Of a stretch of 64,000 nt of DNA, positions 1-64,000 are shown piece after piece (the stretch's first letter is position 1; each line of letters begins with the position of its first letter). The notes under the pieces are model-generated. The model was not told where the DNA came from. It saw only the letters and a list, made by a program, of their open reading frames with translations, and did no database searches. The translations under genes were made by a program, and so were the position numbers. The stretch is from Branchiostoma floridae (taxonomy: Eukaryota > Chordata > Leptocardii > Amphioxiformes > Branchiostomatidae): positions 12,717,876-12,781,875 of the forward strand of contig NC_049986.1 of NCBI RefSeq assembly GCF_000003815.2, read 5' to 3'.

Positions 1-60
1 TTTTTCGTTTCCGCAAGCTACCCGACCGGGCCCCGGGATGGGAATTGGGACTTAAACTTT
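1..60. repeat. MITE end fragment, GGGCCCGG family
   Basis: The GC-rich stretch CTACCCGACCGGGCCCCGG beside TTTCGTTTCCGCAAG matches one end of the inverted-repeat elements at 7451-7657, 15888-16056 and 22729-22934. The window edge cuts it. Confidence 0.6.
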
Positions 61-164
61 ACCAAACATGACAAACATATCAAACTGGCACCCCAGGAGC
101 AGAAGAACATAGTTGAACTTTTTTACGATTACAAAAAAAATAAACCACTATGAAGTTGTCCTAC

Positions 165-1482
165 CTTGTGGTATCCCTCCTCTGGAAGATCAATTGTCAC
201 AGCACGCCAGGAATTTACGTCTTCGCCAGAAGCCGTCCAGGCAAGCTCGCTGGTAATGTGGTACGTCCTACATGTATATCACATAATGTTAAAACAATAT
301 GAATCAGAAATATCCCAATGATGAAGCTGAAAATCTATGTATTTTTCATCAAAGTGAAACCGTGTCCTATAAAGAACAGTTGATTTCTTTATTCTGAAGG
401 GTATTGTGATTACAACTGCCCCAATGGACTGAAATATAGGCAAACCCTGGTCAAGTTAAGACATTGTCTACAGTATTGTCAATCGACATGAACAAGTCAC
501 AACGTCACGGTGTCATCCTCCTACGGCCCAAGTTATGACTGAAGTCAATGCGTGACGTACATGTACATAAGATCCCTGTCACACATTCAGGACCTTCCCG
601 AAACTTTCCACTTCCCAACCAAGGTCGGCTTTGGGTTGGTAGTACCCTCGGACCGCATCTAAGCAGAATATGACTTTGATTTTCAAAAGTTATATATGGT
701 AGGCTGGCGCAGAACGACGACCAGTTGACAACCTCGTCGACCAAATCCCAACCACAAAAGACCTTGCGCAAGACTGACTTTCAACTAACTTGGTATACAG
801 CCGTATTATAGCCGCCGAGTCTCTTCTGTCCTCTCCGTATTTGTGGAGAGGACAGAAGAGACTCGGGAGCTATAATACGACTGGATACCAGGCTAACTTT
901 CAACCATGGTGTGGAGATAGTCGGGAAGCCATGGTCGGCAGTATGTGACAGGGGCTTAAGAAGGATACTACAGGGCACCAAAGGCGATGTCGTTTGACGT
1001 ACCGTGTCGCCAAGTAGACGTTAAGAGTGCCCATCTCGCTCCCGTACATGTGATAGTAGAACTGCAGCTGTTGACATCCCTCGGTTTGGAACTCTGCACT
1101 GGAGATCCGAGCCACCTCCCCCTGAACACGCGGGCTGGACGCCTCAGTATACAAGTACCAGTCTGCGGAAACAAATCCGTGATCACGTGTTAGGTGATGA
1201 ATATACGGGTTATAATTATGTTACAACTAAAGTCATAACTACCACCAAGATTATAGTGGTGTTCAACATACTGGTTCAAGCCTTAATGGTGACTTCCAAA
1301 TGGCATTGGAAGATAATCAGCAGTGGTAGACAATATCAGTTGAAAGAGATGCTAACTTCATCCGCATCGTCACACAAACACGCGCCCAAACTCCGGCTCG
1401 AGGGTCTGGCAGGGATCATAAAAGGTTTACCTCCTGATTGGGGACGCTAGCTTAAATCTTTTACAAAATAGACTGTGTAACT

Positions 1483-1534
<52 letters not shown>

Positions 1535-4500
1535 CCCTTAGTAAAAGATACCTAAAGTAGGCTGTTATAACTGTAGAAACGTAAATTCCTATCTCATTGA
1601 CATACTGGAATTGTATCCTGAGCTCGGCCCTGTGTCAGAGGACGCAGTTACTCCACTGTTCCTGGTCCAATCAAAGTCGTCGGTTTGGCGATCTTGTTGG
1701 TAGCCACAGATGCTCGCCTCAAAGTTACACTGGACTGGGTCTGGAAACAACAAGGTTGAACTATTAGATTAGTCATGGACATACGATGTTGTGTTAGCTA
1801 TAGACGCACAAGGGGAGTGGGAGGGAGGGAGACAGAGAGATACAAGAAAGATAGAAAGTGTGAAATACGACGTCAGTCATATGTATATATGTATATCGGG
1901 CACATCTACGGACATGTTTGGTCATCGACACTTTAGTGTAAGTTGCCTTTTTTGTTCTACAGAATTATTAACAGATTATGTAAGGTCCTGTTCAAATTCA
2001 GACAGACTACACTGGCTATTATAGGGCTAGGGAGAAGAATTTGCCTGAGAAGTTTTGCTACCAGAGGAGTTGGTCGGCCGTGCAGGAACCTAAGCGTGGA
2101 CTGACTCCCCTGGCCAATTTCCCGATTTTTTTCTCCAAATTCTACGATTCCCGCACGCCCGTAGGAAGGCCTAGTGGAGGCTTACCGTAACAGATGACGT
2201 CCTGTCCCGACCACGTGCCGTCCGCCTGGCAGGTCCTGGAGGACGAGCCCTGGTGGAAGCCGTGCAGGCAGGTGAACTGGATCACCGTGCCGTACATCGT
2301 GCCGCTCCCGATGATTTTCCCAAACGCTGGCCGCGACAACTCAGGACAGTGCACAACTATTCAGACAAAACGTAGTGAGAAATGATGCGGTAAGCATAGT
2401 CTTATACATAAAACCACTTTGCAGCAAAGTGTTTTTTATCGATAGAGAAAGATCCCGCCAAACTATCTGGTTTAACAGTTGTTAGATACGGTATCCTAAT
2501 GTTCCGTTACAAAGTCGTGAAATAAACCGATACACACTGCGCCATACCCCCCCCCCCCAACACACACAGACATACTAAGTACCCATCCATGCACATTAGT
2601 ATGTCAGAAACTGTAAAGCTGTCGGCCTCAAAAGAAACATGGGCCCATAAAATAGACGAAGTTGGCACGTGAAGTAGATTAAGTGAACGTATACATCATG
2701 GCACATGTCATATCATAAGTATATAGAAATAAGTATTGTACTTTCAGATTTCATCTACAGACACAGAGGAAAATGAAACTTGAGATGCAATTTCTTTCTC
2801 TAAATACCTTCACACGTGGTATCGTTTCCACTCCAGATCCCATCTTTGGTGCACGTCCTCTGACTGGACCCGGTCAGCTCGTACCCGACGTCACACGAGA
2901 AGCTGTAGGTACAGCCGTACGTGGTGCATGTGGAACTGGCGGTGCCGTGGTCAGGCGTGGGGAGGGGCAGACAGTCTTTGACTGGATGGATGAGAGAACA
3001 TAGATGGAGGGCGATACTTCTGTAGACGTTAATTCTCCTAAACATCGTTTTGCTAATTTTTGGTCACATAGATAAGACACTTAATAAAAATATTACCAGG
3101 ACAAGATCCATGAAGATGGCTGTTGTAACAAAATCATACAAGATGAACATTATAAAACAAATAATGATAATAATGCCCAGAACAATAATCATAGATAGTA
3201 ATATTCTAGTTATTTCCAGTACGTCGTCTTTATGAGTTCACACCAACTTTTACATGTATCAAACAGATATGGATGTACAGGTCTTTCCAGAAGGTCCCTT
3301 ACTCTGACAGGTAGGTTCTGCAGAAGACCAGCCGCTCGCCGTGCAGGTGGCGCTGTCCTGTCCGATCAGGTCGTACCCTTGGTCACAGTTGTAGAACACG
3401 GTGGCACCGGTCAAAGTGCTCGAGAACGTGTTGCCCCCGTGAAAGGATAGTGCGGGGGTCGCGCAGTCTGCAGCTGTGTGGTATTAAAGAACGGAAAGTA
3501 TATGTTTAAAAATCTATCGGCTATTGATTATGGCATAGGTCCCAATTAGAAAAAGCGGCCCTGCCAGGCATTTCACGGGCTGTTCTTTTGGCATTTTCAG
3601 GCCCCATGTGACACTTTGCGGATCCCGGGATATTTTGGGGCCCGGCCGGGAACAGGGTTGAATTTAAGTCAGACTTACGATGCGCCTGGGACCCGGTAAC
3701 AAATGGTCCCTGACTTACCCGTGGGGAACACCCCTCCGGTATCCACCGGGACAAATTCGTTTGTGGTTACGGAGCCCGGCCGGGGCTACATCTCTGACGG
3801 GCACCGGTGCAATTGGGACCTAAGCCTAACAGGTGCCGCGCGGTAGACATTGTGATCGATACAGAATTGCGCCCTTCAGGCGGGATCATCAGGAGCACCA
3901 CCATGGTCAGAAAGAAAGGTCAATCACCAGGCCCCAAAATACCTTGTACCAGTAAGACCGTATAGGTCTGGTCACCGAGATTGTAGTGGTGGGGATTTTT
4001 ACCGGCTAGCTAGTGAGGGGATCCAACCTCTGCTTGGAGAATAGTAAGACCGTACATTTGGCAGAGATAAACGTCATGTATGAAGCAAGAATTTTTTTGT
4101 TGATTTGTAACAACGCCTACTGTCTCATCAGTCATTGGGTACTACTGCATACTGTCCTTTTTGTGTAATGATTCTTGATATTGTTTAATTTTCAGAAATA
4201 TAGTTGATATTACGTCTTCCCAAAGCCCCACAAATCTAACCTAGGTGTCATGGCCTATTCTAGCAGGGAACTTGGCAGGAAAACGATGGACCGGGGTAAG
4301 AATAGTATGGACAGACTACGCAATCCTAGCATGGTTAATTCTGATGATAAAGTTCTGTGTCCCTTCTCGACGTGATGCGTTTCTTACCCCAGTACGACAT
4401 GTTGAATCCGCCCATCGAGAAGGACGCGTCCGACTGGAAGCGTACGAAGATCTCGTCCGCAGCCTCTGTCTTGAACACGTCTACAGGCATGTACTGTCCG

Positions 4501-7500
4501 GATAAGGTGAGCATCAACTTCCCTGATTCTGAGGACCCCTGCGAATGGATGAATAGAGTAATGATGAGCTTTGGAAGGCGGAAGAAGGAAGGAAGGGTTG
4601 TATTTTCATGACCTGTAAAGCTGAATATGAACGTGACCAAACATCCCACCTGAAAAATGTCGAGACCAATCTAATGTGCTTTACGTGTATATGTCAATTT
4701 TAAGTTCCTATGCGTTTCAAAGGCCAATACGCACATACACATAAACTTGTTGAAACAAGACCGAAAGCTCTGTTGTAATACCGCAGAAATCTACCAGGGT
4801 GCCCATATTCAAACTTGACCTTTATTTTGACAACATCTATATGATTTTGACATCATAAATTTAGATATCCTTAAACAGCATCTTGTGATGTGCTGCCTAC
4901 AAAAACAAGTTCACTGACAAACATACCCACAAATGGCACCGAAAATAAATCTCAGCCAAGGTAGAAAGAAGATCTGCATAGTTATACGTGCCTCATACAC
5001 AGTGAGGATGTCATAATTGTGTTCGGTATTGAAGACGTTGAACTTGAAGAGCACGATGTGGTTATCCCTCGGCTTGATGTGCCAGGTGCAGGTTTGGGAG
5101 TTCTCGTAGTTCCCGGGGAAGTTCGGGCTCAGCAGGACGCCTCTGTCGTGCGTCAGGAGCTGGTTATTACCGCAGATAACTGGTGAAAAATGCATTAATA
5201 GATAAGGAAAGTTTATGACTGTAGCGCTGCCGTTCACGACGAGTTCTTCCTTTCCTTCCAATTTTACACTCTGGTGATTGGTGAGTCTCTGTTTTCTTGA
5301 AAAAGACCAATAAAGTTAGTCCAAACCAGTGAATATCGGAGTCTCAGTCGCCATCATTCTCATGTCCTTAGGTCAACTTAAAGTACATGGTAGAGACATA
5401 GGGGGCTCACACGTGACAATGGACAAAGATAGACATTACTGTAAAAGAGAACACTCAAATACTAGTGTTGGTTACATGTATACAGACAGGTTGAGTATGC
5501 CTTCTTTGCTGGAAGTAGAGAAAGACAAAGAGCCCAACGTTTTCTACAATCTGCGACTTCTGTGATTTAAGAGAAAAGTGAGCTTCTGTTCGTCCGTGAA
5601 TATGAGAGAGTTGGGGAAGAACGTCATTGTGACTTCTTTAAACAATGTGGTTCTTTCGGTGTGGTCAAACGAGTAATTGGAAACATAATGCATTTCGTTT
5701 TCGACTGATTTAGATGTACAGTATCTAACTAGAGTTCGGGGACCTCATACCTCCATGAAATATTCATTGCTTTTTGTGGATGTTATGTATGTTGATGGTC
5801 GGTTGTATTTAAGAGTAATGGATATTACTGTTATGGGTATCTGCTTGGAGCAAAGCCCCATTAACAAACACTTAAAGCACGATGCCTGTTCCAATATATC
5901 GCAGATATAGGGGTGATTTTTGATATTATTACATCGATTATAACGACAGATACGGCGCCCAAAATCTCATCGATTCGAGCTTTCATTACACCTCACCAAC
6001 ACAACAAGTATGAAACCAACCCATCCAGCCATTCTTGAGTAATCTTGTATACAGACAGAGACACCCCCAAACAGCTGTCACCATCTGCTTGGAGCTAAGC
6101 CCATTAACAAACACATACAGCACGATGCCTGTACCAATATATCTCACATATAGGGGTGATTTCTGATATTATTACATCGATTATAACGACAGATACGGCG
6201 CCCCAAATCTCATCGATTCGAGCTTTCATCACACCCCACCAACACAACAAGTATGAAACCAATCCATCCAGCCGTTCTTGAGTAATCATCTACACAGACA
6301 GAGACACATAACAGAAAATATAACCTCCATTTCATGACATTTCATGGAGGTAATAAATGACATTCGTTTTACCCAATATTCCGGTTGAACAGTATAAAGT
6401 TGGCCCCTTACGTAGAGGTTAAAGAAACATGGACTGACTTTCACATGCCGGAGGTGTGATGAAGTCCCAGTGCCCCTGGGACTCGCAGGTGACCGTTTCG
6501 GACGGGTTGTTGAAGGTGTAACCGGGTTCGCAGGTGTACGTGGCGACTTCGGCATACGTCAGTCCCGTGTACGTCATCTCTCCGTGAGTCACAGGGGGCG
6601 GGACTTGGCACACAGTGGCTGCCAAATAAGGGCAATAGATGAGCTTTGGGGTTTATGAAAAAAATACAATCCTCCAACCAACATAGAAATTTTCGTCCTG
6701 GTCTTATTTAGGACCATATGGCCTTCCAGACGTTTGAGATAAGCCACGGCTAAAAGGTGGCTGGTAGTCGGTAGCAGCCCCCGTCCCAGTTCAATGATAC
6801 TTGAGCTTTATCTATGTGTCGTTTCCATGGGTCAAGAGGTATCATTTTAATTGTTTTTCTTTATATATCCTTTTTTCAATACTATATCTGAAAGTTACTG
6901 GAACATCCCCCCCTCAAATATGATTTCTATATTACTTCACAGTTCCTTCAAGAATGCATGCATTTACGCTATACATATGAACCTTCAAGAAACTTACTTA
7001 TGAGAAATGTGAATATTCTCTTATATCTGCATACTCTCATACCTCAGACTCTCATGCCCTATACTCTTATACTTCATACTTCTTATACTCTAATAACTTA
7101 TGATTAGAGTCCCATACCCTATACTCTTATACCTTATACTACTATGCCTTTTACCCTTATACGACGAAAGATCTCATACGTTGGCACGTGACGTTGCCTG
7201 CCTCCCAGGTTCCGTCTGCTGTGCAGTTCTTGGCGGGGGTTCCCACCAGCATGTAGCCGGCGTCACAGCTGAAGTACGCGGTGTCCATCGAGTACGTGAC
7301 GGTACCGTTTGTCAACACTAAGTCCGCACACTGGCGATCTGCATGTTTGAGAGCAAACGGATGAATGGATGAATGAATGAAGGAAGGAACGAATGTCTCG
7401 CCAAGGTAAGAGTAAAATCGGACCTGATGACCACTACTCCTACCAGGTAAGGCTAACATCGCATTTCCAAACCGGGGCCCGGCCGGGCAGTTTGTGGAAA

Positions 7501-10500
7501 CGAAAAATAGAACTGTATACGTAAAAATGTGCACAAATAATGCCCACGACAATTCTCTTTACGCTTTGTGTAGTTTGGTGTCTTTTATATCATACTTAAC
7601 GTTCCCTAAAGCTGCCCGGTCGGGCCCCGGTTTGGAAATGTGACGTTGGTCTAAGCCGCATTCAAATCCATCCTACAATTACTAGTCATATGTTATCACA
7701 GAACCGATCATGGATCACCAGACAGCGACATTTTGTACGACACACTCTCGACTGCATTAATATAAGGACGTCCCCAACTTGATATCATAAAAGCTGTCGT
7801 GTGACGTAAGTGACAAGGGTTCACAGCAAAAGGAGACTTACTGTATTCTTCACACACCACGCCTGCATCCTCGCTGTGGCCACAGTTATGACTTCCCCAT
7901 CCATTGCTGGAACAGTCAAAGATGCTGTCCTCGTTTCCCCCGCAGGCAAGATCGTCCAGGTAGATATTACCACTTCCTGAAACATACCAAAGATACCTTA
8001 AACGTTACCTACAATTTGATGGTGTCTAATGATATCAAAGCTACTATGAGGGCTTTAACATACAGGGTCAAATTGTATTTTGTATTCTACTTGACCCCAT
8101 CGACATCACTTGTATTGTAAGGTATTGACTTGTTAAGGCCCATCTTAGAATCTGAACTTTTGTCGATGAGATGTGATCTCCAACCAGTCAAGCTCACTTC
8201 TCATGTAGAGCTATTCTTCCACTGGTCGTGGCAGAAAAGACATACTATGTAAAGTATTCACAGGTCTATCGACAAGCACAATGAACAGTGGACGACGGCT
8301 TAACGTCAATTGTTTCCGGTAGCGAGCGACACAGCCAGGATTCAAACTCACGTCTTCTTGGTCCAGAGGCATGGTAGCTAGCCACTGGACTACTCACGCT
8401 ACTAAACGATGGTATCAATCAAACATTATTCACCTTGTCCATAGAAAGCAGACGATTTAGCCTCCAGTGCCCGTGGGTAGCGCAGCATGCGGCAGATGAC
8501 GTGAGCTTCGGGCATCCCAAATGAGTCATCACAGATCGTCCCCCAGCTCTCCGACTCACTCCGGCGGATCTCTACTCGTCCTTCCCGCGCGGTGGGTCCG
8601 TTCCTCAGCCTCACCAAATGGCTGTACTGAGATACCGGAGGTGCTGTACAAACAGAGGAACATTTATTTGAAATATGTACAATAATCACTATCATTGTAT
8701 CATCTTGTATAAGTGGCGGCGCTAAAATAAGTTGAATGTGACTTTGAGTCCGCCGTCACTTTGTCCTCGTCCGTTTATTTGTATTTTTACATGTATCTTT
8801 CAATAAGAAAAAATAAAAGAATTACTATCATTACAAATTTCATGATTGGCACTATCGTCTGAATGTTTATTTCATTTCTTAAAATCATTTTCATAGTCTG
8901 GAATAGAATGGAGACATTACCAATGAATTCACTTCACCGTAAAATATTACGTTTTTTATTAAAAAAAAACGTTTCTACATCACTAATCCAGCAAATTCAA
9001 TGTTTTTGTGAAGAGTCTCGTTTTGAACTGAGAAACAGTGAAATAAGACACCATCTCCTTGGAAACATACAATAAAAGCGATAGAAAAGAACGAAAACAA
9101 GCATTCGCATGAAGGACGGACGCACCGACGTTTTGTCCCTCCAGTCGTTCGTAGTATTCGTAGTTACTGGAAGTGCCCATTTCGACGGACGTGGTTAACC
9201 TGTTGTTTTCACTGGTGTAACATTTGGAAGTGGCCGTATTCACTTCGAACGACCGGCAGTAGTACGAGGTGGCTTCAATGCACCTAGGAGTCGGACGACC
9301 AAAATATATGTAAAAATCGCAAAGTCTTTAAGTGTATCAGTATTTCACATTCGCGTTACTGCCCTGTCATTATTCAAAGCTGATAGGGTGTTTGCGGTCA
9401 CATAATATGACGTAATTTAGTGTCCGCCATTTTGCTGAGTTTAACATACGCGCGAACCCAATATGTACATGTATTATAGAGAATTGCTAAACTTTCTTTC
9501 AAACACTAAGATAATGTAGGGGCTTACCCCTAAATTTTCGGTCGATCTCCGTCGACCTTGTTCACAGAATGACCCTTTCTCTCTCCAGCAGTGACGTCGG
9601 GAAGACACCACTTTTGCAGGAGGGGGTCATAAATATCAGAAAGTCTATGTCGCCCCCTGTCCCCGAAAATTTAGTGGTAAGTCCCTACATTATCTTAGTG
9701 TTGGAAAGAAAGTTTAGCAATTCTCTATAATATATTCTACCAACACATGAACTTTCATGATATGTACATGTATGTCAGAAATAAATGGTTCCCTCTACTT
9801 CAGCACCAAACTGTACATGCAGTATTTCTTTAACTCCGAGAATCATTGTCTGTATCTTCCGAATAACTGGTCCAACATGGCGACGGTGGTGGCCATTTTA
9901 TCAGATGTCAAAAAGAGAAATTTTCATTGGACACAATGGCACTCATAAGCTGATGGAGTGAAGTTTGGAACACTGCGGCACAAAATCATCGGCCCCAAAT
10001 ATGCTAGCCTCTACCAGGCTACGAATATGCTATTAGTATTACGAGTACCTTTAAGAATGGGGAGTCAAGATGCTGGATCTAATAGGAATGAGAAATCGTT
10101 AATATGAAGGTTGAAAAGTGGGGGACTTATGTTACAGCCTTGTCTCACCCCGCAGAATGACTAGAGTACGATGACAGACCATGTGGGGTTTGAACATAGA
10201 ATTCTATGATGTGATACATTGATTTTACTAGTCTAAAGAAGTTACCTCCTATAAAAAGATAGAATTTTATAGAATACTCCGTTTTGCCATACCGAATCGA
10301 AAGCTTTTCATAAGTCTACGAAGCATGCATATAGCTTGCCTCCAGGTTTGGATGTCTGTTGGTCAATAAACGTTTTTATACCCCCACACATTAGGCGCGA
10401 TTCGATCGGACGACGAGTCTGCGAGCTCTAATTTACGAGGAGGCATGACCCTGACGGGAAGGGGGAACTCTGCCATTTCTTCGTATTAGGACGAAGAGAA

Positions 10501-11141
10501 GCGATCATACCTTCTTGCACACTCTGCAGCGTTGAGGTTGTCAAGTGTCTCCGCGTTGTCACCGCCGGAGTAGATGCCGTGAATATGTTGAAAGTATTGT
10601 AGGAAGTCTGCCAACAAAGGACAAAGGACAAACTTATCATCCGTCTAAGGGAAATGTGTGCAGCATATACAGAAATGCCACGCAGAACAAAACAAGTAAG
10701 AAGTAAATGCATACATAAGAAATGAGGGCAGAACTACGGGAAAAGGGTCACGGGTTATTGATGAACGGCCGACGTAGAAATATTAAAGCTCCGTCTTAAA
10801 GTAGGTTGTCAAGCAAAGTTCGTCAAGAATTTTGTAACCTCACATCATCTTTTGAGCAAAATCGATTGATATCCTTATGCAAGTTTAAAACCGTGGACTT
10901 CGAAGCTTCGTTGGTTACGGGTTATATTTCTGCTTGATACGGAAACCCCATTTCACTCTACATTTCGAAGAAAAAACGATGCTTTTGCTTCTGATGAATT
11001 AGAACATATGGAAATGTAAAAATGAGACCGTCATACTAAAATATCGCAGCAGTAATGACAGTAAAAAGAAATACAAGTACCTTGTGCGTTGGCAAAGGAT
11101 ACCAGCGCCGCAGCGATTACGCATACCTGTACGGCTCTCAT
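165..11141 (-). CDS. Secreted PAN-SRCR-sushi-CUB-MAM mosaic protein (3' end outside window)
   Basis: Fifteen exons read leftward: 11141-11081, 10607-10511, 9283-9126, 8643-8434, 7976-7842, 7338-7180, 6618-6439, 5179-4992, 4538-4388, 3467-3303, 2981-2808, 2356-2186, 1740-1606, 1162-1003, 249-165. They add to 743 in-frame codons. The start MRAVQVCVIAAALVSFANAQ is a signal peptide. Domains by residue: PAN/apple 21-105 (AAECARR, then SYYCRSFEVN), SRCR 106-220 (six Cys, group A, SWGTICDD), sushi 221-273 and 274-333, CUB 334-446, sushi 447-501, 502-559 and 560-616, MAM from 617 (DDFDWTR). Every module is bounded by phase-1 introns. The CUB has only the first Cys pair. Its internal intron has a GC donor at 4991-4990. 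The last MAM exon and anything after it lie left of the window. The role is inferred as a secreted adhesion or pattern-recognition protein; the family is known for this but nothing here proves a ligand. It is a divergent paralog of the 12766-23722 gene. Confidence 0.9.
250..790. other. Intron of left mosaic gene, no further feature
   Basis: This lies between the second and third visible MAM exons, together with the foldback at 791-890. Open frames here are short and show no domain. I see nothing else. Confidence 0.6.
791..890. repeat. Foldback hairpin element
   Basis: A near-perfect palindrome: arms of about 46 bp (TGGTATACAGCCGTATTATA at one end, the complement ending GGATACCA at the other) around an 8-base loop GTATTTGT. 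CTAACT occurs on both sides but is not a clean duplication. It is a short foldback MITE in an intron of the left mosaic gene. Confidence 0.85.
1486..1529. repeat. (TA)n microsatellite
   Basis: About 22 uninterrupted TA units in an intron of the left mosaic gene. Confidence 0.95.
2000..2164. repeat. Dispersed repeat, copy 1 (partner at 31917-32090)
   Basis: ACTGGCTATTATAGGG through AGAATTTGCC, TTGGTCGGCCG, CCAATTTCCCGATTTT and TTCTACGATTCCC to CCGTAGG matches the segment at 31917-32090 at most positions, in the same orientation. It ends just before the fifth sushi exon of the left mosaic gene. The class is unclear. Confidence 0.75.
3536..3822. mobile_element. Short non-autonomous DNA element, 287 bp
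   Basis: Ends in TAGGTCCCAATT and its complement AATTGGGACCTA, with a GC-rich interior (GGGGCCCGGCCGGG, CCCGGCCGGGGC). No transposase frame. It may be related to the GGGCCCGG MITEs elsewhere in the window. Confidence 0.65.
4026..4047. repeat. Solo MITE end (CCTCTGCTTGGAGAATA family)
   Basis: AACCTCTGCTTGGAGAATAG equals the terminal repeat of the MITE dimer at 63543-63760. Only one end is found here. AGTAAGACCGTA follows directly and also occurs at about 3951, a direct repeat that may record a rearrangement. Confidence 0.6.
5839..6307. repeat. Tandem direct duplication, two ~225-bp units
   Basis: Units start at 5839 and 6083 (offset 244) with ATCTGCTTGGAGC and share CATTAACAAACAC, GCACGATGCCTGT, TATTACATCGATTATAACG and TCATCGATTCGAGCTTTCAT. 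A shorter inverted relative lies at 15115-15165. Located in an intron of the left mosaic gene. Confidence 0.85.
7020..7165. repeat. Imperfect short tandem repeat
   Basis: Many degenerate copies of a roughly 12-base unit such as TATACTCTTATAC or CATACCTCATAC. It ends near the acceptor-distal side of the first sushi exon of the left mosaic gene. Confidence 0.75.
7451..7657. mobile_element. MITE, GGGCCCGG family
   Basis: Inverted ends run from GGCTAACATCGCATTTCCAA with GGGGCCCGGCCGGGCAG to CTGCCCGGTCGGGCCCCGG with GGAAATGTGACG and CTAAGCC. The interior shares AACGAAAAATAG, CACAAATAATG and GTCTTTTATATCAT with 15888-16056 in the same plus-strand orientation. It lies in the SRCR-to-sushi intron of the left mosaic gene. 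Confidence 0.8.
8300..8404 (-). repeat. tRNA-derived SINE head
   Basis: Read on the minus strand, TAGTCCAGTGG fits the pol III A-box consensus, and GAGTTTGAATCC about 45 nt later is a near-consensus B box. No paired acceptor stem or CCA region is present, so this is a SINE promoter, not a tRNA gene. The body may continue leftward to about 8130. It sits between the two SRCR exons of the left mosaic gene. Confidence 0.65.
9472..9732. mobile_element. MITE with ~68-bp terminal inverted repeats
   Basis: The left end TATTATAGAGAATTGCTAAA continues as an inverted match to the right end, TTTAGCAATTCTCTATAATA, over nearly 70 bp including GATAATGTAGGG and CTAAATTTTCGG. The interior is only about 120 bp. 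TA-type target duplication is likely. Located in the PAN-SRCR intron. Confidence 0.88.
9975..10380 (-). pseudogene. Decayed LINE reverse-transcriptase fragment
   Basis: On the minus strand, broken frames read GGKLYACFVDL, stop, KAFDSVWQNGVFYKIL (about 10255-10350), then GVRQGCNISPPLFNLHIND (10093-10151), then a disrupted ADDF (9981-9994). These are reverse-transcriptase motifs in the right order with stops and shifts between them. The fragment sits in the intron inside the PAN domain of the left mosaic gene. It is a different family from the LINE at 49-52 kb. Confidence 0.8.
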
Positions 11142-11213
11142 CTTGGTTCGAGGAGTACGCTATCACAAGCTGTACTTGTGCAACACTGTTACCCCTCTGC
11201 TGAAGGACGCCTG

Positions 11214-11220
11214 TATTTAT
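11214..11220 (-). promoter_or_regulatory. TATA-like box of left mosaic gene
   Basis: On the minus strand GATAAATA lies about 73 nt upstream of the ATG at 11141, in a GC-rich stretch. Initiation about 30 nt downstream would give a leader of roughly 45 nt. Confidence 0.5.
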
Positions 11221-12382
11221 CTGCGGGGAGGCCGTGGGACGTCAGCACGGGGGCGGGACCATGCGGTGGGACGGGTGAGAACAGTACAGGTGGCGAACGG
11301 TCAACGTACGCGCGGGGTTCGCCCGCAGGATAGAGGCTACTCATGGGGTTTACTCAATGCTACTTTATTTTTCAAAACTAGGGCTTACATGGACTATTTT
11401 GATCGTATTCACACACATATGCTGTCAGAATGATGGACTAAGAAGAAGAAGACAGAGCAACAATTCTGAAAATCTCTTTTCATCCCGAATATTGTTATCT
11501 CGGAAACGCCTTACGAGCCACTGCTCTGACTAGACTATGAAAAAGTGTAAAAATACAAACAAAAATGTACAAGTCATGACATGCACACCATGGGGCCATG
11601 TATGTAGGTGTTGCAGCTTTCATGTCGCCGCCCAGGACAGATGGGAGGGCAGGGGAAACGGTAGCGTGGGGGCGGGCTTTGTCTTGCCGCTCGGCAGGTG
11701 AACAAGAGTTCAACTTCAGACCAGTAAAAGTCCTTCATTTCTTCTGTCGTGACATGATACACATGGAATAATGTAAACTGCTTCTGCAAAAGTTCAACAA
11801 ATTATGTTAAAGTCAATGTATAGGTAAGTTTTTTTGTCATGTATGTATGTACGAGTATGGATGAACGAATACGGGATTGAGTGCATGCATAGCGTATGAA
11901 TGAATGAATGAGTACAGGGTATTGCCCTGCCATCACGAGACAGAAACCTGACGCACGTCAGACGTTTGCGCCAGGAAAGGCCACCTGATAACGGTTCTAG
12001 CCAATATGTTTAACGTTTTCTACACTGGCAAATAAAACCCTTCCTGTTTTTGACGTGACCATTTGAAGATTCCGGATATTGGCTTGGCCAGTCACATGAG
12101 CTGGTATATTAAATCCATATGAGATTCGTAACAAATTATGTTAATACGTAGCCGTACGCGTATGAATAGCGCATCCATTGCGCATGAGGGGTGTATGCTG
12201 TACGCAAACCTATTTTTCACTGCGAATAGGTGCGTATGTATGGCGCGTTCCGTGCGTATTCCGGACTTATGGTGATCGCTAGGCTAGGATCCAAATACTC
12301 AGAGATAAACTGTTATATCTAGTCACATCCGAATGTCTGTGTATGGGGTCAGTTGCGCACAAGCTTAAGGATAGTTACATGA

Positions 12383-12571
12383 TTACATACCGGCTCGTTG
12401 AAACAGATACAGATCTCCGGATGTTGTATTGCGTCCACGTGGTTTAGAACAAGTAGGTTTAGAGCACCCACCACACAGCGGCACACAGGTGTCCGCCCCC
12501 AAACCACTCTCACACAGTCTTAGTTTAGAGCAGTCCACCGTGGTAAATAGGTAGGTTTGATGTTGCTCCAT
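12383..12571 (-). other. Unassigned Cys-rich open frame between the divergent genes
   Basis: On the minus strand it reads VDCSKLRLC, ADTCVPLCGGCSKPTC, with six closely spaced Cys. A good donor GTATGTAATC follows GAGCCG near its left end, so it could be an exon, but I find no convincing acceptor, signal peptide or partner exon. It may be chance. Confidence 0.25.
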
Positions 12572-12765
12572 TCACTTTGTCTTGCAGCCTAATGACAGCA
12601 TTATCTGACAGTTTTAAATACCATCCAGACATTCATTTTATCTTGTCTTATTTTCAGCGTGTGCAAGTTGTAATTTCCATCGCCAAACTTCGCCTTTGGT
12701 ATCTGTGGAGCCGTGCGCTAAAGGGACAGAGAGAGGCCAGCCAGCGTCGCCATTTGTGGTCAAAC

Positions 12766-15700
12766 ATGGAGACATTTCAAGTCTGTCTTGCCCTTCTGTG
12801 TCTGGGCGTCTTGACAGGTAAGATTGCTTTATTTGTACTTTGCGTTCGTTGTGGTCGCAAAGATAAAGCATATTTGTAAAAATAGACTGTTAAGAAAGGG
12901 TAAAATGTATAAATTTGCAATCTCTCTTCTACAACGTAAAAAGTATGAAGAAACTGCAATGCTGTAGGGTCAACGGGTCGATCCTGAGAGGTCTCAGTAG
13001 GATGCAAAGTTAATGGATATGATGTTCATGTATATTGTACATGTACGTACGCGCGCACACACACACACACGCACACACACAAACACACACACACACACAC
13101 ACACGCACACGCGAATTCACTTGGCTCCACTATCACATCTGACACCCAACTTTTTAACTTGAAACTGTTAAAAGATGAATGAATGTGGCATAGATATATC
13201 TGTATCATTGTACATGTGCACTTTCAGCTTCGTACGGAGCCTATGTGAAATGTTGATTGAAAAGCCCCTGACCGGTACGTGCATATTGATATTACTAGAA
13301 TAAATAAGTAGATGACATATGGATATCAGTATATATGATACCCATATAGCATATGGACAGTTACTAGCAGTACGATATGTATCATACGGACAAGCTAGCC
13401 ATCAAGTAAGCAAGGGTGATAAAATCTTGGATCCTATTTCACCATAGAAGTAGCAGAATCATGTGGTGGCAATCTGGTAGCCACGGAGACGACACAGTTT
13501 CTAACGTCCCCGAACTATCCCAACAACTACGTGGACAACCTGAACTGTCACTGGACTATCCAGGCTCCGTCTGACCACACCATCATCGCAGAGGTCACCG
13601 ACATGGACATCGAGCAGGACAGTGGCTGTCCATACGACTCTCTCTGGTTCTACGAAAATGTAAGTTTGTCATGCTACGGTAGAGTGCGAGCAGGGAATTT
13701 GAGCAGAGTAAAATACGTTCTTCTCCAAGGAAAAATGTATAAATGTACCAGGGGAAATAAAATCCCGACAAACGCTATTTAACAGGAATTGCATGTGACA
13801 TGTAATCCATTTTGTGAGACCATCAACCGATGATGCTGTTAAAAAAAAATAAAGTTTTAGGAGATGACAAAAGTTTGATCTTACTACATTGAAGGAACAG
13901 TTTATATTTTTTAGCCCACAAGGGTCTCTTTGCAATTGTTGTCTTTATTTCGGAATTGCTGTCAAACATTGCTTGCTGGCTTAACGCTTACAAACTGTTG
14001 TCTTTGATTAACGAACACACGACCAGCACGTGTAGTGTTTGCGTGTAGATCTAGCTTACTGATTTGTAAATGCCAATGCAATGCTTTCTCACAGGGTATC
14101 ACCAGTAACAAGTACTGTGGGGCCGGTAGCGTTCCAGCCTTCGACACTACGACCTCTCGTCTGGATGTTTACTTCGTCACCGATACTTCCATTCAAGCAA
14201 GGGGCTTCCAACTCAGCTACAGGGCAGTCTGTGAGTGGACAATCAAAAATTTTGTTTTGAAAGAGAATGTTATTATCATCAATGTGATAATAACATTATT
14301 TTATAACATTATATGCACAGTTTTGTGGTATTTGCTGAAAGAAGTGCTATGAGAGATGACAGCTGATTAACGTGTGTATCTGCACATGTGCCATGGTATC
14401 AAACGACACCACGGCACATATGGCTACATGTATGTGCTCATGCCATGTTGATACACATACGGGCTACGTGCACATGCCATGTTGATATACGTTTCATCAT
14501 CACTGTGATTTTGCCAGTCTATATCAGGAAACAGCAGTTTGGATAAAACCCATGTCAAAAATCATCATTTATGATCACATGCCACCATATCAATGTAATG
14601 ATTACGTATTAATTTGGGATCTTTCGTGTTCCACTGCCTCAGGAAAAGAAGTCGAACTCAACAAGTTACAGTTTAGAGTTAGCTTTTAGACAAGAGTAGA
14701 CATATTCTATACTGTTCTACAATTTTGTTTGTTTGTCTCCTTTTATGGGGCCTCGTGCAAATAGTCGCAATGAACTATTATCATTTTAAAGAAATGTCAT
14801 TAGGTAACTTTATCTATATCCGTTGTGTCTTAGCCGCAGGAGGAAGGATACGGCTTGCAGGAGGGTCCACCCCGAACAAGGGCCGTGTGGAGCTCCTGTC
14901 CGGCGGGTACTGGGGGACCATCTGTGACGACCTGTGGGACATCAATGACGCACACGTCGTCTGTAGGATGCTGGGATACCACAGGGCATTGTCCTCCCAT
15001 GGCTCGGCCTTCTTTGGTCCAGGTGAGCATCCATGAACACTTGCGCTATTACTCTGTGACGGAGGGTAACCTCAGTCGCATTTCGCATTGTCGCATTCGC
15101 ATGTAGTTTGGAATGTCGTCGGTAGCTGTTTGTATAATCGATGTAATAATTTCAGAATTCACCCCTATATACCTGGCATTGTGGTTTGGGGGTTTGGTAA
15201 TTAGTCCAAGCAGATATGGGGTTACCGGTTTGTGGTGTCTAATGTACACAACAGCCGTTGCGGCAGATGAATACCTAAACAGACTCTGGCTTTCTAGGAC
15301 ATTGCATTGGTTAATGCCAGCCTGGTGTTATAATGCTTTGGCCTCTTTTACATACAGGATTTTCTTAGAGGTTAGTGGGACGAAGTTTTAGGACGTTTTC
15401 ATGACACAATTCAATCCCAACCAAACCAAGTCCAAACAAATACCATCCGTAACTCCGCCTCCGGCTTCCCTCTGCAGGTTCGGGAGACATTGTTCTAGAC
15501 GATGTGCAGTGCAGCGGGACCGAGGAGACGATATTCCAGTGTCCTGCCGTTACTAACTCGGACTGTACCCACTCAGAAGACGCAGGAGTCATTTGCGACC
15601 CTTATAGTAAGCCCTTATTATGGTCTCATATATTTAGCCGGCAACTGGCCGAGATATAAGTATACATTCGTAAATCAGGTTATGATAGGCAAGGGATAGA

Positions 15701-18700
15701 CAGCCGGGAAACCAACCTAGACTAAATTTCATACATTGGTCAATCCTTTTATGGCGATCAAATTACTTATGTTTCTGTCTTAAATTTTGCAACTATAAAC
15801 TATTGATATTACCAGTGTCGGAAAATTAAAAACACTTTCAATGTTAAGCTAGCGACCGTTGCGCATTGCATGGTTTTGACTGTCTTAGGCTAACGTCACA
15901 TTTCCAAACCGGGTCCCGGCCGGGCTGTTGGTGGCAACGAAAAATAGACACAAATAATGCTCTTCACGTCTTGTGTAGTTTGACGTCTTTTATATCATTC
16001 TTTTCGTTCCTGAAAGCTACCCGGCCGGACCCCGGTTTGGAAATGTGACGTAGGCCTTAAGCGTTGCATAGAATGTTGTTCCTAATTCCTGTTGACCCTG
16101 ACCCCTACCAGTCCGCCCGTGCGCTGACCTGCCGGACCCAGCGAACGGTTACGTGACGTACGACCAGGCCTACGCGCTGTACCACTGCGATCGTGGATAC
16201 GAGATCTCCGGGACGCCGAATCGGACCTGCGCGGAGAACGGAGCCTGGGTCGGCCCCGAGCCGTCGTGTAAACGTCAGTATATCGTGACTTCTTACGTAT
16301 CACAAAAAGCTCTAGCTCATTCTCTTACCCTGATAGTAGTAGATTGGCTTTTCACTTGAGCAGCAGTTTATTTTAGGTCGCTTGTAGAGACTGCTATAAA
16401 AGGCAAAGTGACTTGAAACCCAAAGTCTTTTTGAGCGGCATTTGATGGTACAAGGCAAAGGCCGTCAACTCGCTATCCGTACGATATTGTACTATGAACT
16501 TTTCCGGTGGTTTTCAATTAAGTCTTTGGAGAGCGATAACAACGACATTTTTTAGGTGAATTGCCCTGTTTTCTACCTGGACGGCATTGGAAGTCTTTTC
16601 TCGGCGGGTCTGAAGTGCTTTCGCACCGCGTGTCTTTATGGGCCACGGTAGGATTTCATTGAGTACAGGTATCTACTCCCCTCAATACATGTCCCATAGG
16701 TGTCAGCTGTCAGTTGCCTGATGACCTGCCGAACGGGTACTACACGTACGTCGGTCTGCAGTACATGGACACCATGACGTACAGCTGCGATCCCGGGTTC
16801 ACGTACGGTCACCCAGACAACAACAAGAACACGTTTGTCTGCGGTCCTGACGGGACGTGGGACTACACGACCCTACCAACCTGCACAGGTGCAATCTTTT
16901 CTGCTGTTATACGACGTAGATTAAAGTCAAAGTTAAATAATCCTCATACCAAATGGTATATAGGGCGGCGCATATCTCCATTTATTTGCCCTTGGGTCAG
17001 ACAGTTTTGCAAGCACTACAGAAGGGCGCCAGTGAAAGCACTATGTGTTCAACTACCACACCCTTTCCCATTAGTGGCTGTTGTAGGTAAAAGCAACCGT
17101 TTACACCCAAAATCTGATGCAGTAGAATTGAGTAGAGCACGAGGAATGACAAGTCTACTAAATACACCCGCGTTAGATCAAGATAGGATTTATTTACCCC
17201 AAACTGTGAGATATTTAAATGCACCCAACTGTTAACAAAAATGTTAATCAATCGCGTGTGACTCCATGTGTACTGTGGAATTTCACGCCTGCATTCTGGT
17301 TCTCCCTGCATACCTGTGTTCAATACCATACAACCATCCATTATACGAGTATGATTACTACAGCAACCTGTGGCAATAACGACCTCCTGACCGACGACAG
17401 CGGAGTGTTGTACAGTCCAGGCTTCCCCGGGAACTACCAGAACCGCCAGCGCTGCACGTGGGTGCTGAGACCCAGGGATAACCACCTCGCGCTCTTCCAG
17501 CTTCACTTCCTACAGACCGAACACTTCTACGACAAACTGACAGTCTATGAGGTGCTTTTTTATTACGAGATAATATCTTTGTTAATGATTAGTCAAGATA
17601 ACAGTTCAACAACCAAAATCGGAGGTGATGTGGACATTAGTAGGCATCTGACATTAAGAAATTGTATTTAAAGGATGTGCCAGAATAAAAATCAATACTT
17701 TAACTTTCTCATCAACGAAGCAATAGCTTTTGACTGACAAGTTTGTTCTTTGAACGTAAGGGTTCCAGTGAAAGCGGCGACGTCATCGTTTCGTTGTCAG
17801 GGAGGTATCCACCAGATGACGTGTTCTCGTCCAAGACCACAGACGACATTTACGTTGTGTTGGAAACCGATGCCACGAACACCGACCGGGGCTTCAACCT
17901 CACATACTGGGGTGAGATACTTTTCACTTGGCGATTGAAAATGAAGCGTAAAGAGACCATAAGAATGGCTGCAGAATATCTCCAATCACGTAACCAGTGT
18001 TCCTGGCTAATCTAATGTAACCATACAAGTCCCCGTCATTCCGGAACGGATTTCATGACTTCATTGCAATTGTCCTTAGTTGTCTATGTAATAATTATGA
18101 TTGTAAAACTGCCACTATATTAGTACTATGACCAACATCAACAGCTATACCGTATTCTATGCGAGACGAACATTTTGCACTGCTTGTTCTTGCCAGTTGG
18201 AAATACAACTTTACCTGACCATATCAAAACGCCGATGGTGCTCACTAGTGAGCAATGAAACAACAACTCACCATTTCTGGGTTATCTTCTTTCTCTGCAG
18301 CTTCCGACTGCCCCTTCCCTCCCTCCATCTCTAACGGAGTCAGCAGCTTCTCTGGACAGCTGGCAGGTGCGACGCTGCAGTACAGCTGTGACCCTGGCCA
18401 CGTGCTGATAGGTGCTCCCAACACCACCTGTGTGGAAGGTGTCGGGTGGTCTGCGCCGGAACCCACCTGTCAAAGTACGACACTTGCTTTTCAACGTAGC
18501 CTTAACACACTTGTGGCTGCTTTTACGCAAGAACAGTATCATCATATACGCTCAGCAACGTATAAAAAAGTATTTCACAGGAAAGTACTTACGGAATTTG
18601 GTAGGTGAGTATTGGCGAAATAAAGAAACTTTTAGGTTTGTGGCTTCTTTATAAACAGAACAACATTCTCTTTACGATTCTTGCCTACACAGTTGTCACC

Positions 18701-21700
18701 TGCCCCGCCCTGCCATCTCCAAGCCAATTGGTCGTCTCGAATCACGTGTGTATGACGTACGGCTGTTCGGCCTCGTTCTCGTGCTCCACCGGGTTCGAGC
18801 TGACCCCTGACAGCCCCGGCCAGACGGTGTGCCAAGCAGATGGGACGTGGAGTGGACAGGAGCCTGCTTGTCAGGGTAAGCTGGGGTCAAGTCAGACTGA
18901 TTCTATCGATGGCATCCTCGGAAGAAATCCAATCTGCTGGGAGAGGGTAAATAGAAAATGACAATCAATCGTAACAAAACCTGACCGTGGGCTGATAGAT
19001 TTCTTAGGGTATAATCAGCATCTCAACGGACGACTTTTTAGATTTTATCTTATACTATACTATAACAAACATAGTCATGAACAAAATCTGTGACTTCGTG
19101 GAGGGAAGTGTCTTTCATTGGCTCCAAATCTTGACTTTCCAGTACCTTGCATTTTCTCTTTTGCAGAATCTGGTAGGTAGAGAAGCTCTAAATCTTTGCT
19201 CGTAAAAATCCAATGTTTCGTATAATCGCTACAGTGATCCATTGCCCAGCCCTGCAGCGGCCAGAGTACGGGAAGATCCTCGGCAACGAAACCGCCTGGG
19301 GTTCCGTCATCGAGTTCGAGTGCAAGTACGGGTTTAGTCAGGGCAGTACCTTCCGGACCTGCCAGGGGGCGGGCACATGGTCCGGAAATGACGTCATCTG
19401 TAAGGGTAAGTCACAAGCAAATGGTATTGTCTCAATGTTTCACCATCATTTTCTGTCCTATCTCATTACATTTCAGGAATGTTTGCATCTCAAAATTACA
19501 TTATAACTTGTATTCAAAGCATGTCAAAACGTCGTTAATGACTCTATATTTCATTATGTTAATGTGCCTCTCCAGCTCCAATACAGTGCGAGTTTGAAGC
19601 CGACTTCTGCAGCTACGAGCAGGGCAGATCTGACGACTTCGACTGGACAAGAACCAACAGAGAGACTACCTCACCAGGCACAGGCCCCAGTAGTGGGTAT
19701 GGGGGCCTAGGTGAGACGTTCATTAATGTATCAATAATGATATTAAACTAACATTGCAACACCTTAAATATTTCAATCCTATCCTGTGATCGAATACGGA
19801 CATAAAAGCTATATCTTTCCCTTCCGCCATGGCATACGTGGAGTACATATAACTAAGTAGTTTATACCAATACGCATCGTTCAGTGGATTTCGCTAACGC
19901 CGTAGATAGATTGGACCTTCAACTAGTTAAATTGTATCCTGCTGTTTTTTCATATGTTTGTTATTCTGTTATCAGTCATGTCTGTTATCAGCACCCTCAC
20001 ACTCAGGGTTGACAATCACGGCAAAGCCTATGATATCACCCCTGACAAATCAGCCACAGTATTCGGTTATTAGGGGTGCCTTGCTTATGAATATTAATGA
20101 GCTTGCCCTTATATGGGCAGTCAGCCGTTGGGGATCGGGCGTTGGCATGGTGAGCAAACAAAGTCATGGTAATACGTAACATGATTGGCTGATAGCTTCC
20201 CAGCGGCCTTTGCGAGACAGCTTGCGACAACAACAAGCCCAAGAAAGGCCTATTCTCTGATTGGTCGACAGCTTGTTTGTGGCGACAATCATAATAGCCA
20301 CTAATAGGGCATGGGATAGCAGGGCCCCATAAGGTAGTGCCGTTGGGGACCGGGCGTTAGGAGGATGGTTATCAGTGACCTGTACCTAGCCCGTCGAGGC
20401 ATGAATGTACAATAAAGGTCTTTCATTCATTCATTGACAATTAGCCTACTCTCCAATATGGTAGCTGTTTGGCACCTAATTTCTAGGTTACGGGCTTAGG
20501 CTTCCTTCACTAATACTCCGTGAATAGTTTCGTCAGGTTGGTACATTCTAAATACTTTACGTTGTGACAGCATCTGAACTGTGAGCAGCGACACCTGTCC
20601 TGCAGTGCAATTTCAACCAGTCAGAATTATCCTGAAGAAGGTGACAGGCGATCACCGAAACGTTGGTTGTGAATAAAACAATGGTTGTGTAAAATGAGTC
20701 TCTTTATTTTCTAGCTAATATTGTTTTCTTCTCCAGGCTACTACGCGTATATCGAGTCCTCGCCCCCGCATAGAGCGGGTGACGTCGCCCGACTCATCAG
20801 CCAGGAGTTCGAACCGGAGGGCTGTGCGCAGCTGCAGTTCCACTATCACATGTTAGGGGACGCCATCGATACCCTCAATGTGTACATAGAGACAAGGTAA
20901 TTATGGCAACGGAATCGGGGATCCGGGAAGTAAGATAGTCAAGACTGCCCAAGAAGACCACTGAGAAGTGTGAACAGGTGGTCACTACAGACAGGTCCCT
21001 TTATACTTGTGTCAGTATGGTAACTGGCCAAAAAGTGGTCCCATTGGCCTGGTGGTGCTTTTGTAGAGATGGTCACATGTACAGGTATGACTCTACTGGA
21101 CTTGACGAACCATGGATGCTTCAAAATCGATATACCTAAACCTTTTTTTCCTATCAACTATTGACATCTAATATATTTCATGTTGAATATGTGTCGACTG
21201 TCTAGTTCTATGTAAATTTACCGAACCTCACACCTCACATCACCAGTCCTTTGATATTGAGTAGTAAAGGAAGCCAGGTATCTTTAAAACCTCTCTCTCA
21301 TTGAAGGACCAACAAGCTGGTAAGGGAGCTCGTGTGGTTCAGAAAGGGGGACCAGGGGTCGGCCTGGCAAGAGGCACGGGTCTCCTTCCCACCAGAGGGA
21401 TATCATAAGGTAAGTCTCTGTTTACACGGAATCCTCTTGAGTTTTTTTGTGGCAACCAAAATGTTTCCCTCAGTACACAGAGCATAACATAATACACAGT
21501 ATTGTGCATATGGAGATTCCAAAGACATTTGTCAGCATCCTTTGAAATCTAAACAGAGTGGAAATCTTGACTGAGGATCAAGGAAGACATCTTAAGTAGT
21601 ATATAATGTTTTTTCTTCCCCTCTCCTTTCAGGTGATCTTCGAGGCGTTTGTTGGAAGCTCACACACGAGCGACATTGCCATAGACGCCGTGCGGCTGAT

Positions 21701-23722
21701 ACAGCAGCCATGTGCAGGTAGGAACACACAGTTACAGAGGATTTCGACAGCATGGGCTACTAATGCAAAGAAAAGTAAAGAAAATATTGAGTTTCTGTGC
21801 TAGAAGAAAATAGAAATAGTGGGAGACAATTTTATTGTCCCTATAAGCTCTTTCGCAAATTCGACTACGCATGCACGGGAGACGGGAATTCTGGGTAATA
21901 TGTGAAAGGTGAAGGCCCCTGAGTCCCTGACTATAAACATTCCGCCAGTTGACCATCTCAACATTGTTACGCAAATCGAAACAATGGTCGAGACCAGTTG
22001 ATTATGTCTTAGAGGCCTTAATCTTTGACATTACCCATAGATCCTGTTGCCCGCGCATTCGCAATTGAGTCTGCGAACGAGATTAGTGTCCAATTGTTAC
22101 TGTCCTCAAGACTCTATGATGAAGAAAATCATCATCATAATTTGAGATGACAATTAGGTAACTATCACGGTACACTATCTGTACTATAAAAGAAGAGGTA
22201 ATATGACTATATTATTGGCAGATCCCACAACAGAGCAACCGACGACAGCAGAGCCAACCCCCACCATACCTCCGACTGAAGAGATCACCACTTTGCCGTA
22301 CACACCTAGCGTCACGGTACAAACTGATGCAGGGATAACCAACGTAACAACCACCGCACCAGCCACTGTTAACGTAGAGCCGAGCACAACTCCGGTGACA
22401 ATGGTTGATTCTACAATGGTCACTACTGGCCAACCAAGCGCATCGACATCTATCCAAGAGATCACCTCTGTGCCACCAACGACACTAGCGGCCACTCTGG
22501 TTCCCGTAACAGGTTGTTACAACTTTAATTTGGCCGTCCCGCCCTCCTTCCTTCCTTCCTTCCCTCCTTCCCTCCCTCCCTCCCCACACACACCAAAAAA
22601 GAAACGAAGCTGTCATATCGACAATGCAGACACACATATTACTTAGGGCAGAGGTACTGTCAAAATTTGAAGTGTAATGTTACGCCGATAAAAGTATGAA
22701 TAATACTAACAAAAGCTGTTCCCTTTTAAGACCTACGTCACATATCCTAGACGGGGCCCGGTCGGGCTGTTTGCGGAAACGAAATATTAAAGTTTATGCC
22801 AAAAAATATGCACAAGACATGCCGTTGCATCATTGTGGGTTGGTTTCATGTTTTTGTTGTCTTTTAAATCGTATCTTTCGTTCCCCAAAACTGGCCAACC
22901 AGGCCCCTTTGTGGAAATGTGACGTTTATAGCCTATATATGGTGGTGTTCACCTACTTTCTCTTGCTCCTGCAGACTGCAGGATAGACCAGCACATCCCT
23001 GGGGATGGCATAGACATCATCAGCTCCCCGAACTACCCCGAGCAGTACCCTCCCAACCTGGACTGCTGGTACGTCATCACCACAGACCCGGGCTACTCAC
23101 TGCAAGTCAACATTTTGAATTTTGACCTGCCTGGCAGCCCTACGGACAATAACGTCACATCCGGCGGATGCACGGATGATTATTTGGAAGTCCATGCGTG
23201 AGTCAAGAAATTATTCAATAGCTATTATAGCAATTTCTACTTTTAAACTCTTGTCGATTGTCCTTTGAAGATATTTCCATGGCAGTAGTGGTCAGTAGTT
23301 TGGTGCTTGTTGAAATTACAGTTTCCTGGCAATCTAATGTTAAATTTCTGTTAAGGTTTCTTCCCTGGCTAAATTGGTATTTTAGGCTTCTTTTATTTTC
23401 TCAGTAATAAATTAGAGAAGAATGAATGGAGTTATAATGAATATTGATAGCTTGGCACAAAAGAATTCTAGATATGATTTTTTTTAATCTATGGATGGCG
23501 TCATAGAGTTTCATTCCCCCTATGAAAACCAAGAAGTCTTTTGTCCGACATTTCAGACCGCTAGGAGGTCCGCCCTCCCAGCGGTACTGTGGACAGGCGT
23601 TATCCCCGGGAACAACATTCTCGTCCAACGCGACGTTTGCCCTGCACTTCGTGACGGACGGAGTCAACGCCTCAGGAGGGTTCAGCGCTATCATCCGCAG
23701 TGTTCCTTCGTCATTGGCTTGA
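12766..23722 (+). CDS. Secreted CUB-SRCR-sushi-CUB-sushi-MAM-CUB mosaic protein
   Basis: Nineteen exons: 12766-12817, 13448-13659, 14095-14230, 14834-15022, 15478-15606, 16112-16273, 16700-16888, 17364-17551, 17761-17911, 18301-18474, 18693-18875, 19235-19405, 19576-19710, 20737-20896, 21307-21409, 21633-21717, 22222-22512, 22975-23197, 23557-23722. They sum to 3,099 nt, i.e. 1,032 aa plus TGA. Domains by residue: signal peptide [21 protein letters not shown] 18-133 (four Cys, TSPNYPNNY), SRCR 134-239 (six Cys, [11 protein letters not shown]), sushi 240-293 and 294-356, CUB 357-469 (only two Cys, SPGFPGNY), sushi 470-527, 528-588 and 589-645, MAM 646-806 ([15 protein letters not shown]), Thr/Ser/Pro linker 807-903, CUB 904-1032 (four Cys, SSPNYPEQY). 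There is no membrane segment, so the product should be secreted. Acceptor-like TTATTTTCAG ending at 12658 allows an upstream untranslated exon. Domain order resembles DMBT1-like mucosal scavenger proteins in style, but this exact order is not one I recognise. Confidence 0.93.
13051..13112. repeat. (CA)n microsatellite
   Basis: Slightly interrupted CA repeats in the first intron of the right mosaic gene. Confidence 0.95.
15112..15165. repeat. Fragment related to the 5839-6307 repeat, inverted
   Basis: ATCGATGTAATAATTTCAGA and TTCACCCCTATAT match the reverse complement of the segment around 5915-5935 and 6155-6175. Located between the SRCR exons of the right mosaic gene. Confidence 0.6.
15888..16056. 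mobile_element. MITE, GGGCCCGG family
   Basis: Inverted ends GGCTAACGTCACATTTCCAA and GGAAATGTGACGTAGGCC surround GGTCCCGGCCGGGC and CCCGGCCGGACCC. It lies in the SRCR-to-sushi intron of the right mosaic gene, the same intron as the copy in the left gene. Confidence 0.8.
20371..20437 (+). mobile_element. 3' tail of a retroposon with (TTCA)n end
   Basis: GACCTGTACCTAGCCC, then AATGTACAATAAAGGTC, then TTCATTCATTCATT. This is the form of a SINE or CR1/L2-type 3' end with a short tandem tail. The upstream part (20000-20370) may belong to it but has no motif I recognise. Located in the first MAM intron of the right mosaic gene. Confidence 0.6.
20628..20715 (+). mobile_element. Penelope-like 3' remnant with hammerhead-like core
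   Basis: CCTGAAGAAGGTGACAGGCG continues to ATCACCGAAACGTTGG. The arms GGTGA and TCACC can pair between CTGAAGA and GAAAC, which resembles the hammerhead core CUGANGA-stem II-GAAA common in Penelope-like elements. A matching stem I/III pair was not verified. Confidence 0.45.
22541..22590. repeat. Pyrimidine-rich (CCTT/CCCT)n tract
   Basis: Runs of CCTT and CCCT just after the donor of the Thr-rich linker exon of the right mosaic gene. Confidence 0.9.
22729..22934. mobile_element. MITE, GGGCCCGG family, diverged copy
   Basis: Starts AGACCTACGTCACAT with ACGGGGCCCGGTCGGGC and ends CCAGGCCCC, GTGGAAATGTGACGT. The interior has GGAAACGAAATATTAAAG and TTGTCTTTTAAATCGTA as in its relatives. It lies in the intron before the last CUB of the right mosaic gene. 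Confidence 0.7.
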
Positions 23723-23794
23723 GGGCAAACCAAGTATCTAAGTTCGTAGACGAACATAAAAGTCGCTATATGCAATGGTAGTATGCCACATACA

Positions 23795-23800
23795 ATAAAG
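23795..23800 (+). promoter_or_regulatory. Polyadenylation signal of right mosaic gene
   Basis: AATAAA lies 73 nt after the TGA at 23720-23722. Confidence 0.65.
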
Positions 23801-24356
23801 AAAACACTTATAACACACAAGACGCTCGTTTTTTTTAAAGAGATATAGATATCGTTATATTGTCCTTGCAGTACAAATCATTACGCCCTAACCCCGGCTA
23901 CTATAGCTACATTCTTCTGTCAATTCTGTCAGCTATGGCAGCCTTTTAGAAAGTTAAAAGTAAGTACTTGAATTTTAGTATGTCGTTAACGAGATTGATA
24001 AGTCATTGAATATCATGGCGAGCATCATGTCACCATGCAACATGAGCAACTGTCCTTTTCTTTTGAAAAGTTTGAAAATGATATCCTATCATCCGTTTGA
24101 GCAGTTATAAAGACGGGAACAATGATTTGAATGCTCGGTGATACCTAGTAGACATCAGAGCGGATCTATATATTGATAATCCATCGTGTTGTCAATGCAT
24201 AAATTGATTGTCGACAGCTACGATATCATCTTTATTAGATCCGCGTTATCATTGTGCATTTTTCCGAGATGCCTTATATGTGTGGCACGAGGACTTCTAA
24301 GACTCAATTCAATAGTATTGATGTGCAAAAAGGAGACTTTAAAGTCAAATTTCGAC
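23801..24356. other. Convergent intergenic gap
   Basis: Separates the end of the right mosaic gene from the end of the oxidase gene on the other strand. No gene or repeat recognised. Confidence 0.6.
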
Positions 24357-27300
24357 TCAGAGGCGGGATTTTGTGACCTTCTCCGTCATGATGACCTTGA
24401 CGATCTCAGCGACCTCTCTCGCGCAGCCGTGAGACCACGTGACCCCGTTTGCTCCATGGCCATAGTTCAGCTGACGAAGAAATTCCAATAATAACTTTTC
24501 CTTGACATGAAAAAACCCAGTACTCTCCTTCTCCTGTATACCTCTGCTTCTATCCTATTCAGATTACGTCTATGTCATATGCTATTGCCATATAAAGATC
24601 CATTTACCGCAAAATGGTTCACAAAAACAAAAGATCAAAATCAAAATGAAAGTATGTTTGGCATCTCCGCTAACTTTGAAATTGCCACATTAACAAAATT
24701 GAACTGCCCTTTAGAAGTAGCCTATCAGTAAATACGTACCTCAAAAGAACGCCCAGATTTGGAATCTACCAGTGTTTCCCTTTCCAATCTTATTCCTCCT
24801 TTGCGCATGGGCCGCAAGCCAGTCCACTCCTCTACAACCTCTGCACCCTGAGATGTCGATAGAATTATGGTTGTTTTAGCCATCAACAGTTTCAACACAT
24901 TGGCACATATTTTAAAGGACATCAGATATACATTTGAAGCAGCAAGATGACGTAGAAGAACTGTGTACAGTAAGAACCAACTAACAAAATTAGGGTGAAT
25001 TTAGAATCGAAGTTAAATGCCTTACCTTCAGTTGCGGGTGCAAGGCGAGAACTCCCTCCCATATGGTCTTAGTGTCACGTGGGTCGTTCGTCACGCGGTA
25101 GTCCCCCTCCTGTTTTATCCCACCTATCACCACGTCATGAAGGCTGCGACAAAACATTGGAAAAAAAGACTTAAACCGATGACCTTGAAAAGTGCAGAAC
25201 CAGTTCCCGGTCTTAGACGTTCTCCTGTCGACATTAGCATGTCTTAAGTTAAATTCATTTTTCTTGCTGTTGAAGACTTTCAGGTTTATTGTGCGACACA
25301 TTGCATACTAGTAGTTAAGTTTCAATGCTTAGTAACTGACGAGGAACTCAACTCACTTGGCGTATATGTACGGATCACCCTTGATGGTTGGATGTGGTCC
25401 GGACGTTCCCACAAAGTACCGTATCCATGGAGCTTTAACCTGTGTGAAAGTACCGTATCCATGGAGCTTTAACCTGTGTGAAAGTACCGTATCCATGGAG
25501 CTTTAACCTGTGTGAAAGTACCGTATCCATGGAGCTTTAACCTGTGTGAAAGTACCGTATCCATGGAGCTTTAACCTGTGTGAAAGTACCGTATCCATGG
25601 AGCTTTAACCTGTGTGAAAGTACCGTATCCATGGAGCTTTAACCTGTGTGAAAGTACCGTATCCATGGAGCTTTAACCTGTGTGAAAGTACCGTATCCAT
25701 GGAGCTTTAATCTGTTTGAACCAGCTTTAACTGCTATGGTATGAATCTTACGGTTGGTGTCTAACCTAAAAACGTCTTAAGGGCCACATCTATCGGGGTA
25801 TCTGTCATTTTACTAAGCGCGATGTATTCCTTAGAACGGAAAGTGACTTTACTAACCCGCATGACTTGTCCTCTGACAGGAACCACAGCCTTGTCTTGAA
25901 CAAGAGATCGGGCTTCCAGGCCGGTGCAGTTCACAATCACATCGTAGTGTGGAGCTAACTTAGAATGAAAAAAATATGATGAGGCGTTAAAATATGGTCA
26001 TTATACCCAGAGCACCGATGAAAACAAATTGTCCTATCCTATAGCAATTGTAATATTCAGCAACTCGATCACGTTCTAATTCAGAGTTATTCATTACATT
26101 CGACTTGCAAGAGATAGGTTTCCTGTTTTCGTTGTACGCAGGTTAGAGATACAATAGACGAAAACGAGTAGGTAAATCAAACATACTTCCTCCAGTGATC
26201 CGACTCTTCTCCTCACGAATCCGACCCCTTTCTCTGCTAACCTGAATTGACAACCAAAAGTCCATCTGATTTCACCAGCGTCTTTTTCGGATGAAGAATC
26301 AATTTTGAAAATGATTATAAACGATCGAAATTCTGTGGTTGGACCGTTGGAAAGACATCACGAAATACAAGATGACCTTAGTCTTCTAGAAAGATCCATA
26401 GAATTGTTACTTTGTATGAGCCCAAGGAAGAAAGTCTCTCGGTTGACAAATGAACGCTGTGTAGAACCAGCCGTGTCTGAAATACAGGAAATAGAGTTAC
26501 GTACACACTACTTGAACGGAAGTAAAAGAATTGTTTGCTGTCTTACAATAGGAGACAAAGGAGGCTTCGATTTGATTGAAACCTTATTGACCAAACATTA
26601 CTTAGGAACACGAAGATGCTAAGTAATTTATAGCTGCACGAGCAGTTACTTAGTATGTACAATGTATAGAGAAAAGCTGTACATGTAAAGCTCCAAGGGT
26701 GTAAAACAAAATTTCTTGTTGTAGAAACATTTTCCATCCACCTACTTGTATCCAGGAAACAGGTTGTTTAGTTCCCAAGCTGTCAGGTGACGGAAACCAA
26801 CAACAATGTCCTTCCATGCAGGATCCTAGGAAAGAGACGATGAAGCAAATCGACTTTCATCTTTCAAATGAGGTACTTGTAGCATATAACAACCCTTACG
26901 TAATACTAACTCTTTGATTTTTAGCATGTAGGTAAAGATTATAAATCTTTGTCGAATCATGAGTACGATTTTGTCAAAAGAGTAACAGTACTTATTTCTA
27001 CTGCTGTAAAAGAACTGCTACTTCCTTTTCTAGTAAATGCATGTAAGTTCGCGGGGATTTGCTTTCGCGGTAGTGGGAAAATGGATTGTTCGCGGTGGTT
27101 TTGAGTTCGCGGTAGCTCCATAGACTGCAGTCTCATAATGTAATGGAAAATTGCTCGCGGTGGGTTTGAATTCGTGGTGAATTGGTCACCGCGAACATCT
27201 CTGCTTTTATAGCATTTCAACCCACCGGTACGTGTTCCATGAAGACGTAGTAACCAGGCTGCAGGAAGATGCCGAGTTCGTGTGCATAGTCCGTCTTCAG

Positions 27301-27931
27301 CATGGAGGTCAGATAGTCAAACGACCACTTCAGCCATCTCCTGAAGAAATCACGAACATTGAGGTATAAAAATAGCGTCCACTAGTGAAAAAAATGAGAT
27401 AGAACCCCTCTATCACATTAATTCACTAGTAAGAAAAAAATTGTGTCTACTAGTGAAAAACCCGTACCCTTCTATTGCATTAATTCACTAGAAATAGGTG
27501 AAAAAATACCGTCCACGAGTGAAAAAATACGATAGCACCTCTCTATCATATTGATTCACCAGTGAGAGGGAAGATGTGATCTAAATGAACTGGTGAAATA
27601 ATGCGATACCATAAATTGTGACAACTATTATCACGTGTAAGTAAATTTAGTTAACACGGTTTTCGACTGAAAAGCTTTTTTGAAGTAAAGTAATGTGATA
27701 ACTAGACAGTACTTCAAAGTCAGCTTGCAATACTCACAATTCAGCTGCAGTCATGTGTTCCTGAGACGGAGGTTTCCAGATCCCCCCGGCACCGTAACTC
27801 GTGTTGTCCGGACAGAACTTCTCAGAGATGACGGTCAGGTCTATTTGTCTGCGCGCATGTGCAGCCTCTTCCATGATGCGGAGGGCAGAGGTCATACCCA
27901 CAATTCCCGCTCCAATCACGGCGACTTTCAT
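24357..27931 (-). CDS. FAD-dependent D-amino-acid / D-aspartate oxidase, peroxisomal
   Basis: Ten exons read leftward: 27931-27738, 27340-27226, 26825-26746, 26476-26411, 26241-26187, 25958-25857, 25439-25357, 25143-25026, 24847-24740, 24470-24357. They sum to 1,035 nt, 344 aa plus stop, the usual family length (about 340-350). The start MKVAVIGAGIVGMTSALRI is a GxGxxG dinucleotide-binding fold that binds FAD. Further family landmarks are SYGAGGIWKP, VGFRHLTAWE, HGWFYTAF, VNCTGLEA, VPVRGQV, VVIGG, EEWTGLRPMR with the conserved Arg, and NYGHGANGVTWSHG. The protein ends in SRL, a type-1 peroxisomal signal. The family oxidises D-amino acids to keto acids, ammonia and peroxide. At the substrate lid, DPYIY keeps the second Tyr but has Lys where D-amino-acid oxidase has its first active-site Tyr, which leans toward D-aspartate oxidase. 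That choice is inference. The 66-nt exon 26476-26411 is easily missed. A minisatellite overlaps the seventh exon's acceptor. Confidence 0.93.
25413..25720. repeat. 34-bp minisatellite, nine copies, across a splice acceptor
   Basis: GTATCC recurs at 25421 and every 34 bases to 25693. Copies 1-8 are virtually identical and the ninth has two or more changes. On the minus strand each unit holds CTTTCACACAG plus the first 23 nt of the oxidase exon 25439-25357, so each carries an acceptor-like AG. The leftmost copy is the real exon start. Confidence 0.97.
27036..27208. mobile_element. MITE, TTCGCGGTGG family, copy 1
   Basis: AAATGCATGTAAGTTCGCGG and GGATTTGCTTTCGCGGTAG at one end, CACCGCGAACATC at the other. 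The same order occurs in reverse complement at 36963-37147. It lies in an oxidase intron. Confidence 0.75.
27370..27565. repeat. Three tandem foldback units
   Basis: Each unit begins TCCACTAGTGAAAAA or TCTACTAGTGAAAAA and closes with ATTAATTCACTAG or ATTGATTCACCAG, so it can fold on itself. Units start near 27375, 27450 and 27510. Located in the first oxidase intron. Confidence 0.7.
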
Positions 27932-29531
27932 AGCGTCCTGTTATTCATACTTGAAAATATGGATTTGTCTACGTTTTTACGACACGTGATTGCTTACTAT
28001 TTGGCGCAGTGTATCCTCATCCTATTTAACTAGTAAAACCAGAAAGACGAGCTACTGCGAAACGATTAGAATAAACGACTGTAATAGTGTTAGAAATAGA
28101 TCCTATCCTTCTCCCGAAGCTGCAAAGTTATGTATCTGTACCGCCGCAGTGAGGGGTAAGCAAAAATAAAATCCCAAAAGAATATTCACATGCAAAATTT
28201 TCAGAATGCAAAATGTATTTTCAAACCAAGTCCAATGTTATAGAGCTAGCAGACTCCGCCCCTGAGGCGTCGCCAAAATTACAGAGGAAGAAGTGAAGTT
28301 TAACAGAAAGCTCTACTGACTCAGAATATTCTATTAGATGCGAAGATAATAAATCTGTAGATAAGTAGGACCTGTATACCTTGTTAAGTAGAGCGTAATT
28401 CATGGCCAGACCGTTCAAATCTACGTCAACTATATAGTGGAGCCAGTCTGTTCGAACATTAAGTAATACGTGAGTCCCTACCTTTCTGAATTTAGCGTAG
28501 ATAGAGAATGCGGGCCTCTGGTGGGTTAACAATAATGCACATACTGACCTTGAATCGTCGGTCAAGATGGTAGATACAGTGCTACCCGTGCTCTTAAAAC
28601 TACCGTCGGCCAAACTATGGACTAAACATGTCAGACCGTGCAGGTATAAAGTCCGATACTCCAACGTTAACGTTTAACAGACCTTCCCCTGACTTGAATC
28701 GGAAGCTCTTTGCCCCCGAACACCCCGAGCCAAGGTTGGGCTTGTACCAAAATGAATTGTCAAGTCTCCGAAGTGTTGTCCTGTTCCACACAGGAAGGTA
28801 GTTGACAGATCAATAATGTTTGCAGATAAATGTGCAAATGTCAGGTGTAGCTAGCACGTCGTTTTGTGTAATATGTCTGATACATTCATAATCATGAGAG
28901 TCAGATACAGAGATATGAGAGGTCACGAGAACACGCAAATTTGAACTTTAATTGAAGATACTTATTCAAAGTGTTATCCTACATTAGAAACATACAAGAT
29001 GCTTTAGTATCCATAGCCTGTAACTTAATTGACAACAGAATACGAATCTAAACCGTACATATACCTGTAGCAGACATTCAATGCTAAGCCTGTGTTGGCA
29101 TGGTCTATATGGAGACATAATAAAATGGCCCAAAAATATTTCCTTTGATCATGACGTACGTGCATTAGTGTTTCGTTGGTTCGTGTTTCGTAAAGACAAT
29201 CATGTAGTTTGGAACAATTTCAAACCAATAACCCCTTTACGGCAAAAGATTTGAGTTAATCTTTTTTATCACGACCGATCTACCCTTGACCATCAAAGAC
29301 GGGTAACAATCTTAAAGCAAGCTGATTTCGGGTTCAAAGATCGCCAAACCAGTTTTATACATGCACGTGTTTTGGGTAAAAGTCGACTTGGAGCCGTTGA
29401 GCAGACTTGCAGTACTGACTCAGAAACGCCTGTATGAAACTGGCCTACAGGAGTATCATGATATGGATCTGATACAGGTAAGATAGACAAGCCAGTTTGA
29501 TAGAGATAGGCTTAATTAAGCTTGTTTATAT
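27932..29531. other. Upstream of oxidase / downstream of CAP gene
   Basis: A 147-codon minus-strand frame at 28221-28664 shows no domain or codon signature and I do not call it a gene. CCCCTGAGGCGTCGCCAAAA at about 28258 recurs at about 31298 in a CAP intron, so part of this stretch is dispersed repeat. The oxidase promoter should lie just right of 27931 but no TATA box is clear. Confidence 0.5.
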
Positions 29532-32500
29532 CTACAATGGCGGGACGACGTTTTCAGCGAACTCGTCCAGTTTGTTGCCGACAGGGAGGTAGTTAGCGGT
29601 GACGTAAGTGGTTGTGCGGGTGTCGTCCTTCGCCCAGCCCACCCCCACCTCACGTGCAGACTTCCACACCAGCTGGGTGAAGTGTCCTGAAAGGGGGATG
29701 CGTAATTGTTAAGGTGGCATCTCACTGCACTTGGAGCACCGGTGCGGCACTGCGGGGTTTGAAATATTACTCAACAAATTTCAGAGATAAAGGACGAATT
29801 TTCTGACGTTTTGTGTATTTTGCTGTCATACTTTCTACGTATTACGCAATATCTAATTTATACAAAAACGGCGAAAATAATACAACTGTGCCGCAGTGAA
29901 CGAACCAAAACACTTTTGTTAAACTTCAATTTTGGGTTATGGCTCGTTATGGTAGAGGTGCTTAAATTGTAAACACTCATATCTCGCCAACAAAGCACCA
30001 GGTCTGAACGTGGTTTTCAGCAAACAACTTCCTACCAAGAGACCTTTCTAATGATATCAAGGTTGGTCTACTCCAGAAAATGACATGAGAAATTCAAGAT
30101 ATGATAATCAAATTTCCACAGAAAATGGTAGTTATGAAGGTTGTTAGTATTTGTCGTTGATCAAAAGCTGAGAGTTTCTGTTACCTGTTCCTTCCTGATG
30201 TCCGCCTTGGTCAAAATTGTAGCGGTTGATCTCGTCGTACCACATGTCCACAACCTCTGTCGCTGTTGAGGGAAAACATCAATTTCAGCTTTCTGTATAC
30301 GTGTACCGTCTTATCACTGTTCGGTAGTTCTCTACAGATAAAAGAAAGTCATGGCAGGCATAGTGTGGTCCCCGTTCCGTTTTTCTAGAGGTGTGTGATT
30401 ATCATAGGACCACAGCAAGTACATTTTTTGGATGACATCCTCTGCTGACTGCAAAAATGATATAACGTTTATTGCAAATTCTTGCCCTTGGGGTAATTGC
30501 ATTGCAGGTAACATAAAAGATACAAACAGTGTAAAAACAATATCACAAGTGTCAATAATGAGATGGGGCGAAAAAAACAAGATGTCTTCTCTTGATACCA
30601 TAAACGTTGTAACAAGAATTGAAGTGACAAAACATGCTACCATAGCCAACAAGTCATTCATTTCTGTATTTAAGAAGTGAACTTACGTAGTAAAAGTGAC
30701 ACTAGTGTGGTAGACTGGTAGCAGTTACTAAATTGGCAACTTCACTCATGACCATAGTAGAGTCACTTCCACAACTACTAGTATAATTATGGTCACCTCG
30801 CTAGTGTCACTCCTACAAGTTTAATCATTAGGCTATAACACAACATATTTTCCCATCTTGTTAATTTCTCGTCATATTTACCATTTCCTTAGATTTAATG
30901 AACGCGCTGATGCCATCCAAGATTTACTTGCTGTGGCCTAATGTATGGTATTATGTGCTGGACCAGGTAGACACATGAGGTGTAGATGTAAATGTAAGAG
31001 CTTACCCTTCGTAGGCCGGCATCTTTTGCTGTACTTTTTTCCGATGTTCTCACCATACTCGTGATTCCCGCTGTGTTTGAGTTGGCGATCCCTGGCCATG
31101 GTTTCTGCCCACATCTGCGCATGCTCGGACAGCTTGCCAGGGTCCAGGGTCACGGGGTCGCAGCCATGTTTGGCTCGATAGAAGTTCTGCCTCTCGATCA
31201 GCTCTTCAATAAAGTTCGCCTCAGCTATGAGTATGAGTCAGGAAGTGACATGTAATGATGACTTACGGTTTGGCAGTACGTCATGAAAAACGCTTCACCC
31301 CTGAGGCGTCGCCAAAACGTTTAGGTACATTTACGAGAAATACGAAAGACGACGCGAGGATATACTGTCAACTGGGATAGGAAGCACAGGAACAAGGTCT
31401 AACAATTAGCCTGGGTACCGGCCAGCCCGTGTACATTTCCACTGTCTTGTGAGACCGAAGAATGTCGGAACATCAAGACTTACCTTCCTTGACTTTTTCG
31501 GCGGTCCAGTCAGTGTCGTCTTCATCATCTGAGTCCTTTTGGCTCGGCTTTCGCGCTGATCCCTTTTGTCCTTGGGCAGGTTTGTCTTTGTTACCTCCAG
31601 GCGTTGGTGGCTTCCCTTGACTACCAGTACGTGTAAAGTTACAGATAGTGAAAAATAAATTCATTGAAAACCATGTGTGTGGCGTATACACACAGTATCA
31701 CTACGCTGATATACGGTACAGTGCGCCAATATCCCGTTTGGTCTTTTTCTCATCGTATTTGATGAAGATGATCATCTCTGAGATTCTCCTATCAAACCGT
31801 CTTCATCTCAGTAACAGTCGAGTCGAATGTGACGTTTGTGTAATCGCTTTTCTTCACATGTTCTGTTTGCCAGCGACGTTTTCAATATATATACACTATA
31901 ACTCGAGTTTCGTCTCTACCAGACTGAATACGCTGGCTGTCATAGGGAGAATAATTTGCCAGGGGAGTTTAGCTACTAGAGAGTTTGGCTGGCCGCATAG
32001 GGGAAACATTACCCTTAGCGTAGACGGACTCCCCTTGCCAATTTCCGACTTTTTAGCCGAATTCTACGATCACCGTACCCCGTAGCCAACAACATTGTTA
32101 AGCAAAATTTGGATTCAAATAAAGTCCAAGGCTAATGGGATTTCAGCGTCATGTAGATCAGCAAACACAAACAGTACATGTACAAAGAGAGAGGAGAGAG
32201 AGAAGATAGGACATGAGAACAGTAACCGACAGCAACAACAACATGCAGATATCCAGATGCCCATTTCTTAAACATTATCCTGTGTGCACACCTGTCCGAC
32301 AATACGTTCTCCGGGAATTTGCCGATGACGTTTCCAGGCGGCGAGTAGTTGACCACCACGATGACGTTACCTTCGGCGTCCTTCGCCATCCCCAGTCCGA
32401 AGTCACGACTGTCCTTCCAGACCACCTGTGTGAAATGAGCTGAAATGGTGTAGATCAGCTCATCATCAAAGTCCATATTCATGGCGATCTAATTACAAGT

Positions 32501-33643
32501 TAGTTGGATACAATTCAGCTCATCAGAAATTCGTAGGGTCTACAGGTAATTTCTTTCGTGTTCATGTAACAAATAGCACGAGAATTCATTCATAGCTTTT
32601 CTTGTTTCTTCCTGCCGAAATTAAACAAGGCCCTATCAGACCTGTCCCGTCCTGATGCCCCTTCTTGGTGAAGTCGTACTTCTTCTTCTCCCCGTACCAC
32701 ACGGCGCACAGCGACTTCCCGGACAGGGGCTTCTGTCCTCCCGCCGGCTTCATGCCGACGTTCTGGCCGTGTGGGCTCTCGGTGTTGTACTCCAGATTAC
32801 CAGTCTATGGGAATCATCACAAAAACATTTCAGATCATTTTCTGTCTTTTGAACGTAGAGGATTTGAATGTCGTGGTTTGCTTGTGTACCGTACATTACA
32901 ATGAAAAATTGGTGCACCGTTGATGATGAAAGGAAAGGGCCAGGTCGTCGCGTTGACAAGAAATGGCCGGTCGACATCTCGGATCTATCCATTGAACCAA
33001 CATGGCGGTCATTTTTTTTTTGTTATAAAAGTTGGAAACCAATGAGTTTATGCCTAGTCTGCGTCTCAATGAACATCTAGATCTGTCACCCTCCCGAGAG
33101 CCTTACTGACTGGTGCTACATTGCACTGCAGCTAGGTGTCGCTGTTGCAGGGTGAAAATGCGGTCCCAAACCCGAGTTCTTAACCCCCCCCCCTTATCAC
33201 GGGTCATATTCTGAATTATTTTCACATTTTAATGTGAATCACATGTCATGAGAAGGTTAGAACTGCTGACATTGCATGATACGGAATAAATCGGGCAACG
33301 CGACACATTCCGTAAAGCTTCAGATGTTTCAGACTGAATCCATTATCTTTCACTCGCGAGTCATGACGGATTGATATAACAGATAGCATTCAGTATTTTT
33401 CACTCGTGACTGAGAATGATCAGATAGCCTTCACTGCTCTTTATCGGTGATTGCTCAAAGATAATGATTGTCAGTTACCTGTGCCAGATGCTCCGCCCAT
33501 TTCTGCGCTGACTGACAGAGGTCGCTGCTGATCTTGAGTGGCTGTGCCCCGTGTCGGGATCGGTACTCGTTGTGTGCAGACAGGCACTCATCTCTGAACG
33601 TGTTGAACACTCGGTCGCCTAGTAACGACTTGGCAGACGGCAT
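29532..33643 (-). CDS. Two-domain CAP protein (GAPR-1/GLIPR2-like)
   Basis: Seven exons read leftward: 33643-33479, 32804-32642, 32439-32292, 31620-31484, 31224-31006, 30262-30185, 29686-29532. They sum to 1,065 nt, 354 aa plus TAG. Residues 1-158 are a first CAP domain (AHNEYRSRHG, AVWYGEKKKYDF, HFTQVVWK, NYSPPGNVIGKF). Residues 159-204 are a low-complexity charged linker (PTPGGNKDKPAQGQKGS, DSDDEDDTDW). Residues 205-354 are a second CAP domain (RQNFYRAKHGC, GENIGKKYS, MWYDEINRYNF, HFTQLVWK, NYLPVGN). There is no signal peptide, so it groups with intracellular GAPR-1/GLIPR2-type CAPs that act at Golgi and endosomal membranes; that location is inferred from family. The first domain has GQN where the second keeps GEN, so its cavity Glu is replaced. 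TTTTCTCAG directly abuts CCATG at the start, so an upstream untranslated exon probably exists. Both domains share intron positions, which fits internal duplication. Confidence 0.9.
30695..30811. repeat. Short inverted-repeat element
   Basis: AGTGACACTAGTG at the left and CGCTAGTGTCACT at the right bound about 117 bp in an intron of the CAP gene. Confidence 0.6.
31917..32090. repeat. Dispersed repeat, copy 2 (partner at 2000-2164)
   Basis: Same order of blocks as the copy near 2.1 kb: ACGCTGGCTGTCATAGGG, AGAATAATTTGCC, TTGGCTGGCCGC, CCAATTTCCGACTTTT, ATTCTACGATCACC, CCGTAGCC. It sits in an intron of the CAP gene. Being in two unrelated introns shows it is mobile or once was. Confidence 0.75.
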
Positions 33644-33649
33644 GGCTGA

Positions 33650-36350
33650 GAAAATGTGATTTATGATAAGAAAAAAAAGCCTGTTGATTCGTCATAAATC
33701 ATGTGCATGGGCCGTCATGAAATCACGAGCTTTCTTCAGGTTTCTTAGGATGACGTAGACTAAAGTTAACACTTTCAATGGTTCATGATGGTCGTACATT
33801 TCATACTTGAATAAATGCTCTACTGGGACGAACAAAATGTTTTGATATCTCTTTGCGTCATATTATGTTACTTATACCTCGTTACATTGCATAGTACTCA
33901 GCAGTTTGCAGACTCGACGTCGCTGTGCAGTTCAACGTGTTAAAAATTAAAAACATGTAGACTTAATGCTCGCATATACTTGAAATGGTGCGGATCACAC
34001 AAATACTAATGTTTACCGTGTAATGGTACTACAGTGGTATAGACATTTAAACAAAGCAACTGTGTGAACTTATTCGCCCTCGCTGAGCAGCAAATGATAA
34101 TCAGACAAACTATCTATTTCTAACGACGCGTCAGGTCAGTCATGTCAAGCGTTTTTTTATCAAATTTATCCAAGTAATTAAATCCTGCCCTTGCTTCAGC
34201 ACGTGAACAGTACAATCGGTCACCTTTTGTACCATTGTAACAAAGAGAAGATGTGGCGAAATAAATTGGCTGAATTTTCAGTACAACTACAATATACCGA
34301 TTTCGTCTACCAACTTTATTTAACAGAAATCATCCAGCAAGCTTTCAAGGCGTAATTCCACGACATATGTACATCTTTCCTTTCCTTTCACGAGCACTAG
34401 TAAGTCACGATTTCTAAGAGTGAAAAACAGAAGTTTGAAAAATTCTTTCAGTAGATATCTTCCAAGTTGTTAAACACAAGGCTCGCTGAACTAACGCGAA
34501 GCATTGTTGTGGACACTGTGTAAGTGATATTGTAGCCCGGTTGGTTGTGGTTACTTTTACACTAAAAACTGTACTTTTAAGCTTCAACTACATGGCTTAA
34601 CTGTTTCACACTCATCATAAGCAATGTGTAACCAGTCAGTTTCTACAAAATGCTGTAGCAAATACACATATCAGGCCTTTGTGGTAGTTTGAGTGTAGGG
34701 TTTGTTCAATAGATAATACTACTAGTCACACTAGAATAAGCTGCCCCCAGGCAAATTTAACACCCCACAGAGCATTTGATAAAATTATCATAATCCTTGA
34801 CTTATGCTAAACAATGACACATATACCAGCACCATTATTAGATAGAAGCGTAGTACACAAGAGGTTACACATGGACATATTTGATGTAGAATTAAAACAT
34901 GGTGAAACAAAACAAATCTCTGTTCTTACTAACTTCTTAGTATCTGTCCTTCATGCTCAATGGGTATCTAATCCCACCACTACCTTATGACGCGAACCAA
35001 GCCACATGCAAATCAAAATGCTTTTCTCAAATCATACATAACGTTGATGTAAACAAGACTTAAGATGCGCAATTCCCCATACACACATGAACAGCTAGTG
35101 ATTACTATTTCTTGAATAGAGGTTGACAGAGTTGTGAGCAAAGACATTCAACAACGTGACATCTAACAATACCCAAAGTTCGACCAAGGACAAACAAGGT
35201 GAATTGACCTTGGCAAATTCTTTAAACAAAACATTGCAAAAACAATGAGGCAATGCAATGATTCTACGTACAGTAATCACACCGATGGCTGCCTGTATGA
35301 ATCTAGTAACACATACGTACCTTACCTAACACTTGGCTTGGTTGGTTTCCTCACTGCTGGGTTTAGAACAGGGTTTAGAGTAAGAGTGATAGCTGGGTGT
35401 GTACACCTCTCACACGCTACCGTCTGCAGCAAGGGTCAAGGCTGCTGACACCAGCCAATGATAGAGATGGTTTCACAATGATGTCATCCAAGTGTCACTT
35501 AACTTTACATAAATTATGCATGAGAGGTCTGATAAGGCTGGCATATTAGAGTGGTCTTGTTTGTGGTATGTACTGAAAGTGTATTAATCCTCAATCTCAC
35601 CCTCATCATTCACACCACAGTCATCCCTCAGAATTAAAGACAGCTGGAGCCATATCGTTCCTTTTTCTCAGCCGGATAGACATTTAATATCTATGGTTAC
35701 ATGCCTCTTATCCTGAGACAAATTACATTTGGATTAAAAAAAGGGAACTATATCAGGGGTCATATACATCAGATCTGTATGACAGATTCTGATAAATGCC
35801 ATAGATGATGTGCCAAATATATTTGACCCACAAGCCATAGACTTTTGGTAAAGTATCTATGTATGTTCACTGACAAAAGATGGTGGATGCCATCTGAAAG
35901 GTCTGACCATTTCCAAAATCATATCCAGTTGCTTTTAAAAAGTAACTGCTTTTTGGCGTATCTAAGTATGTCTCGCAAACATAGCTACAAGTAAGGAATG
36001 GTTAATAAGTACTGCATTGATATGTTTGATTTGTGCTTTTATGTTGTTACATATTGCCTGCTCACCCGTACATGATTCCACAAATATTCATATTATGAAA
36101 CGTGCTCATTCATCCTTTTAGTGGTATTATCATAATTTTCTTACATACAAAAGCATTTCAACTCCAGCACCATAATGATACATTGTACCACCATTTCTTA
36201 CAGCAACAAAAAGGGAATGTAAAATTTTATCTAAAAAAAATAATAATAATAATATTACAGAAAATAAGAGAAAAAATAGATGAGAAATTTAATCATTCTC
36301 TTTTTCATAGAAAAAGAAATTTCATCTTCATAGTAAATTTATCTTTCTCA
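33650..36350. other. Gene-poor interval upstream of CAP gene
   Basis: AT-rich sequence that should hold the CAP gene's upstream untranslated exon and promoter, and at its right end the 3' untranslated region of the transporter gene. Around 35650-35740 a loose inverted match (CATATCGTTCCTTTTTC versus GGGAACTATATCAG) hints at a degraded element. No other coding region recognised. Confidence 0.5.
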
Positions 36351-39300
36351 TTATGTTGAGTGACGTGAAGACAGGAGCAGTGCTAACGACACCAGTCCTG
36401 CCACTGCACAACCCAACTGCACTGCAAACAAGTCCTTCCATGCAAACGACCCCATGAGATTGTCCATGACTACTGCAGCCAGCGAACCCAGACAGTCCAG
36501 GATGCCCGTCACAGTGGGCGTGTGACGCTTGCCTCCAAACGACATGTAGAATATCGTGATGGGGAGGAAGAACGGGGTGGTTACGGAGAAGCCGAGAAAG
36601 AACGCGACCACCACGGCGAGTTTGACGTCAATGTTTTTGTACTGCCACAACGTTCCTATACACATGACAGTTATGAGGAGGAATGTAGAGATCATGATGC
36701 ATTTTTCCTGCCGGCGAAGTCTGTCGTAGAGACCGCCACCGATGACGAGAGAGACGATGGCGCCGGCGGGAGCGAGGGCGGCGGCCTGCGCAGCCTGACC
36801 TGGCGTGAGGTGGAGCGCTTCCTTAAAGTACAGAGGCATGAAGATCTGAAGTTCAAACACTCCTGGAGAGGAAAATACAGGATTAAGAAAGTTAGCTTTG
36901 CTTCTATGACACAGAAAATTACAAGCTATCATCAGAGAGAACTGTAAATAAAAGTACTGTAAATACAGTACCTTTTTTGGTGGCTTAATGTTCGCGTTTT
37001 TTGCAGTGGTCGCTTCACCGCGAACTTAAAACCACCGCAAATATTTTTCCATGACAGCAAGAGGCTACAGTGCATACCACTGCAAAAAGTCCTTTTCCCC
37101 GCTACCGCAAAATTAAATCCCCGCAAACTTAAATGCATTTATAATAGATGTACATGGTTCCCACCTGACAGAGCCATAGAAGCCACAGCCACCACCCAGA
37201 AGACAGGAGTCTCCATCATGTAAACCAGGGCCTGTCTCACACTCATGGGGTCCATGGGGTGGTCCTGGGGCTTCTGCTGTAGGGGAGAGAACGGAAGTCT
37301 TGTAGATACATGTAGGTTTACGACAAGTTTTGGTGCAGAGTAGAGTACAAAATCACCAATGATTGCATAAAGAGAGTGTACTTCTGTACAAACATTTGCA
37401 GACATGTTTTCATCAGGATGAATAAACATCCGTCAACTTGTCATAGAAAAAAGGGTAAGAAGAGAATGTGAAATGAAAGACTAGGAGAAACTCTTGAGGG
37501 AAAAAAGCAACACAAACATTTGTGGCAGCTATCTTGAAATGTGGAAAATATTTGCCTGGTTGAGTTTTGTGAAAAATACAGAAATGAAGAATTGATGACA
37601 ATGGAAAATAAGCAACTACAGTAGAAGCCAGTTAATTGCACAACGGATAAACGCACACTTCAGTTAACTGCACGGATTCCCGAAATCCCAAACCGGGCCG
37701 GGCCAGCTAGATAACTTCGCATTATTGCACCAGCCGGATAATTACACGAGGTTCACTGGCAAATAGGCCGTGCAATTAAGTGGCTTCTACTGTATTACTG
37801 AATTCGAAGACTACGCCTACCTCCACCTCCAAACAATACTTCCCTGTATGTCTCTTAGAACACTATGCATAGACTTTAAATATAAGCACTACTTGTCTCA
37901 CCTTTGCAGGGGATTCTGTTTCTCGTGTTGCCGGCGCAAGCCCAAGTTTACTGGGAGACTCGTACAGAATAAACTGTTTCAGGCACACAATCATTACCAT
38001 GGCAACTGCCGGGATGGTCACTACAGTCCTCCAGTGGAGACCTAACAGGAGAAAGACAAAATCACCAACATCTTATTTTCAAAGACAAAAATTGTGATGT
38101 TTATACTAAAACAATGAATAAAATGTATTGCTCAACTACTACGAGGGGCGTGCAATTAGTAATGGTCCTGACCCATTTCCCATAGCAGGAGATTAATGAA
38201 ACTTGGCACAGTTATTAGTCTTTCTCTTCATAGGAATCACCCAGAGTTATGCATTTCTCCCATCGTTTGATGCAGCTCTGGACACCGATTTTGTAGGACA
38301 CCCCAGGTTGGTCCTCCAACTGATGCCTCATCAATGGCACAAGAGGGACGACCAGGTCTGGGAGCTGTTTCCACAGACTTCCAGCCACGTTTGAATTCAG
38401 GATGCCAGCGTTTTACAAGGTCATATGATGGGGCATCATCACCATAAGTTTCATTTATTTCATCAAAAGTCTTCTTTGGTGTGCGTCCTTTCAAATACAA
38501 AAACCGGATCACTGCGCGACACTCAACTGGGTCCATTTCACACCTGGTCCATTTCGCACCTCACTAAGTTCAAACACCAGTAAATCAGAAACCACAATTA
38601 GTTCAGAGCTGTCTTTTGCAACATAACCCATAGAGATATGAATTATTACACATACAAAATTTCATTTAGATCAGACAACTGGAAGTGGGTCAGGACCATT
38701 ACTTATTGCACGCCCCTCGTATACAGGGTACCCAGAACAACATATGGCAACAATTATCTAGTAGCAATACTACAAGACTGATCTATTGTACATCCAAGAA
38801 GATAAGACTAAAAGATAGAAGTATATAATAGTATCCAGTGGCGGCGGCACCGGGAAAATATGTTGGGGGGGCGTCGCCCCCCCAGAAAAGCAAGCTGAAA
38901 CCTTGTGTATTTTTTGGATGATGGAAATTTCATTAAATCAAGCTAGTCTAACGGCAAAATTTACCCCCGAAAATGCAAGAAATTGCGTTTCAAAGAGTCC
39001 CGATTTCAAAATTTCGCCAGACCTCCCTTTTGACGGCCCGCGTCTTCGGCCCAGCACAATATGTTGCGGGAGTGTCGCTCTCAAAAATCTTTTAAACTGA
39101 ATTTAACTATCGTACTTAGCCTAGTTTAGAAGCTGTGAAGACTGTGGCCCCAAAATGCAGGAAATTACGTTTCAGACGGTCAAGATTTCAAAATTTTCTC
39201 CGGACCTCCCTAGCGATAACTTGCGCCTCGGGCGCTCATATAACGACATGGTAAAAATTTGTGTGGGTCATCGCCCTCAAACGATTTCTTTCTTTGACAA

Positions 39301-42300
39301 AAATGGCATTAGATTTAGCATAGTGTGCCAGCAAAATTTGTCCCTAATACTACAGAAAATGGCATTTCAGAGGGTGCAGATTTTGAAATTTCCCCAGACC
39401 AACCTTGCGACAGCTCGCACCTTCGGTACTCGAAATCACGAAAATATTTTGGGGGCATCGCCCTCGCTATTTAAAACCATGTGTCTTTCTTACAGAATTG
39501 CCATCAAATTTAGCTTAGTCTGGCAGCAAAATTTGCCCGTCAAAACGCAGGAAATGGCGTTTTAGAGGGTCAAGATTTCAAATTTTCCCGGGGGAGCATG
39601 TCCCCGGTCCCCCCTAGGATTGTCGCGCGCGCTACATGTGCTGCAAAATCCTGTCAGTAAAGTTCGCCCCCCCCCCCCCCAGACGAAATTTGCTGCTGCC
39701 GCCTCTGGTATCCAGTATTTGATTATACTGCTGCTGGGATCCCTGACACAGGGGTAGGCAACAGTCGGCTAGTCTACAGAAGATAGGAATGGAAATTCAA
39801 GTTAGAGAGAAAGTTCTTTTTCTTGGTTAATAAAAATGTGCTTTAGTGTTGTACTGTCAAGTCAATACCCAGAAATGTGGACATAAACCCTTAGTATGAA
39901 TCTATGATGCTATCATATCCCCACACTTCTTTTCTGGGCACTCTGATATACTTAGAAGCACAACCCACAGGTTATATTAACCTTTTACCAACTGCCTACA
40001 CTAGTAACCAATGCAGGTTTGTTGCCAAAGGCTATCTTAGCAGGTGAAGGTTCATAAAATAAAGAGAGAAATCCCACCTCTGGACAGCATGGAGCCGATG
40101 AGAACAGTAGCGATGACACTTCCCGCCTGGAAACCAATGGACATTCCTCCCAGAACCTTCCCATAATCCTGCTTGTCAAACCATGCTGACAGCAGCTTGG
40201 TGATCGCTGGCCAGATCGCCTGATGAAAGGGGGAAGACTTGAGCTTTGTGGGGGGTCTTGGTGTGTGTGGGGGGTATGGCAAAGACAGAAGAAAGAAGAG
40301 CTTTTTGGATAAAGAAGACGGTAAAGATCGAACAAGGCAGAGCTTTTTGACATAAGAAAGATAAAGAGAAGAGAAATTCAAAACAAGGTAGATGGAAGAA
40401 ATATGAAGTAATTTATAACAGGTGGTTGTTCATGTTGAGAAGTTGTTGCTCAAACTGAAGTGTGCAATACAATAAAGCAGAAATAGTGGGGGAATAGGAT
40501 AGTCAAGCCTGATGATACATACTAAACAACAGTATATCATACTAAATGACTGTTAACTACAAATTACGATTGAAAATGGCACTAGAAAGGCCGACATTTG
40601 CTTGAGAGCAAATACAGCATATTTCAGCCATCTCCCTCATGCAACAATAGGCCTTGAGGTCGTTGACCCCTTAGGCCATTGGAAAATGACCCAAAAATTT
40701 CCCAAATATATCATTTTAAATTGTTCCATGCCAAAAATTATAAATGGGTCATTTGAATAAATATCTAGAGCACCCCTTTACCAAATTTCGGGTCATTTGG
40801 TTGTAAAACGAGGGAACAGGAGCCAAAAATGTCCAATTTTTGTCAAAAAATGGCCATAAAATCGCAATATTGAGCATTATGTTGTACTGTATGGAAAAAC
40901 TATTATTGATTTCATGTGCACATAATTGAAGGGCACTTTTATACCAAATTTCAGGTCATTCGGTTGTAAAACGAGGGTACAGGAGGCAAAAATGTGCTTT
41001 TTTTGTCAAAAAATGGCCAAAAATTGCAAAATTAAGCATTTTGTTGTACCATATGCCAAAAGTGTTATTAAATCTGGGTGTGCATATGATCAGGGCACCT
41101 TTGTACCAAATTTCATGTCATTCGGCTGTAATACCAGGGTACAGGAGCCCAAAATATACATAAAAATTGACAAAAACCTCAATAAAATCATTTTAAAGGC
41201 AGATATGAAAAAAATGAAAAAAACGCCCGAGGGTATTGGCCCACTCTACCCTTGTGCCAAATTTCAAGTCAATCGGTTCAGGAACAACGGAGATACCGTG
41301 TTCCGAAGATTTGACAGGAGAAAGAAACATTACGAATACTAGAAAGGCCGACATTTGCTTAGGAGCAAATACAGCATATTGCAATCCATCTTCATCCTTG
41401 AAAAAATCCCCAAATTCAACAATTTGAAGTCATGTTTGCTCAATGGGAAAATGAAGTACTGTGGGCACTTGTCCTACACACCTTCATGCCGAATTCTAGG
41501 TCATTTGGTTTCAATATAAGGGCATAGGAGCCAAAAATATACATTTTTTAGTTAAAAATGGCAAAAAATCCCAAAATGACTCATTTTATAAGTGCGCTAT
41601 GAAGAAAGTGTTGATGGGATCCTGTTGTCATATGTCCAATTTACCTTTCTGCCAAATTTCAGGTGATTTGGTTTACATACAAGGGCAAAGAAGCCAAAAA
41701 TATACATTTTTAGTCAAAAATGGCTGAAAACCCCAAAATAACTAATTTTTGAAGTCATCTATGAAGAAAGTGTCAATGGGGTCCTGTGAGCATATGTTCA
41801 ATGCACCTCTGTACCAAATTTCAGGTCATTAGGTTTTCATACAAGGGTATAGGAGCCAAAAATATACATTTTTTGTCAAAAATGGCCAAAAAGCCTAAAA
41901 TAACTCATTTTTGGAGTAAACAATGAATAAAGCGTTGATGAAGTTCTGTGGTCATATGTCAAACGCACCTATGTACCAAATTTCATGTCATTTGGTTTTA
42001 ATACAAGGGCATAGGAGCCAAAAATATAAATTTTTAGTCAAAAATGGCCAAAAACCCTAAAATAACTCATTTTTTAAGCGATCTATGAAGAAAGTGTTGA
42101 TGGTTTTCTGTGCTCATATGTTTAATGCACCTCTGTACCAAATTTCAGGTCATTAGCATGTAATACCAGGGCACAGGGGCCCAAAATATACATATTTTAT
42201 CTAAAAATGACCAAAAACCCTAAATATCATAAATTCTAAGGCCTCTATCAAGAAAGTGAAAAAAACGCCTGGGGGTATTTGCTACTTCTACCACCCTGCC

Positions 42301-45300
42301 AAATTTCAGCTCATTTGGCCCAAAAATGAAAAAGTTGAATCCATTTGAAGATTTGACAGGAGGAGAACGAAAGGAAAAACAATATATTGCAATCCCATAC
42401 TATGTATGGATTGCAATATAACAATATATTTCACCATACCTATGGTATGGCTGAAATATAAATATCATGTGATACATGTATCTACAGCAAATCACAGACA
42501 GACAAACTGACACAAGAAAATGGCCAATCCATATCAGTGGGGATGTAAAGTGAGATCATTCTATCCCCAAAATCTTCAGTATAATCATCCCATGTATTAA
42601 ACTGTTGCTGACACCGCCCTCTCAATTCAGGAATACTCATCAAACAAGTGAAATAATACAGCACTCAACAAACTTACAGTGAAAAGCTTCAGTAGCATGT
42701 AGGAACCAATCAGCATGGAGGCGGTAAACACCCTGGCGTAGGCTATGGCAAAGAACGCCACTAGCAGCAGAGACACAGTCAGAACTCGCGTCCCTCCGAA
42801 CGACTCTGAGGCCACCCCGCAGAGGATTTTGCCCAGGATGAATGCACCATTCCCACAGGCCAGCATAGTTCCTGCTGTACGCTGTAACAGATAACATTAC
42901 ATATCTACTTTAGTACTGTTTAATACTGTTTTTTTTTTTTTTTGGCTAATTTTTTTATTCTCTTTTTTGCTTGCTCGCATCAGTTTTGGGGTTCCCAGAT
43001 GATGATCCATATATTCAAATCAACGTGGTCTAAGTTGACTACTTTTAGTGAACAAATATTTCTGTCTGTAATTATTATTATAATTTTTATGTTTGGTTGA
43101 AACTGTAAGGCAAAAGATTAATTGAGATTATCAAAATGTTGGGTTAACTTTACAACTGTGCATTGAAATTTTGCCTTAACTTCTACGGTACAAAAGAGAC
43201 ATCTATTGACTGTTTTCAGAAAGACAGGTGGCATCAGGAGTAATTTAAATACCTGAATATTATGGTCGTCTTTGTGAATAAAGCCATTTTATGAATAATG
43301 GTTTTGTTTATGAATATCAGTAAACTATTCTGGTTCTACGGTGTGGGGGGCATACACCTAGAGGCAAACATGCCTAGTTTCAAAGGTTGGATGCCACGTT
43401 ATTCATAAGTGCACTATTGCCCTATGGTCATGGTATACTGGATCGCATATGACAGAGGTCTCAGAANNNNNNNNNNNNNNNNNNNNNNNNNNNNNNNNNN
43501 NNNNNNNNNNNNNNNNNNNNNNNNNNNNNNNNNNNNNNNNNNNNNNNNNNNNNNNNNNNNNNNNNNCCCAAAAGTAGTTCGGGTTCAAATAGTGCACCGC
43601 TGTACTTGCAAAGGCCGTAGTTATTCTTCCGTGCACAACAGCGAGGTGGAAACTGTGGTGAATGGTAGAGGAACATATCGGTGTTGATACGGTATAAGTT
43701 GGATTACGTTGCTTCTTCGGCCAGCGGGAATTTGCGCCTTGATACTGTTACCGGCACTTCCTGTTCGTCGCCTGCAGTTCCATGACCTCCGCTGGGGGTC
43801 AAATCAAAGTGTCTTTTATAGAAAAACGAGCAGGCAAATCTATGCTCATTTTCAGATATTTTGTAGGTAGTACCCTCGACTTCAACATACTAAATTCTTG
43901 TAAATTGTATCTGCACCTTTCTATAGGGTTTGAGTCGTCGAACCACCTCACTTTGGGGTCCTTAACCATGTAAATCCCCATAGGCGAAAAACTGTGTTCT
44001 GAGACCTTGAACCACAGCGTGAATTCCCCAGGGATGGGTAACAGCATTGAATTTGACTGACATGTTAGGAATTGACGTTGGCTGACTTGATCTGTAACAT
44101 TTTTGTTACCGTCAGACCCGCCGTTACCATGGCAACGGCCGCCAAGACCGCTCCCTATGCTTAAGTATAGGACTTAGTATGGTCCAAAGCCCGCTCGATT
44201 CCCCCCCCCCCCCTTTCCGCCCTAAAAAAGGCTACCCCCCTACCCCAATCACCCAGAACGGTAGAATATGGTCTGGCAAGCACCTTGTAGCAGAAAAAGT
44301 CAACCAGAATATTACATTTGTTGAGATAATAACACCAATTAGCGGCCCCTCAGATAGTCCTTGTACAGGGCCGACACCTGTGCTAGGCGCCGAAGTGCAA
44401 AGTTGGCCATATCTCAGGAACCATTTGGATTTATGCTCTAAAACTTGGTACGGTTTTATATCTTGACTAGTTTTATTGTATGAATGAAAAGAAATCCAAG
44501 GTCAAGTTGGTTCAAGGTCTCAGAACACAGTATTTATACGCGACCCCCGTCCCCAAAAGTAGTTCGGGTTCAAATAGTGCACCGCTGTACTTGCAAAGGC
44601 CGTAGTTATTCTTCCGTGCACAACAGCGAGGTGGAAACTGTGGTGAATGGTAGAGGAACATATCGGTGTTGATACGGTATAAGTTGGATTACGTTGCTTC
44701 TTCGGCCAGCGGGAATTTGCGCCTTGATACTGTTACCGGCACTTCCTGTTCGTCGCCTGCAGTTCCATGACCTCCGCTGGGGGTCAAATCAAAGTGTCTT
44801 TTATAGAAAAACGAGCAGGCAAATCTATGCTCATTTTCAGATATTTTGTAGGTAGTACCCTCGACTTCAACATACTAAATTCTTGTAAATTGTATCTGCA
44901 CCTTTCTATAGGGTTTGAGTCGTCGAACCACCTCACTTTGGGGTCCTTAACCATGTAAATCCCCATAGGCGAAAAACTGTGTTCTGAGACCTTAAATCGA
45001 AGACCGGTCATATGCCTCGTATGCATTTCGAATTGGCATTATGTAGACATCTTTTAAAGGTTTGTTACACAGTTATGATTGACTTCATTGAAAAAAGAAA
45101 GACAGGTCCCTTTGTGGATATCGGACTCACCTTGTCGAACTGGATTGTTTTGTCCTGCATCATGGCGGGCATAACAGCTTCCGTTGCCGTGCGGCAGAAG
45201 ACGCTCCCCCAGTATCCTAGGAACAGCCCGAGAAAGGCAAGCCACTGCCAGCGACGCTTCGACATCGCAGAAACAATCTGGGTCTTCGTTGAAGTCGACG

Positions 45301-45307
45301 CTGTCAT
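36351..45307 (-). CDS. Major facilitator superfamily transporter (OPA/SLC37-like)
   Basis: Six exons read leftward: 45307-45131, 42881-42678, 40219-40078, 38041-37902, 37276-37165, 36862-36351. They sum to 1,287 nt, 428 aa plus TAA. Hydrophobic helices alternate with short loops in the 12-helix MFS pattern. Helix 1 is WLAFLGLFLGYWGSVFCRTA. The segment GAFILGKILCGVASESFGG matches the loop between helices 2 and 3. AIWPAITKLLSAWFDKQDYG and GGMSIGFQAGSV resemble the organophosphate:phosphate antiporter branch (GlpT/SLC37). A hydrophilic central loop lies about residues 195-235. GGGLYDRLRRQ is the second-half loop motif. Substrate is not readable from sequence; phosphate ester exchange is an inference from the resemblance. 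Introns 1-4 are unusually full of mobile DNA, and an assembly gap lies in intron 1. Two 50-bp-scale direct repeats lie just upstream of the start. Confidence 0.88.
36963..37147. mobile_element. MITE, TTCGCGGTGG family, copy 2 (inverted)
   Basis: CACCGCGAACTTAAAACCAC, CCCCGCTACCGCAAAATTAA and ATCCCCGCAAACTTAAATGC are the complement of the 27 kb copy. It lies in the last intron of the transporter gene. Confidence 0.75.
37619..37792. mobile_element. Pogo/Tigger-like MITE, 174 bp
   Basis: Ends CAGTAGAAGCCAGTTAATTG and CAATTAAGTGGCTTCTACTG, flanked by TA on both sides (37617-37618 and 37793-37794). CAGTAGAA-type termini with TA duplication are typical of the pogo branch of Tc1/mariner. Confidence 0.85.
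38142..38719. mobile_element. Mariner-derived non-autonomous element, 578 bp
   Basis: The ends CGAGGGGCGTGCAATTAGTA and the complement of CGAGGGGCGTGCAATAAGTA match over about 40 bp with two differences. TA flanks both sides (38140-38141, 38720-38721). The interior keeps only the N-terminal part of a transposase. Confidence 0.93.
38237..38536 (-). pseudogene. Mariner transposase N-terminal HTH fragment
   Basis: Begins MDPVECRAVIRFLYLKGRTP, then TYGDDAPSYDLVKRW and FKRGWKSVETAPRPGRPS, the paired helix-turn-helix and GRPS-type linker of mariner (SETMAR-like) transposases. It lacks the whole catalytic DD(D/E) domain. The last 25 residues diverge from the family. Confidence 0.85.
38836..39707. 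mobile_element. 872-bp TIR element, hAT-like ends, internal repeats
   Basis: Ends CAGTGGCGGCGGCACC and the complement of CAGAGGCGGCAGCAGC. GTATC flanks both sides (38831-38835, 39708-39712). The interior holds about four diverged units near 38950, 39150, 39350 and 39535 reading AAAATGCAGGAAAT-GCGTTT followed by CAAGATTTCAAA. No transposase. Related units occur in reverse orientation at 62.0-63.1 kb. Located in a transporter intron. Confidence 0.75.
40582..42461. mobile_element. Outer DINE/Helentron-like element with satellite core
   Basis: Starts CTAGAAAGGCCGACATTTGC, then a short variable block ATATTTCAGCCAT. The core is about 160-bp tandem units marked by ACCAAATTTCAGGTCATT (about 40780, 40945, 41105, 41260). 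It ends with a hairpin at 42425-42461 whose right arm ATGGCTGAAATAT complements the 5' block. Conserved 5' end, subterminal inverted repeat, satellite core and 3' hairpin is the known layout of Drosophila DINE-1 and bivalve pearl elements. A second element interrupts it. Confidence 0.75.
41339..42420. mobile_element. Inner DINE/Helentron-like element, nested
   Basis: Same start CTAGAAAGGCCGACATTTGC, then ATATTGCAATCCAT. The core units lie about 41500, 41660, 41825, 41985, 42150 and 42305, spacing near 160. The end hairpin (42383-42420) has right arm ATGGATTGCAATAT, complementing its own 5' block and not that of the outer copy. Confidence 0.75.
43455..44008. mobile_element. TIR element copy 1, interrupted by gap
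   Basis: AGGTCTCAGAA stands before the gap. From 43567 the sequence matches 44552-44993 at an offset of 985, ending CTGTGTTCTGAGACCTT. No transposase frame. Confidence 0.8.
43467..43566. other. Assembly gap (100 N)
   Basis: Exactly 100 N inside the left copy of a duplicated element. Comparison with the intact copy suggests only about 26 bases are really missing. Confidence 0.95.
44514..44993. mobile_element. TIR element copy 2, 480 bp
   Basis: Ends AAGGTCTCAGAACACAG and its exact complement CTGTGTTCTGAGACCTT. Essentially identical to copy 1. Outside copy 2 on the left is TTGGTTC and outside copy 1 on the right is GAACCA, so the inverted repeat extends further on those two inner sides. No target duplication found. 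Confidence 0.8.
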
Positions 45308-45379
45308 GGCGTCGTTGTTTAAACTCTATTATAAACAGTAATCCGTGCCACGTTCATCGCCACGTTTCCTGGCTACATA

Positions 45380-45485
45380 TTTACTGCACTTTGAATATGA
45401 ACTGCAAGACGGCGCTTTTAGACCACTGACCAATGATAGCTTGCACTTTGTATGTGAACTGCAAGGCGGCGCTTTTAGACCATAT
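45380..45485. promoter_or_regulatory. Duplicated motif upstream of transporter gene
   Basis: GAACTGCAAGACGGCGCTTT and GAACTGCAAGGCGGCGCTTT, each followed by TAGACCA, occur about 55 bp apart within 180 bp upstream of the transporter ATG. They may be promoter elements or a simple local duplication. Confidence 0.4.
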
Positions 45486-45489
45486 TGCT

Positions 45490-48400
45490 ATCGATATCGG
45501 TCTGATGAATCGAAATCATCAGGCGGTTCGGATCTACGACTTGATGAAACGGTACCGTTTTACACGATTAGATATCCTGATTACGAATCTCATTCTTGTC
45601 CTGTACGTTTGCCAATTACTTCCAAAAGCTTTGTCTAAACCAGTTTTGTGATTGAAAGAATCAAATAACGTTTACACAACTTTAGCCAACAAAGTAACTT
45701 TTACAAGACTAACAAGTTTGACCTTCAGATCTTGGGGATGGGCTCGTGGTGCAACAAGTTTGTTTCAGTCTTTGCTTTCGCGGCTTTCATCCGACAAATG
45801 TAGTGTAACATTGCAATTTATGGAAGCCACGTTGTAATTCAGAATCTATTCCATTGCCCGACATAACGACAACCCGGCTTATACGTTAAGTTCATGAAAA
45901 AGTTTGTAACATAATTCATCATGGAGGGGCTGCCAGTTGGGTTGTACACAGTAACTGTTACAAGTTAGCATTTACACTTTTAAATTAGTTTTCCACAAGG
46001 ATGGCAACGATATTGATAGCAATATGTAACCGTTATGACCAAGGACATTACATAACGTCCTTGATAAGTAATTATGACATAAAAGTGCTATACTATCCTC
46101 TCCTTTTAATGTTAACCACTGTAGTACTACTTAACTTTAATAGTTGTTAATGTCAAAATCATTCAACATATTGTGTGTTTTCTTCTCTGAGTCTTCTTGT
46201 GAAATAGCCTCTAAGACTCCAATATATTTCATATGCTGTCCTTACAAGACATTCAATATCTCCCCTCTTTTGTCCAACAACAATACTAAAGGGACTAAAA
46301 GGAGGTTCTTTAACTTTCCATCCCCTGGCCATTGACAAAGCACTTGTGTGCAAGTCCACTTGAGAACTGCTGTAATCTCCATAATCAGGCTCGAACCTCT
46401 GTCTGACCACCAGTCAAAAGCGTGACCATTCGACATGATTACATTTGCATAATTCCATTATATTTCCTGTCCATTAGGGTGATGCAGTCTTTGTTGGAGT
46501 CACCCTGACTGACCACTGTTTGAAGGGTCAGCTATTGAGTACACGCTGCGTTTGTGCTGGGCTGGACAAGCGGACTCCCAGCGACCTGGGCTCCATTGTT
46601 CTCACACTGGCTTGCTGTTTATGCTAGCTTAGAAGACTGGTGAGTTTCTTTTAGTTTCTACCTCTGTTCCCTCTTCAAAAATCTTTTGATACCCAAGATA
46701 GGCAGGCAGATAAAGCTATTTTTCTGTATGATGCAATACCATGTCTCTTTTCATAAGCTTTGACTTTCTACTTTTTCCTATATCATATTTGGGAAGAGAA
46801 AAATATTGTACACCTTGGTATGTGATATCATTTTTATGAAAATAATAGCACACAGTCAAAGCTTCTGATCTGATCTTTCACACGTTACAGTTCTTCTGGA
46901 TATTCCTCTTTTCTATCTTTCTTAGTTCATCACAACATTTTGTTTGAAATTGAAGTCAATTTGTAGAAAATCTCCTATTTCTTATAGCTTGTCAGAGATA
47001 CATCATGTGTAGATTCATGTTACTTTCGGTAATTGATTTATATGATGATGGTTCACTCATGGTTCATTGAGAATTTTTGCATTCACTTCTTTTCTATCAC
47101 ACAGAATAGAAAGCAAACAATGAATTTGAAACAGCATGGAAAAATGTGTTCTACATTCTTTATGCCCAAATTATAATCATGTAGCTACACCTGCTGGAAT
47201 ATTGTAAACTATGTTTGTCAAATTGTGTGTGAAACATATTTCCTGTGATTTTCTGGAGGCTTATTTGAATCAGTAACGTTCCCCACGTAAATCCAGTCAG
47301 GTGTCAGCATGGACAAGAGACCCATGGGGCATTACCTTATTTGGAAGCACATTGTTGCGTAGCATGTAATCAGGCCACAACCACCGCCCCAGGAAAAAGA
47401 GGGTACGCTATCATTGGGGCATCACTTCCGCACTGTGCCGGGCCGGAGGAACTTCCCGCATTTGTTGTTTTTTGTAAGACTACCCTGGCTGGTTAACGTA
47501 ACTACAGATTTGGGGTAAGGTAGATTCTTTCATTGATTGTGAACTATTTGAAAGTATTGGGTATTTAGAAAAGGGCTCTTATGTTATGGGGCTGTCAAAT
47601 GGTAGGTCTTGTAGCATGTGCTTCTGACGGCTTGGCAGTTAAACTAGTTATACAGGCCTTTTGGTTCTATAGCATTCTCGTTTCCCAACAAGCACTGGCA
47701 TAAATGCTGAACAGACAAATACCCTGACCTAACACCATGTCAAACAGTGAAGCAATGTGACATTTTGGCATTGAAGTAAAAAAAGTAGATTTATGCCTTT
47801 GGACTCAACTTTTAACAGAGAATAATTTTTGTACAGCATTTTACGTTCATTATTGCATGGCCATAAAACAAGAAATTAGCTTTTTTCTCTAAATCTCAAG
47901 AGGTTTCTTTTGCTTTTTCACTTTAAAGCACAAGAACACATTTTTGTCTTCATTTTTCCTTTACTTGAGAACAGTGTGACACTTTCCTTTTTCAATTCTA
48001 AAAGGTTAAGCCCTGTTTTGTTATTCAGGAGTTCATGTGGCTATTTTTTGTCAGCTGTGACACTTCCCAAGGCCATGTTTTCAGGCCTGAAGGCTGAAAC
48101 ACACCGTGAAGGCCTTGTACTGAGCACAGTCCAACAATGGACCAGTTCAAATATACCTTCAAGAGGGGTGACATAATGTCTGTGCCGTTACTCAAGACCC
48201 CGGTCCTCTCCACGGCTCCTTTACCATGAATTGTCGCTTTATCTGTAATCAATTGCTCGACAGTGCTTGAAAGCATGTTAGTGGACTACTCAAATTTAGA
48301 AGAATAAGTGCCTCGTTACCATTTTACACTGCAGTACAGTGCACATGTGAGTAACATCGGTTTCATCCATGGCCTTTTGGGTTTATATCATACAATGCGA

Positions 48401-48790
48401 TGCCAATTCTAGGAGAGCATGGCCACCCCCGAACTTGGAGATGTATTTCGCCATGTTTACATCCTTACATTGTTGTTGGCCTACCCTGCATTTAGGTGGA
48501 TCAAGTACCATTTTGTTTCGACAACATTGAGATAAGTACCTCCTGATTCACCCTGAAAGCATCTTGATACCCTCTCTCAGCCCTGCGTTTAGTTCCACCA
48601 GGTTCCACAAGAGTTGCTCTGTGAAGAGCAAACAAGATGGTTTTCCAGGGCCGGACAGTGCAGGGATTGTTAGACAGGTGTCCGGACTTTACACTGTCCT
48701 TTTAACATAGGAAGTCACCAATTATGACCAAGTACACTAAACCATGACAGGTAGACTTCATTGTTGTTTTCAACTCCTGTTTCGGACACC
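45490..48790. other. Gene-poor interval right of transporter
   Basis: Mostly AT-rich. A plus-strand stretch at about 46480-46626 stays open (DAVFVGVTLTDHCLKG, LDKRTPSDLGS) and then stops; I cannot support it as an exon. No RNA gene or clear element seen. Confidence 0.5.
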
Positions 48791-51700
48791 TTTTTTTTTT
48801 ATTTTATTTATTTATTCATCTCAAAACATGTGGGTAGCCCCTTCAACTTGTTTGAAGTTGATTTCCAAGGGGGCCCACTACATAAATAACAAAAACGAAA
48901 CGTGTTACATTCAGTAAGACAACCAGAGGACAACAAACAATATATACAAATAAACCGAAGCGTCTTTACCAAGAACAGTTGTCAAGGTCAACTAAAAACG
49001 TCAACGGTGGAGGTCAGAGGTCCATGTGCAGAGGAGTGTGTCTTAGGGCAGCTTTAAACTGCCGTAAAGTTGGTGCATATCTAATGTCTGCCGAAAGGGT
49101 ATTGTAATATGTTGCTCCTCTGTATGCAAATGTGCGGTGGCCAGCTGTGTTTGTGTAATTGGGTTTATGAAGCAAAGAGGCTTGTCTGGTGTTATGGCTG
49201 TGTAACAGGTAGTTGTGTACAAAGGTGGTATCCAAGTATGTCGGGACAAGCCCGTTAATACATTTAAAGACCATCACACACATGTGTTCCTTTCTCCGCT
49301 GCGTAAGAATTACTTCCAGTTGAGTCTGCTGTGTAGGTCTTGGACACTGGATCGTCGCTTCATTTGTAGGATGACCCTGGCAGCTCGATTTTGAAGAACC
49401 TGAAGTTGTCGCTGCTTGGTGATGTTACAATTTTCCCAAACAATGTCGCAATACTCAAGTAGTGGTAGAATCATGCATCTGTATAACATACTTGCAATGT
49501 TGACAGTGAGACATGATCTTAAGCGTCTTAGCAAACCTATTCTCTGTGATACCTTGGAACATACCATGTCAATGTGTTCGTTCCATGAGATATTGCAGTC
49601 AAGGAGAACACCTAGGTATTTGAATTGGTACACTTGTTCAACTGTTTCCTGATCAATTTGGAGTCTAAGTGGAGGTACTGCTCTTAGCTTCCCACTACTA
49701 CCGAATAGAATCCACTTAGTCTTAGCGACATTCAGTGTAAGACGATTTGAATGTAGCCATGTGGCAAGGTTTGCTAGTTCAGAGTTTAAGGTGTTCTCTA
49801 TGACTCTAGCGTCCTTGCTGGAACAGAAAATAGCAGTATCATCTGCATACAGACATACTTTACATACAGTAGAGACTGATGACGGTAAGTCGTTTATGTA
49901 CAGAATGAACAGTAGGGGGCCCAGAATAGAGCCCTGGGGTACCCCTAATGTAACTGGTAGGAAGTCGGATTCACAGCCATTTAGACTAACAGTTTGTTCT
50001 CTTCCAGCCAAGTAATCAGTGAACCAGTGATGCTCAACCCCATGTACACCAACCCAGGACAGTTTCTGTAGTAAGACATTCTGATCCACGGTGTCAAATG
50101 CCTTTTTCAGATCTAAGAAAACGGCCCCCACGAGTTTACCACTCGATATGTTGTGTAACATGTAATCTGTGGCATCAATAAGGGTTGTGGCTGTAGAATG
50201 TCCAGGTCTGAAACCTGACTGTTGGGTAGCAAGAATCTGGTGTTGGTGCAGATATTCTAAGAACTGCCCATGTACTTCCTTTTCAAATGCTTTCATAATC
50301 ACTGGTAACACTGAAATGGGTCTGTAGTTGTTTGGGTCATCTTGATCCCCCCCTTTGTGTATAGGTGTGACCCTGGCCCTTTTCCATTCTTTTGGAATGT
50401 GACCTGAGGAGAGGGACATGTTAAATATGTGAGTGACAGGTTTACAGATACAGGGAGCTGCAGCTTTCAATAGTCTTGAATGAATATGATCAAGACCTGT
50501 TGCCTTGTTGTTGCTCAATGTACTGAGTTTGTTAAACACAGAGTCATCATTAACCTGTTTGAATTGAAAGGTGGATGAGATCTGTCTGTACACTGTGGGG
50601 CACTGTAGGGTCAGTGTCTGTTGTGTGAACCTCTCTGCAAGCTTCCTGCCAACTGTAACAAAGAAGTTGTTAAAACAGTTTGCTATGCTGAGTGGATCAC
50701 AGAGATGTTGTCCTGCCCAGTTGAGAGTCTTTGTAATAACAGAGCTCTTTCTGGGTAAGATTTCCTTAACTGCTGTCCATATTCGGTTTGGTTCTGACGA
50801 GCAGTTTTCCAGCTTGTGTTGGCAGTAGTTGGCCTTTGCCTGCTTAACTAGTCTGTTTACTTTGTTCCGTGTGGCCCTGTAACCCTCCCAGTCTGTGCTG
50901 TCCCCAGTCTTCCGAGCCCTAGCTTTCATCTTGTCCCTTTCAAACATCATTTTCTTTATGTCTGCTGAGAGCCAGGGGGGCTGCATAGCTTTAGAGCGCT
51001 TGGAGATATAGGGAGCATGAATGTCACTAATGGTGATAAAGAAGGACTTAAATATTGACCATGCTTCTTCTACACAGGTAGCCTGGTAAACCGGGCTCCA
51101 ATCAAGAGCCTTAAGGTCAGTGAGAAAGTCCTCTTCTTGGAACTTTGTAAACTTGCGTGAGGTTACATACTTAGGGGCTGAGTTTGGGCGTTTACCCTTT
51201 CTAATACAGTACACTGCATAGTGATCGGAGAGGGTACAATTAACTACCCCATAGTCATTAACTCTATGTATGTCACTGCAGTAGACATGGTCTATAAGAC
51301 TACTCGAATGTTGGTTTACTCTAGTAGGTGTATTAATTACCTGCTGTAGTTGGAACTCACGGCTTAGGTATTTTAGAGACTTAGCACCTGGACTACTGTT
51401 TGAGTTAATGTCAACATTGAAATCGCCCAGAAGAAACAGTTCGGAGTCTGACTTGGTCAGACTCCATTTCTCAAGAGCATCCCTCAACAAGGAGAAAAAC
51501 TCCACAGGGCTTGATGGTGGTCTGTATATAGAAGCAATGGTGATGGGTTTAGTGTAAGGTATGTTTACTGTGCAGAAAACTGCCTCCAGGCCAGGCTGTT
51601 TTAGCTCAGGTACTTCTGTATGGCTGTAAGCCTCTGACACATATATGGCAACCCCACCCCCGTGTCTGTTCCTGTCATTTCTGTACAGGTGATAGCCCTC

Positions 51701-52264
51701 TATATGTAGCTCTGAGTCCAGGATCGTACTGTCCAGGTGGGTTTCACTAACCGTCATAACATCAACATTATTGGAAGACATAAATACATACAATTGATCC
51801 AACTTGCTATACAGACTACAGATATTGAGATGTACAATGGTTAGGCCCTTTGATGGAGGTATCTTATCAGTACTTTCCAAGATTTCTTCGTCATTCACAA
51901 TATCAGAGACGCTACTAGAAGTACTATTGTCATTGCTTGAAGAATCAAAAAATGAATCACTAAAGCAAGGAAGCATACAGGGGTTACAATACCAATACTG
52001 ATCTGAGTTCGCTAGGGTGAAGTATTCATGGGTATCCATACCCGTGCAATTTATATGAAACCACTTATCACATAAGTCGCAGCATATTCCCTTCTGATTC
52101 TTCCGCACACACTTATTACATATGCCACATGGGTCCTTAGGCCCAGGGTTGACTGCAACATCGCCAGACAAAATTAGCAAAGTGTGGAAACAGAGATGTA
52201 CACAGTTTACTGAAGTCGAAGTCACAGCATTTGAGGTGTTCTTTTCCCTGACATTTCCACCCAA
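48791..52264 (-). mobile_element. CR1-like non-LTR retrotransposon (LINE), nearly intact
   Basis: On the minus strand this is a long coding region followed by about 220 nt of 3' untranslated sequence and a simple A-rich tail of AATA-type repeats then A10 (48791-48820). I saw no target-site duplication. The 5' boundary beyond the ATG at 52264 is not defined; the next several hundred bases up to about 52750 may be its 5' untranslated region. No separate first ORF is visible. Non-LTR elements with an N-terminal PHD finger before the endonuclease are known among CR1-like families. Confidence 0.85.
49014..52264 (-). pseudogene. PHD finger-endonuclease-reverse transcriptase polyprotein, one frameshift
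   Basis: An open frame of 984 codons runs from 52264 to 49310. Residues about 46-96 form a PHD-type zinc finger (CGICNKC, CCDLCDKWFHINC, YWYCNPC). An apurinic-type endonuclease follows: LNICSLYSKLDQL, SETHLDS, GDFNVDIN and SDHYAVYC. The reverse transcriptase carries FRPGHSTATTL, VFLDLKKAFDTVD, GVPQGSILGPLLF and YADDTAIFC. After LNWK the frame stops at 49310, and the homologous C-terminus (MCVMVFKCINGLVPTYL) continues in another frame to a stop at 49014, so one base has probably been lost around 49310-49314. Apart from that the copy looks young. It could alternatively be a sequencing error. Confidence 0.85.
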
Positions 52265-53974
52265 TGGGAATAGCAGAGTACAAGTGTGGTGACTTAGTGT
52301 GACGGCACTGAAGTAGGTACAGTTGACATGGCCAGACAGTTTGTATACAGTGGAATTAGACTGAGACCAGTGACATGGCTCATGTTGATTACAGGATATG
52401 CAAACTGAAGTATGACTATGGCAAATGTTGCCAAATTCACGTACATGGATTTGGCCATCTTTGTGCAGAGAATGATATTACTATGCTAAAATATTATGTA
52501 GGACGGGAGTAAGGCAGAGTTACACAATTTGCATATCTTTACATAGGATTTATGGAATGCATCGCACAGGTGAGAAAATCATACAACTGGTATTGTAATA
52601 ACAAAAGTGAAACAAAGGTAAAGTATATATTACTCACCTCCAAGTGGTACCTCGTACTAAAATCTATAGCGTCAGCTGGAGAGACCCCTAAGAGTAAGAG
52701 GCCCGTCCGCCCTCCCCACAAACTGCGGGGACTGGAGGCTAGGGCAAAATTCAGTTGACTACGCCGTAGAGTTTGGGTTGGAAATAGGGTATGGTCACTA
52801 CCCAGTCAGCAGGAGTTCTTAAATACCTAAATTAACATTGTGGCTGTACTCTAATCGGTCAGTACTATGTAAGGACCCCTTTAAGCCACATTTCTTCATG
52901 ATCAGCCTATATTATGGTTTGCTATCAGTGGGTTCATCATTATCATGCTATTCACTCTATTTGGTCTTATTTGATCGATATATCATCAATGAAAGCTTTT
53001 GCAAGCAGGGTCTTGATTTTCTTAATTTGATTCTAATGAACAGTGCAGGATAGAAACAAATCTGTTATCTGACAATAGATATTTAATGTTGTCTGGTGCT
53101 AACTTAACACACATTACAATGATAGTTTGGGGCTGGGGCTGATGTTTTTCTTCAGTATAACAGTATGGAATTATTACTGGAATAGCTAGTTTTTCGTCGA
53201 CATTTTGCCATGTCAATGTTGTTGTCTGCACTTAACAAAATATGCCAAAGATACGCTCTTGTAAACACAACACATGATATGTTATCGGAAAATTTGCGGA
53301 GTTTACGGAGCAAGAAATCCACTGGAACGGAGACCACCCAAAGTTGGGTTGTGAACTGGAAGATATACTAGCCAAGCTGATACTCTTGAATTTCTATCAG
53401 CTCTGGCTTCAACAATCAACAACAACAAATTACTTTTCCTATTTCTTCTCCCCTTGCAAAACTTCTGGCCGTGGTTATGAAGCAAAGCCTGAGTGAAAGA
53501 GGAGTTGTCACGGATGACGGATTTGTAGGTGGCACAGATTTCACAGATGAAGAGGCCCTAAGAATAGATGGAACTGGTAAATTGAATTCCTGCCAAGGAA
53601 TCCCTCTGCTCTTTTGGTGATTTTCTTCATGTCTGGGGTGCAACAATGGGCTTGTCTTGAAGTCTACATAGGGTTTTTGTCACCTCAGCAAAAGCAGTGC
53701 CCACCCCTACAGGCACGTAAATGTGTGGAGAATTGGCGTATCTTATGGTACACTTTTCCCTCACTGGATGTTCTCATTTATAAATCGTTAAGTAGGCTCT
53801 GTTAGAGAAGATTTCGCGGCAAGGTTTTCTCCAGAGTGACAGGCGAAAAATCTTGATTCAGTGAGTTCTCTTGGTGGAAGGGTGAAGTCATCTTATGTTA
53901 GGAATTCATAACTCTCATGCCATTCTTCAGTCCTTTGCTCAAGTTCATTTTTCAGGCAGATTTTTTAAGAGGTT
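52265..53974. other. Right flank of LINE, one possible exon
   Basis: The first few hundred bases may be LINE 5' untranslated sequence. A possible small exon at 53475-53578 is listed separately. Nothing else recognised. Confidence 0.45.
53475..53578 (+). other. Possible isolated coding exon
   Basis: Plus-strand frame reads KQSLSERGVVTDDGFVGG and TDFTDEEALRIDGTG, a composition typical of soluble protein, followed by donor-like GTAAAT. I see no good acceptor before it and no neighbour exon, so it may be a pseudo-exon. Confidence 0.25.
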
Positions 53975-56121
53975 CCTCTGTGAAAATTCAAGCGTCTCAG
54001 ACGGCGAAACGCCGTTTGCGACAACCGTCCAAGGCGTCTTAAATTATTGGGACGCTTTGGACGGTTACGGCGGCGGACGGCATGGGACGGGCTTTTGAAC
54101 GCCCGACGAAACGTCCAAGACGGTCCGAACGGCATAACAAACGCTTGGACGCGTCTAGATTGGCACTTTAGACGCGTCCGGTCGGACGTTCGGGACGTCC
54201 GAGACGGCGTCTGAAAGCGGGCAGCCGGACGCTCCCGCGCTCCGTCGGGCGGGCCCCCCGCTGGGAACAGACGTCTCTGCGGACGGACCAGACGCCGATT
54301 GCGACGGACGTAAATGACGTAATCCAGGGTGCTGGGACGGATCGGACGCCGGTTGCGACGGGCATAAACGGCGTAATCCAGGCCGCTGGTACGGGCGGTA
54401 GCCTCCACCACGCCTTCCCACGGGGGGTACAGATCGCAAAATTCGACAGAAAATGGAATGAAAGGCCAAGAGGCTGTCATCGCTATATTATTAAAGGTTA
54501 ATATCTGGGCCAAACTCCTAGCAAAATATTTTTTCTTCAAGACACAGTTTTAGTTAGTCAGGCAGTACGGTAGAAACTCATAACGGGCCGGTGCATTTAA
54601 TTTGGAACGTGCGTAGACGGCTGCCCGGACGCCGTTTCTGACGCCGTCCGGTCACGGCTATAATTTTATGGCCTGTTGGGACAAGCGTTGCCACATACCA
54701 ATCAAACAAATATTCAGCCAGGCAGTGAATTGTAGAAGACCACCCACCACCGGGCCGTCAGGTTTAGCTAAAATCAAACACAACTTGAACAAATTTCTTC
54801 GTAAATTGTTTACACGTACTCCGCGGCGTTTAATCAACTTTGCTACATGTACGAAATTCAATCCGGCCTTCAATCGTGTCCGCGGCTTTTTGTGCCGCCG
54901 TGCCGACACGTTACATCAGAATGGACGAGCCCACATAACATCAAAGGTAAATACAGGACGTTTGAAATTTTCTATCGTAAATTTTAATTGCACCAGTATT
55001 TGCTAAAGACTGGATATATAAATGTGAAATAACGTTAAATTTTCTACAAAGATCATAAGTCATTTTTTTTATTTCGAGGTAGCGAAATAAAGTCTTCCGT
55101 TTCATAAGTTCCTAACCCCAAGTAGTTGGAAGAGCCGACTAAGATTTTGATTGGCACCGGCAAAATCGGTAGGTGCTATCTCATTATCTGTTGTCTAAAT
55201 CTACATTTTAACAGCATTATCATTCTTAATAGAAACAACAGATATTTTTTACAAGTATTCTACAACGTGTTCATAATTCTTTTTATTTTGTGGCATCAAA
55301 ACAAGATCCTAAATTTTATCATTTCTTCGCGTATGTGGGGAGGGCACCCGTAACAACAAGTCGTCGGTAAACTTTGCAACAGATGATTGTACAAAAAATT
55401 AGAATAAAATGCGAAGTATTCACTTACCGGCGCCTGCAAAGTATCGACAATCAGCTAACGGAAGAACCGCTGCTTCTTTTGACGTCTGTCACATCTGTGA
55501 TTTCTGCTGTCCAAGGTTTGCTGCTTCGAGTAAGTAGTATAATTTTTCCCCCTTGTCGGCGCACGACAAATAATTTTTGTACATTCTTTTTAGTCTAAAT
55601 AACGGATACAGTCATCGCCGTAAACCCAACCTCATCACAATGTCGTACAAACATCAGCTGCTACGTCTAGACGTGAAGTCCTTGGTCCAAAAGTGCGCAA
55701 AATTTAACAAACGGACATGAAATCCACAGAAATAGTCACCTTCTGAACATAAGTCCTGCAACCGCCGGAGTGTTCAACGGTCTGAAATTCGAATTCACCC
55801 GCTGAAATTGGCGCATGTGCAGAAGTTAAAACGTCATGTTTCCCGTGGGGATCATAAGAAAAGACGCAGCCGTCTGCCGGCGTCGGGTGACTAAGTATTT
55901 TATAGCCCCATCAGTGGCCGTCTCCGACGGCAATGGAAGGTCTTTCAGCCGTTCGGGCGTTCACCATAAAAACTGACAGAACGGCACGGACGCTCACGAT
56001 GTGTCCGCGGCCGTTTCGGACGGCAATGAACGCGTCCAGAACGTCTGAAACGCGCTCGGACGCCATTGGACGCTTGTAGACGCCGTCCGGGCAGTTTCGG
56101 ACGCTTGAATTTTCACAGAGG
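53975..56121. mobile_element. 2.1-kb TIR element with GACG-rich ends
   Basis: Starts CCTCTGTGAAAATTCAAGCG and ends with its complement. About 200-400 bp inside each end is crowded with GACGGC, GGACG and ACGTCC words on both strands, likely subterminal binding sites. A ~60-bp direct duplication (GCGACGG, then GCGTAATCCAGG) lies at 54285-54390. The frames at 53965-54540 (minus) and 54668-55006 (plus) are basic but match nothing I know. No transposase recognised. Confidence 0.75.
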
Positions 56122-59100
56122 TTGATTATGCCATGAGAGGTTTAATTTTAGCCGCGCTCCTAGCGGCCAGCCCCACATTGGTTGTAGGGGCCCGGGTCAT
56201 TAACCCCAGCCAGCAAGAAATTGTGTACACAGTCTAGTTGAATTTCTGGTCACATATTTTGTTTGAAGTTTGTTTTCAAACATGAAGTACCAGTAGAAGG
56301 TATGGGATCCGGGACATATCATGTTCTTGATGGGAGGCATCTGTTGCAACTTCGTAAATTCAGTTAATTACAATCCAACATAAAGACATTTTCAAATACT
56401 TAGAATTTATTTTCTCTTTTGAATTTTCTCTTTCTGATAAACCTCTGGTGTTTACTAGACAGAGGAGCCATGTAAACACAGGGTCGCTAAAGAATTTGTC
56501 ACCAAGTCATCAACGCCTTTTTCCATTGGTTTATCACAACTAGTCTTCCTGTGGATTGTCAATCACTTGTTGTTTGATAAGAAATGGTGGAGGGCATTGA
56601 TGTTCTCCAAGCAGATGTATTGTTTGGGCTTTCTTTGTTTTTCTTCTTGAATATAAGAGTGTCATGAATTCAATACACTAGGGTATTATAACTTTTATTG
56701 AAGAAAATACAGTACATGTATTAGCCATTGGATGATTTCAACTGACAAATTAACTCTTTCTTGGTTCGCATCTTCTTCATTTAAACTGTAATTTAGTATT
56801 TGTAAAGGACTTAAAATTCTCTTCATCATATTGGCTTGCTGTATATTAAATCTTAATGCATCCCATATCTTCTTCTATGAATAAAGTTTGACAACAATTG
56901 TCTGACCAAGCAAAAGATTACTAGAAAATTAACCTCACACAGGTTTTGATTATCAGTGATTTATCATCACACCCATCCATTAATCTTTTGTCAGGAACTG
57001 AAGTCTAAATGCCCTTATAAGATGTCATCTTTCCTTTATGGAAAATCTCCTGCCTAGACAACCAGATGGGTTGTGTTTATCATCCAAACAAAGATTCCTC
57101 CATCATAATTTATCTTATTTATTTGGGCTAATGATAATCCCCAATGTGCCCACCCCCCTCCTCCATCAAATCTTGTCACCACTCAATCGCTATCAGCTGG
57201 CTTGAAGGTTTTCACAGGTTTTTGAGAAGTGTTGCCGATGTTGTTATAACTTATATGCTGGCAGGAGGTAGTGGCAAGCCCAGAATTATGCAAAACCAGG
57301 CAGGCAATGGTGTACATTTGTGATATTGGTAATTATGGTAAAACCCAATTAAACGGCATTGCCGGTATGTGCAAAAAACAAAATATTTTGATACCATCTT
57401 TCTTATCACCTTCATATCATGGCTGTATTCAATTAGCATGATTTTCCCAAGTAATTACAAGTAATTTTCAAGCTGTAGAAGATTATGTCTAAAAAGTCTC
57501 GAAATGTAATTTTCATAAACAGCATTGAACTTGAAGATATTCATTAGTGTCTTACATTACTGCCTGCTTCTTATCTATATCAATAGAAAGCTTTGCCATA
57601 AGGGCTGTTTCTGTGAACTCAAAGCTGCCCCCCTCTCCATTACCCAAATGGTTCCTCCCACCAACAAACATTGTTGTAACACATGTGGGTCGCACAGTAC
57701 AGACCAGCACACTGCAGGGCCTGTACTGCTGCAGGGAGCCACTGGGCTAGCTGTCAACTCTTCCCCATGTGCACGTGCTGAGTTCACTTCCAAAGTCAAC
57801 TTTAAGTCTGCCAGGTTGGCAACATTTCTTCCTTGAAGTCATCTAGGGAATTCTCTATTGGCTTTGGAATTCTGTCGGTCTTCCTAATCTTTTGCCAGTT
57901 TTGGGTAAGTGCAATGCATTATTGTATTAATTCCTAAAGTATCTACTGTACTTGTAGTAGATAGAGGAATGTGTTGTAATTGCTTGTAGGTTCAGAAGTT
58001 GATGCTTTTAATTAGTGGTAGTACCTTGACAAGTGTCTGCTGCAGTTCACTGCTTCTGTACTGTGTTCCCCCTGAGGAATTTTCCTTGTTGACATGGTAA
58101 CTGGATAAAGGAACTTTCAAATGGTGGAAGGGTTTTTATCAGATGAGTAGTTCAATAAGAAAAGTTCCAGAAAAAGCTCTAAATGGTGGCTGTGTTTCCA
58201 GTGTTCAGGCAGGTAAACTGTTGTGTTGGTCGGGAATGTGGAGAAATGCTGGTATCTAGAGTACTGGTAATCTGTTTGCAGTATACCTGTTTATCTTGGC
58301 TATTTTGCTTATCTGTGTAGCCGTCCTTCCTTACCCTGCAGATTTGTTTTGCCCTGAGAGTGGCACTCCACTGGTCCTTGTTTATGCAGGGCCATGCGCC
58401 TACATGGGATATTGAAGTAGGCAGCGGTAAATAACATCAGTTCTGCTCTGTCTTTCAAACATCGGGGTCTTTGTACCACGGAAAACCTCACAGGATGCAG
58501 GATGCTAATTTGTATGTTTTCAAACTCTTCACTTAATTTTTTTCCTTTCACATCAAGTTGGATCTTTTATTGTAGGACCCTGGCAGCTGTTATGATTATG
58601 TAAGTTTGTTCCTGCATTGATTTTAATGGAAAGATTTATGAGCTTTTGTCTTTTCTTGTTAGTCAGAGTGGTTTTGCTCATGCCCACCGCCAGGAAGGTC
58701 AGTAAATGGGGACAGAAATTTTTGCTGGGCACACGTTTTGAATTTGAAACATGCCCATCTGTATAGTAGGAGTATGAGCCCCCATATTCATGGTAAAGCT
58801 TTGGAAAGCCAAGTTTTTTCACAGCTGTGTGTGTTTTCTCTGTGTAGCAGTTTTGTTTTTCTTCCTTGACCTTGAGTCTTGAAAAGGTATTGCAATTTGT
58901 GATAACATCTGGAATCCATGGCAATCGATCACTGAAAGAACTTTTTGAAAGTTGCGCCCAAACATGTACAGACTACAGGGTTCAAAAGACATCTTTGATC
59001 CTAGCTCCTTTGTAGCGTGAGCTGTTTTCATCTAGCCTGAACTTGGCTTAGACAAGTTTGAACCTCTAATGTTTGATCCAAATTATTTCCATGACTTTCC

Positions 59101-60229
59101 ATCAGGGGATCTCTCTTAATGTTAAACATCACTGGTTGTTTTGCAAAGATAATTGTTTGAAGACTTCGTTTTATGAATTTGAACTAAATCAAAGTAGATG
59201 TATCTTATTATTTTGACATTCATACATTGAGAAATGTATGTTTTTCTACTACCATAATAGTGGATTTGGTTGCCACTTTCCATTGGTAAATTTATTACTT
59301 TCTGGCCATACATTCAGCACATGTCACAGTTTTATGGCAATTTACACTAGTGCAAAAACAACTTGTGATCTGTATTTTATGATGCTCCCTTGTTCAAGAT
59401 TGTGATAGTTCATTTTTCCCTTTTTCACCAAATCCAAAGTGGTCTGTTGGTTCGTTATCAATCACTAAGTGTCCTCCTGATAGCTGGTGGTTAAATGAAT
59501 CAAAGGGACCATGAGATGTGTCCTGACGACTCCATTCAACCCAGGCTGGTGCCAGAGTAATTCCTCAGTCTGGCCCAAGTGGAACATAATTTGTAAACCC
59601 AGCATTTTGCTGACCCTGTGGTGTTCAGGTCTGGTCCCCCATCACAGTAGGAAGCTGAAAACCAATACTTCTGTAACCCCAGGAGCCAGCATGCGGCTTG
59701 TGCTAAAACCAGGACTGTTCCAGGTTCAGAGTCCAACTTCAGAATTGTCAATCCACCTCATGGATCAACGTTCTTCCTGCTGTAAGAAATTTGTCGACTG
59801 ACTGACAAAGAAGGACAAAGCGCTACTTTGCACTATTTTGTTTTGCATTTTTTGCAATATTTTAACCTATGCAAAAATCTTATTTTACAAGTTTTGGTGA
59901 TATGTAGAACATTACCAAATGTAGTAAATAAAGTATCTTGTTATGTGAAAGAAAACTTCAGGAAAGGGCTTTCCAGCATTATCTTCCACTTCTGTAAGCT
60001 TCTCCTATTGGGTCAGTTATGGTCAAAGTGAGTTGAGTCTTAATCAAAATGTATGTTTCTGACCTATAGAGAAGAGATGCTGTCCCAATCCAGTGGTGAC
60101 CATTTGTAGTCCAGTGCCAAGAATTTAAGTGGTCTAAGTTGACCTTGCACTGAGCAGCTTAAAAACCCGTTTGAAATTGAAATTGAAAGAAAAAAGTCAA
60201 AGAAGACTTCAAGTATTTTAAATACAAAA
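56122..60229. other. Gene-poor interval
   Basis: AT-rich and non-repetitive to the eye. The open frames present (for example 57525-57836 and 59511-59801) have no domain, start context or splice support. It may be intron of a gene outside the window. Confidence 0.5.
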
Positions 60230-60660
60230 TTAGATTGTGAAAGGAAAGAGGAGAAGCAAAATTTATGATCCACCTCCCCAGTGAATGATTGCCTGTCCAG
60301 TTTAGCCTAAGCAGCCCTCCTGGTGTGCAGCATTCAAACCTCTTTTCTTAAAAGATCTGTAACATCGCAAAGAAAAAAGGTAATCAAGTCTACAAAAATC
60401 TAATTTTGATAGGAAAAAAGGAAAAGCAAAGTTAAACATCCTCCCCAGTCAGTGATAGCCTGTCCAGTTTAGCCTGAGTTGTCCCCTTGGTTTGCAGCAT
60501 TCAAACCTCTTTTCAAAAATGATCTGTAACATGCAGAGAAAAAAGGCAATCAAGTCTACAAAATCAAATTTTGATCGATAAAATGGAGAAAACACAATTT
60601 ATCGTCCTCCCCTGATAGCCTGAGCTGTCCCCTGGTGTGCAGCATTCCTGAGAGACTGGT
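60230..60660. repeat. Tandem repeat, about 2.5 units of ~145-170 bp
   Basis: GTGTGCAGCATTC-type words recur at about 60323, 60490 and 60633, with TGCCTGTCCAGTTTAGCCT or TAGCCTGTCCAGTTTAGCC, AATCAAGTCTACAAA and CTAATTTTGAT or CAAATTTTGAT between. Confidence 0.8.
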
Positions 60661-61623
60661 TCCCAGGGGGCGGGTCACTGGCCGCATAATCTGAACTACT
60701 TCTCCTGAACAAATCCTTCTGTCAGGGTCCAACAGTTCTGTAGATCCTATTTCATGTCAGACATTCTGCACAAGTCACAGTGTGGGAGAGAAAGAAAAGT
60801 GGAGTATGAGAGACCATGGCGGTCAGTTTATGACTGAAATGAGCATTGAGGTATCATAATCAATTAGCGCTAATTAGTATCTCATCCTGAATATAGGTAT
60901 GAAACCATGCAATTGATTTAAATCCCTTGTTGTTTTGTTTGCTCAAACTACCAGCAATGTCCAAAGTCCCTAGATTTAGGATGAGGCCTTGTTCCAGTTC
61001 TTCTGCTCCCAGTATGTCCTACTTCATACCTGTAGTTTTTGTAGCGCACCAACCCTGGTATCTGAGTACATGCAGATTTTTGCCCCAAATGTTTCACAGT
61101 GTGTAGGATGTCATCCACACATCTGACTGTTAACCTCTGTGAAGGCATTTTTCTCTTATCTTGTTTAGGTTGAAAAAAAAACTACCAGTATTTTCTTTAA
61201 TGGGTCTATCCTGTGCTTGTTGAAAAGATAAAGGTTAACTAATTAATTGTCATTTACATATATATGATACTACCCAGAACTTTTTACATTGACCCAATAC
61301 TTCATATATCATGATGCTGTTCATAGTTAGGAAGAAGATCTTATTCAATATCTTCTGTTTTTCCAACCAGCTCATCTAGTATCTCAATGGGGGAGCACAG
61401 GTTTTATTTTTCCTCCATGCCCTGATTACGTCGGAAGGAATCTGGTAAACAAGTAATCAAGTCATTAAAGTTGTGTGGCCTTACAGGTGACCAAACCAGT
61501 AGTGTACTCGCAGCTGTTGCTTGTACAGCACTGCCTCTCCAAACACCTCAATAACCTACAGGATTGAGGAGCAATCAGCAAATGATACGTCTGGCCATTT
61601 TTAGTATCTCTCAGTCAAGTAAG

Positions 61624-63322
61624 AGGGTCTGCATGGGGGGTCTTGGTAACGCTTAACGGTGAATTCAGGAGGCCCGGTAACGGTTAACGGTAAATTCAGG
61701 AGGCCTGGTAACGCTTAACGGTAAATTCAGGAGTTACAAAACATAACACCGTTGAAAGTAACATTGACGTGCTTTCCTATTTATACAACGCTAGAGTAGT
61801 TATATCAATGGGGAAAATATCCGACTAATGACAAAGCAAAAGGTGCCCAGAACCCGGAGGAATGACAGGGGCATTGTCCATGACATCTGTAAATTGACGG
61901 AGGCAGAGTTCCCGGCCCGCCACAGAGACGGCGGTAGCAAATTTCTTATGGGGGGATTGGACTATTGTGAGTTTCAGCACCTGGAGCGCCGAAAGCTCGA
62001 CGCATTCCAGGGGGGTCCGGGGGTAATCTTAAAATCAAGACCCTCTTAAATGCCGTTTCCTGCATTTTCGGCAAATTTTGCCGACTAAGCTAGGTTGATT
62101 TTGACATTTTCATCAAATTACACAATGATTATAGCTTTCGATTCTACCCCCAGAGCCCCCGACATATTTTACCATTTCGAGCTCAGAAGGCACAGGACGT
62201 TGCAATATAAGTCCGGGAAAATTAAAATCTGGACCGTCTGAAACGCCATTTACTGCATTTTAAAGGACACATTTTGCTGTAAGACGAAGCTAAATTAAAT
62301 GACATTTTATTAGAGAGAAAAGTTTTTTGTGCCTACCCACGCCCCACATATTTTCACCATGTCATCTTGAGCGCCAAAGGCACCAGCCATCGCAAGGAAG
62401 GTCCGGAGAAACCTCATTTTGTGCATTCTAGGAGTACTTTTTGCCCGAAACTAAGGTCTCATTGATGTATTACTCCGCTAGTGGGGACCCTAAAAGAGAT
62501 CCGAGCCAAAAATGAACGGCTGCACGGACGCATGTTTTTAGCGGTGAGAAATTCCCTTTTAGCCAGCGGAACTGATCTCAAAAGTTAGATTGGTGAAAGC
62601 TTATTTGTAACTGAAGAAATTAGCAGGTAAAGTTTTGCAGCCGCGCGCTAGGTCGGAGGTACACAGTCGTGGGTTCTGAGTGGTGCGGTTGTACAATAGC
62701 AGCGAAAAAGTGCCTTTTGTGGGGATTGACTAATCGTAGTTTGTAATTGCTATAAAAAAAGTTCCTATGTATAGTTTACATTGGCAATTTTTTCCCACGA
62801 TATAGGGTAAATGTGCTTGACATAGAATGAAAAATCTGCTGAAATTTCACGTAGCTTCATTATGAACGCGCCCATTTAAACCACGAATTAATACATAGAA
62901 GTCTATGGGAAGAAGAAACTCATCAATGAGACCCTAAGCTAAGTGTACACTGAAATCTGTATGAGTGATAAAGTTTTTGAGGGCGACGCTTCCGCAACAT
63001 ATTTTACCCTGTCCAGAGCCGAAGGCCGGGAGGCTCGGAAAAAATTCTGAAATCTGGACCCTTTGAAACGCCATTTCCTCCATTTTCCGGGGTTCTATCT
63101 GGCATTTGACTTCGTGTATAGCGGGTTACGAAGAATTTCTTGGTAACGCTTAACGGTGAGTTCGGGATAACAAATAACGGTTAACGTTGAATTAAAACGA
63201 CCAATAACGCTTCACGAAGAATATACCGATAACGGTTAACGTTGAATTAGAGAGGGTCGGTAACGATTAACGGTGAATTAAAATGGCTCGTAACGCTTAA
63301 CGGAAAAAGGCATGCAGACCCT
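61624..63322. mobile_element. 1.7-kb non-autonomous element with 8-bp target duplication
   Basis: Ends AGGGTCTGCATG and CATGCAGACCCT, flanked by CAAGTAAG on both sides (61616-61623 and 63323-63330). An 8-bp duplication fits hAT or P superfamilies. Near the ends the motif TAACGCTTAACGG or variants occurs three times on the left and about six on the right, all in the same orientation. The interior carries repeat units related, in reverse, to 38836-39707. No transposase. Confidence 0.88.
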
Positions 63323-63542
63323 CAAGTAAGCTGAAGGCTAGTGTGCAAGTGGTATTGGTACTGGTAGGCAGTTGACCCAATGATGAATTCATTTTATTTT
63401 TTACAGAACCTTACTTAATAGGAACAATGCATCTTGAGTTGTTTATTTCTGTGATGCATTTTACCACATATTTACAAGTTGTTTACAAGGCTATGTATGA
63501 CAACACACAGCTGTATACAATACCCTGAACAAGTAGAGATCA

Positions 63543-63760
63543 GTTATTCTCCAAGCAGAGGTTGAGCCACAGAGATAGTAGTGGTGAGAAGTGTGTCATC
63601 AAAAATCCAGATCCAAGACCCACCCTCTGCTTGGAGAATAGAGTTCAGTTATTCTCCAAGTGTTGGTTTGGTCGCAGAGATAGTAGTGGTGAGAAGTGTG
63701 TCATCAAAAATCCAGAACACTTCTATTTGCACAACCCAGCCTCTGCTTGGAGAATAGAGT
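63543..63760. mobile_element. MITE dimer (TATTCTCCAAGCAGAGG ends)
   Basis: Two tandem units, about 63543-63642 and 63650-63758. Each begins TTATTCTCCAAG, holds AGAGATAGTAGTGGTGAGAA and TGTGTCATCAAAAATCCAGA, and ends CCTCTGCTTGGAGAATAG. The second unit's left end is mutated (CAAGTGTTGG for CAAGCAGAGG). Confidence 0.85.
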
Positions 63761-64000
63761 TCAGTGCCCCGAGGCATGTGAACTATGCAGGATTGTCCCC
63801 TGGATGCAGATGAGTACTGATGTGATGACCCTGGGTCCCTCCATGGGAGGCAGGGCCTGTCTTCACCTTGGCTGGCCTCCAACAGTCTTGGGTTTTCCTG
63901 TGGCATGTCCTACATAGGATAGAGCTGACTTGCTGTGAACATGATATGTTGTAGGACAACAAACACCTGCTGAGCCCTAGCCTGGATTCTATCGTATTAT

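Follow-up and report, generated by a model that had tools for sequence, protein, structure and literature searches.

Head-to-head mosaic genes of Branchiostoma floridae differ in one N-terminal module, a PAN cassette probably shared with a gene on another chromosome

The domain types discussed in this work occur in CD163 (M130), DMBT1, enteropeptidase, the neuropilins, C1r/C1s, and the complement receptors, all of which belong to secreted or cell-surface recognition and to complement. The layouts of these proteins differ from those of the two genes described here in domain order and in the N-terminal module. HGF carries kringles and a protease-like domain, and its N-terminal (PAN) domain is the nearest solved relative, by sequence, of one of the two heads described below (E 3e-4). 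Group A SRCR domains are defined by two exons and six cysteines. With respect to mechanism, excerpts of two papers (PMC8001218, PMC2926785) describe the movement of phase-1-1 modules as genomic DNA, with their introns and with the reading frame kept, as exon shuffling by intronic recombination; in the excerpt of the second, <10% of high-confidence domain gains are ascribed to exon insertion into introns through intronic recombination (PMC2926785). A high, genome-wide rate of exon shuffling has been put forward for lancelets, with 1-1 phased domain exons said to be favored (excerpt of PMC4284660), and this rate has been disputed as gene-prediction error (excerpt of PMC4967905).

The window (the whole stretch of 64,000 nucleotides analyzed, from Branchiostoma floridae NC_049986.1, here C8) contains two head-to-head genes, LEFT on the minus strand and RIGHT on the plus strand, both at the places given by a first-pass annotation. 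In gene models built by hand from the genomic DNA of this one species, each gene encodes a signal peptide, an N-terminal module, an SRCR domain, two sushi (CCP) modules, a CUB domain, three further sushi modules, a MAM domain, a Thr-rich exon, and a final CUB domain followed by a stop. The chains of ten protein modules match between the genes, and the first modules differ (PAN in LEFT, CUB in RIGHT). The first-pass annotation had listed the modules from SRCR to MAM correctly and had omitted the Thr-rich exon and the last CUB, which are present in both genes. It had also ended LEFT at position 165, in error, as the gene continues outside the window. The features are as follows.

From 11141 to a point 2.6 kb before position 1, minus strand: LEFT, 19-exon model
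11081..11141, minus: LEFT exon 1 with the signal peptide, phase 1 at its end (ATG and GT donor both identified)
8842..10702, minus: LEFT PAN cassette, comprising both PAN exons plus intron DNA on their flanks and collinear with C3:2250493-2252163
10511..10607, minus: LEFT exon 2, PAN part 1, 97 nt, phase 1-2
9126..9283, minus: LEFT exon 3, PAN part 2, 158 nt, phase 2-1
7842..8643, minus: LEFT SRCR, two exons (8643-8434, 7976-7842)
7180..7338, minus: LEFT sushi 1
6439..6618, minus: LEFT sushi 2
4388..5179, minus: LEFT middle CUB, exons 5179-4992 (188 nt, GC donor) and 4538-4388 (151 nt)
3303..3473, minus: LEFT sushi 3
2808..2981, minus: LEFT sushi 4
2186..2356, minus: LEFT sushi 5, 171 nt
165..1740, minus: LEFT MAM exons 1-3 (1740-1606, 1162-1003, 267-165)
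C8:12717348 down to 12715273, minus: LEFT past the window, with the final MAM exon, the Thr-rich exon, and the CUB of the C terminus
11142..12765 (1.6 kb), no strand: intergenic stretch between the two start codons, candidate shared promoter
12766-23722, plus: RIGHT, 19-exon model
12766..12817, plus: RIGHT exon 1 with the signal peptide, phase 1 at its end
13448..14230, plus: RIGHT N-terminal CUB, exons 13448-13659 and 14095-14230
14834..15606, plus: RIGHT SRCR, two exons (14834-15022, 15478-15606)
16112..16273, plus: RIGHT sushi 1
16700..16888, plus: RIGHT sushi 2
17364..17911, plus: RIGHT middle CUB, exons 17364-17551 (188 nt) and 17761-17911 (151 nt)
18301..18474, plus: RIGHT sushi 3
18693..18875, plus: RIGHT sushi 4, 83% identity to a third gene
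19235..19405, plus: RIGHT sushi 5, 171 nt, 89% identity to the third gene
19576..21717, plus: RIGHT MAM, exons 19576-19710, 20737-20896, 21307-21409, 21633-21717
22222..22512, plus: RIGHT Thr-rich linker exon, of which the third gene has three copies
22975..23722, plus: RIGHT C-terminal CUB, exons 22975-23197 and 23557-23722, then stop

GT-AG boundaries were found at 35 of the 36 introns of the two genes, the lone exception being a GC donor in LEFT (4991-4990) that the 188-nt CUB exon requires. The exon sizes previously given for both genes (188/151 nt in the CUB, 171 nt in the fifth sushi, and 135/160 nt in the first MAM exons) are correct, and the third MAM exon is likewise 103 nt in each. 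Both heads were also assigned correctly, as Pfam detects PAN_1 in LEFT (4e-9; 29.6 bits in the whole protein and 36.6 alone, at a curated cutoff of 21.4) and CUB in RIGHT (1e-25), and phase-1 introns are present on both sides of each N-terminal module. The intergenic 1.6 kb that separates the two genes may act as a shared promoter.

The remainder of the two genes pairs in order, with shared modules 40 to 60% identical. Intron phase agrees at 17 of 18 introns (the sole mismatch lies inside the N-terminal module), and exon length is identical for 6 of 19 exons. Compared with shuffles, module alignments gave z scores of 13.4 to 33.9 in 9 of 11 cases, with 2.6 for the Thr-rich linker and 0.7 for the N-terminal modules, which are unrelated. 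The synonymous divergence (dS) between LEFT and RIGHT is 1.61 (1.30-2.17), which is near saturation. The one-to-one pairing claimed in the first pass holds for all five LEFT sushi modules, both shared CUBs, and MAM, and only moderately for SRCR (tree support 87/57), the sample for that tree being biased toward single-exon SRCRs, which are what full-length tblastn matches retrieve, such that split SRCRs elsewhere are missed. The sushi margin can be narrow: the first sushi of RIGHT scores 110 against the first of LEFT and 107 against the fourth. It is extremely improbable that LEFT and RIGHT are epaktologs, which gathered the same promiscuous domains independently and never arose from a single-gene duplication. 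The domains are indeed mobile types, and in local alignments many single-exon SRCRs elsewhere reach 64% to LEFT and 59% to RIGHT, at least as alike as the LEFT-RIGHT pair (50%); however, the agreement in phases and exon lengths and the five sushi modules in order argue otherwise, as do the middle and last CUBs, which pair at 58% and 48%, the latter matching nothing outside the gene family at >29.4 bits (57 of 57 candidates scored).

Outside the exons, the comparison of LEFT and RIGHT introns gave a few matches, of 33 to 59 nt each. Two of these, in the SRCR-sushi 1 intron of both genes (RIGHT 15870-16059, LEFT 7671-7448), were considered as common ancestry and rejected. They belong to a foldback element of ∼220 nt; because further copies lie in the window and in loci L009-L011, and because the longest match of the element between these two introns is in opposite orientation, we read it as a dispersed repeat. 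At the DNA level, a larger inverted segment was sought by blastn between the 40 kb that lie to the right of RIGHT and the 27 kb past the end of LEFT, with no match at E 1e-6.

The head of LEFT has a close relative on another chromosome. A 1.9-kb cassette (8842-10702) matches a PAN-EGF gene at C3:2250493-2252163 across exons and flanking introns, and its edges are sharp and lie inside both bounding phase-1 introns (z scores of 13.5 and 26 inside, and of −0.6 and 1.0 just outside). With exons masked, the LEFT introns gave four collinear matches to C3, at 59, 50, 45.5, and 43.7 bits; the best scores were 32.8 bits for the 46 control loci and 27.4 bits for the 50 shuffles. When window positions 10498-11081 were used in a DNA search of the whole genome (513 Mb), one other place was retrieved, C3:2250508-2250700; the 3′ intron piece of the cassette gave no close copy in a DNA search that was too coarse to detect the known C3 match. 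We rejected dispersed repeats as the source of these matches: the PAN intron does contain two repeats, at 10024-10376 and 9459-9770, which are outside the matching pieces. The search for PAN-intron repeats scored the best 40 of 2009 candidates, and its listed matches did not include C3:2250493-2252163. In a tree of 19 PAN rows, LEFT pairs with C3 (support 98/91). The C3 locus has the same two-exon PAN with an identical split and a signal-like exon upstream, which, together with the window's lone N run (43467-43566), makes a gene-model or assembly artefact, with wrong first exons or unrelated sequence joined, highly improbable. Lancelet domain combinations have been ascribed to gene-prediction error (excerpt of PMC4967905), and our models rest on genomic DNA; in both genes, however, signal exon, phases, and splice sites fit.

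For PAN, dS between LEFT and C3 is 0.36 (0.18-0.63), estimated from 79 codons. Since this value is lower than the LEFT-RIGHT dS and the two intervals do not overlap, the sequences indicate that the cassette was shared between LEFT and the C3 gene later than the inverted duplication. The dN/dS ratio of PAN since this sharing is 0.87 (0.44-1.88), and that of the stalk is 0.27 (0.20-0.35). Signal-peptide comparisons (LEFT-RIGHT, P = 0.01; LEFT-C3, P = 0.014) leave the two origins of the first LEFT exon undistinguished.

We therefore favor, at a probability of about 0.75, an inverted duplication within a secreted-protein family followed by sharing of the PAN cassette with the C3 gene, with LEFT as the likely recipient. 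One mosaic gene would have been duplicated in inversion to give LEFT and RIGHT, as we infer from collinear modules, phases, and arrangement; a genomic stretch, 1.9 kb long in LEFT, holding exactly the two PAN exons and intron DNA would then have been shared through recombination inside phase-1 introns. A head exchange leaves the frame intact, since each bounding intron is in phase 1. LEFT was most likely the recipient, with PAN replacing the CUB still kept by RIGHT, although LEFT may instead have been the donor. The first-pass proposal of an inverted duplication and a subsequent change of the first module fits the in-order pairing, the common phases, the missing relics (see below), the C3 relative with its intronic edges, and the lower dS.

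The reverse direction, in which PAN was the old first module of LEFT (perhaps of the ancestor), C3 copied it later, and the head of RIGHT changed to CUB, appears unlikely. Both dS and intron homology read the same from LEFT to C3 as from C3 to LEFT, and we found no recent CUB donor for RIGHT, though a diverged donor would escape the search, in which the best 150 of 433 candidates were scored. The nearest relative of the first CUB exon of RIGHT among those scored, at C16:7885063 (55% over 65 amino acids and 80% at the DNA level over 69 nt), has a dS of 1.37 (0.78 to saturated), and the 1.4 kb retrieved there gave no intron match. A recent donor among the candidates scored was rejected, and the values fit an old CUB in RIGHT. 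The surroundings of other PAN modules would speak against LEFT as donor: PAN beside EGF looks native, as in C3. Of 17 other PAN loci retrieved, 7 have an EGF-like pattern (five separate places, as L057 is low complexity and L058 and L060 overlap), and none shows an SRCR pattern. Differential loss from an ancestor with tandem PAN and CUB before SRCR, with LEFT losing CUB and RIGHT losing PAN, is very unlikely. Phase-1 introns around both modules would make either loss frame-safe, but when PAN, CUB, and SRCR were searched by tblastn in the 5′ region of each gene, no hidden exon or relic emerged (the best scores were 18.1 bits, for the first CUB in LEFT, and 16.5 bits, for PAN in RIGHT), and PAN diverges far less between LEFT and C3 than LEFT and RIGHT do from each other, such that an extra copy from LEFT to C3 would be needed.

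The preferred history, duplication and then cassette sharing, would extend to a third gene, 6.9 Mb away at C8:5857.5-5867.1 kb, to which the same family appears to have lent the tail of RIGHT behind a C-type lectin/SUEL/WSC-like/CUB front. The model of this gene is provisional at the front-CUB exon junction and the last-exon acceptor. RIGHT and the third gene share the tail (dS 0.42 [0.28-0.60]), including introns S4-S5 (z 11.6) and CUBc1-CUBc2 (z 10.3) and the 3′ UTR (z 5.2); the intron before S4 is not homologous (z 1.1), and three further stretches display no clear homology (z 2.2, 0.3, and 1.6). Parsimony favors the direction from the family to the third gene. Genome searches scored the best candidates only (44 of 2325, 85 of 1908, and 127 of 762), so further family members may have been missed. 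A broader reading, which we offer as a doubtful one, is that the two phase-1 introns that follow the signal peptide form a favored docking site, at which heads are repeatedly replaced while the stalk is conserved, with selection favoring new ligands. It is similarly speculative that these heads would comprise PAN, CUB, and, by whole-front exchange, the C-type lectin/SUEL/WSC-like front. If head replacement is still under way, haplotypes within one population should differ in their heads.

LEFT and RIGHT are probably secreted proteins of a recognition or scavenger type. Their stalk (SRCR, sushi, CUB, MAM, mucin-like linker, and CUB) would be the constant part and would carry a binding head that can be exchanged. 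By simple hydropathy, the N-terminal 19-mers score 1.62 (LEFT) and 1.76 (RIGHT), compared with 1.09 and 0.97 for the best stretches elsewhere. Each SRCR module has the two exons and six cysteines of group A. A comparison with solved structures used RIGHT residues 1-806 as the query, and the best 60 of 145 matches gave CD163, DMBT1, enteropeptidase, the neuropilins, C1r/C1s, and the complement receptors. Unlike this group, the two proteins have no protease, ZP, or coagulation-factor domain in a Pfam scan and no transmembrane-like stretch by simple hydropathy; the same scan detected no kringle or protease-like domain as in HGF. Their domain order is undescribed in the titles and abstract openings of the matches listed in literature searches. 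The pair constitutes a natural experiment, with one stalk and two heads at a single locus, possibly under one promoter.

The exchange of the LEFT head appears to be intronic exon shuffling, a known process caught here with its intron scars. Relative to the cases in the excerpts of PMC8001218 and PMC2926785, the partner, both intronic edges, and the order of events are still readable. As partner, edges, and relative age all come from DNA, the LEFT-C3 exchange is far less dependent on gene prediction, and it can serve as a template for genome-wide counts of such events. Compared with the survey excerpted from PMC4284660, which concerns the same kind of genome and the same process, the present locus provides one resolved event with intron homology.

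LEFT and RIGHT, head-to-head neighbors with the same module chain behind different N-terminal modules, were modeled by reading both strands, adding the DNA to the left of the window, and picking splice sites through frame and phase. The genome searched comprised 513 Mb on 431 contigs. The genes concerned, including a third gene 6.9 Mb away, are as follows (bare coordinates are window positions; the window is C8:12717876-12781875):

11141 to C8:12715273, minus strand: LEFT, 19 exons, 997 aa, 3' end outside the window
12766-23722, plus strand: RIGHT, 19 exons, 1032 aa
C8:5857.5-5867.1 kb, minus strand: third gene, from sequence matches to RIGHT

The first-pass annotation had ended the left gene at 165; the gene is present, but it continues beyond the window. 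As that annotation had proposed, SRCR, sushi (two), CUB, sushi (three), and MAM follow in the same order in both genes. The full chain is signal peptide, N-terminal module (2 exons), SRCR (2 exons), two sushi, CUB (2 exons), three sushi, MAM (4 exons), a Thr-rich exon, CUB (2 exons), and stop. Pfam finds SRCR, Sushi (five stretches each), MAM, and CUB in both proteins, PAN_1 in LEFT alone, and three CUB stretches in RIGHT versus two in LEFT, confirming that LEFT starts with PAN and RIGHT with CUB. Introns are GT-AG in 35 of 36 cases; the exception, a GC donor at 4990-4991 in the middle CUB intron of LEFT, is required for the frame shared with RIGHT. By hydropathy, both proteins have a signal-like N-terminus and neither has a transmembrane-like stretch. 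Both products would be secreted, each combining a stalk of several sushi modules and a mucin-like linker with a different binding head at the N-terminus. The start codons lie head-to-head, 1.6 kb apart, and could share a promoter.

Nine of the 11 aligned modules match between LEFT and RIGHT at 40-60% identity (z of 13.4 to 33.9 over shuffles); the Thr-rich linker gives z of 2.6 and the N-terminal module 0.7. Every LEFT sushi scores best against the RIGHT sushi at the same position; seen from the RIGHT side, the narrowest sushi margin is that of sushi 1 (110 versus 107). Intron phase is equal in 17 of 18 introns and exon length identical in 6 of 19 exons. For the last CUB of LEFT, the only matches above 29.4 bits are in these two genes and the third gene (all 57 candidates scored). 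The SRCRs of LEFT and RIGHT pair, as a per-domain test of paralogy had called for, with moderate support (87/57) in a tree that also includes 29 single-exon SRCRs. Because many of those single-exon SRCRs are closer to each gene in local alignment than LEFT is to RIGHT, SRCR by itself is no proof of the pairing. Passages defining epaktologs describe one case of SRCR arrays pulling unrelated proteins together (PMC3927612). The flanks share no DNA match, and LEFT-RIGHT introns match only in stretches read as dispersed repeats. One such match, between the SRCR-sushi 1 introns, was rejected as shared ancestry, as its copies are oppositely oriented over the longest match. The repeat is an approximately 220-nt foldback with a gggcccggccggg-like end, found in introns of both genes (7448-7671, 15887-16062, and 22727-22926) and in three other loci (L009, L010, and L011).

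Besides itself, the closest genomic relative of the LEFT PAN is a gene on contig C3 (54 bits; next, 44; all 66 candidates scored), in which a signal-like exon precedes a PAN split at the same place and then an EGF domain. DNA matches including introns join LEFT 10702-10498 to C3:2250493-2250700 and LEFT 9376-8842 to C3:2251587-2252163. With exons masked, four intron pieces remain collinear at 59 to 43.7 bits, against maxima of 32.8 over 46 control loci and 27.4 over 50 shuffles. Homology falls from z of 13.5 to -0.6 just outside the 5' edge and from 26 to 1.0 at the 3' edge. Both edges lie inside the phase-1 introns bounding PAN, in line with the idea of a module exchangeable in frame, and the signal exons of both genes fall outside the shared tract. 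Searching the genome with 10498-11081 gave one further place, the C3 match; the 3' intron piece had no close copy in a search too coarse to detect the C3 match itself. The middle of the PAN1-PAN2 intron was left out of the comparison because of a run of N in C3 and dispersed repeats in LEFT (9459-9770 and 10024-10376). Each repeat has at least 10 further genomic places, and the former also matches itself inverted, as a foldback.

Synonymous divergence (dS) is 0.36 (0.18-0.63; 79 codons) for PAN between LEFT and C3, 0.42 (0.28-0.60; 189 codons) between RIGHT and the third gene, and 1.61 (1.30-2.17; 780 codons) between LEFT and RIGHT, which on the 185 codons common with the third gene is 1.02 (0.73-1.52), still higher. 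The lower PAN value, with no LEFT-RIGHT intron match beyond dispersed repeats, places the inverted duplication before the PAN exchange. This order of dS and the sharp-edged intron homology agree with the proposal of inverted duplication followed by exon shuffling of the head. The dN/dS of PAN is 0.87, with an interval (0.44-1.88) that takes in 1 and so does not separate positive selection from relaxed constraint; the shared modules give 0.27 (0.20-0.35). The first CUB of RIGHT has no close relative among the candidates scored, its nearest exon lying at dS of 1.37 (0.78 to saturated) with no intron match. Together with the late PAN, this favors, short of proof, an older CUB head, with LEFT having received PAN; PAN adjoining EGF elsewhere in the genome points the same way, again not as proof.

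The third gene, which we infer to be a single transcribed gene, resembles RIGHT in sushi 4 (83% identity), sushi 5 (89%), the Thr-rich exon (40-56%), and the last CUB (74-77%). Its front comprises a C-type lectin (2e-23), a SUEL lectin (1e-22), and a WSC-like module (1e-4; 23.0 bits, under the Pfam cutoff of 27.8), each one phase 1-1 exon, and then a CUB (6e-27) whose two exons were joined by eye. Homology with RIGHT extends to the intron separating sushi 4 from sushi 5 (z of 11.6), the one that splits the last CUB (10.3), and the 3' UTR (5.2), and not to the intron before sushi 4 (1.1); it is not clear after sushi 5, before Thr, or from Thr to the last CUB (2.2, 0.3, and 1.6). No MAM match was found in the third gene. 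As the long form is present in LEFT as well as RIGHT, the likeliest history is that the third gene was the recipient of the tail and has lost MAM. It carries three tandem Thr-rich exons (C8:5859.5-5860.9 kb) versus one in LEFT and RIGHT; linker length seems to alter through exon duplication. Among 128 listed matches to its WSC-like module (127 of 762 candidates scored), more than 100 are further matches at 50-71% identity, many clustered on contigs C4, C16, and C13.

Other minus-strand features of the window are a CAP (cysteine-rich secretory protein) domain exon at 32135-32488 (Pfam E of 2e-4; 22.6 bits, cutoff 21.1) and, by eye, open frames resembling part of a major-facilitator transporter (36354-37025) and a non-LTR retrotransposon endonuclease and reverse transcriptase (49313-52477; 1055 aa). 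Past the LEFT 3' end, an open frame at C8:12704699-12705124 (in L010) resembles, by eye, a nuclear-receptor ligand-binding domain. At C15:11345265-11352518, a single 2423-aa open frame holds many sushi-like matches, whereas LEFT and RIGHT have one exon per sushi.

Passages of earlier work report that lancelets shuffle exons very rapidly, with a bias toward 1-1 phases (PMC4284660), counter that such differences are gene-prediction errors (PMC4967905), and put intronic insertion at <10% of high-confidence domain gains (PMC2926785). Immune-type domains are described as enriched in lancelet genes present or absent between individuals (PMC12373286). Passages on SRCR expansion in Branchiostoma (PMC10855680) do not name the LEFT/RIGHT architecture, nor, among the matches listed from a collection with few subscription papers, does any title or abstract opening describe the pair. 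In LEFT and RIGHT, exon shuffling that followed a duplication is real and can be read with unusual clarity. The type of process is already known; the worth of the case lies in a readable time order and its bearing on that standing dispute.
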